In this document: positions 1-64,000 of the stretch, piece after piece | Layout: every line of letters begins with the position of its first letter | Position numbering within the stretch: position 1 is the first letter of the stretch | Assembly: GCF_000687475.1 (NCBI RefSeq) | Contig: NC_057318.1 | Coordinates: 558,001-622,000 of the forward strand | DNA: 64,000 nt | Direction: 5' to 3' | Origin: Ustilaginoidea virens | Lineage: Eukaryota; Ascomycota; Sordariomycetes; Hypocreales; Clavicipitaceae | The notes under the pieces: generated by a model | Databases searched by the model: none | What the model was told of the DNA's origin: nothing | Seen by the model: only the letters and a program-made list of their open reading frames with translations | Program-made: the position numbers and the translations under genes

Positions 1-216
1 ACTACGAAAGAGAAGAGGCTTATAATAGATATTATGGCCTTATGACAGTCATATAAGCGCCGGGAAATCTATAAGATTCGCTAGATCAACGGGAATGATA
101 ATCTCGCTAATGCAATAACTAAGGGAACGCCCAACAAAGCCCTTAAGACCTTCATCGACTAAAATAGGGCTGCTATACGTATGGAAGGGTGGGTAAAAAG
201 GCCAGTCAATATCTGA
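1..216 (+). pseudogene. C-terminal RNase H of family-B pol (E1), degraded
   Basis: The frame starting at base 1 reads TTKEKRLIIDIMAL, then INGNDNLANAITKGTPNKAL, and ends RPVNI before a TGA at 214-216. This is the C-terminal part of the copia-type RNase H, which removes RNA from the cDNA hybrid during reverse transcription. The motif equivalent to ADVMTKGTPNKAL in other copies here is the usual copia pol end. In-frame TAG or TAA codons replace residues that other copies encode as Gln or Trp, as RIP would produce. The piece is partial because the window starts inside it. Confidence 0.85.
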
Positions 217-486
217 CTGCATTTGGGAGGTATTAGTGATATCATATATAGCAAGTGTGCGGATTTTTCTATGTTTAATATTATAAGCATTTGATGCTTT
301 TACTGCTTTTACTGCTGCCCCTTTTTGCCCCTTTATTTTGGCTATACGGTATGATGCCGGCCGCGCGACGCGATAGCGTTATCGGCGGCACAACCTGCCG
401 AGACCGCGCCGCACTTTTTTTTCTATGTGTGCGCCTTACATCCTAGCGATTCTAATATTTGCTTCTATAAAAAGAGAAGCTGCCAG

Positions 487-816
487 TATCGGAATCGCTA
501 TCGCAAGGTGCCCAATTGGGCATATTGCGACGAATGTGCCGCGCACACCCGTTACGCACAATGTGGCCACTTTTGCCCCTATGCCCCTGAGCCCGGTAGG
601 GCACGCGGGCAGTCCGGCCCGACCGCGCCGATGCATGTGACTATGGCATGCACAAAAAGGCTATATCGTGTAATTACTCTTTTGCTTCCTTTCTTTCCTC
701 TTAGTTAGTTAGTCATAATCAAAGAAGTAATTATACCTTTGACCGGTGACCTCACGGTACTTGATACCACGCGCGCGACCCTACGTATAACTAGGTACCC
801 CGAGTTTATATCAACA
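487..816 (+). repeat. 3' LTR of E1 (family B)
   Basis: A 330-bp LTR. It begins TATCGGAATCGC, where TG has become TA, and ends TATATCAACA. The pre-LTR stretch carries the purine-rich AAAAAGAGAAGC used for plus-strand priming. The middle is a CpG-rich block (gcgcgg, ccgcgcc, gggccgg type) that mutation has largely spared. The LTR is in head-to-head inverted orientation with the E2 LTR at 838-1187. Confidence 0.92.
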
Positions 817-837
817 GATATTTCTACTTGTTATCTT
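817..837. other. 21-base spacer between two inserted elements
   Basis: The bases gatatttctacttgttatct plus a final t separate the E1 3' LTR from the E2 3' LTR. They include the presumed 5-bp target duplications of both elements (GATAT at 817-821 and ATCTT at 833-837). This is the only sequence in the window that I cannot assign to a transposon. It is too short to say whether it is original host DNA. Confidence 0.6.
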
Positions 838-1187
838 TATTGATATAAACTCGGGGTACCTAGTTGTACGTAGGGTCGCGCGCGTGGTATTATATACCGT
901 GAGGTTACTAAGTAAAGGATTTATTGACTTTACTAATAACTAACTATCTAAAAGGAAAGAAAGAAAGCAAAAGAGGGTAATTACACGATATGGCCTTTTT
1001 GTGCGTGCCGCTGTCACGTGCATCGGCGCAGTCGGGCCGGGCTGCCCGCGTGCCCTACCGGGCTTAGGGGTAAAGGGGCAAAAGGGGCCAAAGTGGCCAT
1101 ATCGTGCGCATCGGGTATGCGCGGCACATCCGTCGCAATATGCCCAATTAGTGCCCAATTGGGCACCTTGCGATAGCGATTCCGACA
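838..1187 (-). repeat. 3' LTR of E2 (family B)
   Basis: A 350-bp LTR on the minus strand. On the plus strand it starts TATTGATATAAACTCGGGG (TG mutated to TA) and ends GATTCCGACA. The purine-rich primer stretch follows at about 1188-1210, and the LTR-spanning hairpin (TCGGAATCGC against GCGATTCCGA) is present. The bases from 1188 to 1469 are 3' untranslated sequence with the GC-rich block found in every family-B copy. Confidence 0.93.
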
Positions 1188-1469
1188 CTAGCAGCTTCTC
1201 TCTTTATAGAAGTAAATATCGGAATCGCTAGGATGTAAGGCGCACATATAGAAAGAAAAGTGCGGCGCGGTCTCGGCAGGTTGTACCGGCGATAATATTG
1301 TCGCGCCGCGCGGCCGGCATTATACCGTACAGTCGGTATATTAAATATCGCAGCCAAAATAAAGGGGCAAAAAGGGGCAGTAGTAAACGCAGTAAAACAA
1401 TACAATATTGAATATAGGAAAATCCATTCACTTGCTACCTATGATATCACCAATACCTTCTAAACGCAG

Positions 1470-4363
1470 TCAGATATTAACCGGCCTCTTTACCCACCCT
1501 TCTATATGTATAATAGCCTGATTACGGTCGATAAAGGTCTTAAGGGCTTTATTCGGCATTCTTTTGGTTATTATATTAGTAAGGTTATTATTCCCGTTAA
1601 TCCAGCGAATCTTATAGATTTCCCGGCGCTCGTATAACTATCGCAAGGCTATAATATCTATTATGAGTCTCTTCTCTTTCGTAATGCCTAGCTTAATAAG
1701 GCATTCATATAACGAAAAAGAATCTATACATACAACAGTAGGGATCTTCGGTAATCCTAGCCTGCTAGTAATTATATTAAGGGTCGTGCCTATTATATAT
1801 ACGATATCGACCCCTTGCACTATACTGTACAGCTCCGAAGCGAGTGTGCTATGCATTATACGCTTACTCTTTATAGAGCTATAAGTAATAATATTACCGG
1901 TCAGCTGGAAGGTATTATTTACAGTATCTATCTTATTCCCTAGCACAATTATGTAACCAATCTGGGAGCTTAAATCTTTATTGTTAGCAAAGGATCCGTC
2001 AATAAATATAAAGATCTTAGCTGTGGTAAAGGCCAAATTGATGTACCGTAAGCTACGATCCTGGTTATCGCGCTGCTATTAAAGGCGCTTATTTAACCTC
2101 GCGATATCCTTAAGGTCAGGCTATTAATATTATACCGCGATAGACAGGTCGAAAGACGCCTCAAGCTGGCAGACTATAGCCATATAAGCACCGCAAGCGC
2201 GTTATTCGATATAATTACACTAGGCCGTAGGCGTATTCTTATCGATGGTCGCGATCTTTTTACTTTAACCTTTCTAGCGTAATATTATACCGTCAGCATT
2301 AGCCGTCAGTATATACCTATTAAATATTAGGGGTATAGTTGGTAATAGCTTCGTTTTAGGCTTGGCGTTAAAGCCTGCCTTAGTAAGCTCTAATTCTTCC
2401 TATTAGAAGAAGGTATTATCACTTAGGCTAAAGATATTATTAGTCTATATACCTACGATACCGAAGCATATATTAGTATCGCCAGTATAGTTAGGAGCGT
2501 TAGTACGGTTAGTATCGTTATTACCGGCGGATATTAGCAAACAGGGGTCGTAGGTTGATATAGTTATACCTAATTTCTTGCGATAGTGCTAGAAGTATAT
2601 CGCCTATTAGTAGGTGCCTGCCTCAGCTATTCCGTATAGTGGCTTTACCACTTCCATAATCGTATTATCGGGGTATTAATACGCTATCTGCTTAGGTAGT
2701 TTAGCGATAATCGATCTATTAAGGGTAGTAGATAACTGCATATAGGCCTATATGATATCACGTATCTAGAGAAATAAGCCGTAAAAACGTTATAGTGATA
2801 GGGCCAATAATATAAGTAACCGTTAACTAGCCTATTAGATTGTAGGGGACTGAGTTAATATCAATTGCTTTTTATTATCACTATAACTTTATATGACGAG
2901 TCGTAACTTCTTATACGGTATATCTATGCCTTTACCCTTAATTTCTCGTACTATACGTAAGTTAAATAGACGTTAGGCTCTATATTTACCGATATTAAAG
3001 GTAATAAATCGGAATATATTACGGGCCTATAACGCCTCCACCTCTATATAGTTAGACTATTCGAAGGGGTCTCTTAGGGTTATAATCTTTCCTTCTTAGT
3101 ATAATTAACTAATAAGCTGTAGGTCGGCTTGCTCTTTTGCGGTTAGGAAAAAGGCATTAATAATAGTGTCAAAAGCTATAGCATTAATAAGAGCTTCTTC
3201 TTAGTCCTTATTAATTATAACGTCGGATATCATATATGCTGGCGGTAGGGATAATAATACCAGCCTGACTTAATCAGACCTAGTGGCTGGCGATAGGTAT
3301 ATCGCGGCTATAGGTATTATCGATAATATCGCGGCTGTAGGTATCGTTAATAATATCTCGGCTGTAGGTATTATCGCGGCTGGAGGTGCGGGTGTAGCTG
3401 GTATCCTGACTTCTAGCCTGCCGGGGCGGGCCGGGCCTTTAGTATAGACGATATCTTCGGCATTATTAGGGTTGTAGTTATATAGCTTAACGACCGTTAA
3501 CTGGAATTTAACCAGGCTATATGGTATCTATACGATATAGGTCTTACTATTAAGGCTGATTAGCCGGTACGGCCTATACTATCCACCCTTTTCTCTTTAT
3601 ACCTATATATCTAACTATAGGGGTAGTCGGTAGATAGGCTGTATATTCGGGCCGTTCTATTAGGCAAGGGCATTATAAACTTGTCGCTTAGCGAGGCATT
3701 TCCTAGCTTCATTAGTGGCCTTTCGTAACGTTATAGCATATTATAATACTAATAAGCTAAGGGGTAAATTATCCGTAAGTCGAGGATATGCTCTAAAGAC
3801 TAATAATATAGGCACCAGACTATTAGGTCCAGCTGAGTCGTTAACAGTCTTTATAGTAAGCTATAATTTCTGTTCTTTTGTTATTAGGTCACCTACTTTA
3901 TTATTAACAATAGTGTAGGCTTTACGTAATAGGGCGTAGTATCTCTCGACTTTGCTAATGCTATTATAGGCTTCTATAGGAATTTCATCTATATTAATAG
4001 ATAGAAGCCGGGCATTATAGCGGAATTCGGCAGAAGCAAAATTAGGTCTAGTATCGTATACTATCTAATCCGGCAGGCTGAGGTATATATCGATCCAATA
4101 TTCCTTAAGGGCATTCTAAATATTATAGGCTTTCTGCCTTTATAGATTAAGGAATCTAGCTGCCTAAAAGCTTATCGCGGTATCCACAATATATAATACC
4201 GGCCGATTATCAATATAAAGGATATCGACGATAATTTCGTAATTAAATTAGCTAGTATCGTCATCCTTAAGCGTGAATTTAAATCGGCTAGGTGCCTTTA
4301 CGTTTATCTGGCATTAATAGCATATATAGGTGATCTTCTCGATAATATTATAGTCAATATCAT
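1470..4363 (-). pseudogene. E2 pol: integrase, RT and RNase H, broken
   Basis: Read on the minus strand from 4363 to 1470, this is the second half of the family-B polyprotein: integrase core and C-terminus (about 4363-3600), a linker (3500-3230), the RVT_2-type reverse transcriptase (3230-2090) and RNase H (2090-1470). RNase H retains IFIDGSFANNKDLSSQIGY and ASELYSIVQGVDIVY. The polymerase box, TDDT in better copies, reads TNNI here because two GAT codons became AAT, so RT would be dead. Many stops interrupt the frame. The final stop is TGA at 1470-1472. The other half lies at 18522-19844. Confidence 0.88.
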
Positions 4364-4612
4364 AGCGCTGACTTAGAAAAAAAAACTCTTCGCGATTTCG
4401 CCCGCACCTAGGTAGCGGCACGGAACCGCCTCTAAAATCAATTCTAATAATCCTAATCGCTTCCTCTCGTCTGTTTACCCCCCTTGCCTATAGCGCATCG
4501 CATCCAAAGAGTAGGCATAGCAGGCGCGAATAAAGTAATAGATATCGATAGAGGGAATAGGGGCGGCATTATATATAGCTACTATAACCCTACCACCACG
4601 ATCGCGAATAGC

Positions 4613-6066
4613 ATGCAGTATAACCAGACCGAAACCGAGCCTGCCTAAAAGCAGAAGCGACCCGCTACTATTATAATTAAAGAATCGATGAAAGAGCTCT
4701 AAGATTATATCCCCCTAGCGGTGCTAGGATAAATGCGAGAAATTATAGAAACTATAGCCGATATGGCCCGCAGTAAGGCCACCTCGGACCCTATCGGCAC
4801 CCTTACTAATACAATTTTGAAGACTATTAAAAAAGCTATTAAATTAGCCCTTTAGGATATCCCGAAATAGGCGCCGGCTACCACCTAGGCAAATATCGCG
4901 GCACGAGGACACGCCGCCATTATTATACCACCTTAATATACTATCGCTCCCCTTCCGGTCCTGCCATATATCTATAGGGAAATTTTAATTAAAGGCAATA
5001 GTATTAGCGAGGTCTTATATAACCGAATACCAGTCGAAATTATAGATACCATTAATAGAGCTACTACTAGGAATACCGCGATTGCAGTATATAGGCTATA
5101 TAGTGGCGATACTATTATCACCTTTACAGAAAAAGTAATAAAAAGTCTTATCGCCGATATAACCTAGGTCCGACCCGCCTTTAAGCAGGAGATAGAACTA
5201 AACTAATGCTTATTTAGTCTTATTATTAAGAATTTCCCTACTAGCTATATAGCGAATATCGTAACTAAAGAAATCTACCGAAACCTTACTAAAGCGAATA
5301 AAGAAAGCTTTATTAGAACCTCCCCCTACTACCTATATAGGACTGCTATACGTACGCCCCTAATTATAGGCATAAACTCTATTGACTTGACTAATAAGTT
5401 CTATAAGTCTAGTATTATCTACTAGGCAGAGATATTCGAAGCTGAACCTTATAATAATGCCTTATACCTTAAATAGTACTATAACTGCTTTAAGTTTGGA
5501 TATATCGCGGCCTACTATATAGCGGCCCCGCGGTGCAGCCGATATAGCGCGGAAAGGCATCTAAAAGGGGAGTAGGCCTACCTAATAGTCTTTTACGGAT
5601 AAAGGGAGTTATACCTTAATTATAAAGGCCCGTACTTAGTATAATCCTGCCTCTATAGAACCTCGAATAAGTAATAGGATTTAGCTAAGAATTCTTATAC
5701 TAGCCGACCTAGGCTCTTTATAGCGCCTCTTATAATATCTATAAATATTACTCTTATTGCAGAATAGAACCGATATAAAGCAGCTAGCGCCTCGCCCCTA
5801 AGGGAACTAATCGAGCGTATTATCTTAAGAAGATCCTTCTTATATAAATATAGCCGCCGCCTTAGCCGAAGGGGCTTTATCTCTAGAGGAATATTTAACG
5901 CCAGATTAAACTATACCTTTACCGCGTTCTTATAACCGGTCCTAATATTAGGATAGACTAAGACCCTATCGGCCTTAGAATCTATACTTACTCTGGCCCC
6001 GACCTCTACCTCTACTATAATTATCGATATACTGCTGCTACCGACCCCTATATACCTATCTGCATA
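4613..6066 (+). pseudogene. LINE ORF1 (gag-like RNA-binding protein), broken
   Basis: From the ATG at 4613 one frame runs MQYNQTETEPA to about 6066, broken only by TAA and TAG codons. The middle region, TSDPIGTLTNTILKTIKKAI, would be helical. Cys-rich knuckles lie at about 5480-5560 (YNCFKFGYIAAYYIAAPRC then SRYSAERHL), with some expected Cys or His replaced by Tyr (TGC to TAC type changes). Family members use this protein to coat the LINE RNA. The end is uncertain. I place it near 6066, where it would overlap the start of ORF2 in another frame. No frameshift is seen. Confidence 0.7.
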
Positions 6067-6847
6067 ATATTAGTCTTCTATTAGAATATATAAAAGAAAA
6101 CCTCTTTTATACGAATAGTATTTTACTACCGAAGCGAACCTAATATTATAGTAATCTAAAAACCTGCCGCGCCTAATTGCGCCCTGCCGAGCCTAAGCCT
6201 TAGTAAGTATATATTAGCAGCCTATAGCGGACGAGCGGCGATATATATCTATAAGTGGTATAGTCCCGGTATATAGATCACTAAGAAAGGACCTAATTAG
6301 TATAAGGTCTGCCTCCTTAAAACCGATATTTACTCTATTTATTCCCTAGGCTATAAATATAATTAGACTATCCCCTTTATGGACCTTATAAGGCTCTTGC
6401 CCTAACCCTAAAGTATATTTATCGGGGACTTTAATATATATTATCCCTTATAGGATAGCCTAGATAGAACCTTACCTAATATTAATACCCTTTTCGACTT
6501 TATAATGCAATAGAGACTCAGCCTAGCGACCCCCTATAGCAAAATTATATAGTAAGCGCTAAGTAAAAAAAATAGCACTATAAACTATACCTAAGTTATA
6601 TAAGACCTCACTATTAAATACCTTAGTAATATAGACCTCGCCGGGTTTGACTATATCCTATAGCTTATCTATATCGATACTAGCAACCTATAAGCCGCTA
6701 AAGCCCACCCGAAAAATAGCTAGAAATCCCTTAACTAATACCTCGCTTAGGCAGAAGCTAAAAACCGCCTTACGCCTACCGCTATTATAGCCCTACTTAG
6801 CTCTCCCGAAGAAATAGATATATATACTAAATGGCTTACTTACTAAC
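6060..6847 (+). pseudogene. LINE ORF2 part 1: endonuclease domain, broken
   Basis: This frame differs from ORF1. It includes ALPSLSLSKYILAAYSGRAA (about 6181-6240) and the endonuclease signature IGDFNIYYPL at 6421-6450, equivalent to GDFNxHHPxW in the exonuclease/endonuclease/phosphatase family. It then gives NINTLFDFIMQ and NSTINYTQVIQDLTIKYL (Gln read where a stop now stands). The enzyme nicks target DNA to start reverse transcription. The true start is not clear; the domain already appears to begin near 6060. It is cut at 6847 by E4 and resumes in the same frame at 14384. Confidence 0.8.
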
Positions 6848-7542
6848 TGTTGAAATCAGCGCCTTTTTAGCTGTATTTTGGTACTGGTCTCGCTACCGTA
6901 CGACGTCTTTACGTTGAGATATCGCGGTGGCTATACCAGGCGCTATAGTGGGGCACAGCGCCCCACAACGCCGATTACAGTGGGCCACAGCGCCGGTCAC
7001 GGCACCGGCACAGCGCCCCACAGCCGGCCACAGCGGCCGGTCACAGCGGGCCACAGGGCCCACAACAGGCGGCGCATTTCTACGGGATTACCAAATGGGC
7101 AAACCAGCACTTTCGGCCTTCTACATACAGTCACCCGCTACACCGGTCATTTACGGCAGACCGATAAAGGGCTTCCGGCCCATACGGCAGGCTATTATAG
7201 GGCATCCGGCACACCGCTATAAGCCACTGGGCTTGGTTGGGTATGCACTGGGTAGGATATTGGGCAGACCGACTTTTCGTCGGGTTTTTTCGCTATTTTT
7301 GCGGTTTTTCATTATTTTCAACTACTTTTTCAAGATGGTAGAAATATACCTAAAATTCCCTTTTTCTAGCTAGAATAGTCACCAACAATTAGAATTAGAT
7401 TTCCCTGACATCTTTACTCTGGTCAACCTCTTGTGCGCTTTAAATCTTTAACCAGCTCTTTATTTTATTCTGCAACGCCTTGTACGCCACTATCGGTATC
7501 TAGTACATTTCCAACAGTATTCTGAATCACCATTTTGCAATA
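6848..7542 (+). repeat. 5' LTR of E4
   Basis: Starts TGTTGAAATCAGCGCC and ends TTTTGCAATA. The 3' copy ends TTTTGCAACA, so the last CA has become TA here. It contains runs of CACAGCGCC/CACAGCGGCC-like units at about 6950-7070. An open frame at 6878-7222 recurs in the other LTR and is a by-product of the repeat, not a gene. Confidence 0.95.
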
Positions 7543-7556
7543 GGTTATAAGCCCGG
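7543..7556 (+). other. Primer binding site of E4 (initiator tRNA-Met type)
   Basis: Directly after the 5' LTR comes GGTTATAAGCCCGG. It is one G-to-A change from GGTTATGAGCCCGG, which E8 keeps and which is complementary to the CCGGGCTCATAACC anticodon arm of initiator tRNA-Met. Drosophila copia uses the same internal tRNA region. The leader from 7557 to 7827 has nothing else that I recognise. Confidence 0.75.
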
Positions 7557-7827
7557 TGTCTTAAGGCTTCCAGCTTAAGACTTTTTTTTACGCTAACTTA
7601 GGATTTTAACGCATTTAGCAGCTAACCTTCTAGAAATCTACTAATAAGGGACTAATCATCCTAGATTTAGGAACCTAACTACCACATCAAGCTGCAATAC
7701 ATCCTTTTTGCAATAGGATTTTCTAAGGTTATTCCTTAACGCAGCTTTCTTCTAGTTTTATCTAGATTTTCAGTCTTAATTTTCTTTGCATTTTTAAAGA
7801 CTTTCCGGCACCTTTTCTCTTCCTATA

Positions 7828-10800
7828 ATGGCTAGTCAGAACGTTCCTACTAATAACCTAGGCCATAATAACCCAGGCCACAATAACCCAGGCTACCAAA
7901 TCCCTAATACGGCAGAGGTAGAAGAATCTGATAATGACTAGGAAATTGCCCAGCTTAGGGAAGACTAATAGGAAATGAGAAAAGAATTCAACTATAAATT
8001 TAATCGAATTAATTCTAAAATCGATTTTTTGGCTAATAAGGTGGGCACCTTAGTAGACAGACTAATCAAGCCTGCTGCTAGCCCACTATCCTAGGATATA
8101 ATGGATATAGATACCTTCCAAACCCCTATAGGTAAAGGAAATAACCCACCATTACTATCCAAAGCCCAGCAGCAACCCCTGCCGGTTCCATCTAGCATTA
8201 GCAGCCAAGTCAGCGCTATAGCTATCAAGGAACTAGCTAAAACAGCCAACGGATTCCAAAAATCCTAAAAGCTAAGGGGGGCATCTAACTTCGACCAATA
8301 GAAACAGGCCCTTATAATTCAACTTAGGGCACTTAATATCGCCAAATTTATCGAAGAACCTTCTATTGCTAGCAAGTTTAACGATTCAGAGTAAGCACTT
8401 TTACTATTACTTATCAAGAATAGTTATACAGAAGGACCAGCTGCCGCTATCAACTGGTGCACTAACCCAGAGTCAGCCTTTATGTTACTCACCAAACAGT
8501 ATTCTCACTCATCAGACGTATAGCAGACCCACCTATACCCTGCCTTCCATCAACTAAATTTTATAGGCTATAAGGGTACCTTAGAATCTTTCAACGCCTC
8601 CTTTAATAGCTACCTATCCAGGCTGCAAATTTTAGGCTCCTATATACAACCTTTCGACCAAATCAGCCAGTATTTACATGCTGTAGAAGGGGTCTTTTTT
8701 CAGTAGGTAGAATGGCACCGCACAATAATAAGAATCGCCTATACTTAGGGAAATACATCAAATATTAACCTGCAATTTTATATAGTTGATTTACTGGAAG
8801 AATAATGCATTAAAAGGTCATTAGTAGTAAGGGCTACCACCTACCTCGCAAAGGTTAAGGGTGCCGCTACTAATAGCAACAGTAGCAAGCCAGCTAGTAA
8901 TAACACTAGTAAGGGTGGTAGAAACACTACCACTAACGCCAATAAAAAGAACAAATAGGGGTCTTCTACCCAATAAGGGTCTTCTTCAGCTACATAAAGT
9001 AAGCCGGAAAATAAGAAGAAGAATAAAGAATAGAAAGATTCAGCTAATAAAGCAGATACCCTATAAAAGACCGATAAAAAGGAAAAGACTATTAATTCCT
9101 TTATATTAGGAAATTATAACACTCTAAGTCTTATACCTAGTGAGATAGCCTATTCTTCCTTCCAGGACCGCGAATATATGCAATTTTTAGCTACTAGCTA
9201 TAGTGTATAATCCGGTGGGAAAACGCCAACAGATTCTTTGCTCTACGATACTGGTTCTACGGTGTATATCATCAATAATAAAAAGCATTTCACCTACTTC
9301 CAACACTATACCGGAAATAGACCAGTCATCAGCACAAGTAGTGGCCCAATCAAGCCCAGTGGGTGGGGCATAGCGCGTTTTACCATACTATAGGCCACCA
9401 ACCCACCTTAATAGGGCACCTTAGAGCTAACCAACGCCCTCTTCATACCAGCTTTTGATATCAACATCTTTAGCGGCGTTAAATACTATCTAAATCGTGG
9501 CAGTATTTAGGGCTAAAGCCTAGTTAATAGCAACAATAAGTGTATTAGGCTTTTTAATTTTAAGAAGTATGGCTTCTTTTTATAATAGAAAGGGGTAGAT
9601 TCGCCGTTTTTACACCATACCAGCCAAAATTACCTGGCTATATATAATATCTCGGTCGAAATACCTGCCCTAGCTAACCTAGAAGAATACGAGGAATATC
9701 CCCTGCCAGAGGATTTACCTACCCCACCAGCTGACTCGGACCTTCCACTTCCACCAGCTAATTCGCAAGCTAACCCACCAGCTAGTCCTAGTTTTTCGGT
9801 AGTACCAATAGAGGCTACTATTCCCAATACAGCCTAACCACCACAGAGGGCCCCGGTCGCCCTTAACCCAGCCCCAATCACAATACCAGCTACTAATACA
9901 GAATATCAAAAGCTGCTATTATTAGCCGGACTTTAGCATATCCGGCTTAGGCATATCAGAATCTAACTTTTAAAGAAAACCTGTGCATCAACCATAGGGT
10001 TACCTAATCTCAGTAAGGTAAAGGATTCTAATTTCAACTGCATCGCCTATAAAAGGGCAAAGTCAGTTCGGCGTTTTACATCAGGGGCTATACCAGACCC
10101 TATGCATTATTTGGATATTATAGAGGGTGATATCTTCCAAATTAACCCTCTACTATACAACAAACGCCCTATTTGCCTCATCTTAGTTAATCGGAAATCA
10201 CGCTTCCATTAGGTATATTTACTACCTAATAAGGAGGGACCTACGGTATTTCCAGTATTACAGGGGTTCTTCCAAGGTCTTAGGAATCGCTACGGCAAAT
10301 CAGCTATTGAATTCCACTATAATAGTAGCAAGGAAATCAATAATGTTATCACAGCCTAGCTAGCTCTTAAGGGTATAGATTTTTTAACCTCTTCCCTTTA
10401 TATTCATAAGCAAAATAGGTTAGCAGAACGCTTTATACGGGTTATTATTAACCGACTTAGAGCTACTATACTTTAGTCTCGGTTACCTTCTTACCTTTAG
10501 TCTATAGTGATTCTTAGTATTACTACCTTAGTAAATCTAATAGTAGTTATAAACTATTCTTCGTCACCTTTCGAGGAATTAAAGAAGGACTTTCCGGAAA
10601 TTACGCACTACTACCTACCCGACCTTACTAGCTTTAGGGCTATTAGTGCGGCTGTAGAGGTATTAATCCCTCTAGAAAAACGGGTCATCAGCCACAAGCT
10701 AGCCCCCCGGACCGAGTCAGGTAGGTTACTAGCTACGCTAGGTAACGGCACCTACCTCGTCTACATCCTATATCGCCGGGTCGTCACTAAGACCTCTTTT

Positions 10801-13596
10801 ATTACCTTTACCTACTAAAATAAAGGTATAGGCCCTATTTCAAGTGGCCTAAAGGGCACTTTTGATTTCCAACCGCCTTCTAATTTAGAGGGGGTAAACA
10901 TCGACCAAATTGCTCTAGAAAAGCCTATCTAGAAGTCGCCTCGCCTAAATATACCTATTTCGTCTAAGACCGACGGTATAGGCCTAATCGAAGGCATAGG
11001 CCTACCACAGGCCACGGATCCAACACAGCCCACAAGCCCACCACAAATAGGCCTAATACAGCACACGGATCCACCACAACCAGCGGGCCTACCACAACCA
11101 ATAGGCCTGCCACAACTAGTAGGCCTACCAATTAGCCCGCCATAGCACTCTGCAATATTTCCCAGCAATTCGCCGTCTTTCGATTCTAAATCGCTTCAGC
11201 CTAACTTAGCTTTTTAGCTTAAGCAAGATGGTCTGCTTTTACCGGCTAAGGAAAATGCGCCTTTTTCCTATATAAAAAGGCTGCAAATACTAAGAAATAT
11301 AGAAAGCTCTTGTCACTAGGAATCTCAACCATAGAGATTTTCCGAATCCGTTATAAAAGTAGGTATAACCTATATAAGTAAAAATTCTAACTTGCCCCAC
11401 ATAACAAATTTTTAATGGTCCGAATCTTAAAGCCCCACACACACTAATTTTCTGCGATTTTCCGATATAATAGATTCTGCCTTTTCGCCCAGCTTCCTAG
11501 TAAATGCAGCATTTCGCTATAGTAAAACGCTGCCTATACTAGAATATCTAAAATTCAAGAGTCCAGATATCGCCTTAAATAAGAGACCGTAGGAGAAAAT
11601 ATTTCGAATATCAGAAAAGGTGCCTATTCAGCTATACCAGGTTAGGGCTACTAAAGGTAGAATTCGAGGAAGAATATAGCTACAGATACGAGACGTATAA
11701 GGTATCCTAGGTTATGGATACTATAGGTCACTTTTAGACCTACAGACTAATAACCAATAGTCTGACCAATAGTCTGACCTATAGACTGACCAATAGGGTG
11801 CTTTCCCACCCACCCAGCCAAAAAACGACCAGATTTTTAAATACCTAGGCAGCCCCCTAGAGGCTTCCATATAGGATTTCCCCCCTTCCTATACTTTTTA
11901 CGATATTTATTATGCAGTAAAGATTAAGGCTGCAAAACGGGCCCTAGAAGGTGTGCCTAATAGCTGGAAGGAAGTCTTACACAGCCTACATAAGGATAGC
12001 TGGGTAAAAGCCTTATTTTCGGAATTCGAGTAATTAATCGATTTAAATATCTTCTAATTTATTCCTAAGATTAGTATTCCTACTAATAGGAAAATATTGT
12101 GTAACCGGCCTGTTTTTCGCATTAAGAAAGATGCGAATAATAACCCGGTTAAATATAAGGCACGATTAGTTATCAAAGGCTTTATGCAGGTATCTAGGCA
12201 AGACTTTATAGAGACCTATGCCTCTACGTCGATCCCACTAATATAGAGGATTATCTTTGCTCTTGCTGCTGTAAATAACTGGGAAATAGAGCAAATAGAC
12301 TTTATTGGTGCCTTTCTAAATAGCGAACTGCTAGAGACGATTTATATAGAGATTCTAGCTGGTTTTCTAGAATTTACAGAAAGCCTACTCTCACCTAACC
12401 CAGCCTTATGGTCTGACTAGTAGCGTCGTCGACTTCTAGCCTTACTTACTAAGGTTGGATATAACCCCTCTGCATCACAGGTTATACTATTGAAGAAAGC
12501 CTTATATGGGCTAAAATAAGGCCCTCGCGAGTGGCAGTTACGGTTAAAAGACCTTCTAGTGCAAGAGGGTTTTAAGCCATTACTTTCTAATGCTGCCGTC
12601 TTCTATAATAAAAGAACGTATACCTTTATTGTGACCTATATGGATGACTGCTTAATTATTGGTCCGGATCTTAGCTATATTGACCAGCTTAAGACCAAGT
12701 TCTATAAGGTTTATGCTATAGAAGACCGAAGACCTGCCTCCTTCTTTCTTAGAGTGCAGATTATTAGGGATAGAGAAAAAGGCCTATTATAGCTGCACTA
12801 ATCGCAATTTATTACAGAAGTCCTTGAGAAATTCAACCTTAAGGACGCACGACCGCATCTAATCCCGCTATAGCCCGGTATACTTACTAAGGCTGAAGAT
12901 ACGCCGCTAGATGCTAGTAATCAACACTTATTCCAGCAGCTAGTAGGGACATCGATGTGGTTGATGATGATGTTAAGACCTAACCTTGCCTTTCTAACGC
13001 AATACCTATTACGATATATGCAACAGGCTTCCACTATACAGCTTAATGCTGCTAAGGGCACTTTCCGCTACTTAGCTGGTACGGCAAATACAGCCATTTA
13101 TTACCGAGCCGCTAAAGCTACCGTAGTATTAGCTGCATTTTCTGATAGTGATTTTGCTGGGTGCCGGCTGACTTCGAAGTCCACTAGTGGTTATCTTACT
13201 ACTTTGAATGGTGGGCCTATTAGCTGGAGGTTAAAACGGTCTTCGACTGTGGTTTTATCAACACTTAAAGCCGAGTCTGATGCAATACTTAAGGCAATTC
13301 GCGAAGTGGAGTGGATATCTAATTTATTTAAAGAAATCCAGGTCGATATTCAATGCCCGATACCACTATATTGCGATAACCAAGGGTCTATTTCTAATGC
13401 AAATGACCTAAATCAGCATGCCCGCACTAAGCATACCTTGCTTAAATTCCGGTATATACGTAAGAAGGCCCACGGTGGCCTAGTAAAAATATCTTATTTA
13501 CCCACGACAGATATGCCTGCGGATAGACTTACCAAACCACTTCCAAGCCCGAAATTCCCCATATTTCGGCAGCTATTAGGGCTGCAATCCCTATAG
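7828..13596 (+). pseudogene. E4 gag-pol polyprotein, one frame of 1922 codons with many stops
   Basis: ATG at 7828 begins MASQNVPTNN and the same frame reaches the final stop at 13594-13596 without a frameshift. In order: Gag (UBN2-like, about residues 130-330), an Asn/Lys-rich stretch (about 340-420), aspartic protease with DTGST from residue 474, pre-integrase (HIRLRHI), integrase (first catalytic-region D kept in IIEGDIF; second D mutated to N in FHYNSS), a Pro/Gln-rich linker near 11,000-11,130, RT with YMDDC (DD at about 1606-1607) and RNase H with YCDNQGS and HARTKHTLLKFRYIR. Several dozen TAA and TAG codons interrupt it. The last 213 codons (12955-13596) are open. Confidence 0.93.
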
Positions 13597-13675
13597 CATC
13601 ATCATCTTTTTTTTCTGATTTTTTATAGGGTTTCTTTCTTTCATTCTAACGCTAGGATTAGCCATGTTGCTAATC

Positions 13676-13683
13676 AGAGGGGG
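13676..13683 (+). other. Polypurine tract of E4
   Basis: AGAGGGGG sits immediately upstream of the 3' LTR, the standard place for plus-strand priming. The same tract (CCCCCTCT on the plus strand) borders the 3' LTRs of E6 and E8. Confidence 0.85.
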
Positions 13684-14378
13684 TGTTGAAATCAGCGCCT
13701 TTTTAGCTGTATTTTGGTACTAGTCTCGCTACCGTACGACGTCTTTACGTTGAGATATCGCGGTGGCTATACCAGGCGCTATAGTAGGGCACAGCGCCCC
13801 ACAACGCCGATTACAGTGGGCCACAGCGCCGGTCACGGCACCGGCACAGCGCCCCACAGCCGGCCACAGCGGCCGGTCACAGCGGGCCACAGGGCCCACA
13901 ACAGGCGGCGCATTTCTACGGGATTACCAAATGGGCAAACCAGCACTTTCGGCCTTCTACATACAGTCACCCGCTACACCAGTCATTTACGGCAGACCGA
14001 TATAGGGCTTCCGGCCCGTACGGCAGGCTGTTATAGGGCATCCGGCACACCGCTATAAGCCACTGGGCTTGGTTGGGTATGCACTGGGTAGGATATTAGG
14101 CAGACCGACTTTTCGTCGGGTTTTTTCGCTATTTTTGCGGTTTTTCATTATTTTCAACCACTTTTTCAAGATGGTAGAAATATGCCCAAAATTCCCTCTT
14201 TCTAGCTAGAATAGTCACCAACAATTAGAATCAGATTTCCCTGACATCTTTGCTCTGGTCAACCTCTTGTGTGCTTTAAATCTTTAACCAGCTCTTTGTT
14301 TTATTTTGCAACGCCTTGTACGCCACTGTCGGTATCCAGTACATTTCCAACAGTGTTCTGAATCACCATTTTGCAACA
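13684..14378 (+). repeat. 3' LTR of E4
   Basis: A 695-bp copy of the 5' LTR. Most differences between the two are TG/TA or CA/TA exchanges (for example tactgg against tactag, and agtggg against agtagg), with at least one transversion (aaaggg against ataggg). It ends CAACA, the expected TG...CA form. Confidence 0.95.
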
Positions 14379-14383
14379 CTAAC

Positions 14384-16875
14384 TCTAAAAGATTATAGAT
14401 ATTGCGGCCCTAAAAAAAACTCCTAGAGCCCCTACTATAGAACCGTAGTAGAATAACCGTATAAAAATAGCTGCTATCGCTACAAAGAAAGCATACTAGA
14501 AGTAGGTAGTATGCTATACCCCTAAAAACTATAGGGCCGCCTAAAACGTAAGAGCTACCTAAACCTAGGTTATATAAAAAAAGTAATAATACTCCTAGAG
14601 AAAGGCATTAAGGAAAGCTATAGTATAGAATATAAACCTTTAGTCTTTAGAACGATAGGCTAGACTATATAGCGGCCTCCCCTCCGAGTCTAGGGAGATC
14701 CTACTACTTAAATGCGCTAGCCTTAACTACCCTTTAGCAACTATATATAGCGAAAAAGCATAGGTCCTTACTTAATATTTCTTCCCTTAATCCTATACAA
14801 TATTTAAGGATATACCAGACCTAACCTTCCCCTAACTCGCTAACGTAAAGTTCCCGCCGTATAAGAGATTTATATATAAAGAGGTCTATACTACCCTTTA
14901 CTATATAGCCAGCTAAAAGGCCCCTAGACCGGACGGGCTACCTATAGGATTCCTTAAGGCATATAGCCCCCTTTTAATTATAGCTTTTATTTACCTTTTT
15001 AACGAGTCCTACTGCACTAGGCACTACCTGGCTTAATTCCGGGAGGCCTATATAGTCATACTAAGAAAGTTAGGAAAAAAACTAAAGGAATATTCTAAAG
15101 CGGGAGGCTAAAAACTAATATCTTTATTTAACCTAATTAGTAAAGTCCTAAAAGCTATAATAGTATGCTGGCTTACTACCGCCCTTAAGGAGGGCAATTT
15201 ACTCCTAGACCTTTAGATAGGAAATAAAGCTAATCGTTCTATAGATATAGCCTTTAGTACTCTTATAGAAATAGTTCGTATAGTATAGCATTATAGTAGG
15301 ATCGCCTCGCTCCTTTAGCTTAATATATCTATAGCTTTTAATATAATAAACTATATTTGACTTACCTATCTACTCTTAGAAAAAGGATTATTATTATAGA
15401 TTACGGTATAAATCTATAGCTTTACCGACTCTTATATAGCGCGAATTTACTTTAAGGGCAAATTAACCGATAACCTACCTATTACCGCTAGGGTCTTATA
15501 AAGGTCCCCTTTTTCCCCTATCCTTTTTTTAATCTATATTATATTACTCTACGAAAGGCTTAAAGAAGTAGCCTCTATTATTACCTTAGGGTTTATAAAT
15601 AATACTAATATTATAGTATATAGGAGGAGTATAAAGGAGATTTAGACCCTACTCGAAAAAGTATAAATAATCTATAAAGAGTAGTCTAAATAAGCTAAGC
15701 TTAATTTCAACCTAAAGAAAAATAAGCTTATCTATTTTATATACGCCTATAAGGTAGATAAAATACCGGTCTGACTCGGGACTATAATAATTTAGCTAAA
15801 GTAGTATGCCTATTTCCTAGGGGTTAAAATCTACCGAAAACTTTAGTAGCATAAATACCGTATAAAAATAGCTAAAAAGCTCGAGCGGTAGCGACTCGCC
15901 CTTATAGCGATAGTAGCCTCTATATAAGGATATTAATATAGGGAGGCCTAATTAGTCTATATATAGGTTATTTGCACTACTATCGCTTTTAGTACGGGAG
16001 TTTAGTATATCCCTACTGCCCTTAGTAGGATAGTAAAAGGTATCGTAAAATTACTAATTATAGAATAATTATCTTGCCTTTAAACTATTACTAAGGCCTT
16101 TAAGGCTATACCGATAGATATCCTTAAGATTAAAGCGGCTATACTACCTATCGATTTATACCTAAATTATATCTATTAGCGATTCTTAGAAAGGATAGTA
16201 AAGATTAGGATAGCTAAGCGAATTAACTATACCTCTACTATAGTAGTAGCGATACTTTAATATTATTAGTAGAGCGACTATAAAGGACTTTAGATATATA
16301 TCCTATTTTTAGAACTTAACTTATAGTAGCTAATAGCCGAGGAATACCTAGTAAAAGAGTAGCTTATTAAATAGTCTAAATATTAAGCTGCCGTAAAAGT
16401 AAAATAGCAGCGGTATAGGCCTATAGCGGCAAAAAGGGCCCTAGACTTCTAATCTATAGCTATAATAATTCAGCTCTATAATAGCCTTCTTAAATATAAA
16501 TCGGCTGTATTTACCTAGCTTTATATAAAAAAGATCAGACTAAACTCCTTCCTCTATTAGTGCTAAGTCCCTACTATACCTTTGCCTTTCTGCTAATATA
16601 GGGAGGCCCTTAAAGACTATTATTACCTAATCCTCTCTTACTTAAAATATAGACGATAGCGCTAATAGCTATATAGGACTAGCCTAAGCCTCTTTTAAGA
16701 CCGCTAAGGGATCTCTATTACCCTTAATAAGTTAAGCCTCGCCTACTAATTTATATACTAAATCTTTAGCTTTAACTGCTTTAACTAATTCTAGCTTGCT
16801 TAATCGCTCTAGCGATTTACCCCTATAGAGGCATTAGGCCGACCCCGACCGCCTAATACCGCCCCTAATATCTAA
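14384..16875 (+). pseudogene. LINE ORF2 part 2: reverse transcriptase and C-terminal Cys motif, broken
   Basis: Resumes in the frame left at 6847; the E4 insert plus duplication is 7536 bp, a multiple of three. RT blocks in order: APRPDGLPIGFLKA (about 14,920-14,960), ISLFNLISKVLKAII (15,119 onward), SPFSPILFLIYI (about 15,505-15,540) and the catalytic box as GFINNTNIIVY (15,589-15,621). The family form is F/Y-x-DD, so both Asp have become Asn through G-to-A change. Further on, FKAIPIDILKIKAAILPIDLYLN resembles the region after RT in fungal LINEs, and a Cys/Arg-rich end (QVPTIPLPFCQYREA, YRRQRQQLYR with stops read as Gln) lies at 16,560-16,680. I see no TDGS-type RNase H. The end at 16873-16875 is tentative. 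Confidence 0.82.
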
Positions 16876-18506
16876 TAATAATATCTTAACGCAAGAGAGA
16901 GGAGATATAATAGGCGGATAAATATAATTAATTTTCAGCTACTTTAAAGCTATAATATTAATATTAGAGCCCCCCTCCCCCCCCCTCCCCCTCCCCCGTT
17001 AGCCCCTATAGTAGCCCCCCTCCTTCTCCCCCCTCTCCCCCTCCCCCTCTACCGCCCTCTTCTGCCCCTAAGAGATAAATAGCTTTAATATAGCCTAGAT
17101 ACCCTTTAATACTTCTACTTTATGCTCCTTAAAGTCTAGTACCTCTTAAGTCACCTTAGGAGTAATACTCCCCCCTACTACTACTACCGTTACCGCCACC
17201 TTCCTCCTACTGTAGGCAGTCGACGCCTACTATACCCTTAATTAGAGGGTATAATAATTATCGACCTATTTATATTAGCACCTATCCTATATAGTCCCTA
17301 TACCTCGTATATACTTTCCCCCTGCGGCTAGTACCTTTTAGGCACTTAAGAGGGCGTAAATAGACTCCTGGTTTTTAGGAGTCTATTTAAAAGGTCGGTA
17401 GGTCTTCCCTACTATAGTATACGCAAAATATGCTACCCTAGGCCTTATATAGCACTATACTGTATTACTATCGTTTAAATGTTAATTAGATTAGGGTTTA
17501 GTTAATTAGGTCCTACCTTATTAAGAGTAATAATAATATTTAGGGTCTTCAGCTTATATTAGGTAAGGGTTATAGGGCTAGCCTTATAGCTCGCTAGGCT
17601 AATAATAATAGGTTAGTAATGCTAGTACGGCGGGAGTAGATAGCACCTACCCCCCTATCTAAAAATGCCGACTTTTTCGGCATACTATTACTATTATTAT
17701 TATTGCTATTGCTATAGCTATTGCTGCTACTACTATTACTACTACTGATGCTATTACTGCCGCTATCGCTAATACTAATACTACTGCTATTATTACCGCC
17801 CTATTATATAGGTTAGCGTTATCCCTATAGCGCTAGAGAATGGGGCTTAAGGGGATTATATATAGAAAAATAACGGCTATATAGAAAAGAAGAAAAAAGG
17901 GATTAAAAAATCGGGGGGTACCTATACCTTTATATTTTCGCCCGATTAAAGGCCCTTACGCCTTTTCTTTACACTCGGCTCACCTTAACCCTAACCTAAT
18001 ACTATTTGCCTTCTACTAAGCACCCCCCCTGCAGCCGATTTACCGCCGATATAGCCCTAATAATAGAAAATTCCCTCACTCTTGCTCTAATGCCCCTACG
18101 CGATATACACGCCGCACAACCGGCGCGCATGCTATACAGCCGGCGCTGCCCCGCTTATATAACCTCCATTTCACTTTCGATTTATAGTGTACCGACCCGG
18201 GACCACCCCTCCTCTATAGATACTAGACCTACCTTTTTCCGGACCTACTTTCTTTAGATCGCTCTCGCACCCTTCCTAGCACTACCGCTAGGTACGATCC
18301 TAAGCGATAGCGCACCTACCTTCCCTATATGCCGGAAACCTATTAGCCCCCCTGGGGGCCTGACTCCCCAGTCGTTATAATTATACTAGTAGGAAGGGTT
18401 TTCCCCCCGGACCTCGGGTTTTTCCCTTCCGGATTATTTGCCGGAGTACTAGATAGGCAATTCTAGCTTAGAATAGCCCCCTAGAGTAATTTAATAATAA
18501 TAATAA
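16876..18506 (+). other. LINE 3' untranslated region with C-rich and trinucleotide tracts, TAA tail
   Basis: About 1.6 kb without a recognisable gene. It holds a run of C and CCCCT blocks at about 16,970-17,060, a degenerate (CTA/CTG)n trinucleotide tract at about 17,680-17,780, and a G/C-rich stretch with short inverted repeats near 18,340-18,440 (for example CCCCCTGGGGG). It ends in (TAA)5 at 18492-18506. An 83-codon open frame at 18006-18257 resembles nothing I know. The length is unusual for a LINE 3' UTR, so a second degraded insert cannot be excluded. Confidence 0.6.
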
Positions 18507-18521
18507 TATAGTCAATATCAT

Positions 18522-19844
18522 CATCATATCCAGCCCATTAAAGCAATTTAGTAAGCCTATTAATAGAGGGGTGCCCGAATCGACGATAAAGCTAATAGAT
18601 TTCCTATAATAAGAGGTAGAAGGCAGTAGTATCTATGGCATTAAGAGTCCACTATAGATATCCTTATTTCCTAATAATTGGAACTTTAGTATCCCCTTGG
18701 ATTAGCAGGTTATTAATATTATTAAGCTTTATGCCCATCCTATCTATATCTATAATAGAATAAAGGAAGGGGGTATTATTATTAAAGATGTAGAAGGGGA
18801 TATTACCGAATATCGTCGGAATATTTAGTATACTAGAGGATATAGCAGAGCCTACTCCGAAATTCACTATATACTTCTTATTAGTTATCTTAATAGTTAG
18901 GGTCTTTATTAATCGCATTAGGGCCTTTACTTAACCTAGGCCTGCTATTGATAGGCTAGAGGCGCCGGTATCCGGTAGGATTCCGCGGAAGGTATAGTCA
19001 CTATAGCGTTCTTCTTCTAAAAAGGTAGAATTATAGTCTAGTAGTAGTAAGGGCATTCGGAAGGGGTCAATCTATAAGAAGGCATATCGGCATAATTCAT
19101 CCTATAGGGCTTATAACATTTCGATAGATAAAGAAGGTAACGGTTCTATTTGCATAGGGGCTAGGAAGTACTAAGTGGCTATAATTTATGGTATAATAGC
19201 ATTCTCTGCATCCTATTATATATCCCCTGCTATTATAACTTCAATATCTTTAATGATATTATTAAAATCGGCATCTTCGAGGCCTTATGCGGGCCCCTTG
19301 TATTCCTATAGGAAAATGCGGAATTTCTTATCATCGGGGGCGGTATAATTAGAACGGTTTTTTAGCCATTATGCCTTTAATTCTTATTGCTCTTTATCAG
19401 TATGGTTGGATGACTAATATCCTAATTTATTGCAAACGAAGCATCTTCTTTAATAAGGCCTAGCTAGAAAGGCGCGATTCTATTATTGCCATTAAGGGGG
19501 TCCGTATTATTAGGGGCGTTAATACCAGTTATGAGATTGACCGTATCTACGATCTATAAATAACGCTATATTACCATCAATATCTTCAACATCCTAATAT
19601 TATTAGGGCTGCTATTAAAGGAAATAATGCTATTAAGTTATATAGGTAGTCTCATAGATAGAAAGGGATCGCTATAAATTAGCGGTAAGGCCTTTAAATA
19701 TAGGGGCATAACGATATAAGGCCTAGCTATACTTAGGGGTATTCCTTATAGCATTAAGCACTTGCCGATAAAGCTTTATATCAGCTATAAAAGGGGGAAA
19801 AAGACCACGATATAGGCATTAAAGTTCTTCTAATAGGATATTAA
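18522..19844 (-). pseudogene. E2 gag-pol, protease and part of gag and integrase, broken
   Basis: Continues the E2 minus-strand frame upstream of the LINE. From right to left it has the C-terminal half of gag, the degraded Cys/His knuckle (about 19,430), the aspartic protease motif LPDTGAS at about 18,960-18,985 with DTGA intact, an open stretch MRLIKTLTIKITNKKYIVNF (from 18,918), and the pre-integrase motif equivalent to LYRRFGHPS near 18,580. The protease codons here are GAT ACC GGC; with no TpG across Thr-Gly they escaped the change seen in E9 and E10. The piece is cut at 19844 by E5. Confidence 0.85.
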
Positions 19845-20187
19845 TGTCGGAATCGCTGTCGCAAGGTGCCCAATTGGGCACCAATTAGGCATATTGTAAC
19901 GAATGTGCCGCGCACACCCGTTACGCACGATATGGCCACTTTTGCCCCTATGCCCCTGAGCCCGGTAGGGCACGCGGGCAGTCCGGCCCGACCGCGCCGA
20001 AGCACGTGACTACGGCACGCATAAAAAGGCCACATTATATAATTACTCTTTTGCTTCCTTTCTTTCCTCTTAGTTAGTCAGTCATAATCAAAGAAGTAAT
20101 TATACCTTTAACCGGTGACCTCACGGTACTTGATACCACGCGCGCAACCCTACGTATAATTGGGTACCCCTTGATGTGACACTAATA
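19845..20187 (+). repeat. 5' LTR of E5 (family B)
   Basis: 343 bp, starting TGTCGGAATCGCTGTCGC and ending ACACTAATA. The equivalent in E10 is CCAACA, so the end has two CA to TA changes. It belongs to the subfamily whose LTR ends in a TTGGTG...CAACA form rather than GAGTTTATATCAACA. Confidence 0.92.
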
Positions 20188-20679
20188 CTGATTAGTGAAG
20201 TTGAAGTTTACTTTATAGATTAGCTAGGACCAGCAAGAAGAGACGGTTTGATTAAATCGTGCTAATAAGGAATGTGATCTAGCCTATTCAGAGGAACGGC
20301 TATAGATATTATAAACTAAGGGATAAACTGATTGTGTCTAATCTTCCCTACTTATCTATCACGAAGAATAATCGCTAAATATCACACTGATAGTGTAATA
20401 GCCAGTGAATATAATTAGCAGGCTAAAACGCAGGTTCTTACGCAAGCGACCCTGAACCGCAATAATATTTACGGTAAAGAGCCTATTTACCGTTATATTT
20501 AATAGTTAAATAAGCAACCGGAACGCCTATAATATCCTGCCTAACTATTGCTTCCTTCCTTACTTCCTTCCTGACCTTCTTCCTTATTTCCTTCCTTCCT
20601 CCTTTTCATTAATTACTTCTTTCTTCTTTTTATTAATTACTTCCTTCTAATACACACGCCTACCCCTATTAATATCATA
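20188..20679 (+). other. 5' leader of E5
   Basis: Begins CTGATTAGTGAAGTTGAAG. This is the mutated form of the palindrome-plus-hairpin that replaces a tRNA primer site in family B. Further hairpins are ACACT...AGTGT near 20,380 and ACGGTAAA...TTTACCGT near 20,470-20,495. Pyrimidine-rich CTTCCTTCC repeats fill 20,550-20,650. No gene is seen. Confidence 0.6.
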
Positions 20680-23600
20680 ATAGAGGGATCACTACCCGAA
20701 AGGCTTAGGCCTCACGCTAATACCATCATAGAGGACTAGGCTAATTTAAAAGGGCAGATTGACCCTACTAATGCTATAGACAAACAGTTATATAATCGTA
20801 TTGCCTACCTCATTAATAACTATATAATAGGCGATAAGATGGATAATGATCTATAGGAACAATTCCGTAATAATTATAAGGAATAGACCGAGGAGCTATT
20901 TAACTGTATCAATAAACGGCTTCTATGGGAATTCCGAATAACCCTATGGGAATATAGGGTATACATTAGAAGCATAGGATTATCAGCAGTTAAGACCCTT
21001 ACCTACTATCTCTAATAAGAGTATATGCTTAAGTGGCCTTAAGAGGAAATAGATCTCTAATTTGCACGTAAAACCTTTATATCCCAGTTAAATCTAGATA
21101 GGGAACAATTAGTCCCTACTGCTTATACCGAATGGGAGATGCAAATAAACTAGAATACCCCCTCTATTATAAGCTTGAGGAATTTACTCCCTACTATAAT
21201 TATTTGAATACCCTTATAAATACCCTTATAAATGCCCTTACGGATACCCTCGCGATTGCTATTATAAATATACTCGCGATTACCCTTGCGAAGACCTTTA
21301 TAAGCCCTTTCGACCCCCAGGGACTTTACAATACTAACGGTATAACAACCCCTTATCCCTCTATCTATATTAAAAAAGGCCCCTATTCCTACCGAAAAAG
21401 AAAGGGGCTGGCCGCTATAATAGAAAGGGAAAGCGCCTATTTACAATAGGCCGCTATTTAAGACAGGGGAAAGCTCCCGATAGTAATAACAGCATACAAC
21501 GGACGATAACTATAGCCCGACCGACTAAATACTTTATCCTAAGGGTTATACCCCTAGCCGAACTAGCCGAAGCGGCTATCCTAATGCCCCTCGGAATTAT
21601 AGTATGCCCATAAGGACTAGAGGTCAGGTTATAGGCCCTGATGATGTGCTTTAATCAATAGAGAGTGCCGACGGCAATACCCTCGAAGTTGCTAGCGATA
21701 CCCTTTAAGCCACTAATATTAATATTCCCCGATATACCGCTATTAGCGGTACCGGGTAAGCCCCTAATATTGATAAAACAGCTGCCCCTAATGCTAGATA
21801 TCACGAATTATGGTATTGTAGCTATAACCTATAGGCCCGGATGCCTTAACTACCGGCTCTAATACCTCACCCGATAATACTAAAGATAGGCACGGCACTA
21901 GACCCCTCCCGGTACTATCGGCCTACCTAGGCCGATAAACGGACCGTTTTAACGGGAGGACTGGTAAACCTAAACCGATCTGGGTTATAGGATAACCTAG
22001 CTAGAAATCCCGCTAGCCTACCGTAAGGCTACCGATAAGCCGTTCTAGAATACCCTTTAGAATACTACTAAGAAGATTATACCTAAAGAGCCTATATAAA
22101 GGCTGGGTTTGACGATATTTCGAAGAAGATATCTGACCTCTTATGCAGTTATCGTACAGAGGATAGATATAGCGGTAAAATAGATGACTTCTTTATACTA
22201 AAGGTAGTATCCTTTAAGAGTAAGTGCCGCCTTTTAGGATTACCTGATTATATACTTATAAGAGCCTTTTAAATTATACTAATCGGCGATACTAAGATAT
22301 ATTACTTTGATAATATCGAACGTATTTATAATACCCTTACTTTCGACGATATAGTGCGTAAAGTTAAGAGCTATTTCGAGAATGAGAGTATAGAGTAATT
22401 CTATTTGCACTATTAGAATAGAATAATGCTTTAATTAATTATTGCGAAACATCCTAATAAGTCAAAGCTTAAATGCCTTAATATCCTACTAGAGGAACTT
22501 TAACGCCTATATTATAGTCTTTTTCCCCCCTTTATAGCAGATATAGAGCTTTATCGATAAGTACTTAATGCTATTAGGGATACCCCTAAGTATAGCCAAG
22601 CCATATATCGTCATGCCTCTATATTCGAAGGCCTCGCTGCTAACCTATGGCGATCCCTCTTTATCTACGAGTCAATTTATATAAATCAATAGTATTATTT
22701 CCTTCAATAATAATATTAAGATACTAACAATATTAATAATAATATGGCGTTATTCACAGATCGTAGATATGGTTAATCCTATAACCGGTATCAACGCCCC
22801 TAATGATACGGACCCTCTTAACGCCGATTTAGCCTAAATCAATAGTATTAATAATAGAATCGCGCCCTTCTAGCTAGGCCCCGTTAAAGAAAATGCTTCG
22901 TTTGTAATAAATCAGGATGTTGGTCATCCAACTATACTGCCTAAGAATAATAAGAATTAAAGGCACGATAGCTGAAGAACTATTCCAATTATACCGCCCC
23001 TAATAATAGGAAATTCCGTGTTTTCCTATAGGAATATAAAGGGACTGCCGACTAAAGCCACCTCGATGATACCGATTTTGATGATATCGCTAAAGATATT
23101 GAAGTCATAATGGCAGGGGTTATATATTAGGATACAAAGGATGCTATCGCACTATAATTTATGGCCACTCAGTATTTCTTAGCCCCTATGCAAACAGAAC
23201 CGCTACTTTCTTTATCTATCGAGATATTGTAAGCCTTGCAGGATGAATCGTGCCGATATACCTTCCTACAAATTGACCCCTTCCGAATGCCTTTACTAGA
23301 CTGTAATTCTGCCTTTCTAGAAGAAGAATGCTATAGTGATTATACCTTCCGCAGAATCCTACCGGATACCGGCGCTTCCGGCCTATTTATAGCAGGCCTA
23401 GGTTAAGTAAAGGCCTTAATGAGATTGATGAAGACCCTAACTATCGAGGCGACTGATAAAAAGTATATAGTGAACTTTAGCGCTAGCTCTGCTATATCTT
23501 CCGGTATACTGAATGTCCTAATGATATTCAGTAATATCCCCTTTTACGTCCTTAATAGTAGTACCCCCTTCCTTTATTCTATCATAGATATAGATCGGAT

Positions 23601-25599
23601 AGGTATAAAGCTTAATAATATTAATAACCTATTAATCTAAGGGGATATTAAGGTTCTAATTATTAGGAAATAGGGATATCCATAGTGGACTCTTAATGCC
23701 ACGGATACTACTGCCTTCTACCTTTTATTATAGGAAATCCGTTAGCTTTATCGTCGATTCGGGCACCCCTCTATTAATAGGCTTACTAAATTGCTTTAAT
23801 AGGCCGGGTATGATGATGATATTGACTGTAATATTATCGAGAGGATCACCTATATATATCATTAATGCTAAATAAATGTAAAGGCATCTAGCCGATTTAA
23901 ATTCACACTTAAGGATAATAATACTAGCTAATTTAATTATAAGATTATCGTTAATATCCTTTATATTGATAATCGGCCGGTATTATATATTATAGATGCC
24001 GTGATAAGCTTCTAGGCAGCTAGATTCTTTAATTTATAAAGATAGAAGTCCTGAAATATTTAGAATGCCCTTAAGGAATACTAAATCGATATATACTTTG
24101 GCCCGCCGGATTGGATAGTTTACGATGCTAGTCTAAACTTCGCCTCTGCTAAATTCTATTATAATGCCCGGCTTTTCTTTATTAATGTAGATGAAATCCC
24201 TATCGAAGCCCACTATAGCATTAGTAAAGTCGAGAGATACCACGCCCTGTTATGTAGAGCCTATACCATCGTTAATAAAGAAGTAGGCGACTTATTAATA
24301 AGGGAATAGAAACTATAGCTAGCTATTAAAGCCGTTAATAATTCTGCTGGGCCTAATGGCCTCGTACCTACGTTATTAGTCTTTAGAGCGTATCCCCGAC
24401 TTATAGATAACTTACCCCCTAGCCTATTAGTATTATAATATGCCTTAATATTACGAAAGGCTACTGACGAAGCTAGGAAATACCTCGCTAAGCGATAGGT
24501 TCGTAATGCTTTCGCCTAATAGAACGGCCTGAATATATAGCCTATCTACCGACTACCCCTATAGTCCGATATATAGGTATAAAGAGAAAAGGGTGGATAG
24601 TATAGGCCGTACCGGCTAATCAGCCTTAAAGGTGAGACCTATATCGTGCAGATGCTATATAGCCCCGTTAAGTTCCGGTTAACGGTCGTTAAACCCTATA
24701 ACTATAATCCCGATATAGACGATCCTAAAGATATCGTCTATGCCGAAGGCCTGGCCCGTCCTAGCAGGATAGAAGTTAGGATACCGGCTGTAGCCGCACC
24801 TCTAGCCGCGATGACACCTGCAGCCGCGATATATCTATCGCTAGCCACTAGCCCTAATTAAGTCAGGCCAGTATTATTAGTAAGGGTAGTATCCGATGTT
24901 ATAATTAATAAGGACTAAGAAGAGGCTCTCGTTAATACTATCGCTTCTAATACCGTTATTAATGCCTCTTTCCTGACCGCTAAAGAGTAAGCCGATCTGC
25001 AGCTTACTAGCTAATTACACCGGGAAGGCAAGATTACGACCCCTAGAGACCCTTTTAAGCAGTCAAACCGTATAGAGATTGAAGCATTATAAGCCTATAA
25101 TATATTCCGATTTATTACCTTTAATATCGATCAATACGGAGCCTAACGCTTATTTAACTTACGTATAATACGAGAAATTAAAGGTAAAGGTATAGATACG
25201 CTATACAAGAAGTCTAGGCTTATTATTTAAAGGCATAGTGATAATAAAAAGCGATTGATATTAACTTAGTCCCCTATAATCCAATGGGCTAATTAATGGT
25301 TACTTATATTAATAGCCCCTTTATTGTAATGCTCCCACGGCCTATTTCTTTAGATATAGGACATTATATAGGCTTACGTGTAGTTATTAATTACCCTCAA
25401 TCGGTCGATTATTGCTAAGCTACCTAAGCAAATAGCCTACTAATACCCTGATAATATTATCATAGAAGTGGTGAAGCTACTATACGGAATAGCTAAGGCA
25501 GGCACCTACTGGTGGGCGATATATTTCTGGCACTATTGTGAGAAGTTGGGCATAACTACTTTAACCTATAACCCCTGTTTGCTGATATCTGCTGGTAAT
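20680..25599 (+). pseudogene. E5 gag-pol from Gag to RT, broken
   Basis: 1640 codons in a single frame. The start codon is ATA at 20680-20682 where E10 and E7 have ATG, a TG to TA loss. The order is: Gag with RTEDRYSGKIDDFFILKVVSFKSKCRLL (about 22,150-22,240), a zinc knuckle CFVCNKSGCWSSNYT (about 22,900-22,945, last His now Tyr), protease LPDTGAS near 23,360, pre-integrase YRRFGHPSINRL near 23,750, integrase core with INFASAKF-like and SISKVERYHA motifs (24,120-24,250), a linker rich in Ala and Pro (24,760-24,860), and RT to LLYGIAKAGTYWWAIYF and LLISAGN. The frame is interrupted by many TAA and TAG codons. It resumes at 47822. Confidence 0.9.
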
Positions 25600-26362
25600 T
25601 ATTGCAATTCTCAAGGTCACTATAAAAGCAGAGCCTTACTAGCTAGCTAGATGGCACAAGACTGTCTGCGACCTGTGAACTAATCTTAGTATAAATACTA
25701 GATTTTTCACCAAGTCCTAAGACTATATAAGTGCTATAAAGTAGGGCAAGTGTAAAGGCAAGGCAAATATAAGATAACCAGAAACGCAGGGAAGGTGGGA
25801 GTTAAGAGGCATATAGTGCATTAACAGACTCGATTGTGCTACCCTTCTACTATCTAGAAAGAAGGGGGAAAGCTATCCTATATATATACGAAGGAGGGGT
25901 GGGCCCAGGCATCTAGGGAAGCCAGTAAGAGGGCTCCCCGTAATACTCGCTATAATACGTTAGCAACCCCGCTATATCCGACCTTTCCAACCACTCTAAC
26001 CACCGCACTAGTAATTAGTCACCGCACTAGTAACTAGCCACCACGCTAGTGACTAACCACCATACTAGTGGACTAGCCACCACGCTAGTAGGCCACCACA
26101 CTAATTTAGCAATGCCATACCACGCTAGTAGGCCGCCACCACGCTAGTAGGCAACCACGCTAATTTAGCAATACCACACCTTTTCAATAAGGCCTACCTT
26201 ACTTAATATACAGTAAATAATCCACTAAAAATCCTTAAGGTAAAAGGCAAAGGCCTAAGGAAATACTATTATAAGTCTAAGAGGCGGTATAAGGGCCAGA
26301 AGGTTAGTAGGCCAGTAGGGCATAAGGCCAGCAGCCTAGTAGGCTACTATAGGATTTTAACA
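25600..26362 (-). repeat. 3' LTR of E6 (family A)
   Basis: In element sense it starts TGTTAAAATCC and ends GAATTGCAATA; on the plus strand it is TATTGCAATTC to GATTTTAACA. It contains a minisatellite of CCACCACGCTAGTGAC-type units at about 26,000-26,180, longer than in E8, which accounts for the 763 against 720 bp. The polypurine tract lies at 26363-26370 (CCCCCTCT on the plus strand). Confidence 0.95.
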
Positions 26363-26489
26363 CCCCCTCTGATTAGCTACTATAATAGCAAGCTAATCGT
26401 CGTATAAAGGATAGTGAAAGAAAATGCAATAAAAGTGCTAAGGAAAAACATAGGAAAAACCTTAGTAAGTTAATATAAGTTAGTATAAG

Positions 26490-29400
26490 TTAGCAGGCCC
26501 TAAGACCTAGTAACTCGCGGAACCTAGTAAATTTAGGGCCCGGCAGTGGCTTAGTAAGGCCGTCAGCAGGCATACTATTAGTAGGTAAGTAGGTAATTTT
26601 AACCAAGCCCAGCTGGGCTTGCTCCCTAATATACCGGAATTTTAATAGTATATACTTAGTGCGAGCATGCTGATTAGGGTCGTTAGAATTTGAAATAGAG
26701 CCCTAATTATCGCAATATAGCGGTATAAGGCGTAAAATATCAATTTCCAGCTCTTTATAAAGGTTAGAAAGCCACTATACCTCACGGATAGTCTCAAGTA
26801 ATACATCAGATTCAGCTTCTAAAGTAGATAGCACTACTAAAGAGGCTCGCTTAGAACGCCAGCTAATAGGACCACTATTAATAGTAGTCAAGAAGCCTCC
26901 AGTGGATTTAGAGGTTTCTTTACAGCTAGTAAAGTCGCTATCAGAATAAGCGGTTATAATAGGCTATTAATTGCTTTTAGTAGTACTAAAGCAAATAGCT
27001 AGGTTCTCAGTGCCTTTAAAGTAGCTAAAGCTGCCTTTCGCAGCATTTAGATGTACATTAGTTGCCTTAGATATAAACCGGGAGAGGTATTAAGTAGGAA
27101 ATGCTAGGTCGGGCCTAGTCATCATCATAAGCCACATTATAGTGCCAGTAAGGCTCTAATAAAGGCTCTGATCAGTAGGGCTAAAGTCTTTTCCACTAGA
27201 TTCATTTAGAATCCCTAGTTGAAGTAGAATAAGCTGAGGTTTAGTATCCTATAAGCCGAATTTAGCTAAGACCTCTGCTATAAATTGGGCTTGGTGTAGC
27301 CATAATAAACCTTCCTTCCTATTTCGTATAATTTGTACGCCTAGGAAAAAGGAAGCCGGACTGCGGTCTTCTATAGTATAGACCTTATGAAATTTCCTTT
27401 TTAGCTGGTTAATATAAGTTATATTTAGACCAACTAATAGGCAATCGTCAATATAGGTGACGATAAAGGTGCTGGTTTGCTTATTATAAAAGACGGCAGC
27501 ATTAGAAGCTAAAGGTAAAAAACCTTTACTAAAAATCAGGTCTTTTAGCCGGTGTTGCTATTCGCGGGGTGCTTGTTTTAGCCCGTATAGGGCCTTCTTT
27601 AGCAAGATAGCTTGCTTAATAAAAGGGTTAAATCCAGCTTCTTTAAGTAAGGTTAGTAGCCGTTGGCGCTGTATATTAGACTAAAGCTTGCTATTAGTTA
27701 GTAATAAGCTCTCTGTAAATTCAAGGAATCCATTAGGGATATCTATATAAATAGTCTCAGAAAGTTCGCTATTTAGGAAGGCGCTTATAAAGTCGATTTG
27801 CTCTATCTCCTAGTTATTGCTAGCAGCCAAAGCTAGTATAACCCTCTAGGTGGGTAGGATAGAGGTAGAAGTATAGGTATGCTGAAAGTTCTTTCTTTCG
27901 ACTTGCATAAAGCCCTTAATAACTAATCTAGCCTTATATTTTATAGGCTGATTATTAGCATCCTTTTTAACCCGAAAAACAGGCCTATTGCGTATAATTT
28001 TCCTATCAATAGGAACGCTAGACTTAGGAATAAACTGGAAAACTTTAATATCTAAAAGCTGCTCGAATTCCTTAAATAGTGCCTTTATCCAAAGGTCTTT
28101 TTCTTTTTTAGGGTATTGTAGCACATCCTTCCAGCTATTAGGCGTACCATTAGGGGCCTTTTTAGCTAGCTTACGCTTAGCTGCATAGCAGGAATCCTAT
28201 ATTAGGTGGTATAAATCCTGATTAGGGAATAAGTCGGTAGGGCTAGTAGGGTCGGTAGGGCTAGTAGGTATAGTAGGGCTAGTAGGGCCAGTAGGGCCAG
28301 TAAGGTCGGTAGGAGTAAAGCTAGTAAGGATATCTATAAGGTCATCCTTTGCAGTAGCCGGGGACTATAATATAGGACGGTTATCTAAGGTAGCATTAGT
28401 ATTAATAACGCTAGTATTAGTAGGGTCCGGTATGCTTTCCAGGTCATCCGGTATAGCATTAGTGTTAGTAATACTAGTAAGGTTAGTAGAGTTAGTAGGG
28501 TCAGGAATGCTTTCTAGGTCATCCAGTAAAATAGCAGGTTCTCTGCTAAATACCCCCTCTAAACCTGTATTTTGCCTTCTGTGAAAGTCTCCTTCTAGGC
28601 CATTAGAAATAGGGCCTATACCTTCATTTTAATGAATAAAGGTAATAAAAGTTGTTTTAGTAACAACCTTCTTCTTTAGAAGGTAGACTAGGTAAGTATT
28701 ATTACCTAGAGTGGTAAGGAGCCTACCAGGCTCGGTATGGGGCGCTAATTTGCGGCTTTTTACACGCTTTTCGTATGGTATAAGCACTTCAATAGCTGCT
28801 CCAATAGCCCTAAGGTTAATAAGATCAGGGTAGTGCTCCGGCGTAATATGGTCATAATCCTTTAGTAGCTCCTAATAAGGGCTAGAAGGTCTATTAGTAA
28901 TAGCTGTTATATTTACTAGCATAACAACGCCGGTAATAACAGCAGACTAGAGGTTAGATAGTAGTCTTAACCAAGCCATAGTAGCACGTAGCCTATCAGC
29001 TATAACCCTAATAGACCGCTTAGCTAGGCCGTTTTATTTGTAAATATAAGGGCAAGATGTATTAAAAGTTATACCCTATTCGATAAGCCAATCACTAAGC
29101 ATTTTGTTGATTTTATTTCTACCATTATAGTGGAATTCAATAGGCGTTTTACCATATCTGACCTATAGGCTCTGTATAAAGCTCTGTAATGCTTTAAATA
29201 CAATAGTGCCTTCCCTATTAGGCAGTAAGTATAGCCAACGAAATCGGGATTTTCTATCTACTAATATAAGGGCAATAGGTCATTTATTATATAGCATAGG
29301 TGATATAGCAAAAATATCACCTTCTATAATATCCAGGCATTTAGCTGGATTAGGTATCGCATCCTTAGAAGGTCTTCTAACCTTCTTAGCCTGGATATAG

Positions 29401-29581
29401 GCTAGGCAGCGAAAATCAGTATCTTTAACCTTATTAAGGTTAGGAAGACCAGGGGTATTAGCACAGGTCTTTTTAAGTAGCTGAATACCTATATGCCCTA
29501 GCCGTACATACTAAATGCCGGCTAATTGTAATAGCTTCTGATATTCATCAGCTGCTATAGGGGCAGGAGTAGGGCTAGTAG
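26490..29581 (-). pseudogene. E6 pol: integrase, RT and RNase H, broken
   Basis: The 3' two thirds of the family-A polyprotein, ending at the stop at 26490-26492. From upstream: pre-integrase (HIRLGHI near 29,500), integrase (29,400-28,900), a Thr/Pro/Ser linker (28,500-28,220), RT (28,130-27,300) with an open stretch at 27846-28124 (LQYPKKEKDLWIKALFKEF) and the YIDDC polymerase box intact near 27,450, then RNase H (27,250-26,490). Codon 'H-Q-A-Q-F' near 27,295 keeps CAA, where E8 and E4 have TAA. TAA and TAG stops occur throughout. The upstream part is at 44428-46309. Confidence 0.9.
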
Positions 29582-29922
29582 TGTTGGTTGCATCAAGGGG
29601 TACCCAGTTGTACGTAGGGTTGCGCGCGTGGTATCAAGTACCGTGAGGTCACCGGTCAAAGGTATGATTACTTCTTTGATTATGACTATGACTAACTAAG
29701 AGGAAAGAAAGGAAGCAAAAGAGTAATTACACGATATGGCCTTTTTGTGCGTGCCGTAGTCACGTGCTTCGGCGCGGTCGGGCCGGACTGCCCGCGTGCC
29801 CTACCGGGCTCAGGGGTAAAGGGGCAAAAGGGGCTAAAGTGGCCACATCGTGCGCATCGGGTATGCGCGGCACATCCGTCGCAATATGCCCAATTGGGCA
29901 CCTTGCGACAGCGATTCCGATA
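29582..29922 (-). repeat. 3' LTR of E7 (family B)
   Basis: On the plus strand it starts TGTTGGTTGCATCAAGGGG and ends GCGATTCCGATA. Compared with the right LTR (44082-44422), most differences are TG or CA against TA. Short open frames at 29747-29973 on both strands fall in the GC-rich core of the LTR and recur in every copy. The 3' untranslated stretch 29923-30215 follows. Confidence 0.95.
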
Positions 29923-30215
29923 CTGGCAGCTTCTCTTTTTATAGAAGCAAACATCGGAATCGCTAGGATATAAGGCGCACATATAGAAAGAAAAGTGCGG
30001 CACGGTCTCAGTAGGTTGTGCCGCCGATAACGCTATCGCGCCGCGCGGCCGGCATTATACCGTACAGCCGGTATATTGAATATCCCAGCCAAAATAAAGG
30101 GGCAAAAAGGGGCAGCAGTAAACATAGGAAAAACGGCCGCATTAAACACAACATTAAACATAGGAAAATCCACACACTTGCCACCCATCATATTACCAAT
30201 ACCTTCCAAACGCAA

Positions 30216-31066
30216 TCAGACATTAACCGGCCTCTTTACCCACCCTTCCACACATATAACAGCCTGATTTCGGTCGATAAAGGTCTCAAGGGCTTTATTA
30301 GGCGTTCCCTTAGTCATTACATCGGCGAGATTATCATTCCCATTAATCCAACAGATCTTATAAATCTCCCGGCGCTCGTATAACTATCATAAGGCCATAA
30401 TATCTATCATAAGCCTCTTTTCCTTAGTAGTACCTAGCTTAATAAGGCATTCGTACAGCAAAAACGAATCCATACACACAACCGTAGGGATCTTCGGCAA
30501 TCCCAGCCTACTAGTAATCATATTGAGGGTCGTGCCTATCGCGTATGCGATATCGACCCCTTGTACCATACTATACAGCTCCGAAGCGAGTGCGCTACGT
30601 ATTACCCGCTTGCTCTTTATAGAGCTATAAGTAATGATATTACCGGTCAGCTAAAAGGCATTATCCATAGTATCTGCCTTATTCCCTAGCACAATCACGT
30701 AACCAATCTAGGAGCTTAAATCTTTATTATTGGCAAAGGATCCGTCAATAAATATAAAGATCTTAGCTATATCAAGGGCCACATTAATGTACCGTAGGCC
30801 GCAATCCTAGTTATTAAGCTGCTATTAAAGGCGCTTATTCAACCTCGCGATATCTTTAGGGTCAGGTTGCTAGTATTATGCTGCGATAGATAGGTTAAAG
30901 GACGCCTCAGGCTAGTAGACCGTAGCCATATAAGCACCGTAAGCGCATTACTCGATATAATTACGCTATACTGTAGGCGCATTCTTATCGATAGTAGCAA
31001 TCTTTTTGCTTTAGCCTTTCTGGCATAATATTATTATGCCGTCGGTAGTGACCGTCAGCATACATC
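30216..31066 (-). pseudogene. E7 RNase H and end of RT, broken
   Basis: The C-terminal part of the family-B polyprotein, cut from the rest by E8. It encodes the copia-type RNase H (IVQGVDIAYAIGTTLN-like at 30,530-30,580, then LGLPKIPTVVCMDSF at about 30,480-30,520) and ends RPVNV with TGA at 30216-30218. TAA or TAG replaces some Gln or Trp codons. It continues upstream at 38397. Confidence 0.88.
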
Positions 31067-31786
31067 TATTGCAATTCTCAAGGTCACTATAAAAGCAGAG
31101 CCTTACTAGCTAGCTAGATGGCACAAGACTGTCTGCGACCTGTGAACTAATCTTAGTATAAATACTAGATTTTTCACTAAGTCCTAAGACTATACAAGTG
31201 CTATAAAGCAGGGCAAGTGTAAAGGCAAGGCAAATATAAGATAACCAAAAACGCAGGGAAGGTGGAAGTTAAGAGGCATGTAGTGCATTAACAGGTTCGA
31301 TTGTGCTGCCCTTCTACTATCTAGAAAGAAGGGGAAAAGCTATCCTATATATACACGAAGGAGGGGTGGGCCCAGGCATCCAAGGTAGCCAGTAAGAAAG
31401 CTCCCCGTAATGCTTGCTATGCCACGTATATAATACGTCAGCAGCCCCACTATATCCAGCCTTTCCAACCACCCTAACCACCGCACTAGTAATTAGCCAC
31501 CACGCTAGTGACTAACCACCACGCTAGTGACTACCCACCACACTAGTGGACTAGCCACCACACTAGTAGGCCCACCACGCTAATTTAGCAATGCCACACC
31601 TTTTTTAATAAGGCCTACCTTACTTGATATACAGTAAATAATCCACTGAAAATCCTAAGGTAAAAGGCAAAGGCCTAAGGTTGGTAAGACTACCGTAAGT
31701 CCAAGAGGCGGTATAATGGTCAGAAGGTTAGTAGGCCAGTAGGGCATAAGGCCAGCAGCCTAGTAGGCTACTATAGGATTTTAACA
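31067..31786 (-). repeat. 3' LTR of E8 (family A)
   Basis: On the plus strand it runs TATTGCAATTC to GATTTTAACA. Element-sense ends are TG...TA, not TG...CA, as shown by the matching ACATC duplications. A minisatellite of CCACCACGCTAGTGACTA-type units lies at about 31,480-31,580. TATATATA at 31346-31353 could be a TATA box for LTR transcription, though only the 5' LTR copy (37951-37958) would drive the element. Confidence 0.96.
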
Positions 31787-31794
31787 CCCCCTCT
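31787..31794 (-). other. Polypurine tract of E8
   Basis: CCCCCTCT on the plus strand, AGAGGGGG in element sense. It touches the 3' LTR and is identical to those of E4 and E6. The bases between it and the pol stop (31795-31907) hold no other feature. Confidence 0.88.
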
Positions 31795-31907
31795 GATTAG
31801 CTACTGTAGTAGCAAGCTAATCGTATAAAGGATAGGGAAAGAAAATGCAGTAAAAAGTGCTAAGGAAAAACATAAGAAAAACCTTAGTAAAAGTAAGTTA
31901 GTATAAG

Positions 31908-34900
31908 TTAGCAGGCCCTAAGACCTAGTAACTCGCGGAACCTAGTAAATTTAGGGCCCGGCAGTGGCTTCGTAAGACCGTCAGCAGGCATACTATTAGT
32001 AGGTAAATAGGTAATTTTAACCAAGCCCAGCTGGGCTTGCTCCCTAATATACCGGAATTTTAATAGCGTATGCTTAGTGCGAGCGTGCTGATTAGGGTCG
32101 TTAGAATTTGAAATGGAGCCCTAGTTATCGCAGTATAGCGGTATAAGGCGTAAAATATCAATTTCTAGCTCCTTACAAAGGTTAGAAAGCTACTGTACCT
32201 TGCGGATAGTCTCAAGTAATGCATCAGATTCAGCTTCTAAAGTAGATAGCACTACTAAAGAGGCTCGCTTAGAACGCCAGCTAATAGGACCACTATTAAT
32301 AGTAGTCAGGAAGCCTCTAGTAGATTTAGAGGTTTCTTTATAGCTAGCAAAGTCGCTATCAGAATAAGCGGCTATAATAGGCTGTTAATTACTTTTAGTA
32401 GCACTAAAGCAAATAGCTAGGTTCTCAGTGCCTTTAAGGTAACTAAAGCTGCCTTTTGCAGCATTTAGATGCACATTAGTTGCTTTCGATATAAACCGAG
32501 AAAGGTATTGGATAGGAAATGCTAGGTCGGGCCTAGTCATCATCATAAGCCACATTATAGTGCCAGTAAGGCTCTGATAAAGGCTCTGATTAGTAGGGCT
32601 AAGGTCTTTTCCACTAGATTCATTTAGAATCCCTGGTTGAAGTGGAATTAGCTGAGGTTTAGTATCCTGTAGACCGAATTTAGCTAGGACCTCTGCTATA
32701 AATTGGGCTTAGTGTAGCCACAATAGACCTTCCTTCTTATTTCGTATAATTTGTACGCCTAGAAAGAAGGAAGCCGGACTGCGGTCTTCAATAGCATAGA
32801 CCTTATGAAATTTCCTTTTTAGCTGGTTAATATAAGTTATATTTGGACCAACTAATAGGCAATCGTCAATATAAGTAACGATAAAGGTGCTGGTTTGCTT
32901 ATTATAAAAGACGGCAGCATCAGAAGCTAAAGGTAAGAAGCCTTCATTAGAAATCAGGTCTTTTAGCCGGTGTTGCCATTCGCGGGGTGCTTGTTTTAGC
33001 CCGTATAGGGCCTTCTTTAGTAAAATAGCTTGCTTAATAGAGGGATCAAAACCGGCTTCTTTAAGCAGAGTTAGTAGCCGTTGACGCTGTATATTAGACC
33101 AAAGCTTGCTATTAGTTAGTAGACTTTCCGTAAATTCAAGAAATCCGTTAGGGATATCTATATAAATAGTTTCAGAAAGTTCGCTATTTAGGAAGGCGCC
33201 TATAAAGTCGATCTGCTCTATTTCCCAGTTATTCCTAGCAGCTAAAGCCAGTATAACCCTCCAGGTAGGTGGGATAGAGGTAGAGGCATAAGTATGCTGA
33301 AAATCCTTTCCTTCGATTTGCATAAAACCCTTAACCACTAATCTAGCCTTATATTTTATAGGCTGATTATTGGCATCCTTTTTAACCCGAAAAACAGGCT
33401 TATTGCGTATAATTTTCCTATCAATAGGAACGCTAGACTTAGGAATGAATTGGAAGACTTTAGTATCTAAAAGCTGCTCGAATTCCTTAAATAGTGCCTT
33501 TATCCAAAGGTCTTTTTCTTTTTCAGGGCATCGTAGCACATCCTTCCAGCTATTAGGCGTACCATCAGGGGCCTTTTTAGCTAGCTTACGCTTAGCTGTA
33601 TAGCAGGAATCCCATATTAGGTGATATAAATCATAATTAGGGAATAAGTCGGTAGGGCTAGTAGGGTTAGCAGGGCTAGCAGGGCCAACAGGGCCAACAG
33701 GGCCAGTAGGGCCAACAGGGCCAGCAGGGCCAACAGGGCCAGTAGGGCTAGTAAGGTCGGCAGGAGTAAGGCTAGTAAGGATATCTATAAGGTCATCCTT
33801 TGCAGTAGCCGGGGACTGTAATATAGGACGGTTATCCAAGGTAGGACGGTTATCCAAGGTAGCATTAGTATTAATAACGCTAGTATTAGTAGGGTCCGGC
33901 ATGCTTTCCAGGTCATCCGGTATAGCATTAGTGTTAGTAATGCTAGTAAGGTTAGTAGAGTTAGTAGGGTCAGGAATGCTTTCTAGGTTATCCAGTAAAA
34001 TAGCAGGTTCTTTACTGCTAGATACCCCCTCTGAACCTATATTTTGCCCTCTGTGAAAGTCTCCTTCTAGGCCACTAGAAATAGGGCCTATACCTTCATT
34101 TTGATAAATAAAGGTAATAAAAGTTGTTTTGGTAACAACCTTCTTCTTTAGAAGGTAGACTAGGTAAGTATTATTACCTAGAGTGGCAAGGAGCCTACCA
34201 GGCTCGGTACGGGGCGCTAATTTGCGGCTTTTTACACGCTTTTCGTGTGGTATAAGCACTTCAATAGCTGCTCCAATGGCCCTAAGGTTAATAAGATCAG
34301 GGTAGTGCTCCGGCGTAATATAGTCATAATCCTTTAATAGCTCCTGATAGGGGCTAGAAGGTCTATTAGTAACAGCTGTTATATTTACTAGCATAACAAC
34401 GCCAGTAATTACAGCGGACCAGAGGTTAGATGGTAGCCTTGACCAGGCCATAGTAGCACGTAGCCTATCAGCTATAACCCTAATGGAGCGCTCAGCTAGG
34501 CCATTTTGTTCGTGAATATAAGGGCAAGAGGTATTAAAAGCTATACCCTGTTCAACAAGCCAATCACTAAGCATTTTGTTGATTTCATTTCCACCATCAT
34601 AGTGGAATTCAACAGGCGTTTTACCATATCTGACCTGTAGGCTCTGTATAAAGCTCTGTAATGCTTTAAAAACAATAGTGCCTTCCCTATTAGGCAGCAA
34701 GTAAAGCCAGCGGAATCGGGATTTTCTGTCCACTAATATAAGGGCAACAGGTCGTTTGTTATATGGCATAGGTGATATAGCAAAAGTATCACCTTCTATA
34801 ATATCCAGGCATTTAGCTGGATTAGGTATCGCATCTTTAGAAGGTCTTCTAACCTTTTTAGCCTGGATACAGGCTAGGCAGCGAAAATCAGCATCTTTAA

Positions 34901-36944
34901 CCTTATTAAGGTTAGGCAGACCAGGGGTATTAGCACAGGTCTTTTTAAGTAGCTGAATACCTATATGCCCTAGCCGTATATGCCAAATGCCGGCTAACTG
35001 TAATAGCTTCTGATATTCTGTATCAGCAGTTATAGGGGCAGGAGTAGGGCTAGTAGCCACTACGGGATTTTCGCTAGTCGTAATAGCGGGCTCTTCGCTA
35101 GTCGTAATAGCGGGAGAGTTGGTAGTAGGGCTAGTAGCCTCTACAGGTTTCTTACTAGTTGCAGTAGTAGGAACAGGGGTAATAGTGGTATCCTCAGGAT
35201 CACTATAATCAGCAGGGTTAGTAGGGCTGGGGACCTCTACTGTTATACTATTAGTAACAGTATAATGGCTGCAAGGTTGATGCAGTAGTGGTGTGTCTAT
35301 TCCTTTCTGTGGAAGGAAAAAGCCGTATTTTTCAAAATTAAAAATGCCGATGCATTTACGGCTTGCTGACCAAAGCTGATTTTTAATTAATACCCCTTTA
35401 GCGGCATAGTGCTTTACACCGCTAATAATATTAATATCCAAGGTAGGAATATATAGGGCATTCTTGAGCTCTATAATACCCCATTTGGTGGGATTAACGC
35501 CCTGTAGCACAGTAAATCGTGCCGTGCCCCAACCAGTAGGGGAAATAGGGCCACCACCAGTAGTAATTACCGGCTTATCATCCTTCTCAAAATGGTGAAA
35601 AGTGGTGAAATGCTTCTTATCATTAACAATATGACAAGTGGAGCCTGTATCATAAAGGAGGGCATCCTTAGGGGTCCTACCGCCTGATTTAGCACTATAG
35701 CTTATAGCTAAGGGCTGGTTATCAGTGGATATAGTGGTAGAAGAAGAGGAATAGGATATATTAGTATCCTGGGTATTATAATTGCCTATAATAAAGGCCT
35801 CGACATCTTGCTGATTGTTGCTAGAGTCCTGTTTCTTCTTCTGTTGCTGCTTCTTTTTCCTATTATTAGTAGAATTATTCTTGCTATTATTAGTAGAAGC
35901 GGCATTAGTAGACCCTTTATTCTTAGAGTCCTTGGAAGCCTTAAGCTGCTTGGGGTTATTATTAGCAGCCACCTTATTAGACCCTTTAGAACGCTGTTCT
36001 TCTAGTAGGTCAACCATAAAATACTGGAGGTTAAATTTGCTGCTGTTAATAACACCCTGGGCGCTATAAGCCCTAATCATAGAGCGTTGACGTTCCGTCC
36101 AGCGGGTAAATACCCCCTCTACAGCCCATAGATACTGGTTAACTTGGTCGAAAGAGTCGATCTTAGAACCTAAGATTCTGAGGCGAGAAATATAGCTGTT
36201 AAATTCGCTGTTAAAAGCCTCCAAAGTGCCTTTATAACCGGTAAAGGTAAGGGTGTGAAAGGTAGGGTATAAGTGTGCCCGCTGTACTTCTGGTGAGTGG
36301 CAGTACTGGGCCACCAGTAAAAGGTAGGCTTCCTCTGGGTCGTTACACCAGTCTATAGCCTCCGCAGCTTCTTCACCACAGCTATTCTTTAGCATTAGTA
36401 GTAGAAGTGCCTGCTCAGACTCATCAAAGTGCCTTGCTATAGAAGGGTCGTTGACAAAATTAGCTATTTTAAAGGCCCGAAGTTGTATAGTAAGGGCCTG
36501 CTTCCACTGGTCGAAATTATAAGGGCTTTTTAGCTTCTGGGACTCTTTAAAGCGGTTGGCAGTCTTAGCTAATTCCTTAATAGCCCCATCACTAATTTGG
36601 TTGGTGATAGTTGTTGTTGGTGGCGTTGTATAAATAGGCTCTTTACCCTTATATTTTATAGGGGTAGAAGGTTGGTCGATTTCCATAACGTCAGCTTCAC
36701 TATCATCATTATCTTTAGTAGTAGTCGTCCTAGTGGAAGGTCCAGCTTCAGTGGCTTTAGTAGGCTTCTTATTAGTAGCCTGGGTAGCCTGGGTGTCGTT
36801 ATTTTGCCTACTAACTAGGCCCTGTATAAGGTCAGTTAGTATATTCATCTGGGATTTCATATCGTCCATATCTAGCTGTAGTTGTGCATTAGTATCAACT
36901 TCAGTATCGGATTCAGGGACCTTATAGGATCCTGACTCTGCCAT
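31908..36944 (-). pseudogene. E8 gag-pol polyprotein, open for 1411 codons then four stops
   Basis: The start is the ATG at 36944 (MAESGSYK); a TTG just upstream extends the open frame but is not a likely start. Domains: Gag (about residues 120-320, UBN2-like, with ALLLLMLKNSCG), an Asn/Lys-rich stretch (330-395), aspartic protease LLYDTGSTCH (D432), pre-integrase WHIRLGH (W654) and Cys pair CLAC (689-692), integrase D719, D783, E818, a Gly-Pro-X linker (about 1065-1095), RT with LYGLKQAPREW (about 1313) and YIDD (1358-1361), and RNase H. Codon 1412 is TAA (32709-32711), followed by TAA 32385-32387, TAG 32190-32192 and TAG 32121-32123. The ancestral stop is at 31908-31910. All four look like CA/TG to TA changes. 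A truncated Gag-PR-IN-RT protein is possible; RNase H is lost. Confidence 0.96.
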
Positions 36945-37657
36945 AGTGGGCAAAAAGGGTTTAAAAATCCGTTGAAAAATGATGCCGATAGTTGTAAAAA
37001 CAGAGGAATAACTAGCTAAATAGCTAGCAAAATAGTTGAATAACTAGTCGGATTGCCAGTATATATAGTGGCTAGTAGCCTACTATAAAAATAGCCGCAG
37101 ATTATAGCGGCCGGTCTCAGTATAAAAGCACAGATGCCGTAGGCGTTGTGCAAGTCCGTATTATAGCGTTAGTGTTCAAGGTGCTTATATGGTGCCGTAA
37201 TATAAAGGTGCCGTAAGTGCTGTAGAAGCCGTAGGTGCCGTAATATAAAAAGGTGCCGTAAGTACCGTACCAAAGGTGCTATAAGTGGGAGAGTATAACA
37301 GGTGCCGTATAGTGCAGTACAAGTCGTGCACTAGGGGAAAAAGTGTTATACAGTAGTATAGTGTGATAGATATCACACTATAAAGTCCGTAGGTGCCGTA
37401 GGTTACTCCAAAAATAACGTAAGGTTACGCTAAAGGTGCCGTGAGGTTACGCCGTAAGTTGCCGTTAGGTACGCCGTTGATTGCCGCAGGGTAATACCGT
37501 AGGTAATAGAGGGTAAGCCAAAGGTAATAATAGGTAAGCCAAAGTTAATAAAGGTAAGCCGAAGATACCAAAGGATAGCTATATTAGTAGTACTAATAAG
37601 CAAAAGAGACCAAGGGGTGAACACAAAAAGGTAGGGTAAAAACAAAGAAGTAAAAAA
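36945..37657 (-). other. 5' leader of E8 with GGTGCCGTA-type repeats
   Basis: A 713-base leader with no gene. Between about 37,125 and 37,450 the plus strand carries many copies of a short unit close to GGTGCCGTAA, then GGTTACGCC and GGTAAGCC variants to about 37,560. E6 has the same leader with a tighter tandem block. These repeats may affect packaging or translation; that is inference only. Confidence 0.7.
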
Positions 37658-37671
37658 CCGGGCTCATAACC
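37658..37671 (-). other. Primer binding site of E8 (initiator tRNA-Met anticodon arm)
   Basis: The plus strand reads CCGGGCTCATAACC, the anticodon stem-loop of an initiator tRNA-Met (CAT anticodon in the middle), abutting the LTR. In element sense, GGTTATGAGCCCGG follows the LTR, just as GGTTATGGGCCC follows the LTR of Drosophila copia, which primes with a 5' half of that tRNA. This is a primer site, not a tRNA gene: no other tRNA arms are present. Confidence 0.85.
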
Positions 37672-38391
37672 TATTGCAATTCTCAAGGTCACTATAAAAG
37701 CAGAGCCTTACTAGCTAGCTAGATGGCACAAGACTGTCTGCGACCTGTGAACTAATCTTAGTATAAATACTAGATTTTTCACTAAGTCCTAAGACTATAC
37801 AAGTGCTATAAAGCAGGGCAAGTGTAAAGGCAAGGCAAATATAAGATAACCAAAAACGCAGGGAAGGTGGAAGTTAAGAGGCATGTAGTGTATTAATAGG
37901 TTCGATTGTGCTGCCCTTCTACTATCTAGAAAGAAGGGGAAAAGCTATCCTATATATACACGAAGGAGGGGTGGGCCCAGGCATCCAAGGTAGCCAGTAA
38001 GAAAGCTCCCCGTAATGCTTGCTATGCCACGTATATAATACGTCAGCAGCCCCACTATATCCAGCCTTTCCAACCACCCTAACTACCGCACTAGTAATTA
38101 GCCACCACGCTAGTGACTAACCACCACGCTAGTGACTACCCACCACACTAGTGGACTAGCCACCACACTAGTAGGCCCACCACGCTAATTTAGCAATGCC
38201 ACACCTTTTTTAATAAGGCCTACCTTACTTGATATACAGTAAATAATCCACTGAAAATCCTAAGGTAAAAGGCAAAGGCCTAAGGTTGGTAAGACTACCG
38301 TAAGTCCAAGAGGCGGTATAATGGTCAGAAGGTTAGTAGGCCAGTAGGGCATAAGGCCAGCAGCCTAGTAGGCTACTATAGGATTTTAACA
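37672..38391 (-). repeat. 5' LTR of E8 (family A)
   Basis: Differs from 31067-31786 at three positions: gcattaacag against gtattaatag (two sites) and aaccaccg against aactaccg (one site). All are C to T in CA on the plus strand of this copy. A candidate TATA box, TATATATA, is at 37951-37958, read on the minus strand. Confidence 0.96.
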
Positions 38392-38396
38392 ACATC

Positions 38397-41300
38397 CGTT
38401 AAATATCAGGGGCACGGTTAGTAATAGCCTCGTCTTAGGCTTGGCATTAAAGCCTGCCTTAGTAAGCTCCAATTCTTCCCGTTAGAAGAAGGCATTATTA
38501 CTTAGGCTAAGGGTATCATCAGTCTATATACCTACGATACCGAAGCATATGCTAATATCGCTAGTACGGTCAATATCATTAGTACGGTCATTACCGGCAG
38601 ATATTAGCAAATAGGGGTCATAGGTTAAAGTAGTTATACCTAACTTCTCACGATAGTGCCAGAAGTATATCGCCCACCAGTAGATGCCTGCCTTAGCTAT
38701 TCCGTACAGTAGCTTCACCACTTCCATAATAGTATTATCAGGGTATTAGTATGCTATTTACTTAGGTAGCTTAGCAATAATCGACCGATTGAGGGTAGTT
38801 AATAACTATATATAGGCCTACATAATATCCTATATCCAAAGGAATAGGCCGTAAGAGCGTTATAGTAATGGGGCTAATAATATAAGTAGCCGTTGACTAG
38901 CCCGTTAGATTATAAGGGACTGAGTCAATATCAATTGCTTTTTATCATCACTATAACCTTATATAACGAGTCGTAATTTCTCATACGGCGTATCTGTGCC
39001 TTTACCTTTGATTTCCCGTACTATATATGAGTTAAATAGGCGTTAGGCTCCATATTGACTGATATTAAAAGTAATAAATCTAAATATATTACGGGCCTAT
39101 AATGCTTTAATCTCTATACGGTCCGACTGCTCAAAAGGGTCTCTAAAGGTCGTAATTTTGCCTTCCCGGCGTAATTAGCTAGCAAGCTATAGGTCGGCTT
39201 ACTTTTTAGCGGTCAGGAAAGAGGCATTAATAATGGTATTAGAAGCGATAGCATTAACGAGAGCCTCTTTTTAGTCCTCATTAATCATAACGTCAGATAC
39301 CACCCTTACTGGTGATATTAGCCTGGCTTGATTAGGGCCAATGGCTGGCGATAGATATATCGCGGCTGCAGGTATTATCGCGGCTGGAGGTGCGGCTGCA
39401 GCCGGTATCCTAACTTCTAGCCTGCCGGGGCGGGCCGGGCCTTCGGGATAGACGATATCTTCGGGATCGGTATCACAATCGGGGTCGTAGTTATATAGCT
39501 TAACAACTATTGACCGGAACTTAACGGGGCCATATGGCATTTGCATGATATAGGTCTTACCTTCGAGGCTAATTAGCCGGTACAGCCTATACCATCCACC
39601 CTTTTCTCTCTATACCTATACATCGGACTATAGGGGTAGTCGGTAGATAGGCTATATATTTGGGCCATTCTATTAGGCGAGGGCATCGCGAACCTATCGC
39701 TTAGCGAGGCATTTCCTAGCTTCGTTAGTAGCCTTTCGTAATATTAAGGCATATTATAATACTAATAGGCTAAGGGGTAAATCATCTATAAGTCGGAAAT
39801 ACGCTTTAAAGACTAATAATTTAAGTATAAGGCCATTAGGCCTAGCAGAATTATTAACGGCTTTAATAGCTAGCTATAGTTTCTATTCCCTTATTAATAG
39901 GTTGCCTACTTCTTTATTAACGATAGTATAGGCTCTGTATAATAGGGCGTGGTATCTCTCGACTTTACTAATACTATAGTAGGCTTCGATGGGGATTTTA
40001 TCTATATTAATAGAGAAAAGCCGGGCATTATGACGGAATTTAGTAGAGGTGAAGTTAGGTCTGGCATTATAAACTATCTAATCCGGCGGGCTAAGGTAAA
40101 TATCGATCTAGCATTCCTTAAGGGTATTCCAGACGTCTCGGGCCTTCTATCTTTATAGATCGAGGAACCTAGCTACCTAGAAGCTTATTGCAGTATCTAC
40201 GATATATAATACCGGCCAATTATCAATATGAAGGATATCGATAATAATTTCGTAGTTAAATTGGCTAGTATCGTTATCCTTAAGGGTGAATTTAAACCGG
40301 TTAGGTGCCTTAGCATTCATCTGGCATTAATAGCATATATAGGTAATACTCTCGATAATATTGCGGTCAATATCATTATAACTAGCCTGTTAAAGCAATT
40401 TAGAGAGCCTATTAATAGAGAGGTGCCCAAATCGACGATAAAGCTAACGGATTTCCTATAATAAGAGGTAGAAGGCAGTAGTATCTATAGCATTAAGAAT
40501 CCACTATAAATATCCCCATTTCCTGATAATTAGAACCTTAATATTCCCTTAGATTAATAGGTTATCGATATTATCCAGCTTTATGCCTATCCTATCTATA
40601 TCCGTAATAAAATAAAGAAAAGGGGTGCTACTATTAAAAACGTAGAAGGGGATATTGCCGAATATTATCGGAATATTTAGTATACTAGAAGATATGGCAG
40701 AGCCTGCTCTAAAATTAATAGTATACTGCTTATTTATTAACTCGATTGTTAAAGATTTTATTACTCTCATTAGGGCTTTTACTTACCCTATGCCTACTAT
40801 TAATAGGCCAGAGGCGCCAGTATCCAAGAGGATTCCGCGGAAGGTATAATCACTATAATGTTCTTCCTCTAGAAAGGCAGAACTTAGTAAAGGTATTCGG
40901 AAGGGGTCAATTTACAGGAAGGTATATCGGCATAATTCATCCTATAGGGCTTACAATATCTCGATAGATAAAGAAGGTAACGGTTCTATTTATGCAGGGG
41001 CTAAGAAATACTGAGTGGCTGTAAATTATGGTGCGATAGTATCCTCTATATCCCAATATATAATCCCTGCTATTATAACTTTAATATCTTTAATAATATT
41101 ATTAAAATCAGCATCTTCGAGGGCTTAATTGGCAGTCCCTTCGTATTCTTATAGGAAAACGCGGAATTTTTTATCATTAAGGGCGGTACGATTAGAACGG
41201 TTCTTCAGTTATTATATCTTTAATTCTTATTATTCTTAGGCAGTATAGTTGGATAACCAATATCCTAATTTATTATAAACGAAGCAATATCTTTAATGGG

Positions 41301-43473
41301 GCCTAGCTAAAAGTATGCGATTCTATTATTTAAAGCGGCATTAAAGGGGTCCGTATCGTTAGGGGCATTAATACTAATTGTAGGATTGACCGTATCTACG
41401 ATCTGTAAATAACGCTATATTATCATCAGTATCAATATCTTTAATATCCTAATATTACTAAGGCTGTTATTAAAGGAAATAATGCTATTAGGTTCTATAG
41501 GTAGTCTCGTAGATTAAAAGGGATTGCTGTAAGTCAGCAGTAAGGCCTTCGAATATAAAGGCATATCGATATATAGCCTGGCTATACTTAGGGGTATCCC
41601 TTATAGCATTAAGCACTTGCCGATAAAGCTCTATATCAGCTGTAAAGGGGGGAAAAAGACCACGATATAGGCATTAAAGTTCCTCTAGTAGGATATTGAG
41701 GCATTCAAGCTTTAACTTATTAAGATATTTCGCGATATTTAATTAACGCGTTATTCTATTCTAATAGTACAAATAGAATTGCTCTATGCTTTCATTCTCA
41801 AAATAGCTTTTAACTTTACGCACTATATCGTCGAAAGTAAGGGTATTACGAATGCATTCGATATTATCAAAATAATATATCTCAATATCGCCAATTAGTA
41901 TGATTTAAAAGGCTCTTATGAGTGTATAATCGGGCAATCCTAGAAGGCGGCACTTACTCTTAAAGGATACTACTTTTAGTATAAAAAAGTCATCTATTTT
42001 GCCGCTATATCTATCCTCTATACGATAGCTGCATAAGAGGTCAGATATCTTCTTCGAAATATTATTAAACCCGGCCTCTATATAGGCTCTTCGGGTATAA
42101 TCTTCTTAGTGGTATTATTATTCTAGAGAGTATTCCAGAACGGCTTATCGGTAGCCTTACGGTAGGCTGGCGGGGTCTCTAGCTAGGTTATCCTATAACC
42201 CGGGTCGGTCTAGGTTTACTGGTCCTCCTATTAAAACGGTCCGTTCATCAGCTTAGGTAGGCCGATAGTACTGGGAGGGGTCTAGTGCCGTGCCTATCCT
42301 TGGCATTATAGGCATTTGAGCCGGTGGTTAGGGCATTTATGCCTATAGGTTGTGGCTGCGATACCATAATTCGTGATATCTAGTATCAGGGGCAGCTATT
42401 TTATCAATATTAGGGGCTTGCCCGGTGCCGCTAGTAGTGGTATATCGGGGGATATTAATATTGGTGACTTAGAGGGTATCGCTAGTAACCTTAAGGGTAT
42501 TGCCGTCGGCGCTCTCTATTGATTGAAATACATCATCAGGGCCTATAACCTGACCTCTAGTCCTTATAGGCATACTATAATTCCGAGGGGCATTAGGATA
42601 GCCGCTTCGGCTAGCTCGGCTAGGGGTATAACCCCTAGGATGAAGTATTTAGTCGGTCGGGCTATAGTCATCATCCGTTGAATATTATTATTACTATCGG
42701 GAGCTTTCCCCTATCTCAAATAGCAGCCTATTATAAATAGGCGCTTTTCCTTTCTATTATAGCGGCCGGCCCCTTTTTTCTTCGGTAGGAATAGGGGCCT
42801 TCTTTAATATAGATAGAGGGATAAGGGGTTATTGTGCCGTTAATATTGCAAAGTCCTTAGGGGTCGAAGGGGCTTGTAAAGGTTTTCGCGAGGGTAATCG
42901 CAAGGATATTTATAAAGGTATTCGTAACGGTATCTATAAGGGTATTCGAACAATTATAGCAGGAAGTGAATTCCTTAAGCTTATAATGGAGGGGGCATCC
43001 TGGTTTATTTGCATCTCCCGTTCGGTATAAGCAGTAGGGACTAATTATTCCCTATCTAGGTTTAACCGGGATATAAAGGTCTTACGTACAAGTTAGAGGT
43101 CTATTTCTTCTTAAGGCCATTCAGGCATATGCTCTTATTGTATGCAATAAAGAAGGGTCCTAATTGTTAATGATCCTATGCTTCCAACATATACCCCACG
43201 TTCCCGTAGGGTTATTTGGAATTCCTATAGGAGCCGTTTATTAATACGGCTGAATAATTCCTCGGTCCACTTATTATAATCCTCACGGAATTATTCCTAT
43301 AGATCATCATCCTTCTCATCGCCTATTGTGTAACTATTAATAAAGTAGGCGATATAATTATATAACTATTTATCTGTAGCATTTATAGGGTCAACTTGGT
43401 CTATCGAATCGATCTAGTCTTTTATGATAATCTTAGCGAAAGGGTTAAGCTTTTCCGGTAGTAGTGCCTCCAT
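38397..43473 (-). pseudogene. E7 gag-pol from Gag to RT, broken
   Basis: Begins at the ATG at 43471-43473 (MEALLPEKLNPFAKIII). Reading leftward: Gag (to about 41,250; SYRIEDRYSGKID near 42,010-42,040), a degraded knuckle near 41,285, protease LLDTGAS near 40,825 with DTGA intact, open stretch MRVIKSLTIELINKQYTINF (from 40,770), pre-integrase near 40,430, integrase (40,260-39,900), the RAC-rich linker AAAAPPAAIIPAAA (39,360-39,420), and RT with MEVVKLLYGIAKAGIYWWAIYF (from 38,727) and the TDDT box intact near 38,515-38,530. There are many TAA and TAG stops but no net frameshift. It joins 30216-31066 once E8 is removed. Confidence 0.9.
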
Positions 43474-44081
43474 TATGATATTAATAGGGGTAAGGATGAG
43501 GTGGAAAAGGCAGAGAGATAGGGAGCGTTTCGCATAGGTATTAAAAGGAAGTAATTGAAAAAGAAGTAATTAATAAAGGAAGGTAGTAAATTAATAAAGG
43601 AAGGAAGGAAGTAATTAATAAAAAGAAGGTTATAATTAGTAAAGGAAGAAAAGAAGGAAGGAAGCAATAATCGGGCGGGATATTATAGGCGTTCCGATTG
43701 CTTATTTGACTATATATCGGTAAATAGGTCCTTTACCGTTGTGAGGCTCTAAGTCGCTTGCGTAAAAACCTGCATTTATGCCTACTAATAGTATTACGAT
43801 AGATTTAGCATTTTGTAGTTCCCGGCATAACCAAAGATATTGTGATATTTAGCGATCGTTACTGACTAATACAATCAATCAGTATGATATTGGCGATTAT
43901 TCCTCGTGATAGACGAGTAGGGAAGGTTAGACACAATCAATTTATCCCTTAGTCCGTAATATATAAGCCGTTTCGACTGAATTAGGCTAAATCACGTTCC
44001 TTATTAGCACGATCTTTTTAAATCGTCTCTTCTTGCTAGTCCTAGCTAATCTATGAAGTGAACTTCAACTTCACTAATTAG
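43474..44081 (-). other. 5' leader of E7
   Basis: About 608 bases between the 5' LTR and the gag ATG, with no gene. It contains GAAGGAAG/CTTCCTTCC-type purine repeats (about 43,550-43,670), a CGGTAAA...TTTACCG hairpin near 43,715-43,735, ACACT...AGTGT-like remnants, and next to the LTR the AGTGAA...TTCACT hairpin seen in E10. Confidence 0.6.
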
Positions 44082-44422
44082 TGTTGGTTGCATCAAGGGG
44101 TACCCAGTTATACGTAGGGTTGCGCGCATAGTATTAAGTACCGTGAGGTCACCGGTCAAAGGTATAATTACTTCTTTGATTATGACTATAACTAACTAAG
44201 AGGAAAGAAAGGAAGCAAAAGAGTAATTACACGATGTGGCCTTTTTGTGCGTGCTGTAGTCACGTGCTTCGGCGCGGTCGGGCCGGACTGCCCGCGTGCC
44301 CTACCGGGCTCAGGGGTAAAGGGGCAAAAGGGGCCAAAGTGGCCACATCGTGCGCATCGGGTGTGCGCGGCACATCCGTCGCAATGTGCCCAATTGGGCA
44401 CCTTGCGACAGCGATTCCGATA
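44082..44422 (-). repeat. 5' LTR of E7 (family B)
   Basis: 341 bp, TGTTGGTTGCATC to GATTCCGATA on the plus strand. The junction with E6 is exact, with AGTAG at 44423-44427. The GC-rich centre again yields overlapping open frames on both strands (for example 44192-44401 and 44234-44656) that are not genes. Confidence 0.95.
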
Positions 44423-44427
44423 AGTAG

Positions 44428-46309
44428 CTACTATGGGATTTTCGCTAGTCGTAATAGCGGGCTCTTCGCTAGTCGTAATAGCGGGAGAGTTAGTAGTAGG
44501 GCTAGTAGCCTCTACAGGTTCCTTACTAATCGCAGTAGTAGGAACGGGGGTAATAGTAGTATCCTTAGGATCACTATAATCAGCAGGGTTAGTAGGACTG
44601 GGGACCTCTACTACTATACTATTAGTAGTAGTATAATGACTACAAGGTTGATGTAGCAGTGGTGTGTCTATTCCTTTCTATGGAAGGAAAAAGCCGTATT
44701 TTTCAAAGTTAAAAATGCCGATGCATTTACAGCTTGCTAACTAAAGCTGATTTTTAATTAGTACCCCTTTAGCGGCATAATACTTTACACTACTAATAAT
44801 ATTAATATCTAAGGTAGGAATATATAGGGCATTTTTGAGCTCTATAATACCCCATTTCGTAGGATTAACGCCCTATAGCACAGTAAATCGTACTGTGCCC
44901 CAACCAGTAGGGGAAATAAGGCCGCCACCAGTAGTAATTACAGGCTTATCATTCTTCTCAAAATGGTGAAAAGTAGTAAAATACTTCTTATCATTAACAA
45001 TATAACAAGTGGAGCCTATATCGTAAAGGAGGGCATCCTTCAGGGTCCTACCGCCTAATTTAGCACTATAGCTTATAGCTAAGGGCTGGTTATTAGTGGA
45101 TATAGTAGAAGAAGAATAAGATATATTAGTATCCTAGGTATTATAGTTGCCTATAATAAAGGCCTCAACATCTTGCTATTTGCTGCTATTATTAGAGTCT
45201 TATTTCTTCTTCTGTTGCTGTTTTTTTTTCCTATTATTAGTAGAATTATTCTTGCTATTATTAGTAGAAGCGGCATTAGTAGACCCTTTCTTAGGGTCTT
45301 TGGAAGCCTTAAGCTGCTTAGGGTTATTAGCAGCTACCTTAGAAGACCCTTTAGAATGCTATTCTTCTAGTAGGTCAACCATAAAATACTAGAGGTTAAA
45401 TTTGCTGCTGTTAATAATACCTTGGGCGCTATAAGCCCTAATCATAGAGCGTTAGCATTCCATCCAGCAGGTAAATACCCCCTCTACAGCCTAAAGATAC
45501 TGGTTAATTTAGTCGAAAGAGTCGATTTTAGAACCTAGAATTCTAAGGCGAGAAATATAGCTATTAAATTCGCTATTAAAAGCCTCTAAAGTGCCTTTAT
45601 AACCGGTAAGTGTAAGGGTGTGAAAGGTAGGGTATAAGTGTGCCCGCTATACTTCTGGTGAGTAGCAGTACTGGGCTACTAGTAGAAGGTAAGCTTCCTC
45701 TGGGTCATTACACTAGTCTATAGCCTCTGCAGCTTCTTTACTATAGCTATTCTTTAGCATTAGTAGTAGAAGTGCCTGCTCAGACTCATCAAAATGCCTT
45801 GCTATAGAGGGGTCGTTAATAAAGTTAGCTATTTTAAAGGCCCTAAGTTGTATTATAAGGGCCTGCTTCCACTGGTCGAAATTATAGGGGCTTTTTAGCT
45901 TTTAGGACTCCTTAAAGCGGTTAGCAGTCTTAGCTAATTCCTTAATAGCCCTATTACTAATTTGGTTAGTAATAGTTATTAGTGGCATTGTATAAATAGG
46001 CTCTTTACCCTTATATTTTATAGGCATAGAAGGTTGGTCGATTTCTATAACGTTAGCTTTACTATCATTATTTTTAGTGGTAGTCTTAGTGGAAGGTCCA
46101 GCTTCAGTGGCTTTAGTAGACTTCTTATTAGTAGCCTAGATAGCCTAGGTAGCCTAGGAATCGTTATTTTGCCTACTAACTAGGCCCTATATAAGGTCAG
46201 TTAATATATTCATCTGGGATTTCATATCATCCATATCTAGCTATAGCTATGCATTAGTATCAACTTTAGTATCGGATTCAGGGACCTTATAGGATCCTGA
46301 CTCTGCCAT
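44428..46309 (-). pseudogene. E6 Gag and protease, broken
   Basis: The upstream third of E6 gag-pol, from the ATG at 46307-46309 (MAESGSYK). It encodes Gag with the same ALLLLMLKNS and FDQVNQYL-type blocks as E8, a Lys/Asn/Gln-rich stretch near 45,200-45,280, and protease. The protease triad reads DIGS (ACA to ATA, a CA to TA change) near 45,020, so the enzyme would be inactive. In-frame TAA and TAG stops occur. The 3' part is at 26490-29581. Confidence 0.88.
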
Positions 46310-47039
46310 AGTGGGCAAAAAGGGTTTAAAAATCTATTGAAAAATGGTGCCGATAGTTGTAAAATAGAGGAATAACTAGCTGAATAGCTAGCAAAATAGT
46401 CGAGTAATAAGCTGGAAAGTTAGTAAATATAGTGGCTAGTAGCCTACTATAAAAGGTAACCGCAGAATGTAGCGGCAGGTCTTAATATAAAAAAGCACGG
46501 ATGCCGTAAGCGTTATGCAAGTCCGTATTATAGCGTTGGTATTCAAGGTGCTTATATGGTGCTGTAATATCAAGGTGCCGTAAGTGCCGTAGGTGCCGTA
46601 GGTGCCGTAGGTGCTATAGGTGCCGTAATATAAAAGGTGCCGTAAATGCCGTACCAAAAGTGCTATAAGTGGAAGAGTATAACAGGTGCCGTACAGTGCA
46701 GTAGGTATCGTACACTAGGTGCAAAGGTGTTATATAGTGGTATAGTATGGTAGATATTACACTATAAAATCCGTAGGTGCCGTAGGTTACGCCGAAAATA
46801 ACATAAGGTTACGCTAAAAGTGCCGTAAAGTTACGCCGTAAGTTGCCATTAAGTACGCCATTAATTGCCGCAGGGTAATACCATAGGTAATAAGGGTAAG
46901 CCAAAGGTGATAATAGGTAAGCTGAAGTTAATAAGGGTAAGCCGAAGATACCAAAGGATAGCTATATTAGTAGTACTAATAAGCAAAAGAGACTAAGGGG
47001 TGAACACAAAAAGGTAGGGTTAAAACAAAGAAGTAAAAC
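46310..47039 (-). other. 5' leader of E6 with tandem GTGCCGTAG repeats
   Basis: A 730-base leader without a gene. A tandem block at about 46,570-46,630 has six successive units of GTGCCGTAAG/GTGCCGTAGG/GTGCTATAGG type, more regular than the same place in E8. The GGTTACGCC and GGTAAGCC variants continue to about 46,930. Confidence 0.7.
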
Positions 47040-47053
47040 CCGGGCTTATAACC
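47040..47053 (-). other. Primer binding site of E6
   Basis: CCGGGCTTATAACC on the plus strand: the E8 initiator tRNA-Met site with one C-to-T change inside the anticodon match (CTCAT to CTTAT). Confidence 0.75.
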
Positions 47054-47816
47054 TATTGCAATTCTCAAGGTCACTATAAAAGCAGAGCCTTACTAGCTAG
47101 CTAGATGGCATAAGACTGTCTACGACCTGTGAACTAATCTTAGTATAAATACTAGATTTTTCACCAAGTCCTAAGACTATACAAGTGCTATAAAGTAGGG
47201 CAAGTGTAAAGGCAAGGCAAATATAAGATAACCAGAAACGCAGGGAAGGTGGGAGTTAAGAGGCATATAGTGCATTAACAGACTCGATTATGCTACCCTT
47301 CTACTATCTAGAAAGAAGGGGGAAAGCTATTCTATATATACACGAAGGAGGGGTGGGCCCAGGCATCCAGGGAAGCCAGTAAGAGGGCTCCCCGTAATGC
47401 TCGCTATGATACATCAGCAACCCCGCTATATCCGACCTTTCTAACCACTCTAACCACCGCACTAGTAATTAGTCACCGCACTAGTAACTAGCCACCACGC
47501 TAGTGACTAACCACTACACTAGTAGACTAGCCACCACGCTAGTAGGCCACCACGCTAATTTAGCAATGCCATACCACGCTAGTAGGCCGCCACCACGCTA
47601 GTAGGCAACCACGCTAATTTAGCAATGCCACACCTTTTCAACAAGGCCTACCTTACTTGATATACAGTAAATAATCCACTGAAAATCCTTAAGGTAAAAG
47701 GCAAAGGCCTAAGGAAATACTATCATAAGTCCAAGAGGCGGTATAAGGGCCAGAAGGTTAGTAGGCCAGTAGGGCATAAGGCCAGCAGCCTAGTAGGCTA
47801 CTATAGGATTTTAACA
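47054..47816 (-). repeat. 5' LTR of E6 (family A)
   Basis: 763 bp, the same length as the partner at 25600-26362, with the longer CTAGTAGGCC-type minisatellite near 47,450-47,640. It ends at the GTAAT duplication (47817-47821), after which E5 resumes in frame. Confidence 0.95.
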
Positions 47817-47821
47817 GTAAT

Positions 47822-48306
47822 GACCGCACTAATGATACTAACCGTACTGGCGATACTATATGCTTTGGTATTGTAGGAATATAGATTGATAATACCCTCG
47901 GCCTGAGTGATAATGCCTTCTTCTAATAGGAAGAATTAGAGCTTACTAAGGCAGGCTTTAACGCCAAGCCTAAGACGAAGCTATTATTAACTATGCCCCT
48001 AATATTTAATAGGTGTATGCTGACGGCCAATACTAATGGTATAATATTATGCTAGAAAGGTTAAAGTAAGAAGATCGCGACTATCGATAAGAATACGCCT
48101 ATAGCCTAGCGTAATTATATCGAATAATGCGCTTGCGGTGCTTATATGGCTACGGTCTGCTAGCCTGAGGCGTCTTTCGACCTATCTGTTGCGGCATAAT
48201 ATCAATAGCCTGACCCTAAGGATATCGCGAGGTTGAATAAGCGCCTTTAATAGTAGCGCGATAACTAAGATCGTAGCTTACGGTACATCAATTTGGCCTT
48301 TACTAT
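47822..48306 (+). pseudogene. E5 end of RT and start of RNase H, broken
   Basis: Continues the E5 frame after E6. The polymerase box reads IDNT where E9 and E10 have TDDT (Asp to Asn), and the preceding Gln is TAG. It then gives LSDNAFF-like and ELELTKAGFNAKPKT. The piece ends at YINLAFTI, cut by E9. Confidence 0.88.
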
Positions 48307-48662
48307 TGTTGATATAAACTCGGGGTACCCAGTTATACGTAGGGTCGCGCGCGTGGTATCAAGTACCGTGAGGTCACCGGTCAAAGGTATGATTACTTCT
48401 TTGATTATAACTGACTAACTAAGAGGAAAGAAAAGAAGCAAAAGAGTAATTACACGATGTGGCCTTTTTGTGCGTGCCGTAGTCACGTGCATCGGCGCGG
48501 TCGGGCCGGACTGCCCGCGTGCCCTACCGGGCTCAGGGGCACAGGGGCAAAGGGGCAAAAGTGGCCAAAGTGGCCAAAGTGGCCATATCGTGCGCAACGG
48601 GTGTGCGCGGCACATCCGTCGCAATGTGCCCAATTGGGCACCTTGCGACAGCGATTCCGATA
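48307..48662 (-). repeat. 3' LTR of E9 (family B, second subfamily)
   Basis: 356 bp, TGTTGATATAAACTCGGGG to GATTCCGATA on the plus strand. It has three successive GTGGCCAAA units near 48,562-48,585, where other copies have fewer. The untranslated stretch 48663-48932 follows. Confidence 0.94.
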
Positions 48663-48932
48663 CTAGCAGCTTCTCTTTTTATAGAAGCAAACATCGGAAT
48701 CGCTAGGATATAAGGCGCACACATAGAAAGAAAAGTGCGGCGCGGTCTCGGCAGGTTGTGCCGCCGATAATGCTATCGCGCCGCGCGGCCGGCATCATAC
48801 CGTACAGCCAAAACAAAGGGGCAAAAAGGGGCAGCAGTAAAAGCAGTAAAAGCATCAAATGCTCATAATATTAAACATAGGAAAATCCGTACACTTGCCA
48901 CATATAATATCACCAATATCTTCCAAACGCAG

Positions 48933-51900
48933 TCAGATATTGACCGGCCTCTTTACCCACCCTTCCACACGTATAACAGCCCTATTTTGGTCGATAAAGG
49001 TCTCAAGGGCTTTATTAGGCGTTCCCTTAGTCATTACATCAGCAAGGTTATCATTCCCATTAATCCAGCAAATCTCATAGATTTCCCAGCACTCGTATGA
49101 CTGTCGCAGGGCCATAATATCTATTATAAGCCTCTTTTCCTTAATAGTACCTAGCTTAACAAGGCATTCGTACAACGAAAACAAATCCATACACATAACT
49201 ATAGGGATCTTCGGCAATCCCAGCCTGCTGGTAATCATATTAAGGGTCATACCTATCGCATATGCGATATCGACCCCTTGCACCATATTATACAGCTCCG
49301 AAGCGAGTGCGCTACGTATTACACGCTTACTTTTTATAGAGCTATAAGTAACAATATTACCGGTCAGCAGGAAGGCGTTATCTATAGGGTTATCCTCTTC
49401 TTCATTCCCTAGCATAATAATATAGCCAATCTGGGAGCTCAAATCTTTATTATTGGCAAAGGATCCATCAACAAATACAAAGAGTTTAGCTGTAGCAAGG
49501 GCCAGATTAATATACCGTAAGCCACGATCCTGGTTATCGCATTGCTATTGAAGGCGCTTATTCAACCTCGCGATATCGTCAGGGTCAGGTTACTAGTATT
49601 ATGCCGCGATAGACAGGTCAAAAGAGGCCTCGGGCTGGCAGACCGTAGCCATATAAGCGCCACGAGCGCGTTATTCGACATAATTACGCTAGGCTGTAGG
49701 CGCATTCTTATCGATGGTCGTGATCTTCTTACTTTAACCTTTCTGGCACAAGGTCATGCCGTCACTACTGGCTGTCAATATGCATCTATTGAATATCAGG
49801 GGCATAGTTAGCGATAGCCTCGTCTTAGGCTTGGCATTAAAGCCTGCCTTAGTAAGCTCCAATTCCTCCCATTAGAAGAAGGCATCGTCACTAAGTCCGA
49901 GGGTATCATCAGTCTGCATACCTATAATACCGAAGCATACGGTATCGCTTATATCGCCAGTACGGTCAGGAACGTCAGTATCGTCAGTGCTAGTAGATAT
50001 CAGCAAACAGGGGTTATAGGTAGATATGGTTATGCCCAACTTCTCGCGATGGTGCCGGAAGTATATCGCCCACTAGTGGGTGCCTGCCTCAGCTATTCCG
50101 TACAGCGGCTTGACCACTTCTATAATAGTATTATCGGGGTATTAATATGCTATCTGCTTAGGTAGCTTGGCGATAATCGATCTATTGAAGGTAATAAAAG
50201 ATTGCATATAAGCCTGCGTAATATCATATATCTAAAGGAATAGATTATAAGAACGTTATAGTAATGGGGCTAATGATATAAGTAACCGTTGACTAGCCCG
50301 TTGGATTATAGGGGACTGAGTCAATATCAATTACTTCTCATCATCACTATAGCTTTATATCACAAGCCTAGACTTCTCGTACGGGGTGTCCGTGCCTTTA
50401 CCCTTAATTTCTCATACCATACGTAAGTTAAAGAGACGTTAGGCTCTATATTTACCGATATCAAAGGTAATAAATCAGAATATATCGCGGGCCTATAATG
50501 CTTCTATCTCTATACAGTCAGACTATTTGAAGGGGGCTCCTAGGGTTATTATCTTCCCTTCCCAGCGTAATTAACTAGCAAGCTGCAGATCGGCTTACTC
50601 TTTTGCGGTCAGGAAAGAGGCATTAATAACGGTATTGGAAGCGATAGTATTGACGAAAGCCTCTTCTTAATCCTCATTAATCATAATATCGGATATTATA
50701 CATACTAGCGGTGGTGATGGTGATACTGGCCTGACTTGATCAGGGCCAGTAGCTAGCGATGGATATATCGCGACTGCAGGTATCGTCGATGATATCTCGG
50801 CTGCAGGTATTATCGCGGCTGGAGGTGCGGCTGCAGCCGGTATTCTAACTTCCAACCTGCCAAAGCGGGCCGGGCCTTCGGTATAGACGATATCTTCGGT
50901 ATCATCGGGATTATAGTTATATGGCTTGACGACCGTTGACCGGAACTTAACCGGGCTATATAGCATTTGCACGATATAGGTCTTACCATCCAGGCTGATT
51001 AGCCGGTACAGCCCGTGCCAGCCACCTTTCTCTTGCCATACCCATACGTCGGATTATAGGGGTAGTCGGTAAATAGGCTGCATATTTAGGCCGTTCCATT
51101 AGTTAAGGGCATCATAAACTTATCGCTTAGCGAGGCATTTCCTAACTTCATCAGTGGCCTTTCGTAACGTTAAAGCGCGTTATAATACTAATAAACTAGG
51201 AGGTAAGTCATCCGTAAGTCGGAGATACGCTCCAAAGACTAGTAACATAGGTACTAGGCCGTTAGGCCCAGCAGAATTATTAACGGCTTTAATAGCTAGC
51301 TATAGTTTCTGTTCCCTTGTTAATAGGTCGCATACTTCTTTATTAACAATGGTATAGGCTCTGCGTAACAGGGCGTAATATCTCTCGACTTTACCGATGC
51401 TATTATAGGCTTCTACGGGAATTTTATCCACATTAATAGATAAAAGCCGGGCATTATAATAGAATTTAGCAGAAGCGAAGTTGGGTCCGGCATCGTAAAC
51501 TATCCAATCCAGCAGGCTAAAATAGGTATTAATCCAGCATTCCTTAAGGGCATTCCAAACATCTCAGGCCTTCTATCTTTATGGATCAAGGAACCTAGCT
51601 GCCTAGAAGCTTATTGCAGCATCCACGATATATAATACTGGCCGATTATTAATATAAAGGATATCGATGATAATTTCGTAGTTAAATTAGCTAATATCGT
51701 TATCTTTAAGTGTGAATTTAAATCGGCTAGGTGCCTTTACGTTTATTTAGCATTAATGGCACATATAGGTAATGCTTTCGATAATACTGCGGTTAATATC
51801 ATTATAACCAGCCCGCTAAAGTAATTTGGTAAGCCTATTAATAGAAGGGTGCCCGAATCGACGATATAGTTGACGGATCTCCTATAACGATAGATAGAAG

Positions 51901-52430
51901 GCTATAGTATCCGTGGCATTAAGAGTCCACTATAGATGTCCCCATTTCCTGATAATAGGGACCTTAGTATCCCCTTAGATTAACAGGTTATCAATATTAT
52001 TAAGCTTTACGCCTATCCTATCTATATCCATAATAGAATATAGGAAGGGGGTGCTGCTATTAAGGATATAAAAGGGGATATTGCCGAATATTATTAGAAC
52101 ATTCAATATACCAAAAGATATAGCAGAGCTAGCGCTAAAGTTTACCGTATGCTTTTTATTAATCGCCTCGATAGTTAAGGTCTTTATTAACCTCATTAGG
52201 GCCTTTACTTGACCTAGGCCTGCTATTAATAAGCCGGAAGCGCTAGTATCCGGTAGGATTCCGCGGAAGGTATAGTTACTATACCGTTCTTTTTCTAGAA
52301 AGGCAGAATTACGGTCTAGTAGTAAGGGCATTCGGAAGGGGTTAATCTATAAGAAGGTATATCGGCATAATTCATCCTATAGAGCTTATAATGTCTCGAT
52401 AGATAAAGGTAACGGTTCTAATTGCGTAAG
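48933..52430 (-). pseudogene. E9 pol: protease to RNase H, broken
   Basis: 1166 codons in one frame. Reading leftward: protease near 52,250 with the triad as DTSA (Gly to Ser), open stretch 51975-52331 (LPDTSASGLLIAGLGQVKAL), pre-integrase near 51,850, integrase (51,650-51,150), linker AAAAPPAAIIPAAEISST (50,790-50,850), RT with TDDT intact near 49,905, and a comparatively well-kept RNase H at 48933-49442 (open for 169 codons: DMSSQIGYIIMLGNEE-like through INGNDNLADVMTKGTPNKAL to RPVNI). The stop is TGA at 48933-48935. It joins 59909 upstream. Confidence 0.9.
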
Positions 52431-52771
52431 TGTCGGAATCGCTGTCGCAAGGTGCCCAATTGGGCACATTGCGACGGATGTGCCGCGCACACCCGATGCG
52501 CACGATGTGGCCACTTTGGCCCCTTTTGCCCCTTTACCCCTGAGCCCGGTAGGGCACGCGGGCAGTCCGGCCCGACCGCGCCGAAGCACGTGACTACGGC
52601 ACGCACAAAAAGGCCACATCGTGTAATTACTCTTTTGCTTCCTTTCTTTCCTCTTAGTTAGTCATAGTTATAATCAAAGAAGTAATCATACCTTTGACCG
52701 GTGACCTCACGGTACTTGATACCACGCGCGCAACCCTACGTACAACTGGGTACCCCTTGGTGAAACCAACA
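52431..52771 (+). repeat. 5' LTR of E10 (family B)
   Basis: Starts TGTCGGAATCGCTGTCGC and ends GGTGAAACCAACA. It is probably the best-preserved family-B LTR here. It is CpG-rich in the middle (GGGCACGCGGGCAGTCC and similar). The 3' partner differs at about ten sites, mostly TG or CA against TA, with a few at CpG. Confidence 0.96.
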
Positions 52772-53283
52772 CTGATCAGTGAAGTTGAAGTTCACTTCAT
52801 AGATTAGCTAGGATAACAAGAAGAGGCGATTTAAAAAGATCGTGCTAATAAGGAACGTGATTTAGCCTAATTCAGTCGAAACGGCTTATATGTTACAGAC
52901 CAAGGGATAAATTAATTGTGTCTAACCTTCCCTACTCGTCTATCACGAGGAATAATCGCTAAATATCACACTAATAGTGTAACAGCCAGTAGATACCATT
53001 AGCAGGCATAAACGCAGGTTCTTACGCAAGCGACTCAGAGCCTCATAACGGTAAAAAACCTATTTACCGATATATAGTCAAATAAGCAATCGGAACGCCT
53101 ATAATATCCTGCCTGATTATTACTTCCTTCCTTCTTTCCTTTTTTTACTACTTATAACCTTCTTTTTATCAATTGCTTTCTTTTTTCTACCTTCTTTTTT
53201 AATTACTTCCTTTTAATACCTACGCCAAATGCTCCCTATCTCTCTGCCTTTTCCACCTTATCCTTACCTCTATTAATATCATA
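52772..53283 (+). other. 5' leader of E10
   Basis: Starts CTGATCAGTGAAG, with no tRNA 3'-end complement (no TGG start) that I can recognise. CACTGATCAGTG (52770-52781) is a perfect palindrome across the LTR edge and is followed by the AGTGAA...TTCACT hairpin. Other hairpins are ACACTAATAGTGT near 52,968-52,980 and CGGTAAA...TTTACCG near 53,040-53,070. CTTCCTTCC-type repeats fill 53,120-53,215. No gene is seen. Confidence 0.65.
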
Positions 53284-56200
53284 ATGGAGGCACCACTACC
53301 GGAAAAGCTTAACCCTTTCGCTAAGATTATTATAAAAGACTGGATCGATTCGATAGACCAAATTGACCTTATAAATGCTACGGACGAACAGTTACATAAT
53401 CGTATCGCCTACCTCATCAATAGTTATACAATAGGCGATGAGAAGGATGATGATCTATAGGAATAATTCCGTAAGGATTATGATAAGTGGACCGAGGAAC
53501 TATTTAGCCGTATCAATAAACGGCTCCTATAGGAATTCCGAACAACCCTATAGGAACGTGGGGTATATGTTGGAAGCACAGGATCATCAATAATTAGGAC
53601 CCTTCTCCACTGCATACAATAAGAGCATATGCCTGAATGGCCTCAAGAAGAAATAGACCTCCAACTTGCATACAAAACCTTTATATCCCGGTTAAACCCA
53701 GATAGGGAACAATCAGTCCCTACTGCTTATACCGAACGGGAGATATAAATGAACTAGGATGCCCCCTCTATCACAAGCTCAAGGAATTTACTTCCTGCCA
53801 CAATTGTTCGAATACCCTTACGGATACTATCATAAATACCCTTACGAACACCCTCGCGATTACCCTCGCGAAGACCTTTATAAGCCCCTTCGACCCCTAG
53901 GGACTTTGCAATACTAATAGCATAACAACCCCTCATCCCTCTATCTATATTAAAGAAGGCCCCTATTCCTACCGAAGAAGAAAGGGGCCGGCCGCTATAA
54001 CAGAAAGGGAAAGCGCCTATTTACAGGCCGCTATTTAAGATAGGGGAAAGCTCCCGACAGCAACAACAGCACACAACAGACGATAACTATAGCCCGACCG
54101 ACCAAATACTTCATCCTAAGGGTTATACCCCTAGCTGGGCTAGCCGAGGCGGCTATCCCAATGCCCCTTAGAATCATAGTATGCCCATAAGAGCCAGAAG
54201 TCAGGTTATACGCCCCGATGATGTGCTTCCCTTAATAGAGGGACCCGACGGTGATACGCTCGAAGTCACCAATATCAATATTCCCTAATATACCGCTACC
54301 AGCGGCACCAGGCAAGCCCCTAATATTAATAAAACAGCTGCCCCTAATGCCAGATATCACGAATTATGGTATCGCAGCCACAACCTATAGGCCCAGATGC
54401 CTCAACCATAGGCTCAAATGCCTCAACCACCGGCTCCAATACCTCACCCGATAATACCAAAGATAGGCACGGCACCAGACCCCTCCCGGCATTATCGGCC
54501 TACCTAGGCCGATGAATGGACCGTTTTAATGGGAGGACCGGTAAACCTAGACCGACCCGGGTTATAGGATAACCCAGCTAGAGATCCCGCTAGCCTACCG
54601 TAAGGCTACCGATAAGCCGTTCTAGAATACCCTCCAGAATAATAATACTACCAAAAAGATTATACCCGAAGAGCCTACGCAGAGGCCAGGTTTAATAATA
54701 TTTCGAAGAAGATATCTGACCTCTTATGCAGCTATCGCACAGAGGATAGATATAGTGGCAAAATAGATAACTTCCTTATACCAAAGGTAGTATCCTTTAA
54801 GAGTAAGTGCCGCCTTCTAGGATTGCCCGATTATACACTCATAAAAGCCTTTCAAATCATACTAATCGGCGATATTGAGACGTATTACTTTAATAATATC
54901 GAACGCATTCGTAATACCCTCACTTTCGACGATATAGTGTGTAAAGTTAAGAGCTATTTCGAGAATGAGAGTATAAAGCAATTCTATTTGCACTGTTGGA
55001 ATAGAATAATGCTTTAATTAACTATCGCAAAACATCCTAATAAGTCAAAGCTTGAATGCCTTAATATCCTACTAAAGGAACTTCAACGCCTATATTATGG
55101 TCTTTTTCCCCCCTTTATAGCTGATATAGAGCTTTATCGATAAGTACTTAACGCTGTCAGGGATACCCTTGAGTGTAGCCAGGCTATGTATCGTCATGCC
55201 TCTATATTCGAAGGCCTTGCCGCTGACCTATGGCGATCCCTTTCTATCTATAAGACTACCTATATAACTCAACAGCATCAATTCCTTCAATAACAATAGC
55301 AGCCTTAGCAACATCAGGATATTGAAGATGCTGATATTAATGATAATATAGCGTTATTTACAGATCGTAGATATAGTTAATCCTATAACCGGTATTAATG
55401 CCCCTAACGATACAGACCCCCTTAATGGCAATAATAGAATCGCGCCTTTCCAGCTAGGCCCCGTTAAAGAAGATGCTTCGTTTGCAATAAATTAGGATAT
55501 TGGTTATCTAACCATACTAATAAAGAGCAATAAGAATCAAAGGCACGATGGCTAAAGAACCGCTCTAACCGGACCACTTTTGATGACAAGAAATTCTGCG
55601 TTTTCCTATAGGAATATAAAGGGACCGCCGATTAAGCCCTTAAAGATGCCGATTTTGATGATATTGTTGAAGATGTTAAAGTCATGATGGCAGGGGTTAC
55701 ACATTAGGATATAGAGGACGCTGTCGCACCACAATTTATAGCCACTCAGTATTTCTTAGCCCCTATATAAATAGAACTATCACCTTCTTTATCTATTGAG
55801 ATATTATAAGCCCTGCAGGATGAATTATGCCGATATGCCTTTCTGCAAATTGACCCCTTCCGAATGCCCTTACCGAGTTCTGCCTTTCTAGAAGAAGAAC
55901 ATTATAGTGACCATACCTTCCGCGGAATCCTCCCGGATACTAGCGCCTCCGGCCTATCTATAGCAGGTATAGGGCAAGCAAAAGCCCTAATAAGAGTGAT
56001 GAAATCTTTGACAATTGAGTTAATGGATAAGCAGCATACCATTAATTTTGGAGCAGGTTCTGCTATATCTTCTAGTATATTAAATATCCCGATGATATTC
56101 GGCAATATCCCCTTCCACATTCTCGATAGTAGTATTCCCTTTCTTTATTCTATTACGGATATAGATAGGATAGGCGTAAAACTGGATAATATTGATAACT

Positions 56201-59200
56201 TGCTTATTAAAGGGGATATTAAGGTTCCAATTATTAGGAAATAGGGACACCTATAGTGGACTCTTAATACTATGGATACTGCAGCCTTCTATTTATCGTT
56301 ATAAGAAATCCGTCAGCTTTATCGTCGATTCGGGCACCCCTCTATCAATAGGCTTACCAAATTGCTTCAGCAGGCTAGATATGATAATGATATTGACCGC
56401 AATATTATCGAGAGGATCACCTATATATGCCATTAATGCTAGATGAACGTAAAGGCACCTAGCCGATTCAAATTCACACTTAAAGATGACGATACCAGCT
56501 AATTTAATTACGAAATTATCGTCGATATCCTTCATATTGATAATCGGCTGGTATTATATATTATGGATGCCGCGATAAGCTTCTAGGCAGCCAGATTCCT
56601 TGATCTATAAAGACAGAAGGCCCGAGACGTTTAGAATGCCCTCAAGGAATACTAGATAGATACGTACCTCGGCCCGCTGGATTGGATTGTTTATGATGCT
56701 GGCCCCAATTTCGCCTCCGCTGAATTCCGTCATAATGCCCGGCTTCTATCTATCAATGTGGATGAAATTCCTGTAGAAGCCCACAATAGTATTGGCAAGG
56801 TCGAAAGATATTACGCCCCGTTACGCCGAGCCTATACTATTGTTGATAACGAAGTAGGCGACCTAATAATAAAGGAATAGAAATTATAGCTTGCTATAAA
56901 GGCTGTTAACGATTCCGCTAGACCTAACGGTCTAGTGCCTATGTTATTGGTCTTTGGGGCATATCTTCGACTTACGGACGATTTACCCCCTAGCTTATTA
57001 GTATTACAATGCGCTTTGACGTTACGAAAGGCCACTGATGAAGCTAGGAAATGCCTCGCTAAGCGATAAGTTTATAATGCCCTCGCCCAATAGAACGGCC
57101 CGGACACGCGGCCTATCTACCGACTACCCCTATAATCCGATATATAGGTATGGCGAGAGAAAGGTGGCTGGCACGGGCCGTACCGGCTAATCAGCCTCGA
57201 TAGTAAGACCTATATTATATAAATGCCATATAGCCCGGTCAAGTTCCAGTCTACGGTCGTTAAGCCTTATAACCACGACCTTGATAATCCCACTACCGAT
57301 GATGCCGAAGATATCGTCTATGCCGAAGGCCCGGCCCGCCCCGGCCGGCTAAAAGTCAGGATACCGGCTCCAGCTACAGCCGCACCTCTAACCGCGATGA
57401 TACCTGCAGCCGAGACATCATCGACGCCTGCAGCCGCGACATATCCGTCGCCGGCCATTAGCTCGGATCAGACCCGACTAGTATTACCATTACCACCGCC
57501 AGCACGTATAATATCCGACGTCATAATTAATAAGGACCAAGAAGAGGCTCTCGTCAATATTATCGCTTCTAATACCGTTATTAACGCCTCTTTCCTAACC
57601 GCTAAAAAGCAAGCCGACCTGCAGCTTGCTAGCTAATTACGCCAGGAAGGCAAGATCACGACCCCTGGAGACCCTTTTGAGCAGTCGGACCGTACAGAGA
57701 TTGAAGCATTATAGGCCCGTAATGTGTTTAGATTTGTCACCTTTGATATTAGTCAATATAGAGCCTAACGCTTATTTAACTCACGTATGGTACGGGAAAT
57801 CAAAGGTAAAGGCATGGATACGCCGTATGAGAAATCACGACTCGTCATATAAGGTTATAATAATGATGAAAAGCAATTGATATTGATTCAGTCCCCTACA
57901 ATCCAACGGGCTAATTAACGGCTACTTATATTATTGGCCCTATTACTATAACGCTCTCACGGTCTATTCCTTTGGATACGGGATATCACGCAGGCCTACG
58001 TGCAGTTATTAACTACCCTCAATCGGTCGATTATTGCCAAGCTACCTAAGCAAATAGCACACTAATACCCTAATAACACTATTATAGAAGTGGTGAAGCT
58101 ACTATACGGAATAGCTGAGGCAGGCACCTACTGGTGGGCGATATACTTCCGGCACCATCGAGAGAAATTAGGCATGACTACATCAACCTACGACCCCTAT
58201 TTGCTGATATCCGCCGGTAATAACGATATTAACCGTACTAACGCTCCTGACCAGGCTGGCGATACTAGCACATGCTTCGGTATCGTAGGTATGCAGACTG
58301 ACGATACCCTTGGCCTAAGTGACGACGCCTTCTTCCAACGGGAAGAATTGGAGCTTACTAAAGCAGGCTTTAATGCCAAGCCTAAGACGAGGCTATTACT
58401 AACCGTGCCCCTAATATTTAACGGATGTATGCTAATAGTCACTACCGATGGCATAATGATATTGTGCTAGAAAGGCCAAAGCAAAAAGATTACCACCATC
58501 GATAAGAATGCGCCTATAGTATAGCGTAATTATATCGAGCAACGCGCTTGCGGTGCTTATATGGCTACGGTCTGCTAGCCCGAGGCGTCTTTTGACCTGT
58601 CTGTCGCAGTATAATACCAGCAACCTAACCCTGAAGATATCGCGAGGTTAAATAAGCGCCTTTAATGGCAGCTTAATAACCAGAATCGCGGCCTACGGTA
58701 CATCAATTTGGCCCTTAATATAGCTAAGATCTTTGTATTTGTTGACGGATCCTTTGCCAATAATAAAGATTTAAGCTCCTAGATTGGTTACGTAATTATG
58801 CTAGGGAATGAGGCAGATACTGCGAATAACGCCTTCCAGCTGACCGGTAATATTATTACTTACAGCTCTATAAAGAGCAAGCGGGTAATGCGCAGCGCAC
58901 TCGCTTCGGAGCTGTATAGTATAGTGCAAGGGGTCGATATCGCATATGCGATAGGCACGACCCTTAACATAATTACTAGTAGGCTGGGATTGCCGAAGAT
59001 CCCTATAGTTGTGTGTACGGATTCGTTTTCGCTGTATGAATGCCTAGTTAAGCTAGGCACTACTAAGGAAAAGAGGCTCATAATAGATATTATGGCCCTA
59101 CGATAGTTATACGAGCGCCGGGAGATTTATGAGATCTGTTGGATCAATAGGAATGATAATCTCGCCGACGTAATGATTAAGGGAACGCCTAATAAAGCCC

Positions 59201-59274
59201 TTAAGACCTTTATCGACCAAAATCAGGCTGTTATATGTATGGAAGGGTGGGTAAAGAGGCCGGTTAATGTCTGA
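53284..59274 (+). pseudogene. E10 gag-pol polyprotein, one 1996-codon frame with about 70 stops
   Basis: ATG at 53284 (MEAPLPEKLNPF) to TGA at 59272-59274 in one frame. Gag is about residues 1-725, with a charged, Pro-rich middle. The zinc knuckle CFVCNKLGYW starts at residue 731 (the third Cys now Tyr). The protease LPDTSAS is at about 883-889; DTG has become DTS. Pre-integrase LYRRFGHPS is near 1010. The integrase core has VYDAGPNFASAEF and GKVERYYAPLRRAY. An Ala/Pro linker follows (57,350-57,450), then RVT_2 reverse transcriptase with LLYGIAEAGTYWWAIYF and polymerase box TDDT (from about residue 1672), then RNase H (VFVDGSFANNKDLSS, LADVMIKGTPNKAL). The stops I read are TAA or TAG. Confidence 0.94.
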
Positions 59275-59519
59275 CTGCGTTTAGAAGGTATTAGTGATGT
59301 CATGTGTGATAAGTGGGTGGATTTCTTTGTGTTATTTTTACTGCATTTGCTGCTTTTACTGCGTTTACTGCTGCCCCTTTTTGCCCCTTTATTTGGCTGC
59401 GATATTTAACATACCGGCTGTATGGTATGATGCCGGCCGCGCGGCGCGACAGCGTTATCCACGGCACAACCTGCTGAGACCGCGCCGCACTTTTCTTTCT
59501 ATATGTGCGCCTTATATCC

Positions 59520-59576
59520 TAGCGATTCCGATATTTGCTTCTATAAAAAGAGAAGCTGCCAGTGTCGGAATCGCTA
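59520..59576 (+). other. Polypurine region and LTR-spanning hairpin of E10
   Basis: TAGCGATTCCGA (59520-59531) pairs perfectly with TCGGAATCGCTA (59565-59576), and inside it GCTTCT (59537-59542) pairs with AGAAGC (59551-59556). The structure encloses the purine-rich AAAAAGAGAAGC and the first bases of the 3' LTR (starts 59563). All family-B copies in the window that reach this point keep most of it. Confidence 0.75.
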
Positions 59577-59903
59577 TCATAAGGTGCCCAATTGGGCACA
59601 TTGCGACGGATGTGCCGCGCATACCCGATGCGCACGATATGGCCACTTTGGCCCCTTTTGCCCCTTTACCCCTGAGCCCGGTAGGGCACGCGGGCAGTCC
59701 GGCCCGACCGCGCCGAAGCATGTGACTACGGCACGCACAAAAAGGCCACATTGTGTAATTACTCTTTTGCTTCCTTTCTTTCCTCTTAGTTAGTCATAGT
59801 CATAATCAAAGAAGTAATCATACCTTTAACCGGTGACCTCACGGTACTTGATACCACGCGCGCAACCCTACGTACAACTGGGTACCCCTTGGTGAAACCA
59901 ACA
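59563..59903 (+). repeat. 3' LTR of E10 (family B)
   Basis: 341 bp, same ends as 52431-52771. It is followed at once by GTAAG, after which E9 resumes. Differences from the 5' LTR include gatgtgg to gatatgg and cacaccc to cataccc. Confidence 0.96.
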
Positions 59904-59908
59904 GTAAG

Positions 59909-62262
59909 GGCTAGGAAATATTGTGTGGTTGTAATTTGTGGTGTGGCAGCCTTCTCTGCATCCTATTGTATATCCCCTGCTATTATTACCTCGATATTAC
60001 CGATAATATCGTTAAGGTCGGCCTTTATTTCTTCTTCGAGGCCTTAGGGGCTGGGCTCTTCGTATTCCTATAAGAAAATACGGAATTTCTTATTATTAGG
60101 GGCAGTACGGTAGGATCGGTTCTTCATCCATTAGTCCTTTAATTCTTATTGCTCTTTAGTAGAGTAATTAAATGACTAATACCCTAATTTATTGCAAACG
60201 AAGTAACGTTTTTAATGGGGCCTATCTAAAAGGGCATGATTCTATTATTAATACTATTAATATGGGCCAAATCGGCGTTAAGGGGGTCTATATTATTAGG
60301 GGCATTAATACCGGTTATAGGATTAACCGTATCTACAATCTATAAATAACGCCATATTATCAGCGATATTAATATCTTCAACATCTTGATATTGCTGAGG
60401 CTATTATTAAAAGAAATAATGCTATTAAGTTATATAGGTAGTCTCATAGATAGAAAAGGATCGCTATAGGTTAGCAGCGAGGCCTTCGAATATAGGGGCA
60501 TATCGATATAGCACCTAGCTATACTTAGGGGTATCCCTTATAGCGTTAAGGATTTATCGGTAAAGCTCTATATCAGCTGTAAAGGGGGGAAAAAGACCAC
60601 GATATAGGCGTTAAAGTTCTTCTAATAGGATATTAAGGCATTCTAGCTTTAACTTATCGGGATATTTCGCGATAGTTAATTAAAGTATTATTTTATTCTA
60701 ATGGTATAAATAGAATTGCTCTATACTCTCATTTTCGAAATGGCTTTTGACTTTATAGACTATATCGTTAAAAGTAAGGATATCGCGAATGCATTTAATA
60801 TTATTAAAGTAATATATCTTGGTATTACCGATAAGCATGATTTAAAAGGCTCTAGCGAATGTATTATCGGGTAATCCTAGTAGGCGGCACTTACTTTTAA
60901 AAGAGATGACTTTTGGTATAATAAAGTCATCCATTTTGCCGCTATATCTATCCTCTATGCGATAGCTGCGTAAGAGGTTAGATATCTTCTTCGATATATC
61001 ATCAAACCCGGCCTCTACATAGGCTCTTTGGGTATAATCTTCTTAGTGGTATTTTATTCCGGAGGGTATTCCGGAACGGCTTATCGGTAGCCTTACGGTA
61101 GGCTGGCGGGAGCTCTGGCTGGGTTATCCTATAACCTAGGTCAATCTAGGTTTACCGGTCCCCCCGTTAAAACAGTCCGTTTATCGGCCTAAGTAGGCCA
61201 ATATTAGCGGGAAGGGCCAGGTGCCATGCCTATTTTTAGTATTGTCGGATGAGGCGTTTGGGCCTATAGGCCGCGATACCGCGATTCGTGATATCTGGCA
61301 TTAGGGGCGGCATTGGCTTAGAGGGTATTATTATTGGGGTCCTCTGTTGAAGGAAGCATATTATCGGGGCCTATGACCCGACCTCTATTAGGTATGCTAT
61401 GACCTCGAGGGGTATTGAGATAGCCGCCTTAGCTAGCCCGGCTAGGGGTATAACCCCTAGGGTGTAATATTTAGTCGGTCGGGCTATAGTCTTTGTCGGC
61501 TGTTGTATGTTATTATTGATGGTGCCGGGAGCTTTCCCTTGTTTCGAATAGCGGCCTATTGTAAATAGGCGTTTTCCCTTTGGGTTGTTAGGACCGGCCC
61601 CTTTCTTCTTCGGTAGGGGCAGGGGCAAGAGGCTTTTTCGATATAGAGGGGGGAATAATAGGTTATTATAACTGTGATTGGGCCACTATTAGTATTATGA
61701 AGTCCCTTATTAAGGCTTGTGATGATTTTCTTGAGGGCCTTACTATAGTAGGTGCTCGTGATAAATTCCGTAAGCCTGTGACTTCCTCGTCGAAATTGCC
61801 GATAGGTACTAATGCTTCCCTATAAGGGTTGAGTCGTGACCGGAATATCTTACGGCCTAGCTGACGGTCGATCTCTTTTTGAGGCTATTTAGGGTTCTAT
61901 TGTTATTGAAGGCATTCCATTAAGGTAGGTATTATAATAGAGCCTAATGCTCCAATATACATACCGTAATCCTATAGGTATATGCGGAATTCGCATAGGA
62001 ATAGAGGATTAACGCAGTTGAATAGTTATTTATCCTATTCACTATAATCTTCGTGGAATAGTTCCCATAGGTCGTTGTTAATAATATAATCCTTCTTATA
62101 GGTATAGATTAAGAAGGCCAGGCGGTTGTATAATGCCACAGTAGTGGCATCAGGGGTAATTGGCTCTATTGTAGTGGCCTAATTATTATCGAGTAAAGGG
62201 GTAAATCGCTATAGCCTTTCGGGCAATACCGGTTGTAATGTTAATAATCGTGATTGTACTAT
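59909..62262 (-). pseudogene. E9 Gag and knuckle region, broken, with one frameshift
   Basis: The upstream part of E9 gag-pol. The start is tentative: an ATA at 62260-62262 that may be a mutated ATG, in frame with QPVLPERL. Gag resembles other copies (ALYNRLAFLIYTYKKDYIINNDL; PTEEERGR near 61,600). At 61051-61056 the copy reads AATAAAAT in element sense where E7 and E10 have AATAATAAT, a loss of one base that shifts the frame. Downstream (KISNLLRSYRIEDRYSGKMDDF near 60,985) the frame is the one continuing into pol. The open stretch 61371-61628 is a shadow of this region. Confidence 0.8.
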
Positions 62263-62797
62263 AGTGTTAAGAGGAGGGCTTAAGAGGGGGGGGGGGGGTG
62301 TGTTGCAAGGAGTGCAATATTCACTCTTGCAAGGAGTGTAAGATTCGGTCCTCTTATAAGGAGTGTAAGATTCGTGCCTTATAAGGTTGTTATAAGGAAT
62401 ATAAGAGGGCTTTTATTAGTAGGGGTAAAAGAGAGAAAAGAAGGGGTTAATTAGCAAGATAACCATTTAATGGAATAGGTTATTTGCCTCCTATAGTAAG
62501 CAGGTGACCGTTTAATGGAATAGGTCAGCTGCCTCTTATATATACTAAGGGTATCTTTAAAGATCGTAATAGTTAGTATGTTTTCTTCCTTCGTAATAGA
62601 CAGAAGTAGAAGAGGTCTATATCATTCTTCTAATTAGTTAGCAGTATAACCGTTTAATAGAATAAGTTATCTGACTTCTTAATTAGTACGATTTGCAACG
62701 GAAATCGTCTCTTCGAGAGTAATCTTGCTGATCTATAATGCACTATTCTTTGCGGGATATAATTATCCTATAAGTGGTGGTTATCACCACTGATCAG
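62263..62797 (-). other. 5' leader of E9 with G-run, short repeats and three like hairpins
   Basis: 535 bases without a gene. A run of 13 G lies at 62286-62298. Repeats of GCAAGGAGTGTAAGATTC type fill 62,302-62,375. Three similar hairpins with loop RTTTAATRGAATA are at 62454-62487, 62500-62532 and 62641-62675. Next to the LTR, AGTGGTG...CACCACT and the palindrome CACTGATCAGTG occupy the primer-site position (about 62,773-62,799). Confidence 0.7.
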
Positions 62798-63062
62798 TGT
62801 TGATATAAACTCGGGGTACCTAGTTATACGTAGGGTCGCGCGCGTGGTATTAAGTACCGTGAGGTCACCGGTTAAAGGTATGATTACTTCTTTAATTATG
62901 ACTGACTAACTAAGAGGAAAGAAAAGAAGCAAAAGAGTAATTACACGATGTGGCCTTTTTGTGCGTGCCGTAGTCACGTGTATCGGCGCGGTCGGGCCGG
63001 ACTGCCCGCGTGCCCTACCGGGCTCAGGGGCATAGGGGCAAAGGGGCAAAAGTGGCTAAAGT
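62798..63062 (-). repeat. 5' LTR of E9, truncated by E11
   Basis: The first 265 bases on the plus strand of a GATATAAACTCGGGG-type LTR, matching 48307-48575. It is cut where E11 begins; the missing end should lie beyond E11, outside the window. The last five bases, AAAGT (63058-63062), are the presumed E11 duplication. Confidence 0.9.
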
Positions 63063-63412
63063 TGTTGGTTGCATCAAGGGGTACCCAGTTGTACGTAGGG
63101 TTGCGCGCGTGGTATTAAGTACCGTGAGGTCACCGGTTAAAGGTATGATTACTTCTTTGATTATGACTGACTAACTAAGAGGAAAGAAAGGAAGCAAAAG
63201 AGTAATTACACGATATGGCCTTTTTGTGCGTGCCGCTGTTACGTGCATCGGCGCAGTCGGGCCGGGCTGCCCGCGTGCCCTACCGGGCTCAGGGGTAAAG
63301 GGGCAAAAGGGGCCAAAGTGGCCACATCGTGCGCATCGGGTATGCGCGGCACATCCGTCGCAATATGCCCAATTGGTGCCCAATTAGGCACCTTGCGACA
63401 GCGATTCCGACA
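63063..63412 (-). repeat. 3' LTR of E11 (family B)
   Basis: 350 bp, TGTTGGTTGC to GATTCCGACA on the plus strand. It has a duplicated CCCAATTGGTGCCCAATT segment near 63,367-63,386 that is also present in the E2 LTR (near 1142-1160) but not in E7 or E10. Confidence 0.93.
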
Positions 63413-63698
63413 CTGGCAGCTTCTCTCTTTATAGAAGCAAACATCGGAATCGCTATAATATAAGGCGCACATATAGAAAGAAAAGTGCGGCGCGGTCTCG
63501 GCAGGTTGTGCCGCCGATAACGCCATCGCGCCGCGCGGCCGGCTTATATAGGCTTATACCGTACAGCCGGTATATTAAATATCGCAGAAAAGGGGCAGCA
63601 GTAAACATAGGAAAAACGGCCGCATTGAACACAACATTAAACATAGGAAAATCCACACACTTGCCACTCATTATATCACCAATACCTTCCAAACGCAG

Positions 63699-64000
63699 TC
63701 AGACATTAACCGGCCTCTTTACCCACCCTTCCACACATATAACAGCCTGATTTCGGTCGATAAAGGTCTCAAGGGCTTTATTAGGCATTCCCTTAGTCAT
63801 TACATCGGCGAGATTATCATTCCCATTAATCCAACAGATCTTATAAATCTCCTAGCGCTCATATAACTATCGTAAGGCTATAATATCTATCATAAGCCTC
63901 TTTTCCTTAGTAGTACCCAGCTTAATAAGGCATTCGTACAGCGAAAACGAATCCATATATATAACCGTAGGGATCTTCGGCAATCCCAGCCTACTAGTAA
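63699..64000 (-). pseudogene. E11 RNase H C-terminus, partial
   Basis: The minus-strand frame ends RPVNV with TGA at 63699-63701. Upstream it encodes the copia RNase H end (INGNDNLADVMTKGMPNKAL-like, then SFSLYECLIKLGTTKEKRLMIDI). Stops replace a few codons, for example in the region of IMAL near 63,870. The rest is outside the window. Confidence 0.85.

What the first reader, a model, noticed from the sequence alone, without database searches (positions are those of the whole stretch)
838..63062. Five-deep retrotransposon nest with nearly every junction readable
E8 sits in E7, in E6, in E5, in E2. Four junction pairs give exact duplications (ACATC for E8, AGTAG for E7, GTAAT for E6, GTAAG for E10), and the LINE (15 bp) and E4 (CTAAC) form a side branch. 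Removing each insert plus one duplication restores a coding length divisible by three for E6 (4974 bp), E7 (5928 bp) and the E5 part (4920 bp). This gives a relative insertion clock that does not depend on sequence divergence.
Basis: seen in the sequence. Interest (0 to 1): 0.75.

Follow-up and report, generated by a model that had tools for sequence, protein, structure and literature searches.

The report
Six-level nest of fungal jumping genes
In the rice false smut fungus, fourteen LTR retrotransposons and one LINE-like element sit inside one another up to six levels deep, and the order in which they landed can be read from their junctions, while the mutations between their ends look like the mark of a fungal genome-defence process rather than of time.

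Summary
The nest is real and larger than reported. Flanks mapped separately to relatives overlap by exactly the duplication length at 14 of 17 junctions. The stretch 62798-63062 is not the end of E2 but E9's 3' LTR, cut by E11. E2 runs on to 113970 (C3:671970), outside the window, and closes with ATCTT; 15 elements including E2, six levels deep (E2>E5>E9>E11>E13>E14).

The host is Ustilaginoidea virens. Across 19 LTR pairs there are 288 transitions and 2 transversions, 217 transitions at CpA against 70 expected: the signature of repeat-induced point mutation (RIP). LTR divergence therefore records mainly RIP, not years, and nest order is the sounder clock. RIP load in family B follows nest order in 17 of 19 ancestor-descendant pairs, with one clear exception. 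E8, E14 and E18 are only lightly hit. Nested fungal transposon clusters with RIP are already described; this is a large, unusually legible member of a known kind.

The parts
838..4363 (-). E2 (family B, copia-like), first piece with its left LTR; E2 as a whole is 838-113970 (C3:558838-671970)
   Evidence: TSD ATCTT at 833-837 and 113971-113975; LTR pair 838-1187 / 113632-113970
18507..19844 (-). E2, second piece (begins with the LINE duplication copy); continues at 96733-97552 and 112387-113970 outside the window
   Evidence: mapping; junctions
4364..6847 (+). LINE-like element, 5' piece, inserted in E2
   Evidence: 15-bp duplication TATAGTCAATATCAT at 4349-4363 and 18507-18521; overlap 15 in three of three references
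6848..14378 (+). E4 (family C, Ty1/copia) inserted in the LINE-like element; LTRs 6848-7542 and 13684-14378
   Evidence: TSD CTAAC; tblastn with the E8 ORF, 51-66% identity; LTR pair 19 ts, 1 tv; no reference for flank mapping
14379..18506 (+). LINE-like element, 3' piece ending in a (TAA)n tail
   Evidence: 318 candidate places in the genome, 40 scored
19845..25599 (+). E5 (family B), left piece with its 5' LTR, inserted in E2; E5 is 19845-96732
   Evidence: TSD ATTAA; overlap 5 in three of three references
47817..48306 (+). E5, middle piece between E6 and E9; last piece 95539-96732 lies outside the window
   Evidence: maps to reference B 5791-6291, continuing the left piece
25600..29581 (-). 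E6 (family A, Ty1/copia), left piece with LTR 25600-26362, inserted in E5
   Evidence: TSD GTAAT; flank overlap not equal to 5 (-4, -4, -85); tblastn residues 634-1414 of the E8 ORF
44423..47816 (-). E6, right piece with LTR 47054-47816
   Evidence: tblastn residues 1-634 of the E8 ORF, split at the E7 insertion
29582..31066 (-). E7 (family B), left piece with LTR 29582-29922, inserted in E6
   Evidence: TSD AGTAG; overlap 5 in E8 and L021
38392..44422 (-). E7, right piece with LTR 44082-44422
31067..38391 (-). E8 (family A, Ty1/copia) inserted in E7; LTRs 31067-31786 and 37672-38391, 3 differences in 720; open frame 32709-36953, ended by a TAA inside the reverse-transcriptase match
   Evidence: TSD ACATC; Pfam RVT_2, rve, gag_pre-integrs, Pol_BBD, SH3_retrovirus (rve, gag_pre-integrs and SH3 below their curated cut-offs); stop
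48307..52430 (-). E9 (family B), first piece with LTR 48307-48662, inserted in E5; E9 is 48307-95538
   Evidence: TSD ACTAT; overlap 5 in three of three references
59904..63062 (-). E9, second piece ending in most of its 3' LTR (62798-63062), cut by E11; the rest of that LTR is 95443-95538
52431..59903 (+). E10 (family B), uninterrupted, inserted in E9; LTRs 52431-52771 and 59563-59903
   Evidence: TSD GTAAG; overlap 5 in two of three references, 1 in the third
63063..64000 (-). E11 (family B), first part, inserted in the 3' LTR of E9; E11 is 63063-95442 and holds E12, E13 and (inside E13) E14 outside the window
   Evidence: TSD AAAGT; mapping 63063-66104, 78390-79970, 92477-95442

Best explanation
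This is a stack of successive retrotransposon insertions in a transposon-rich block of a Ustilaginoidea virens chromosome. Three families of LTR elements (A and C of Ty1/copia type, B probably so) and one LINE-like family landed one after another, each leaving a 5-bp target duplication (15 bp for the LINE). Later insertions hit earlier ones, so containment gives a strict order: E2 first; then E5, E15 and the LINE; then E6 and E9 in E5, E4 in the LINE and E16 in E15; then E7 in E6, and E10 and E11 in E9; then E8 in E7, and E12 and E13 in E11; then E14 in E13. Order between separate branches is not fixed. After insertion, repeat-induced point mutation changed C to T, mainly at CpA, in the repeats, which broke many reading frames and made the two LTRs of each element differ. 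LTR divergence therefore counts mainly RIP exposure rather than years. E8, E14 and the neighbouring E18 landed late and have had little RIP. Shown: junctions, containment, transition and CpA bias, presence of a Rid1-like gene. Inferred: that RIP in sexual cycles is the cause, and the late timing of the lightly hit elements beyond what nesting proves.
For: All 14 LTR elements and the LINE of the E2 nest close with exact duplications, with no crossing intervals among 22 units. Separately mapped flanks overlap by the duplication length at 14 of 17 junctions with a reference. Over 19 LTR pairs and 9591 sites there are 288 transitions, 2 transversions and 3 indels; the rate per C is 0.192 before A, 0.048 before G, 0.015 before T and 0.004 before C. 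By contrast, E8 against a long-frame relative gives 234 transitions to 62 transversions (Fisher p 9e-18). Against that relative, E6 and E12 have T at 27-32% of CpA sites, E8, E14 and E18 pieces at 7-13%. CpA-type load in family B falls with nesting in 17 of 19 ancestor-descendant pairs (permutation p 0.011). LTR divergence agrees with nest order in 33 of 39 ancestor-descendant pairs (p 0.006). The genome has a Rid1-like frame of 598 residues.
Against: Flank mapping missed at E6 in E5, E15 in E2 and E11 (E11 closes against E9's own LTR). RIP load is not a strict clock: E1 has a lower load than its insert F1 (difference -0.074, interval -0.113 to -0.036), and E9 is slightly lower than E11. Direct parent-child LTR divergence is concordant in only 11 of 16 (one practically a tie), sign test p 0.105. 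Non-CpA transition columns give almost the same order (16 of 19), so part of the load may be shared ancestry between subfamilies. Mutation outside repeats was not measured as a control. RIP was not observed experimentally, no reads were available and no second strain was compared.
Confidence: 0.9

Rival explanations
1. The LTR differences are ordinary mutations accumulated over time (including deamination of methylated CpG), so LTR divergence is a usable clock.
For: LTR divergence agrees with nest order in 33 of 39 ancestor-descendant pairs; CpG transitions are raised relative to CpC and CpT.
Against: 2 transversions against 288 transitions; the CpA rate is four times the CpG rate and about fifty times the CpC rate; 5 of 16 direct pairs are inverted, though none significantly; divergences fall into a low group (0.4-0.5%) and a high group (2.6-7.3%) with nothing between (grouping made after seeing the data).
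Confidence: 0.05
2. The nest is an assembly artefact: copies of a few abundant families were joined wrongly.
For: The families have hundreds of candidate copies, which makes assembly hard; no reads were available to me.
Against: A wrong join would not be expected to give matching target duplications on both sides of 22 of 22 units (2 of 462 in mismatched pairings; ends not placed blind), nor flanks that meet to the base in relatives at 14 of 17 junctions. Family B copies differ by 10-18% in transitions inside, which should be resolvable by long reads (inference).
Confidence: 0.03
3. Some low-divergence pairs (E8, E14, E18) look young because gene conversion made their LTRs alike, not because they landed late.
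For: Gene conversion between LTRs is proposed for plants, where about a quarter of nested pairs are inverted (PMC7251063, abstract and passages).
Against: The internal regions of E8, E14 and E18 pieces also lack most of the CpA load seen in E6 and E12, and E8 keeps a 1414-residue open frame. Conversion of the LTRs alone would not do that.
Confidence: 0.07
4. Blocks were copied as segmental duplications rather than built by independent insertions.
For: Several same-family copies lie close together, and E12 is a tandem with three LTRs and two overlapping units 96.7% identical.
Against: The duplications differ from element to element (21 distinct 5-mers in 22 units), and family B copies differ by 1-4% transversions inside. 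Only E12 fits a duplication, and it has a single outer target duplication.
Confidence: 0.02

Closest known systems
Nested transposable-element clusters of Mycosphaerella graminicola (PMC4522978; abstract, passages and section 8 seen)
   Same: LTR retrotransposon as base element in 49 of 78 clusters, target duplications of 4-6 bp in Table 4, non-LTR insertions, CpA-to-TpA RIP bias, and the authors' own caution that LTR ages may be overestimated because of RIP.
   Different: Their 78 clusters span 7.5-63 kb with 2-7 elements, and the deepest bracket in Table 4 is four levels; this nest spans 113 kb with 15 elements and six levels, and each of its 15 elements has its two duplication copies.
Nested LTR retrotransposons in plants as a relative-age test (PMC7251063; abstract and passages)
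   Same: [quoted passage not shown] 25% (1042 of 4126) of nested pairs are inverted.
   Different: There the disturbing process proposed is gene conversion; here it is RIP-type mutation. Inversions here: 5 of 16 direct pairs.
crapaud LTR retrotransposons of Podospora and RIP (PMC10787394; passages)
   Same: A fungal LTR family with many LTR subfamilies, RIP and some nested copies.
   Different: Nested copies were filtered out or counted as fragments in the passages I saw; nest order was not used there as a clock.
Repeat survey of Ustilaginoidea virens strains (PMC13233505; passages)
   Same: Same species; LTR elements make up 12.9-18.3% in five of the six strains tabulated (4.0% in the sixth).
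   Different: It lists Ty1/copia at 0.04-0.06%; the terms 'repeat-induced' and 'nested' do not occur in its main text. Families A and C here are copia-type, and A has hundreds of candidate LTR places.

Membership tests
Ty1/copia LTR retrotransposon (families A and C) | Paired long terminal repeats with TG..CA-type ends | tested here: met
   E4, E6, E8: LTR pairs of 695-763 bp; C ends TGTTG..CAACA; A ends TATTG..TAACA, so A starts TA and not TG
Ty1/copia LTR retrotransposon (families A and C) | Short fixed-length target duplication | tested here: met
   5 bp in each A and C element of the nest (E4, E6, E8, E12, E14, E15)
Ty1/copia LTR retrotransposon (families A and C) | Copia-type RT (RVT_2) with integrase upstream of RT | tested here: met
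   E8 ORF: RVT_2 136 bits, over its cut-off, at 1174-1272; rve at 718-812, E 5.7e-7 but 30.2 bits against a cut-off of 32.6; E4 matches the E8 ORF at 51-66% identity
Ty1/copia LTR retrotransposon (family B: E2, E5, E7, E9, E10, E11, E13, E16) | Copia-type RT | tested here: inconclusive
   RVT_2 E 0.0015 in E10 and 0.00094 in E13, gag_pre-integrs 0.0013 in E13, all below curated cut-offs; the other six copies were not scanned whole; LTRs and 5-bp duplications are met
LINE (non-LTR retrotransposon) | No LTRs, 3' simple-repeat tail, longer duplication | tested here: met
   15-bp duplication and (TAA)n tail; no terminal repeat pair in the self-comparison
LINE (non-LTR retrotransposon) | LINE-type reverse transcriptase | tested here: inconclusive
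   No Pfam hit in three forward frames of the window copy; only RVT_1 E 0.0069, below cut-off, in one relative
Repeat-induced point mutation (RIP) | C-to-T changes, CpA-biased | tested here: met
   288 ts: 2 tv, CpA rate 0.192 against CpC 0.004
Repeat-induced point mutation (RIP) | Confined to repeats | not tested
   No unique DNA was compared
Repeat-induced point mutation (RIP) | Rid1-type cytosine methyltransferase in the genome | tested here: met
   PF00145 matches at C3:6028435-6029316 inside a 598-residue ATG frame; relatives listed include 'rid1' of Drechmeria coniospora, 49% over 85%, best listed 55% (Conoideocrella); no U. virens protein is named among the best 120 listed. Activity not tested
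Repeat-induced point mutation (RIP) | Mutation arises in the sexual cycle | not testable with these tools
   Needs crosses
Nested TE cluster | Inner element flanked by its own target duplication inside a continuous outer element | tested here: met
   (14 of 17)

The most novel reading that the evidence does not exclude
The nest is a stratigraphic record of RIP itself. Insertions fall into two strata: those that went through heavy RIP (2.6-7.3% LTR divergence, mostly at CpA) and those that landed after most of it (E8, E14, E18; 0.4-0.5%, little CpA load inside). If this holds across the genome, RIP became rare or weak (less sex or less efficient RIP) before the latest burst of family A, and nests with verified junctions can be used to count RIP per insertion interval. 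I lowered this from 0.35 on checking: all seven LTR differences of E8 and E14 are at CpA, and E8's frame is ended by a TAA, so the upper stratum is lightly hit, not untouched.
Probability: 0.3. Interest if true: 0.55.

Novelty: new member of a known kind. Interest (0 to 1): 0.42.

Why it matters
LTR divergence is the standard way to date retrotransposons. Here it is almost entirely RIP-type transitions, so dates from it would be wrong by an unknown factor, and the near absence of transversions (2 in 9591 sites) suggests, without a calibrated rate, that the stack is young. A nest whose junctions close gives an order that owes nothing to substitution rates, and so a way to ask how much RIP each insertion interval brought and when RIP last acted strongly. 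It also suggests that copia-type elements of this fungus are under-annotated.

Tried and rejected
Rejected: E2 ending at 63062 (that LTR is E9's). Disfavoured: family B as gypsy; no RVT_1 hit listed falls in C3:558838-671970, but only 150 of 221 candidates were scored and the list is cut; the weak Pfam matches of B are copia-type. Led nowhere: Pfam on ten short open frames (no hits); Rfam and tRNA scans of the window (no hits); nine minus-strand frames of E10 (no hits); Pfam on the window copy of the LINE-like element (no hits); the literature search (0 papers). The listings showed no paper on this nest or on nested RIP elements in U. virens; only the top rows of the longer ones were listed, and papers outside that library would not be seen. 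Five of 18 left-hand LTR entries (between -56734 and -42946, inside E18) could not be paired and were dropped. A wider test on 400 kb more of contig C3 was not possible.
Full report
What was claimed.

Where it is. The window is C3:558001-622000 of a 37.16 Mb, eight-contig genome. A 473-residue frame 104 kb to the right of the window is identical to a Ustilaginoidea virens protein listed as dynactin subunit 4, so the host is the rice false smut fungus; the strain is not known to me. The genome is full of such elements: 681 candidate places for the family B LTR (40 scored), 811 for the family A LTR (40 scored), 295 for a family B protein piece (150 scored) and 318 for the LINE-like element (40 scored).

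The junctions. Self-comparison gave three LTR families, which I call A (LTR about 720-763 bp), B (about 330-356 bp) and C (about 695-716 bp). Fetching 100 kb on each side and mapping pieces to natural uninterrupted copies closed the rest. E5 ends at 96732 (ATTAA), E9 at 95538 (ACTAT), E11 at 95442 (AAAGT) and E2 at 113970 (ATCTT). The E2 nest holds: the LINE-like element with E4 inside; E5, holding E6>E7>E8 and E9, with E9 holding E10 and E11, E11 holding E12 and E13, and E13 holding E14; and E15 with E16 inside. With E2 that is 14 LTR elements and one LINE-like element, six levels on the longest branch, with no crossing intervals. A neighbouring nest lies just to the left: E1 (-28055 to 816) with F1 and F2 inside, and further left E17 with E18 and a solo LTR inside.

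Is it more than chance? Own-pair 5-mers match in 22 of 22 units, mismatched pairings in 2 of 462. Ends were partly placed using the duplications and five left-hand LTR entries that found no partner were dropped, so this is not blind. The independent test maps 150 bp on each side of an insertion separately to other copies of the host family. Eighteen junctions were listed; one (E4 in the LINE) had no reference. In 14 of the other 17 the overlap equals the duplication length in the best-matching reference; for E10 and E13 one of three references disagreed (1 and 11). E6 in E5 misses (-4, -4, -85), E15 in E2 overlaps by 10, 7 and 7, and E11 could not be judged there because its flank leaves the LTR; against E9's own 5' LTR it closes with 5. 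The E8 frame aligned to E6 breaks at residue 634, at the E7 insertion, and the reading phase carries across.

62798-63062 is 97% identical to 48307-48571, E9's left LTR, against 86% to E2's left LTR. E2's right end is outside the window. The divisible-by-three argument finds support only for E6; E5 and E7 have no long frame in the window and their family has only sub-threshold copia-type matches.

What the LTR differences are. Over 19 LTR pairs (14 of the nest, 5 of the left neighbours) there are 9591 compared sites, 288 transitions, 2 transversions and 3 indels; 217 transitions are at CpA where 69.9 are expected without context. E8 against a long-frame relative shows 234:62. This is the RIP signature. 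The genome has PF00145 cytosine methyltransferase matches at two places, both in open frames; one is related to Rid1 (598-residue frame; listed relatives include 'rid1' of Drechmeria coniospora, 49% over 85%; no U. virens protein named among the best 120 listed). TpA/ApT is above 1 in all 26 blocks of 4 kb of the 104 kb scanned, as expected after RIP, but no unique DNA was measured for comparison.

Nest order against divergence. For direct parent-child pairs, LTR divergence agrees in 11 of 16, one of these practically a tie (E15 and E16, 23/716 and 11/343); the five inversions (E2/E5, E6/E7, E9/E11, E11/E13, E1/F1) have p from 0.24 to 1. Over all ancestor-descendant pairs it agrees in 33 of 39 (permutation p 0.006), and without E8, E14 and E18 in 23 of 29 (p 0.042). 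Family B load at CpA-type columns agrees in 17 of 19 (p 0.011; direct pairs 7 of 9, p 0.062), at other transition columns in 16 of 19; E1 against F1 is a real inversion (interval excludes zero) and E9 against E11 is within error. So RIP load follows insertion order loosely. It is a counter of exposure, not a strict clock.

Two groups. E8, E14 and E18 have LTR divergences of 0.40-0.54%; the other 16 lie at 2.6-7.3% with nothing between. The grouping was made after seeing the data, and the high group is itself heterogeneous (p 0.0085). The three low ones are family A, but E6 and E12 of the same family are in the high group. Inside, E6 and E12 carry T at 27-32% of CpA sites of a long-frame relative, against 7-13% for E8, E14 and pieces of E18, part of which is subfamily difference. 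The low group is not untouched: all three E8 and all four E14 LTR differences are at CpA, and E8's frame is ended by a TAA inside the reverse-transcriptase match. Three family A copies on other contigs (L021, L022, L023) differ from one another by at most five bases in 7215, so the family moved recently.

How it works. Copia-type integration makes a staggered cut that leaves 5 bp, and target-primed reverse transcription of a LINE leaves a longer duplication, here 15 bp (established knowledge of these families, recalled, not tested here). Lack of selection against insertions in dead repeats would concentrate survivors in such blocks (offered as a possibility for Pseudocercospora, PMC13041039, passages). 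RIP then mutates the repeats.

Comparison. Mycosphaerella graminicola has 78 nested clusters of 7.5-63 kb with 2-7 elements, RIP, and the same caution about LTR ages (PMC4522978). [quoted passage not shown] So the kind is known; this example is bigger than those in that fungal list and closes at every element. A survey of U. virens strains lists copia at 0.04-0.06% of the genome (PMC13233505, passages), which looks too low given these families.

Verdict. It is ordinary in kind and unusual in legibility. Interest 0.42.

Noticed in passing
window coordinates 66105-78389 (C3:624105-636389), right of the window: E12 is a tandem with three LTRs; its two overlapping units are 96.7% identical and share the same internal deletion, inside one outer duplication AGTTT. 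The middle LTR is closer to the first (2.0%) than to the third (4.2%). Unequal exchange after insertion is likely.
   Followed up: partly
L002:3076-3634: A 559-bp stretch with 209-bp direct terminal repeats 98% alike sits inside F1; it looks like a miniature terminal-repeat element.
   Followed up: no
genome-wide, e.g. C6:2803651-2809035, C1:2316506-2321891, C2:975246-980631: Several family A LTR pairs among the 40 scored places lie about 4.66 kb apart (start to start) rather than 6.6 kb, suggesting a shortened, probably non-autonomous derivative.
   Followed up: no
family B LTRs, e.g. 29582, 63063 against 48307, 79971: Two LTR subfamilies (ends TGTTGGTTGCATC and TGTTGATATAAAC) differ by 15-20 transversions in about 340 bp; E16 is intermediate (6-10) and may be a recombinant.
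   Followed up: partly
-35316 to -34552, -30037 to -29279, -17079 to -16730: Three solo LTRs (families A, C, B) with exact 5-bp duplications, so LTR-LTR recombination also acts here.
   Followed up: partly
-56734 to -42946 (C3:501266-515054): A tangle of C- and A-family LTRs inside E18 that I could not resolve into elements with duplications.
   Followed up: no
published repeat table for U. virens (PMC13233505): Copia is listed at 0.04-0.06% of the genome although LTR elements are 12.9-18.3% in five of the six strains; families A, B and C may make up part of the rest (inference).
   Followed up: no
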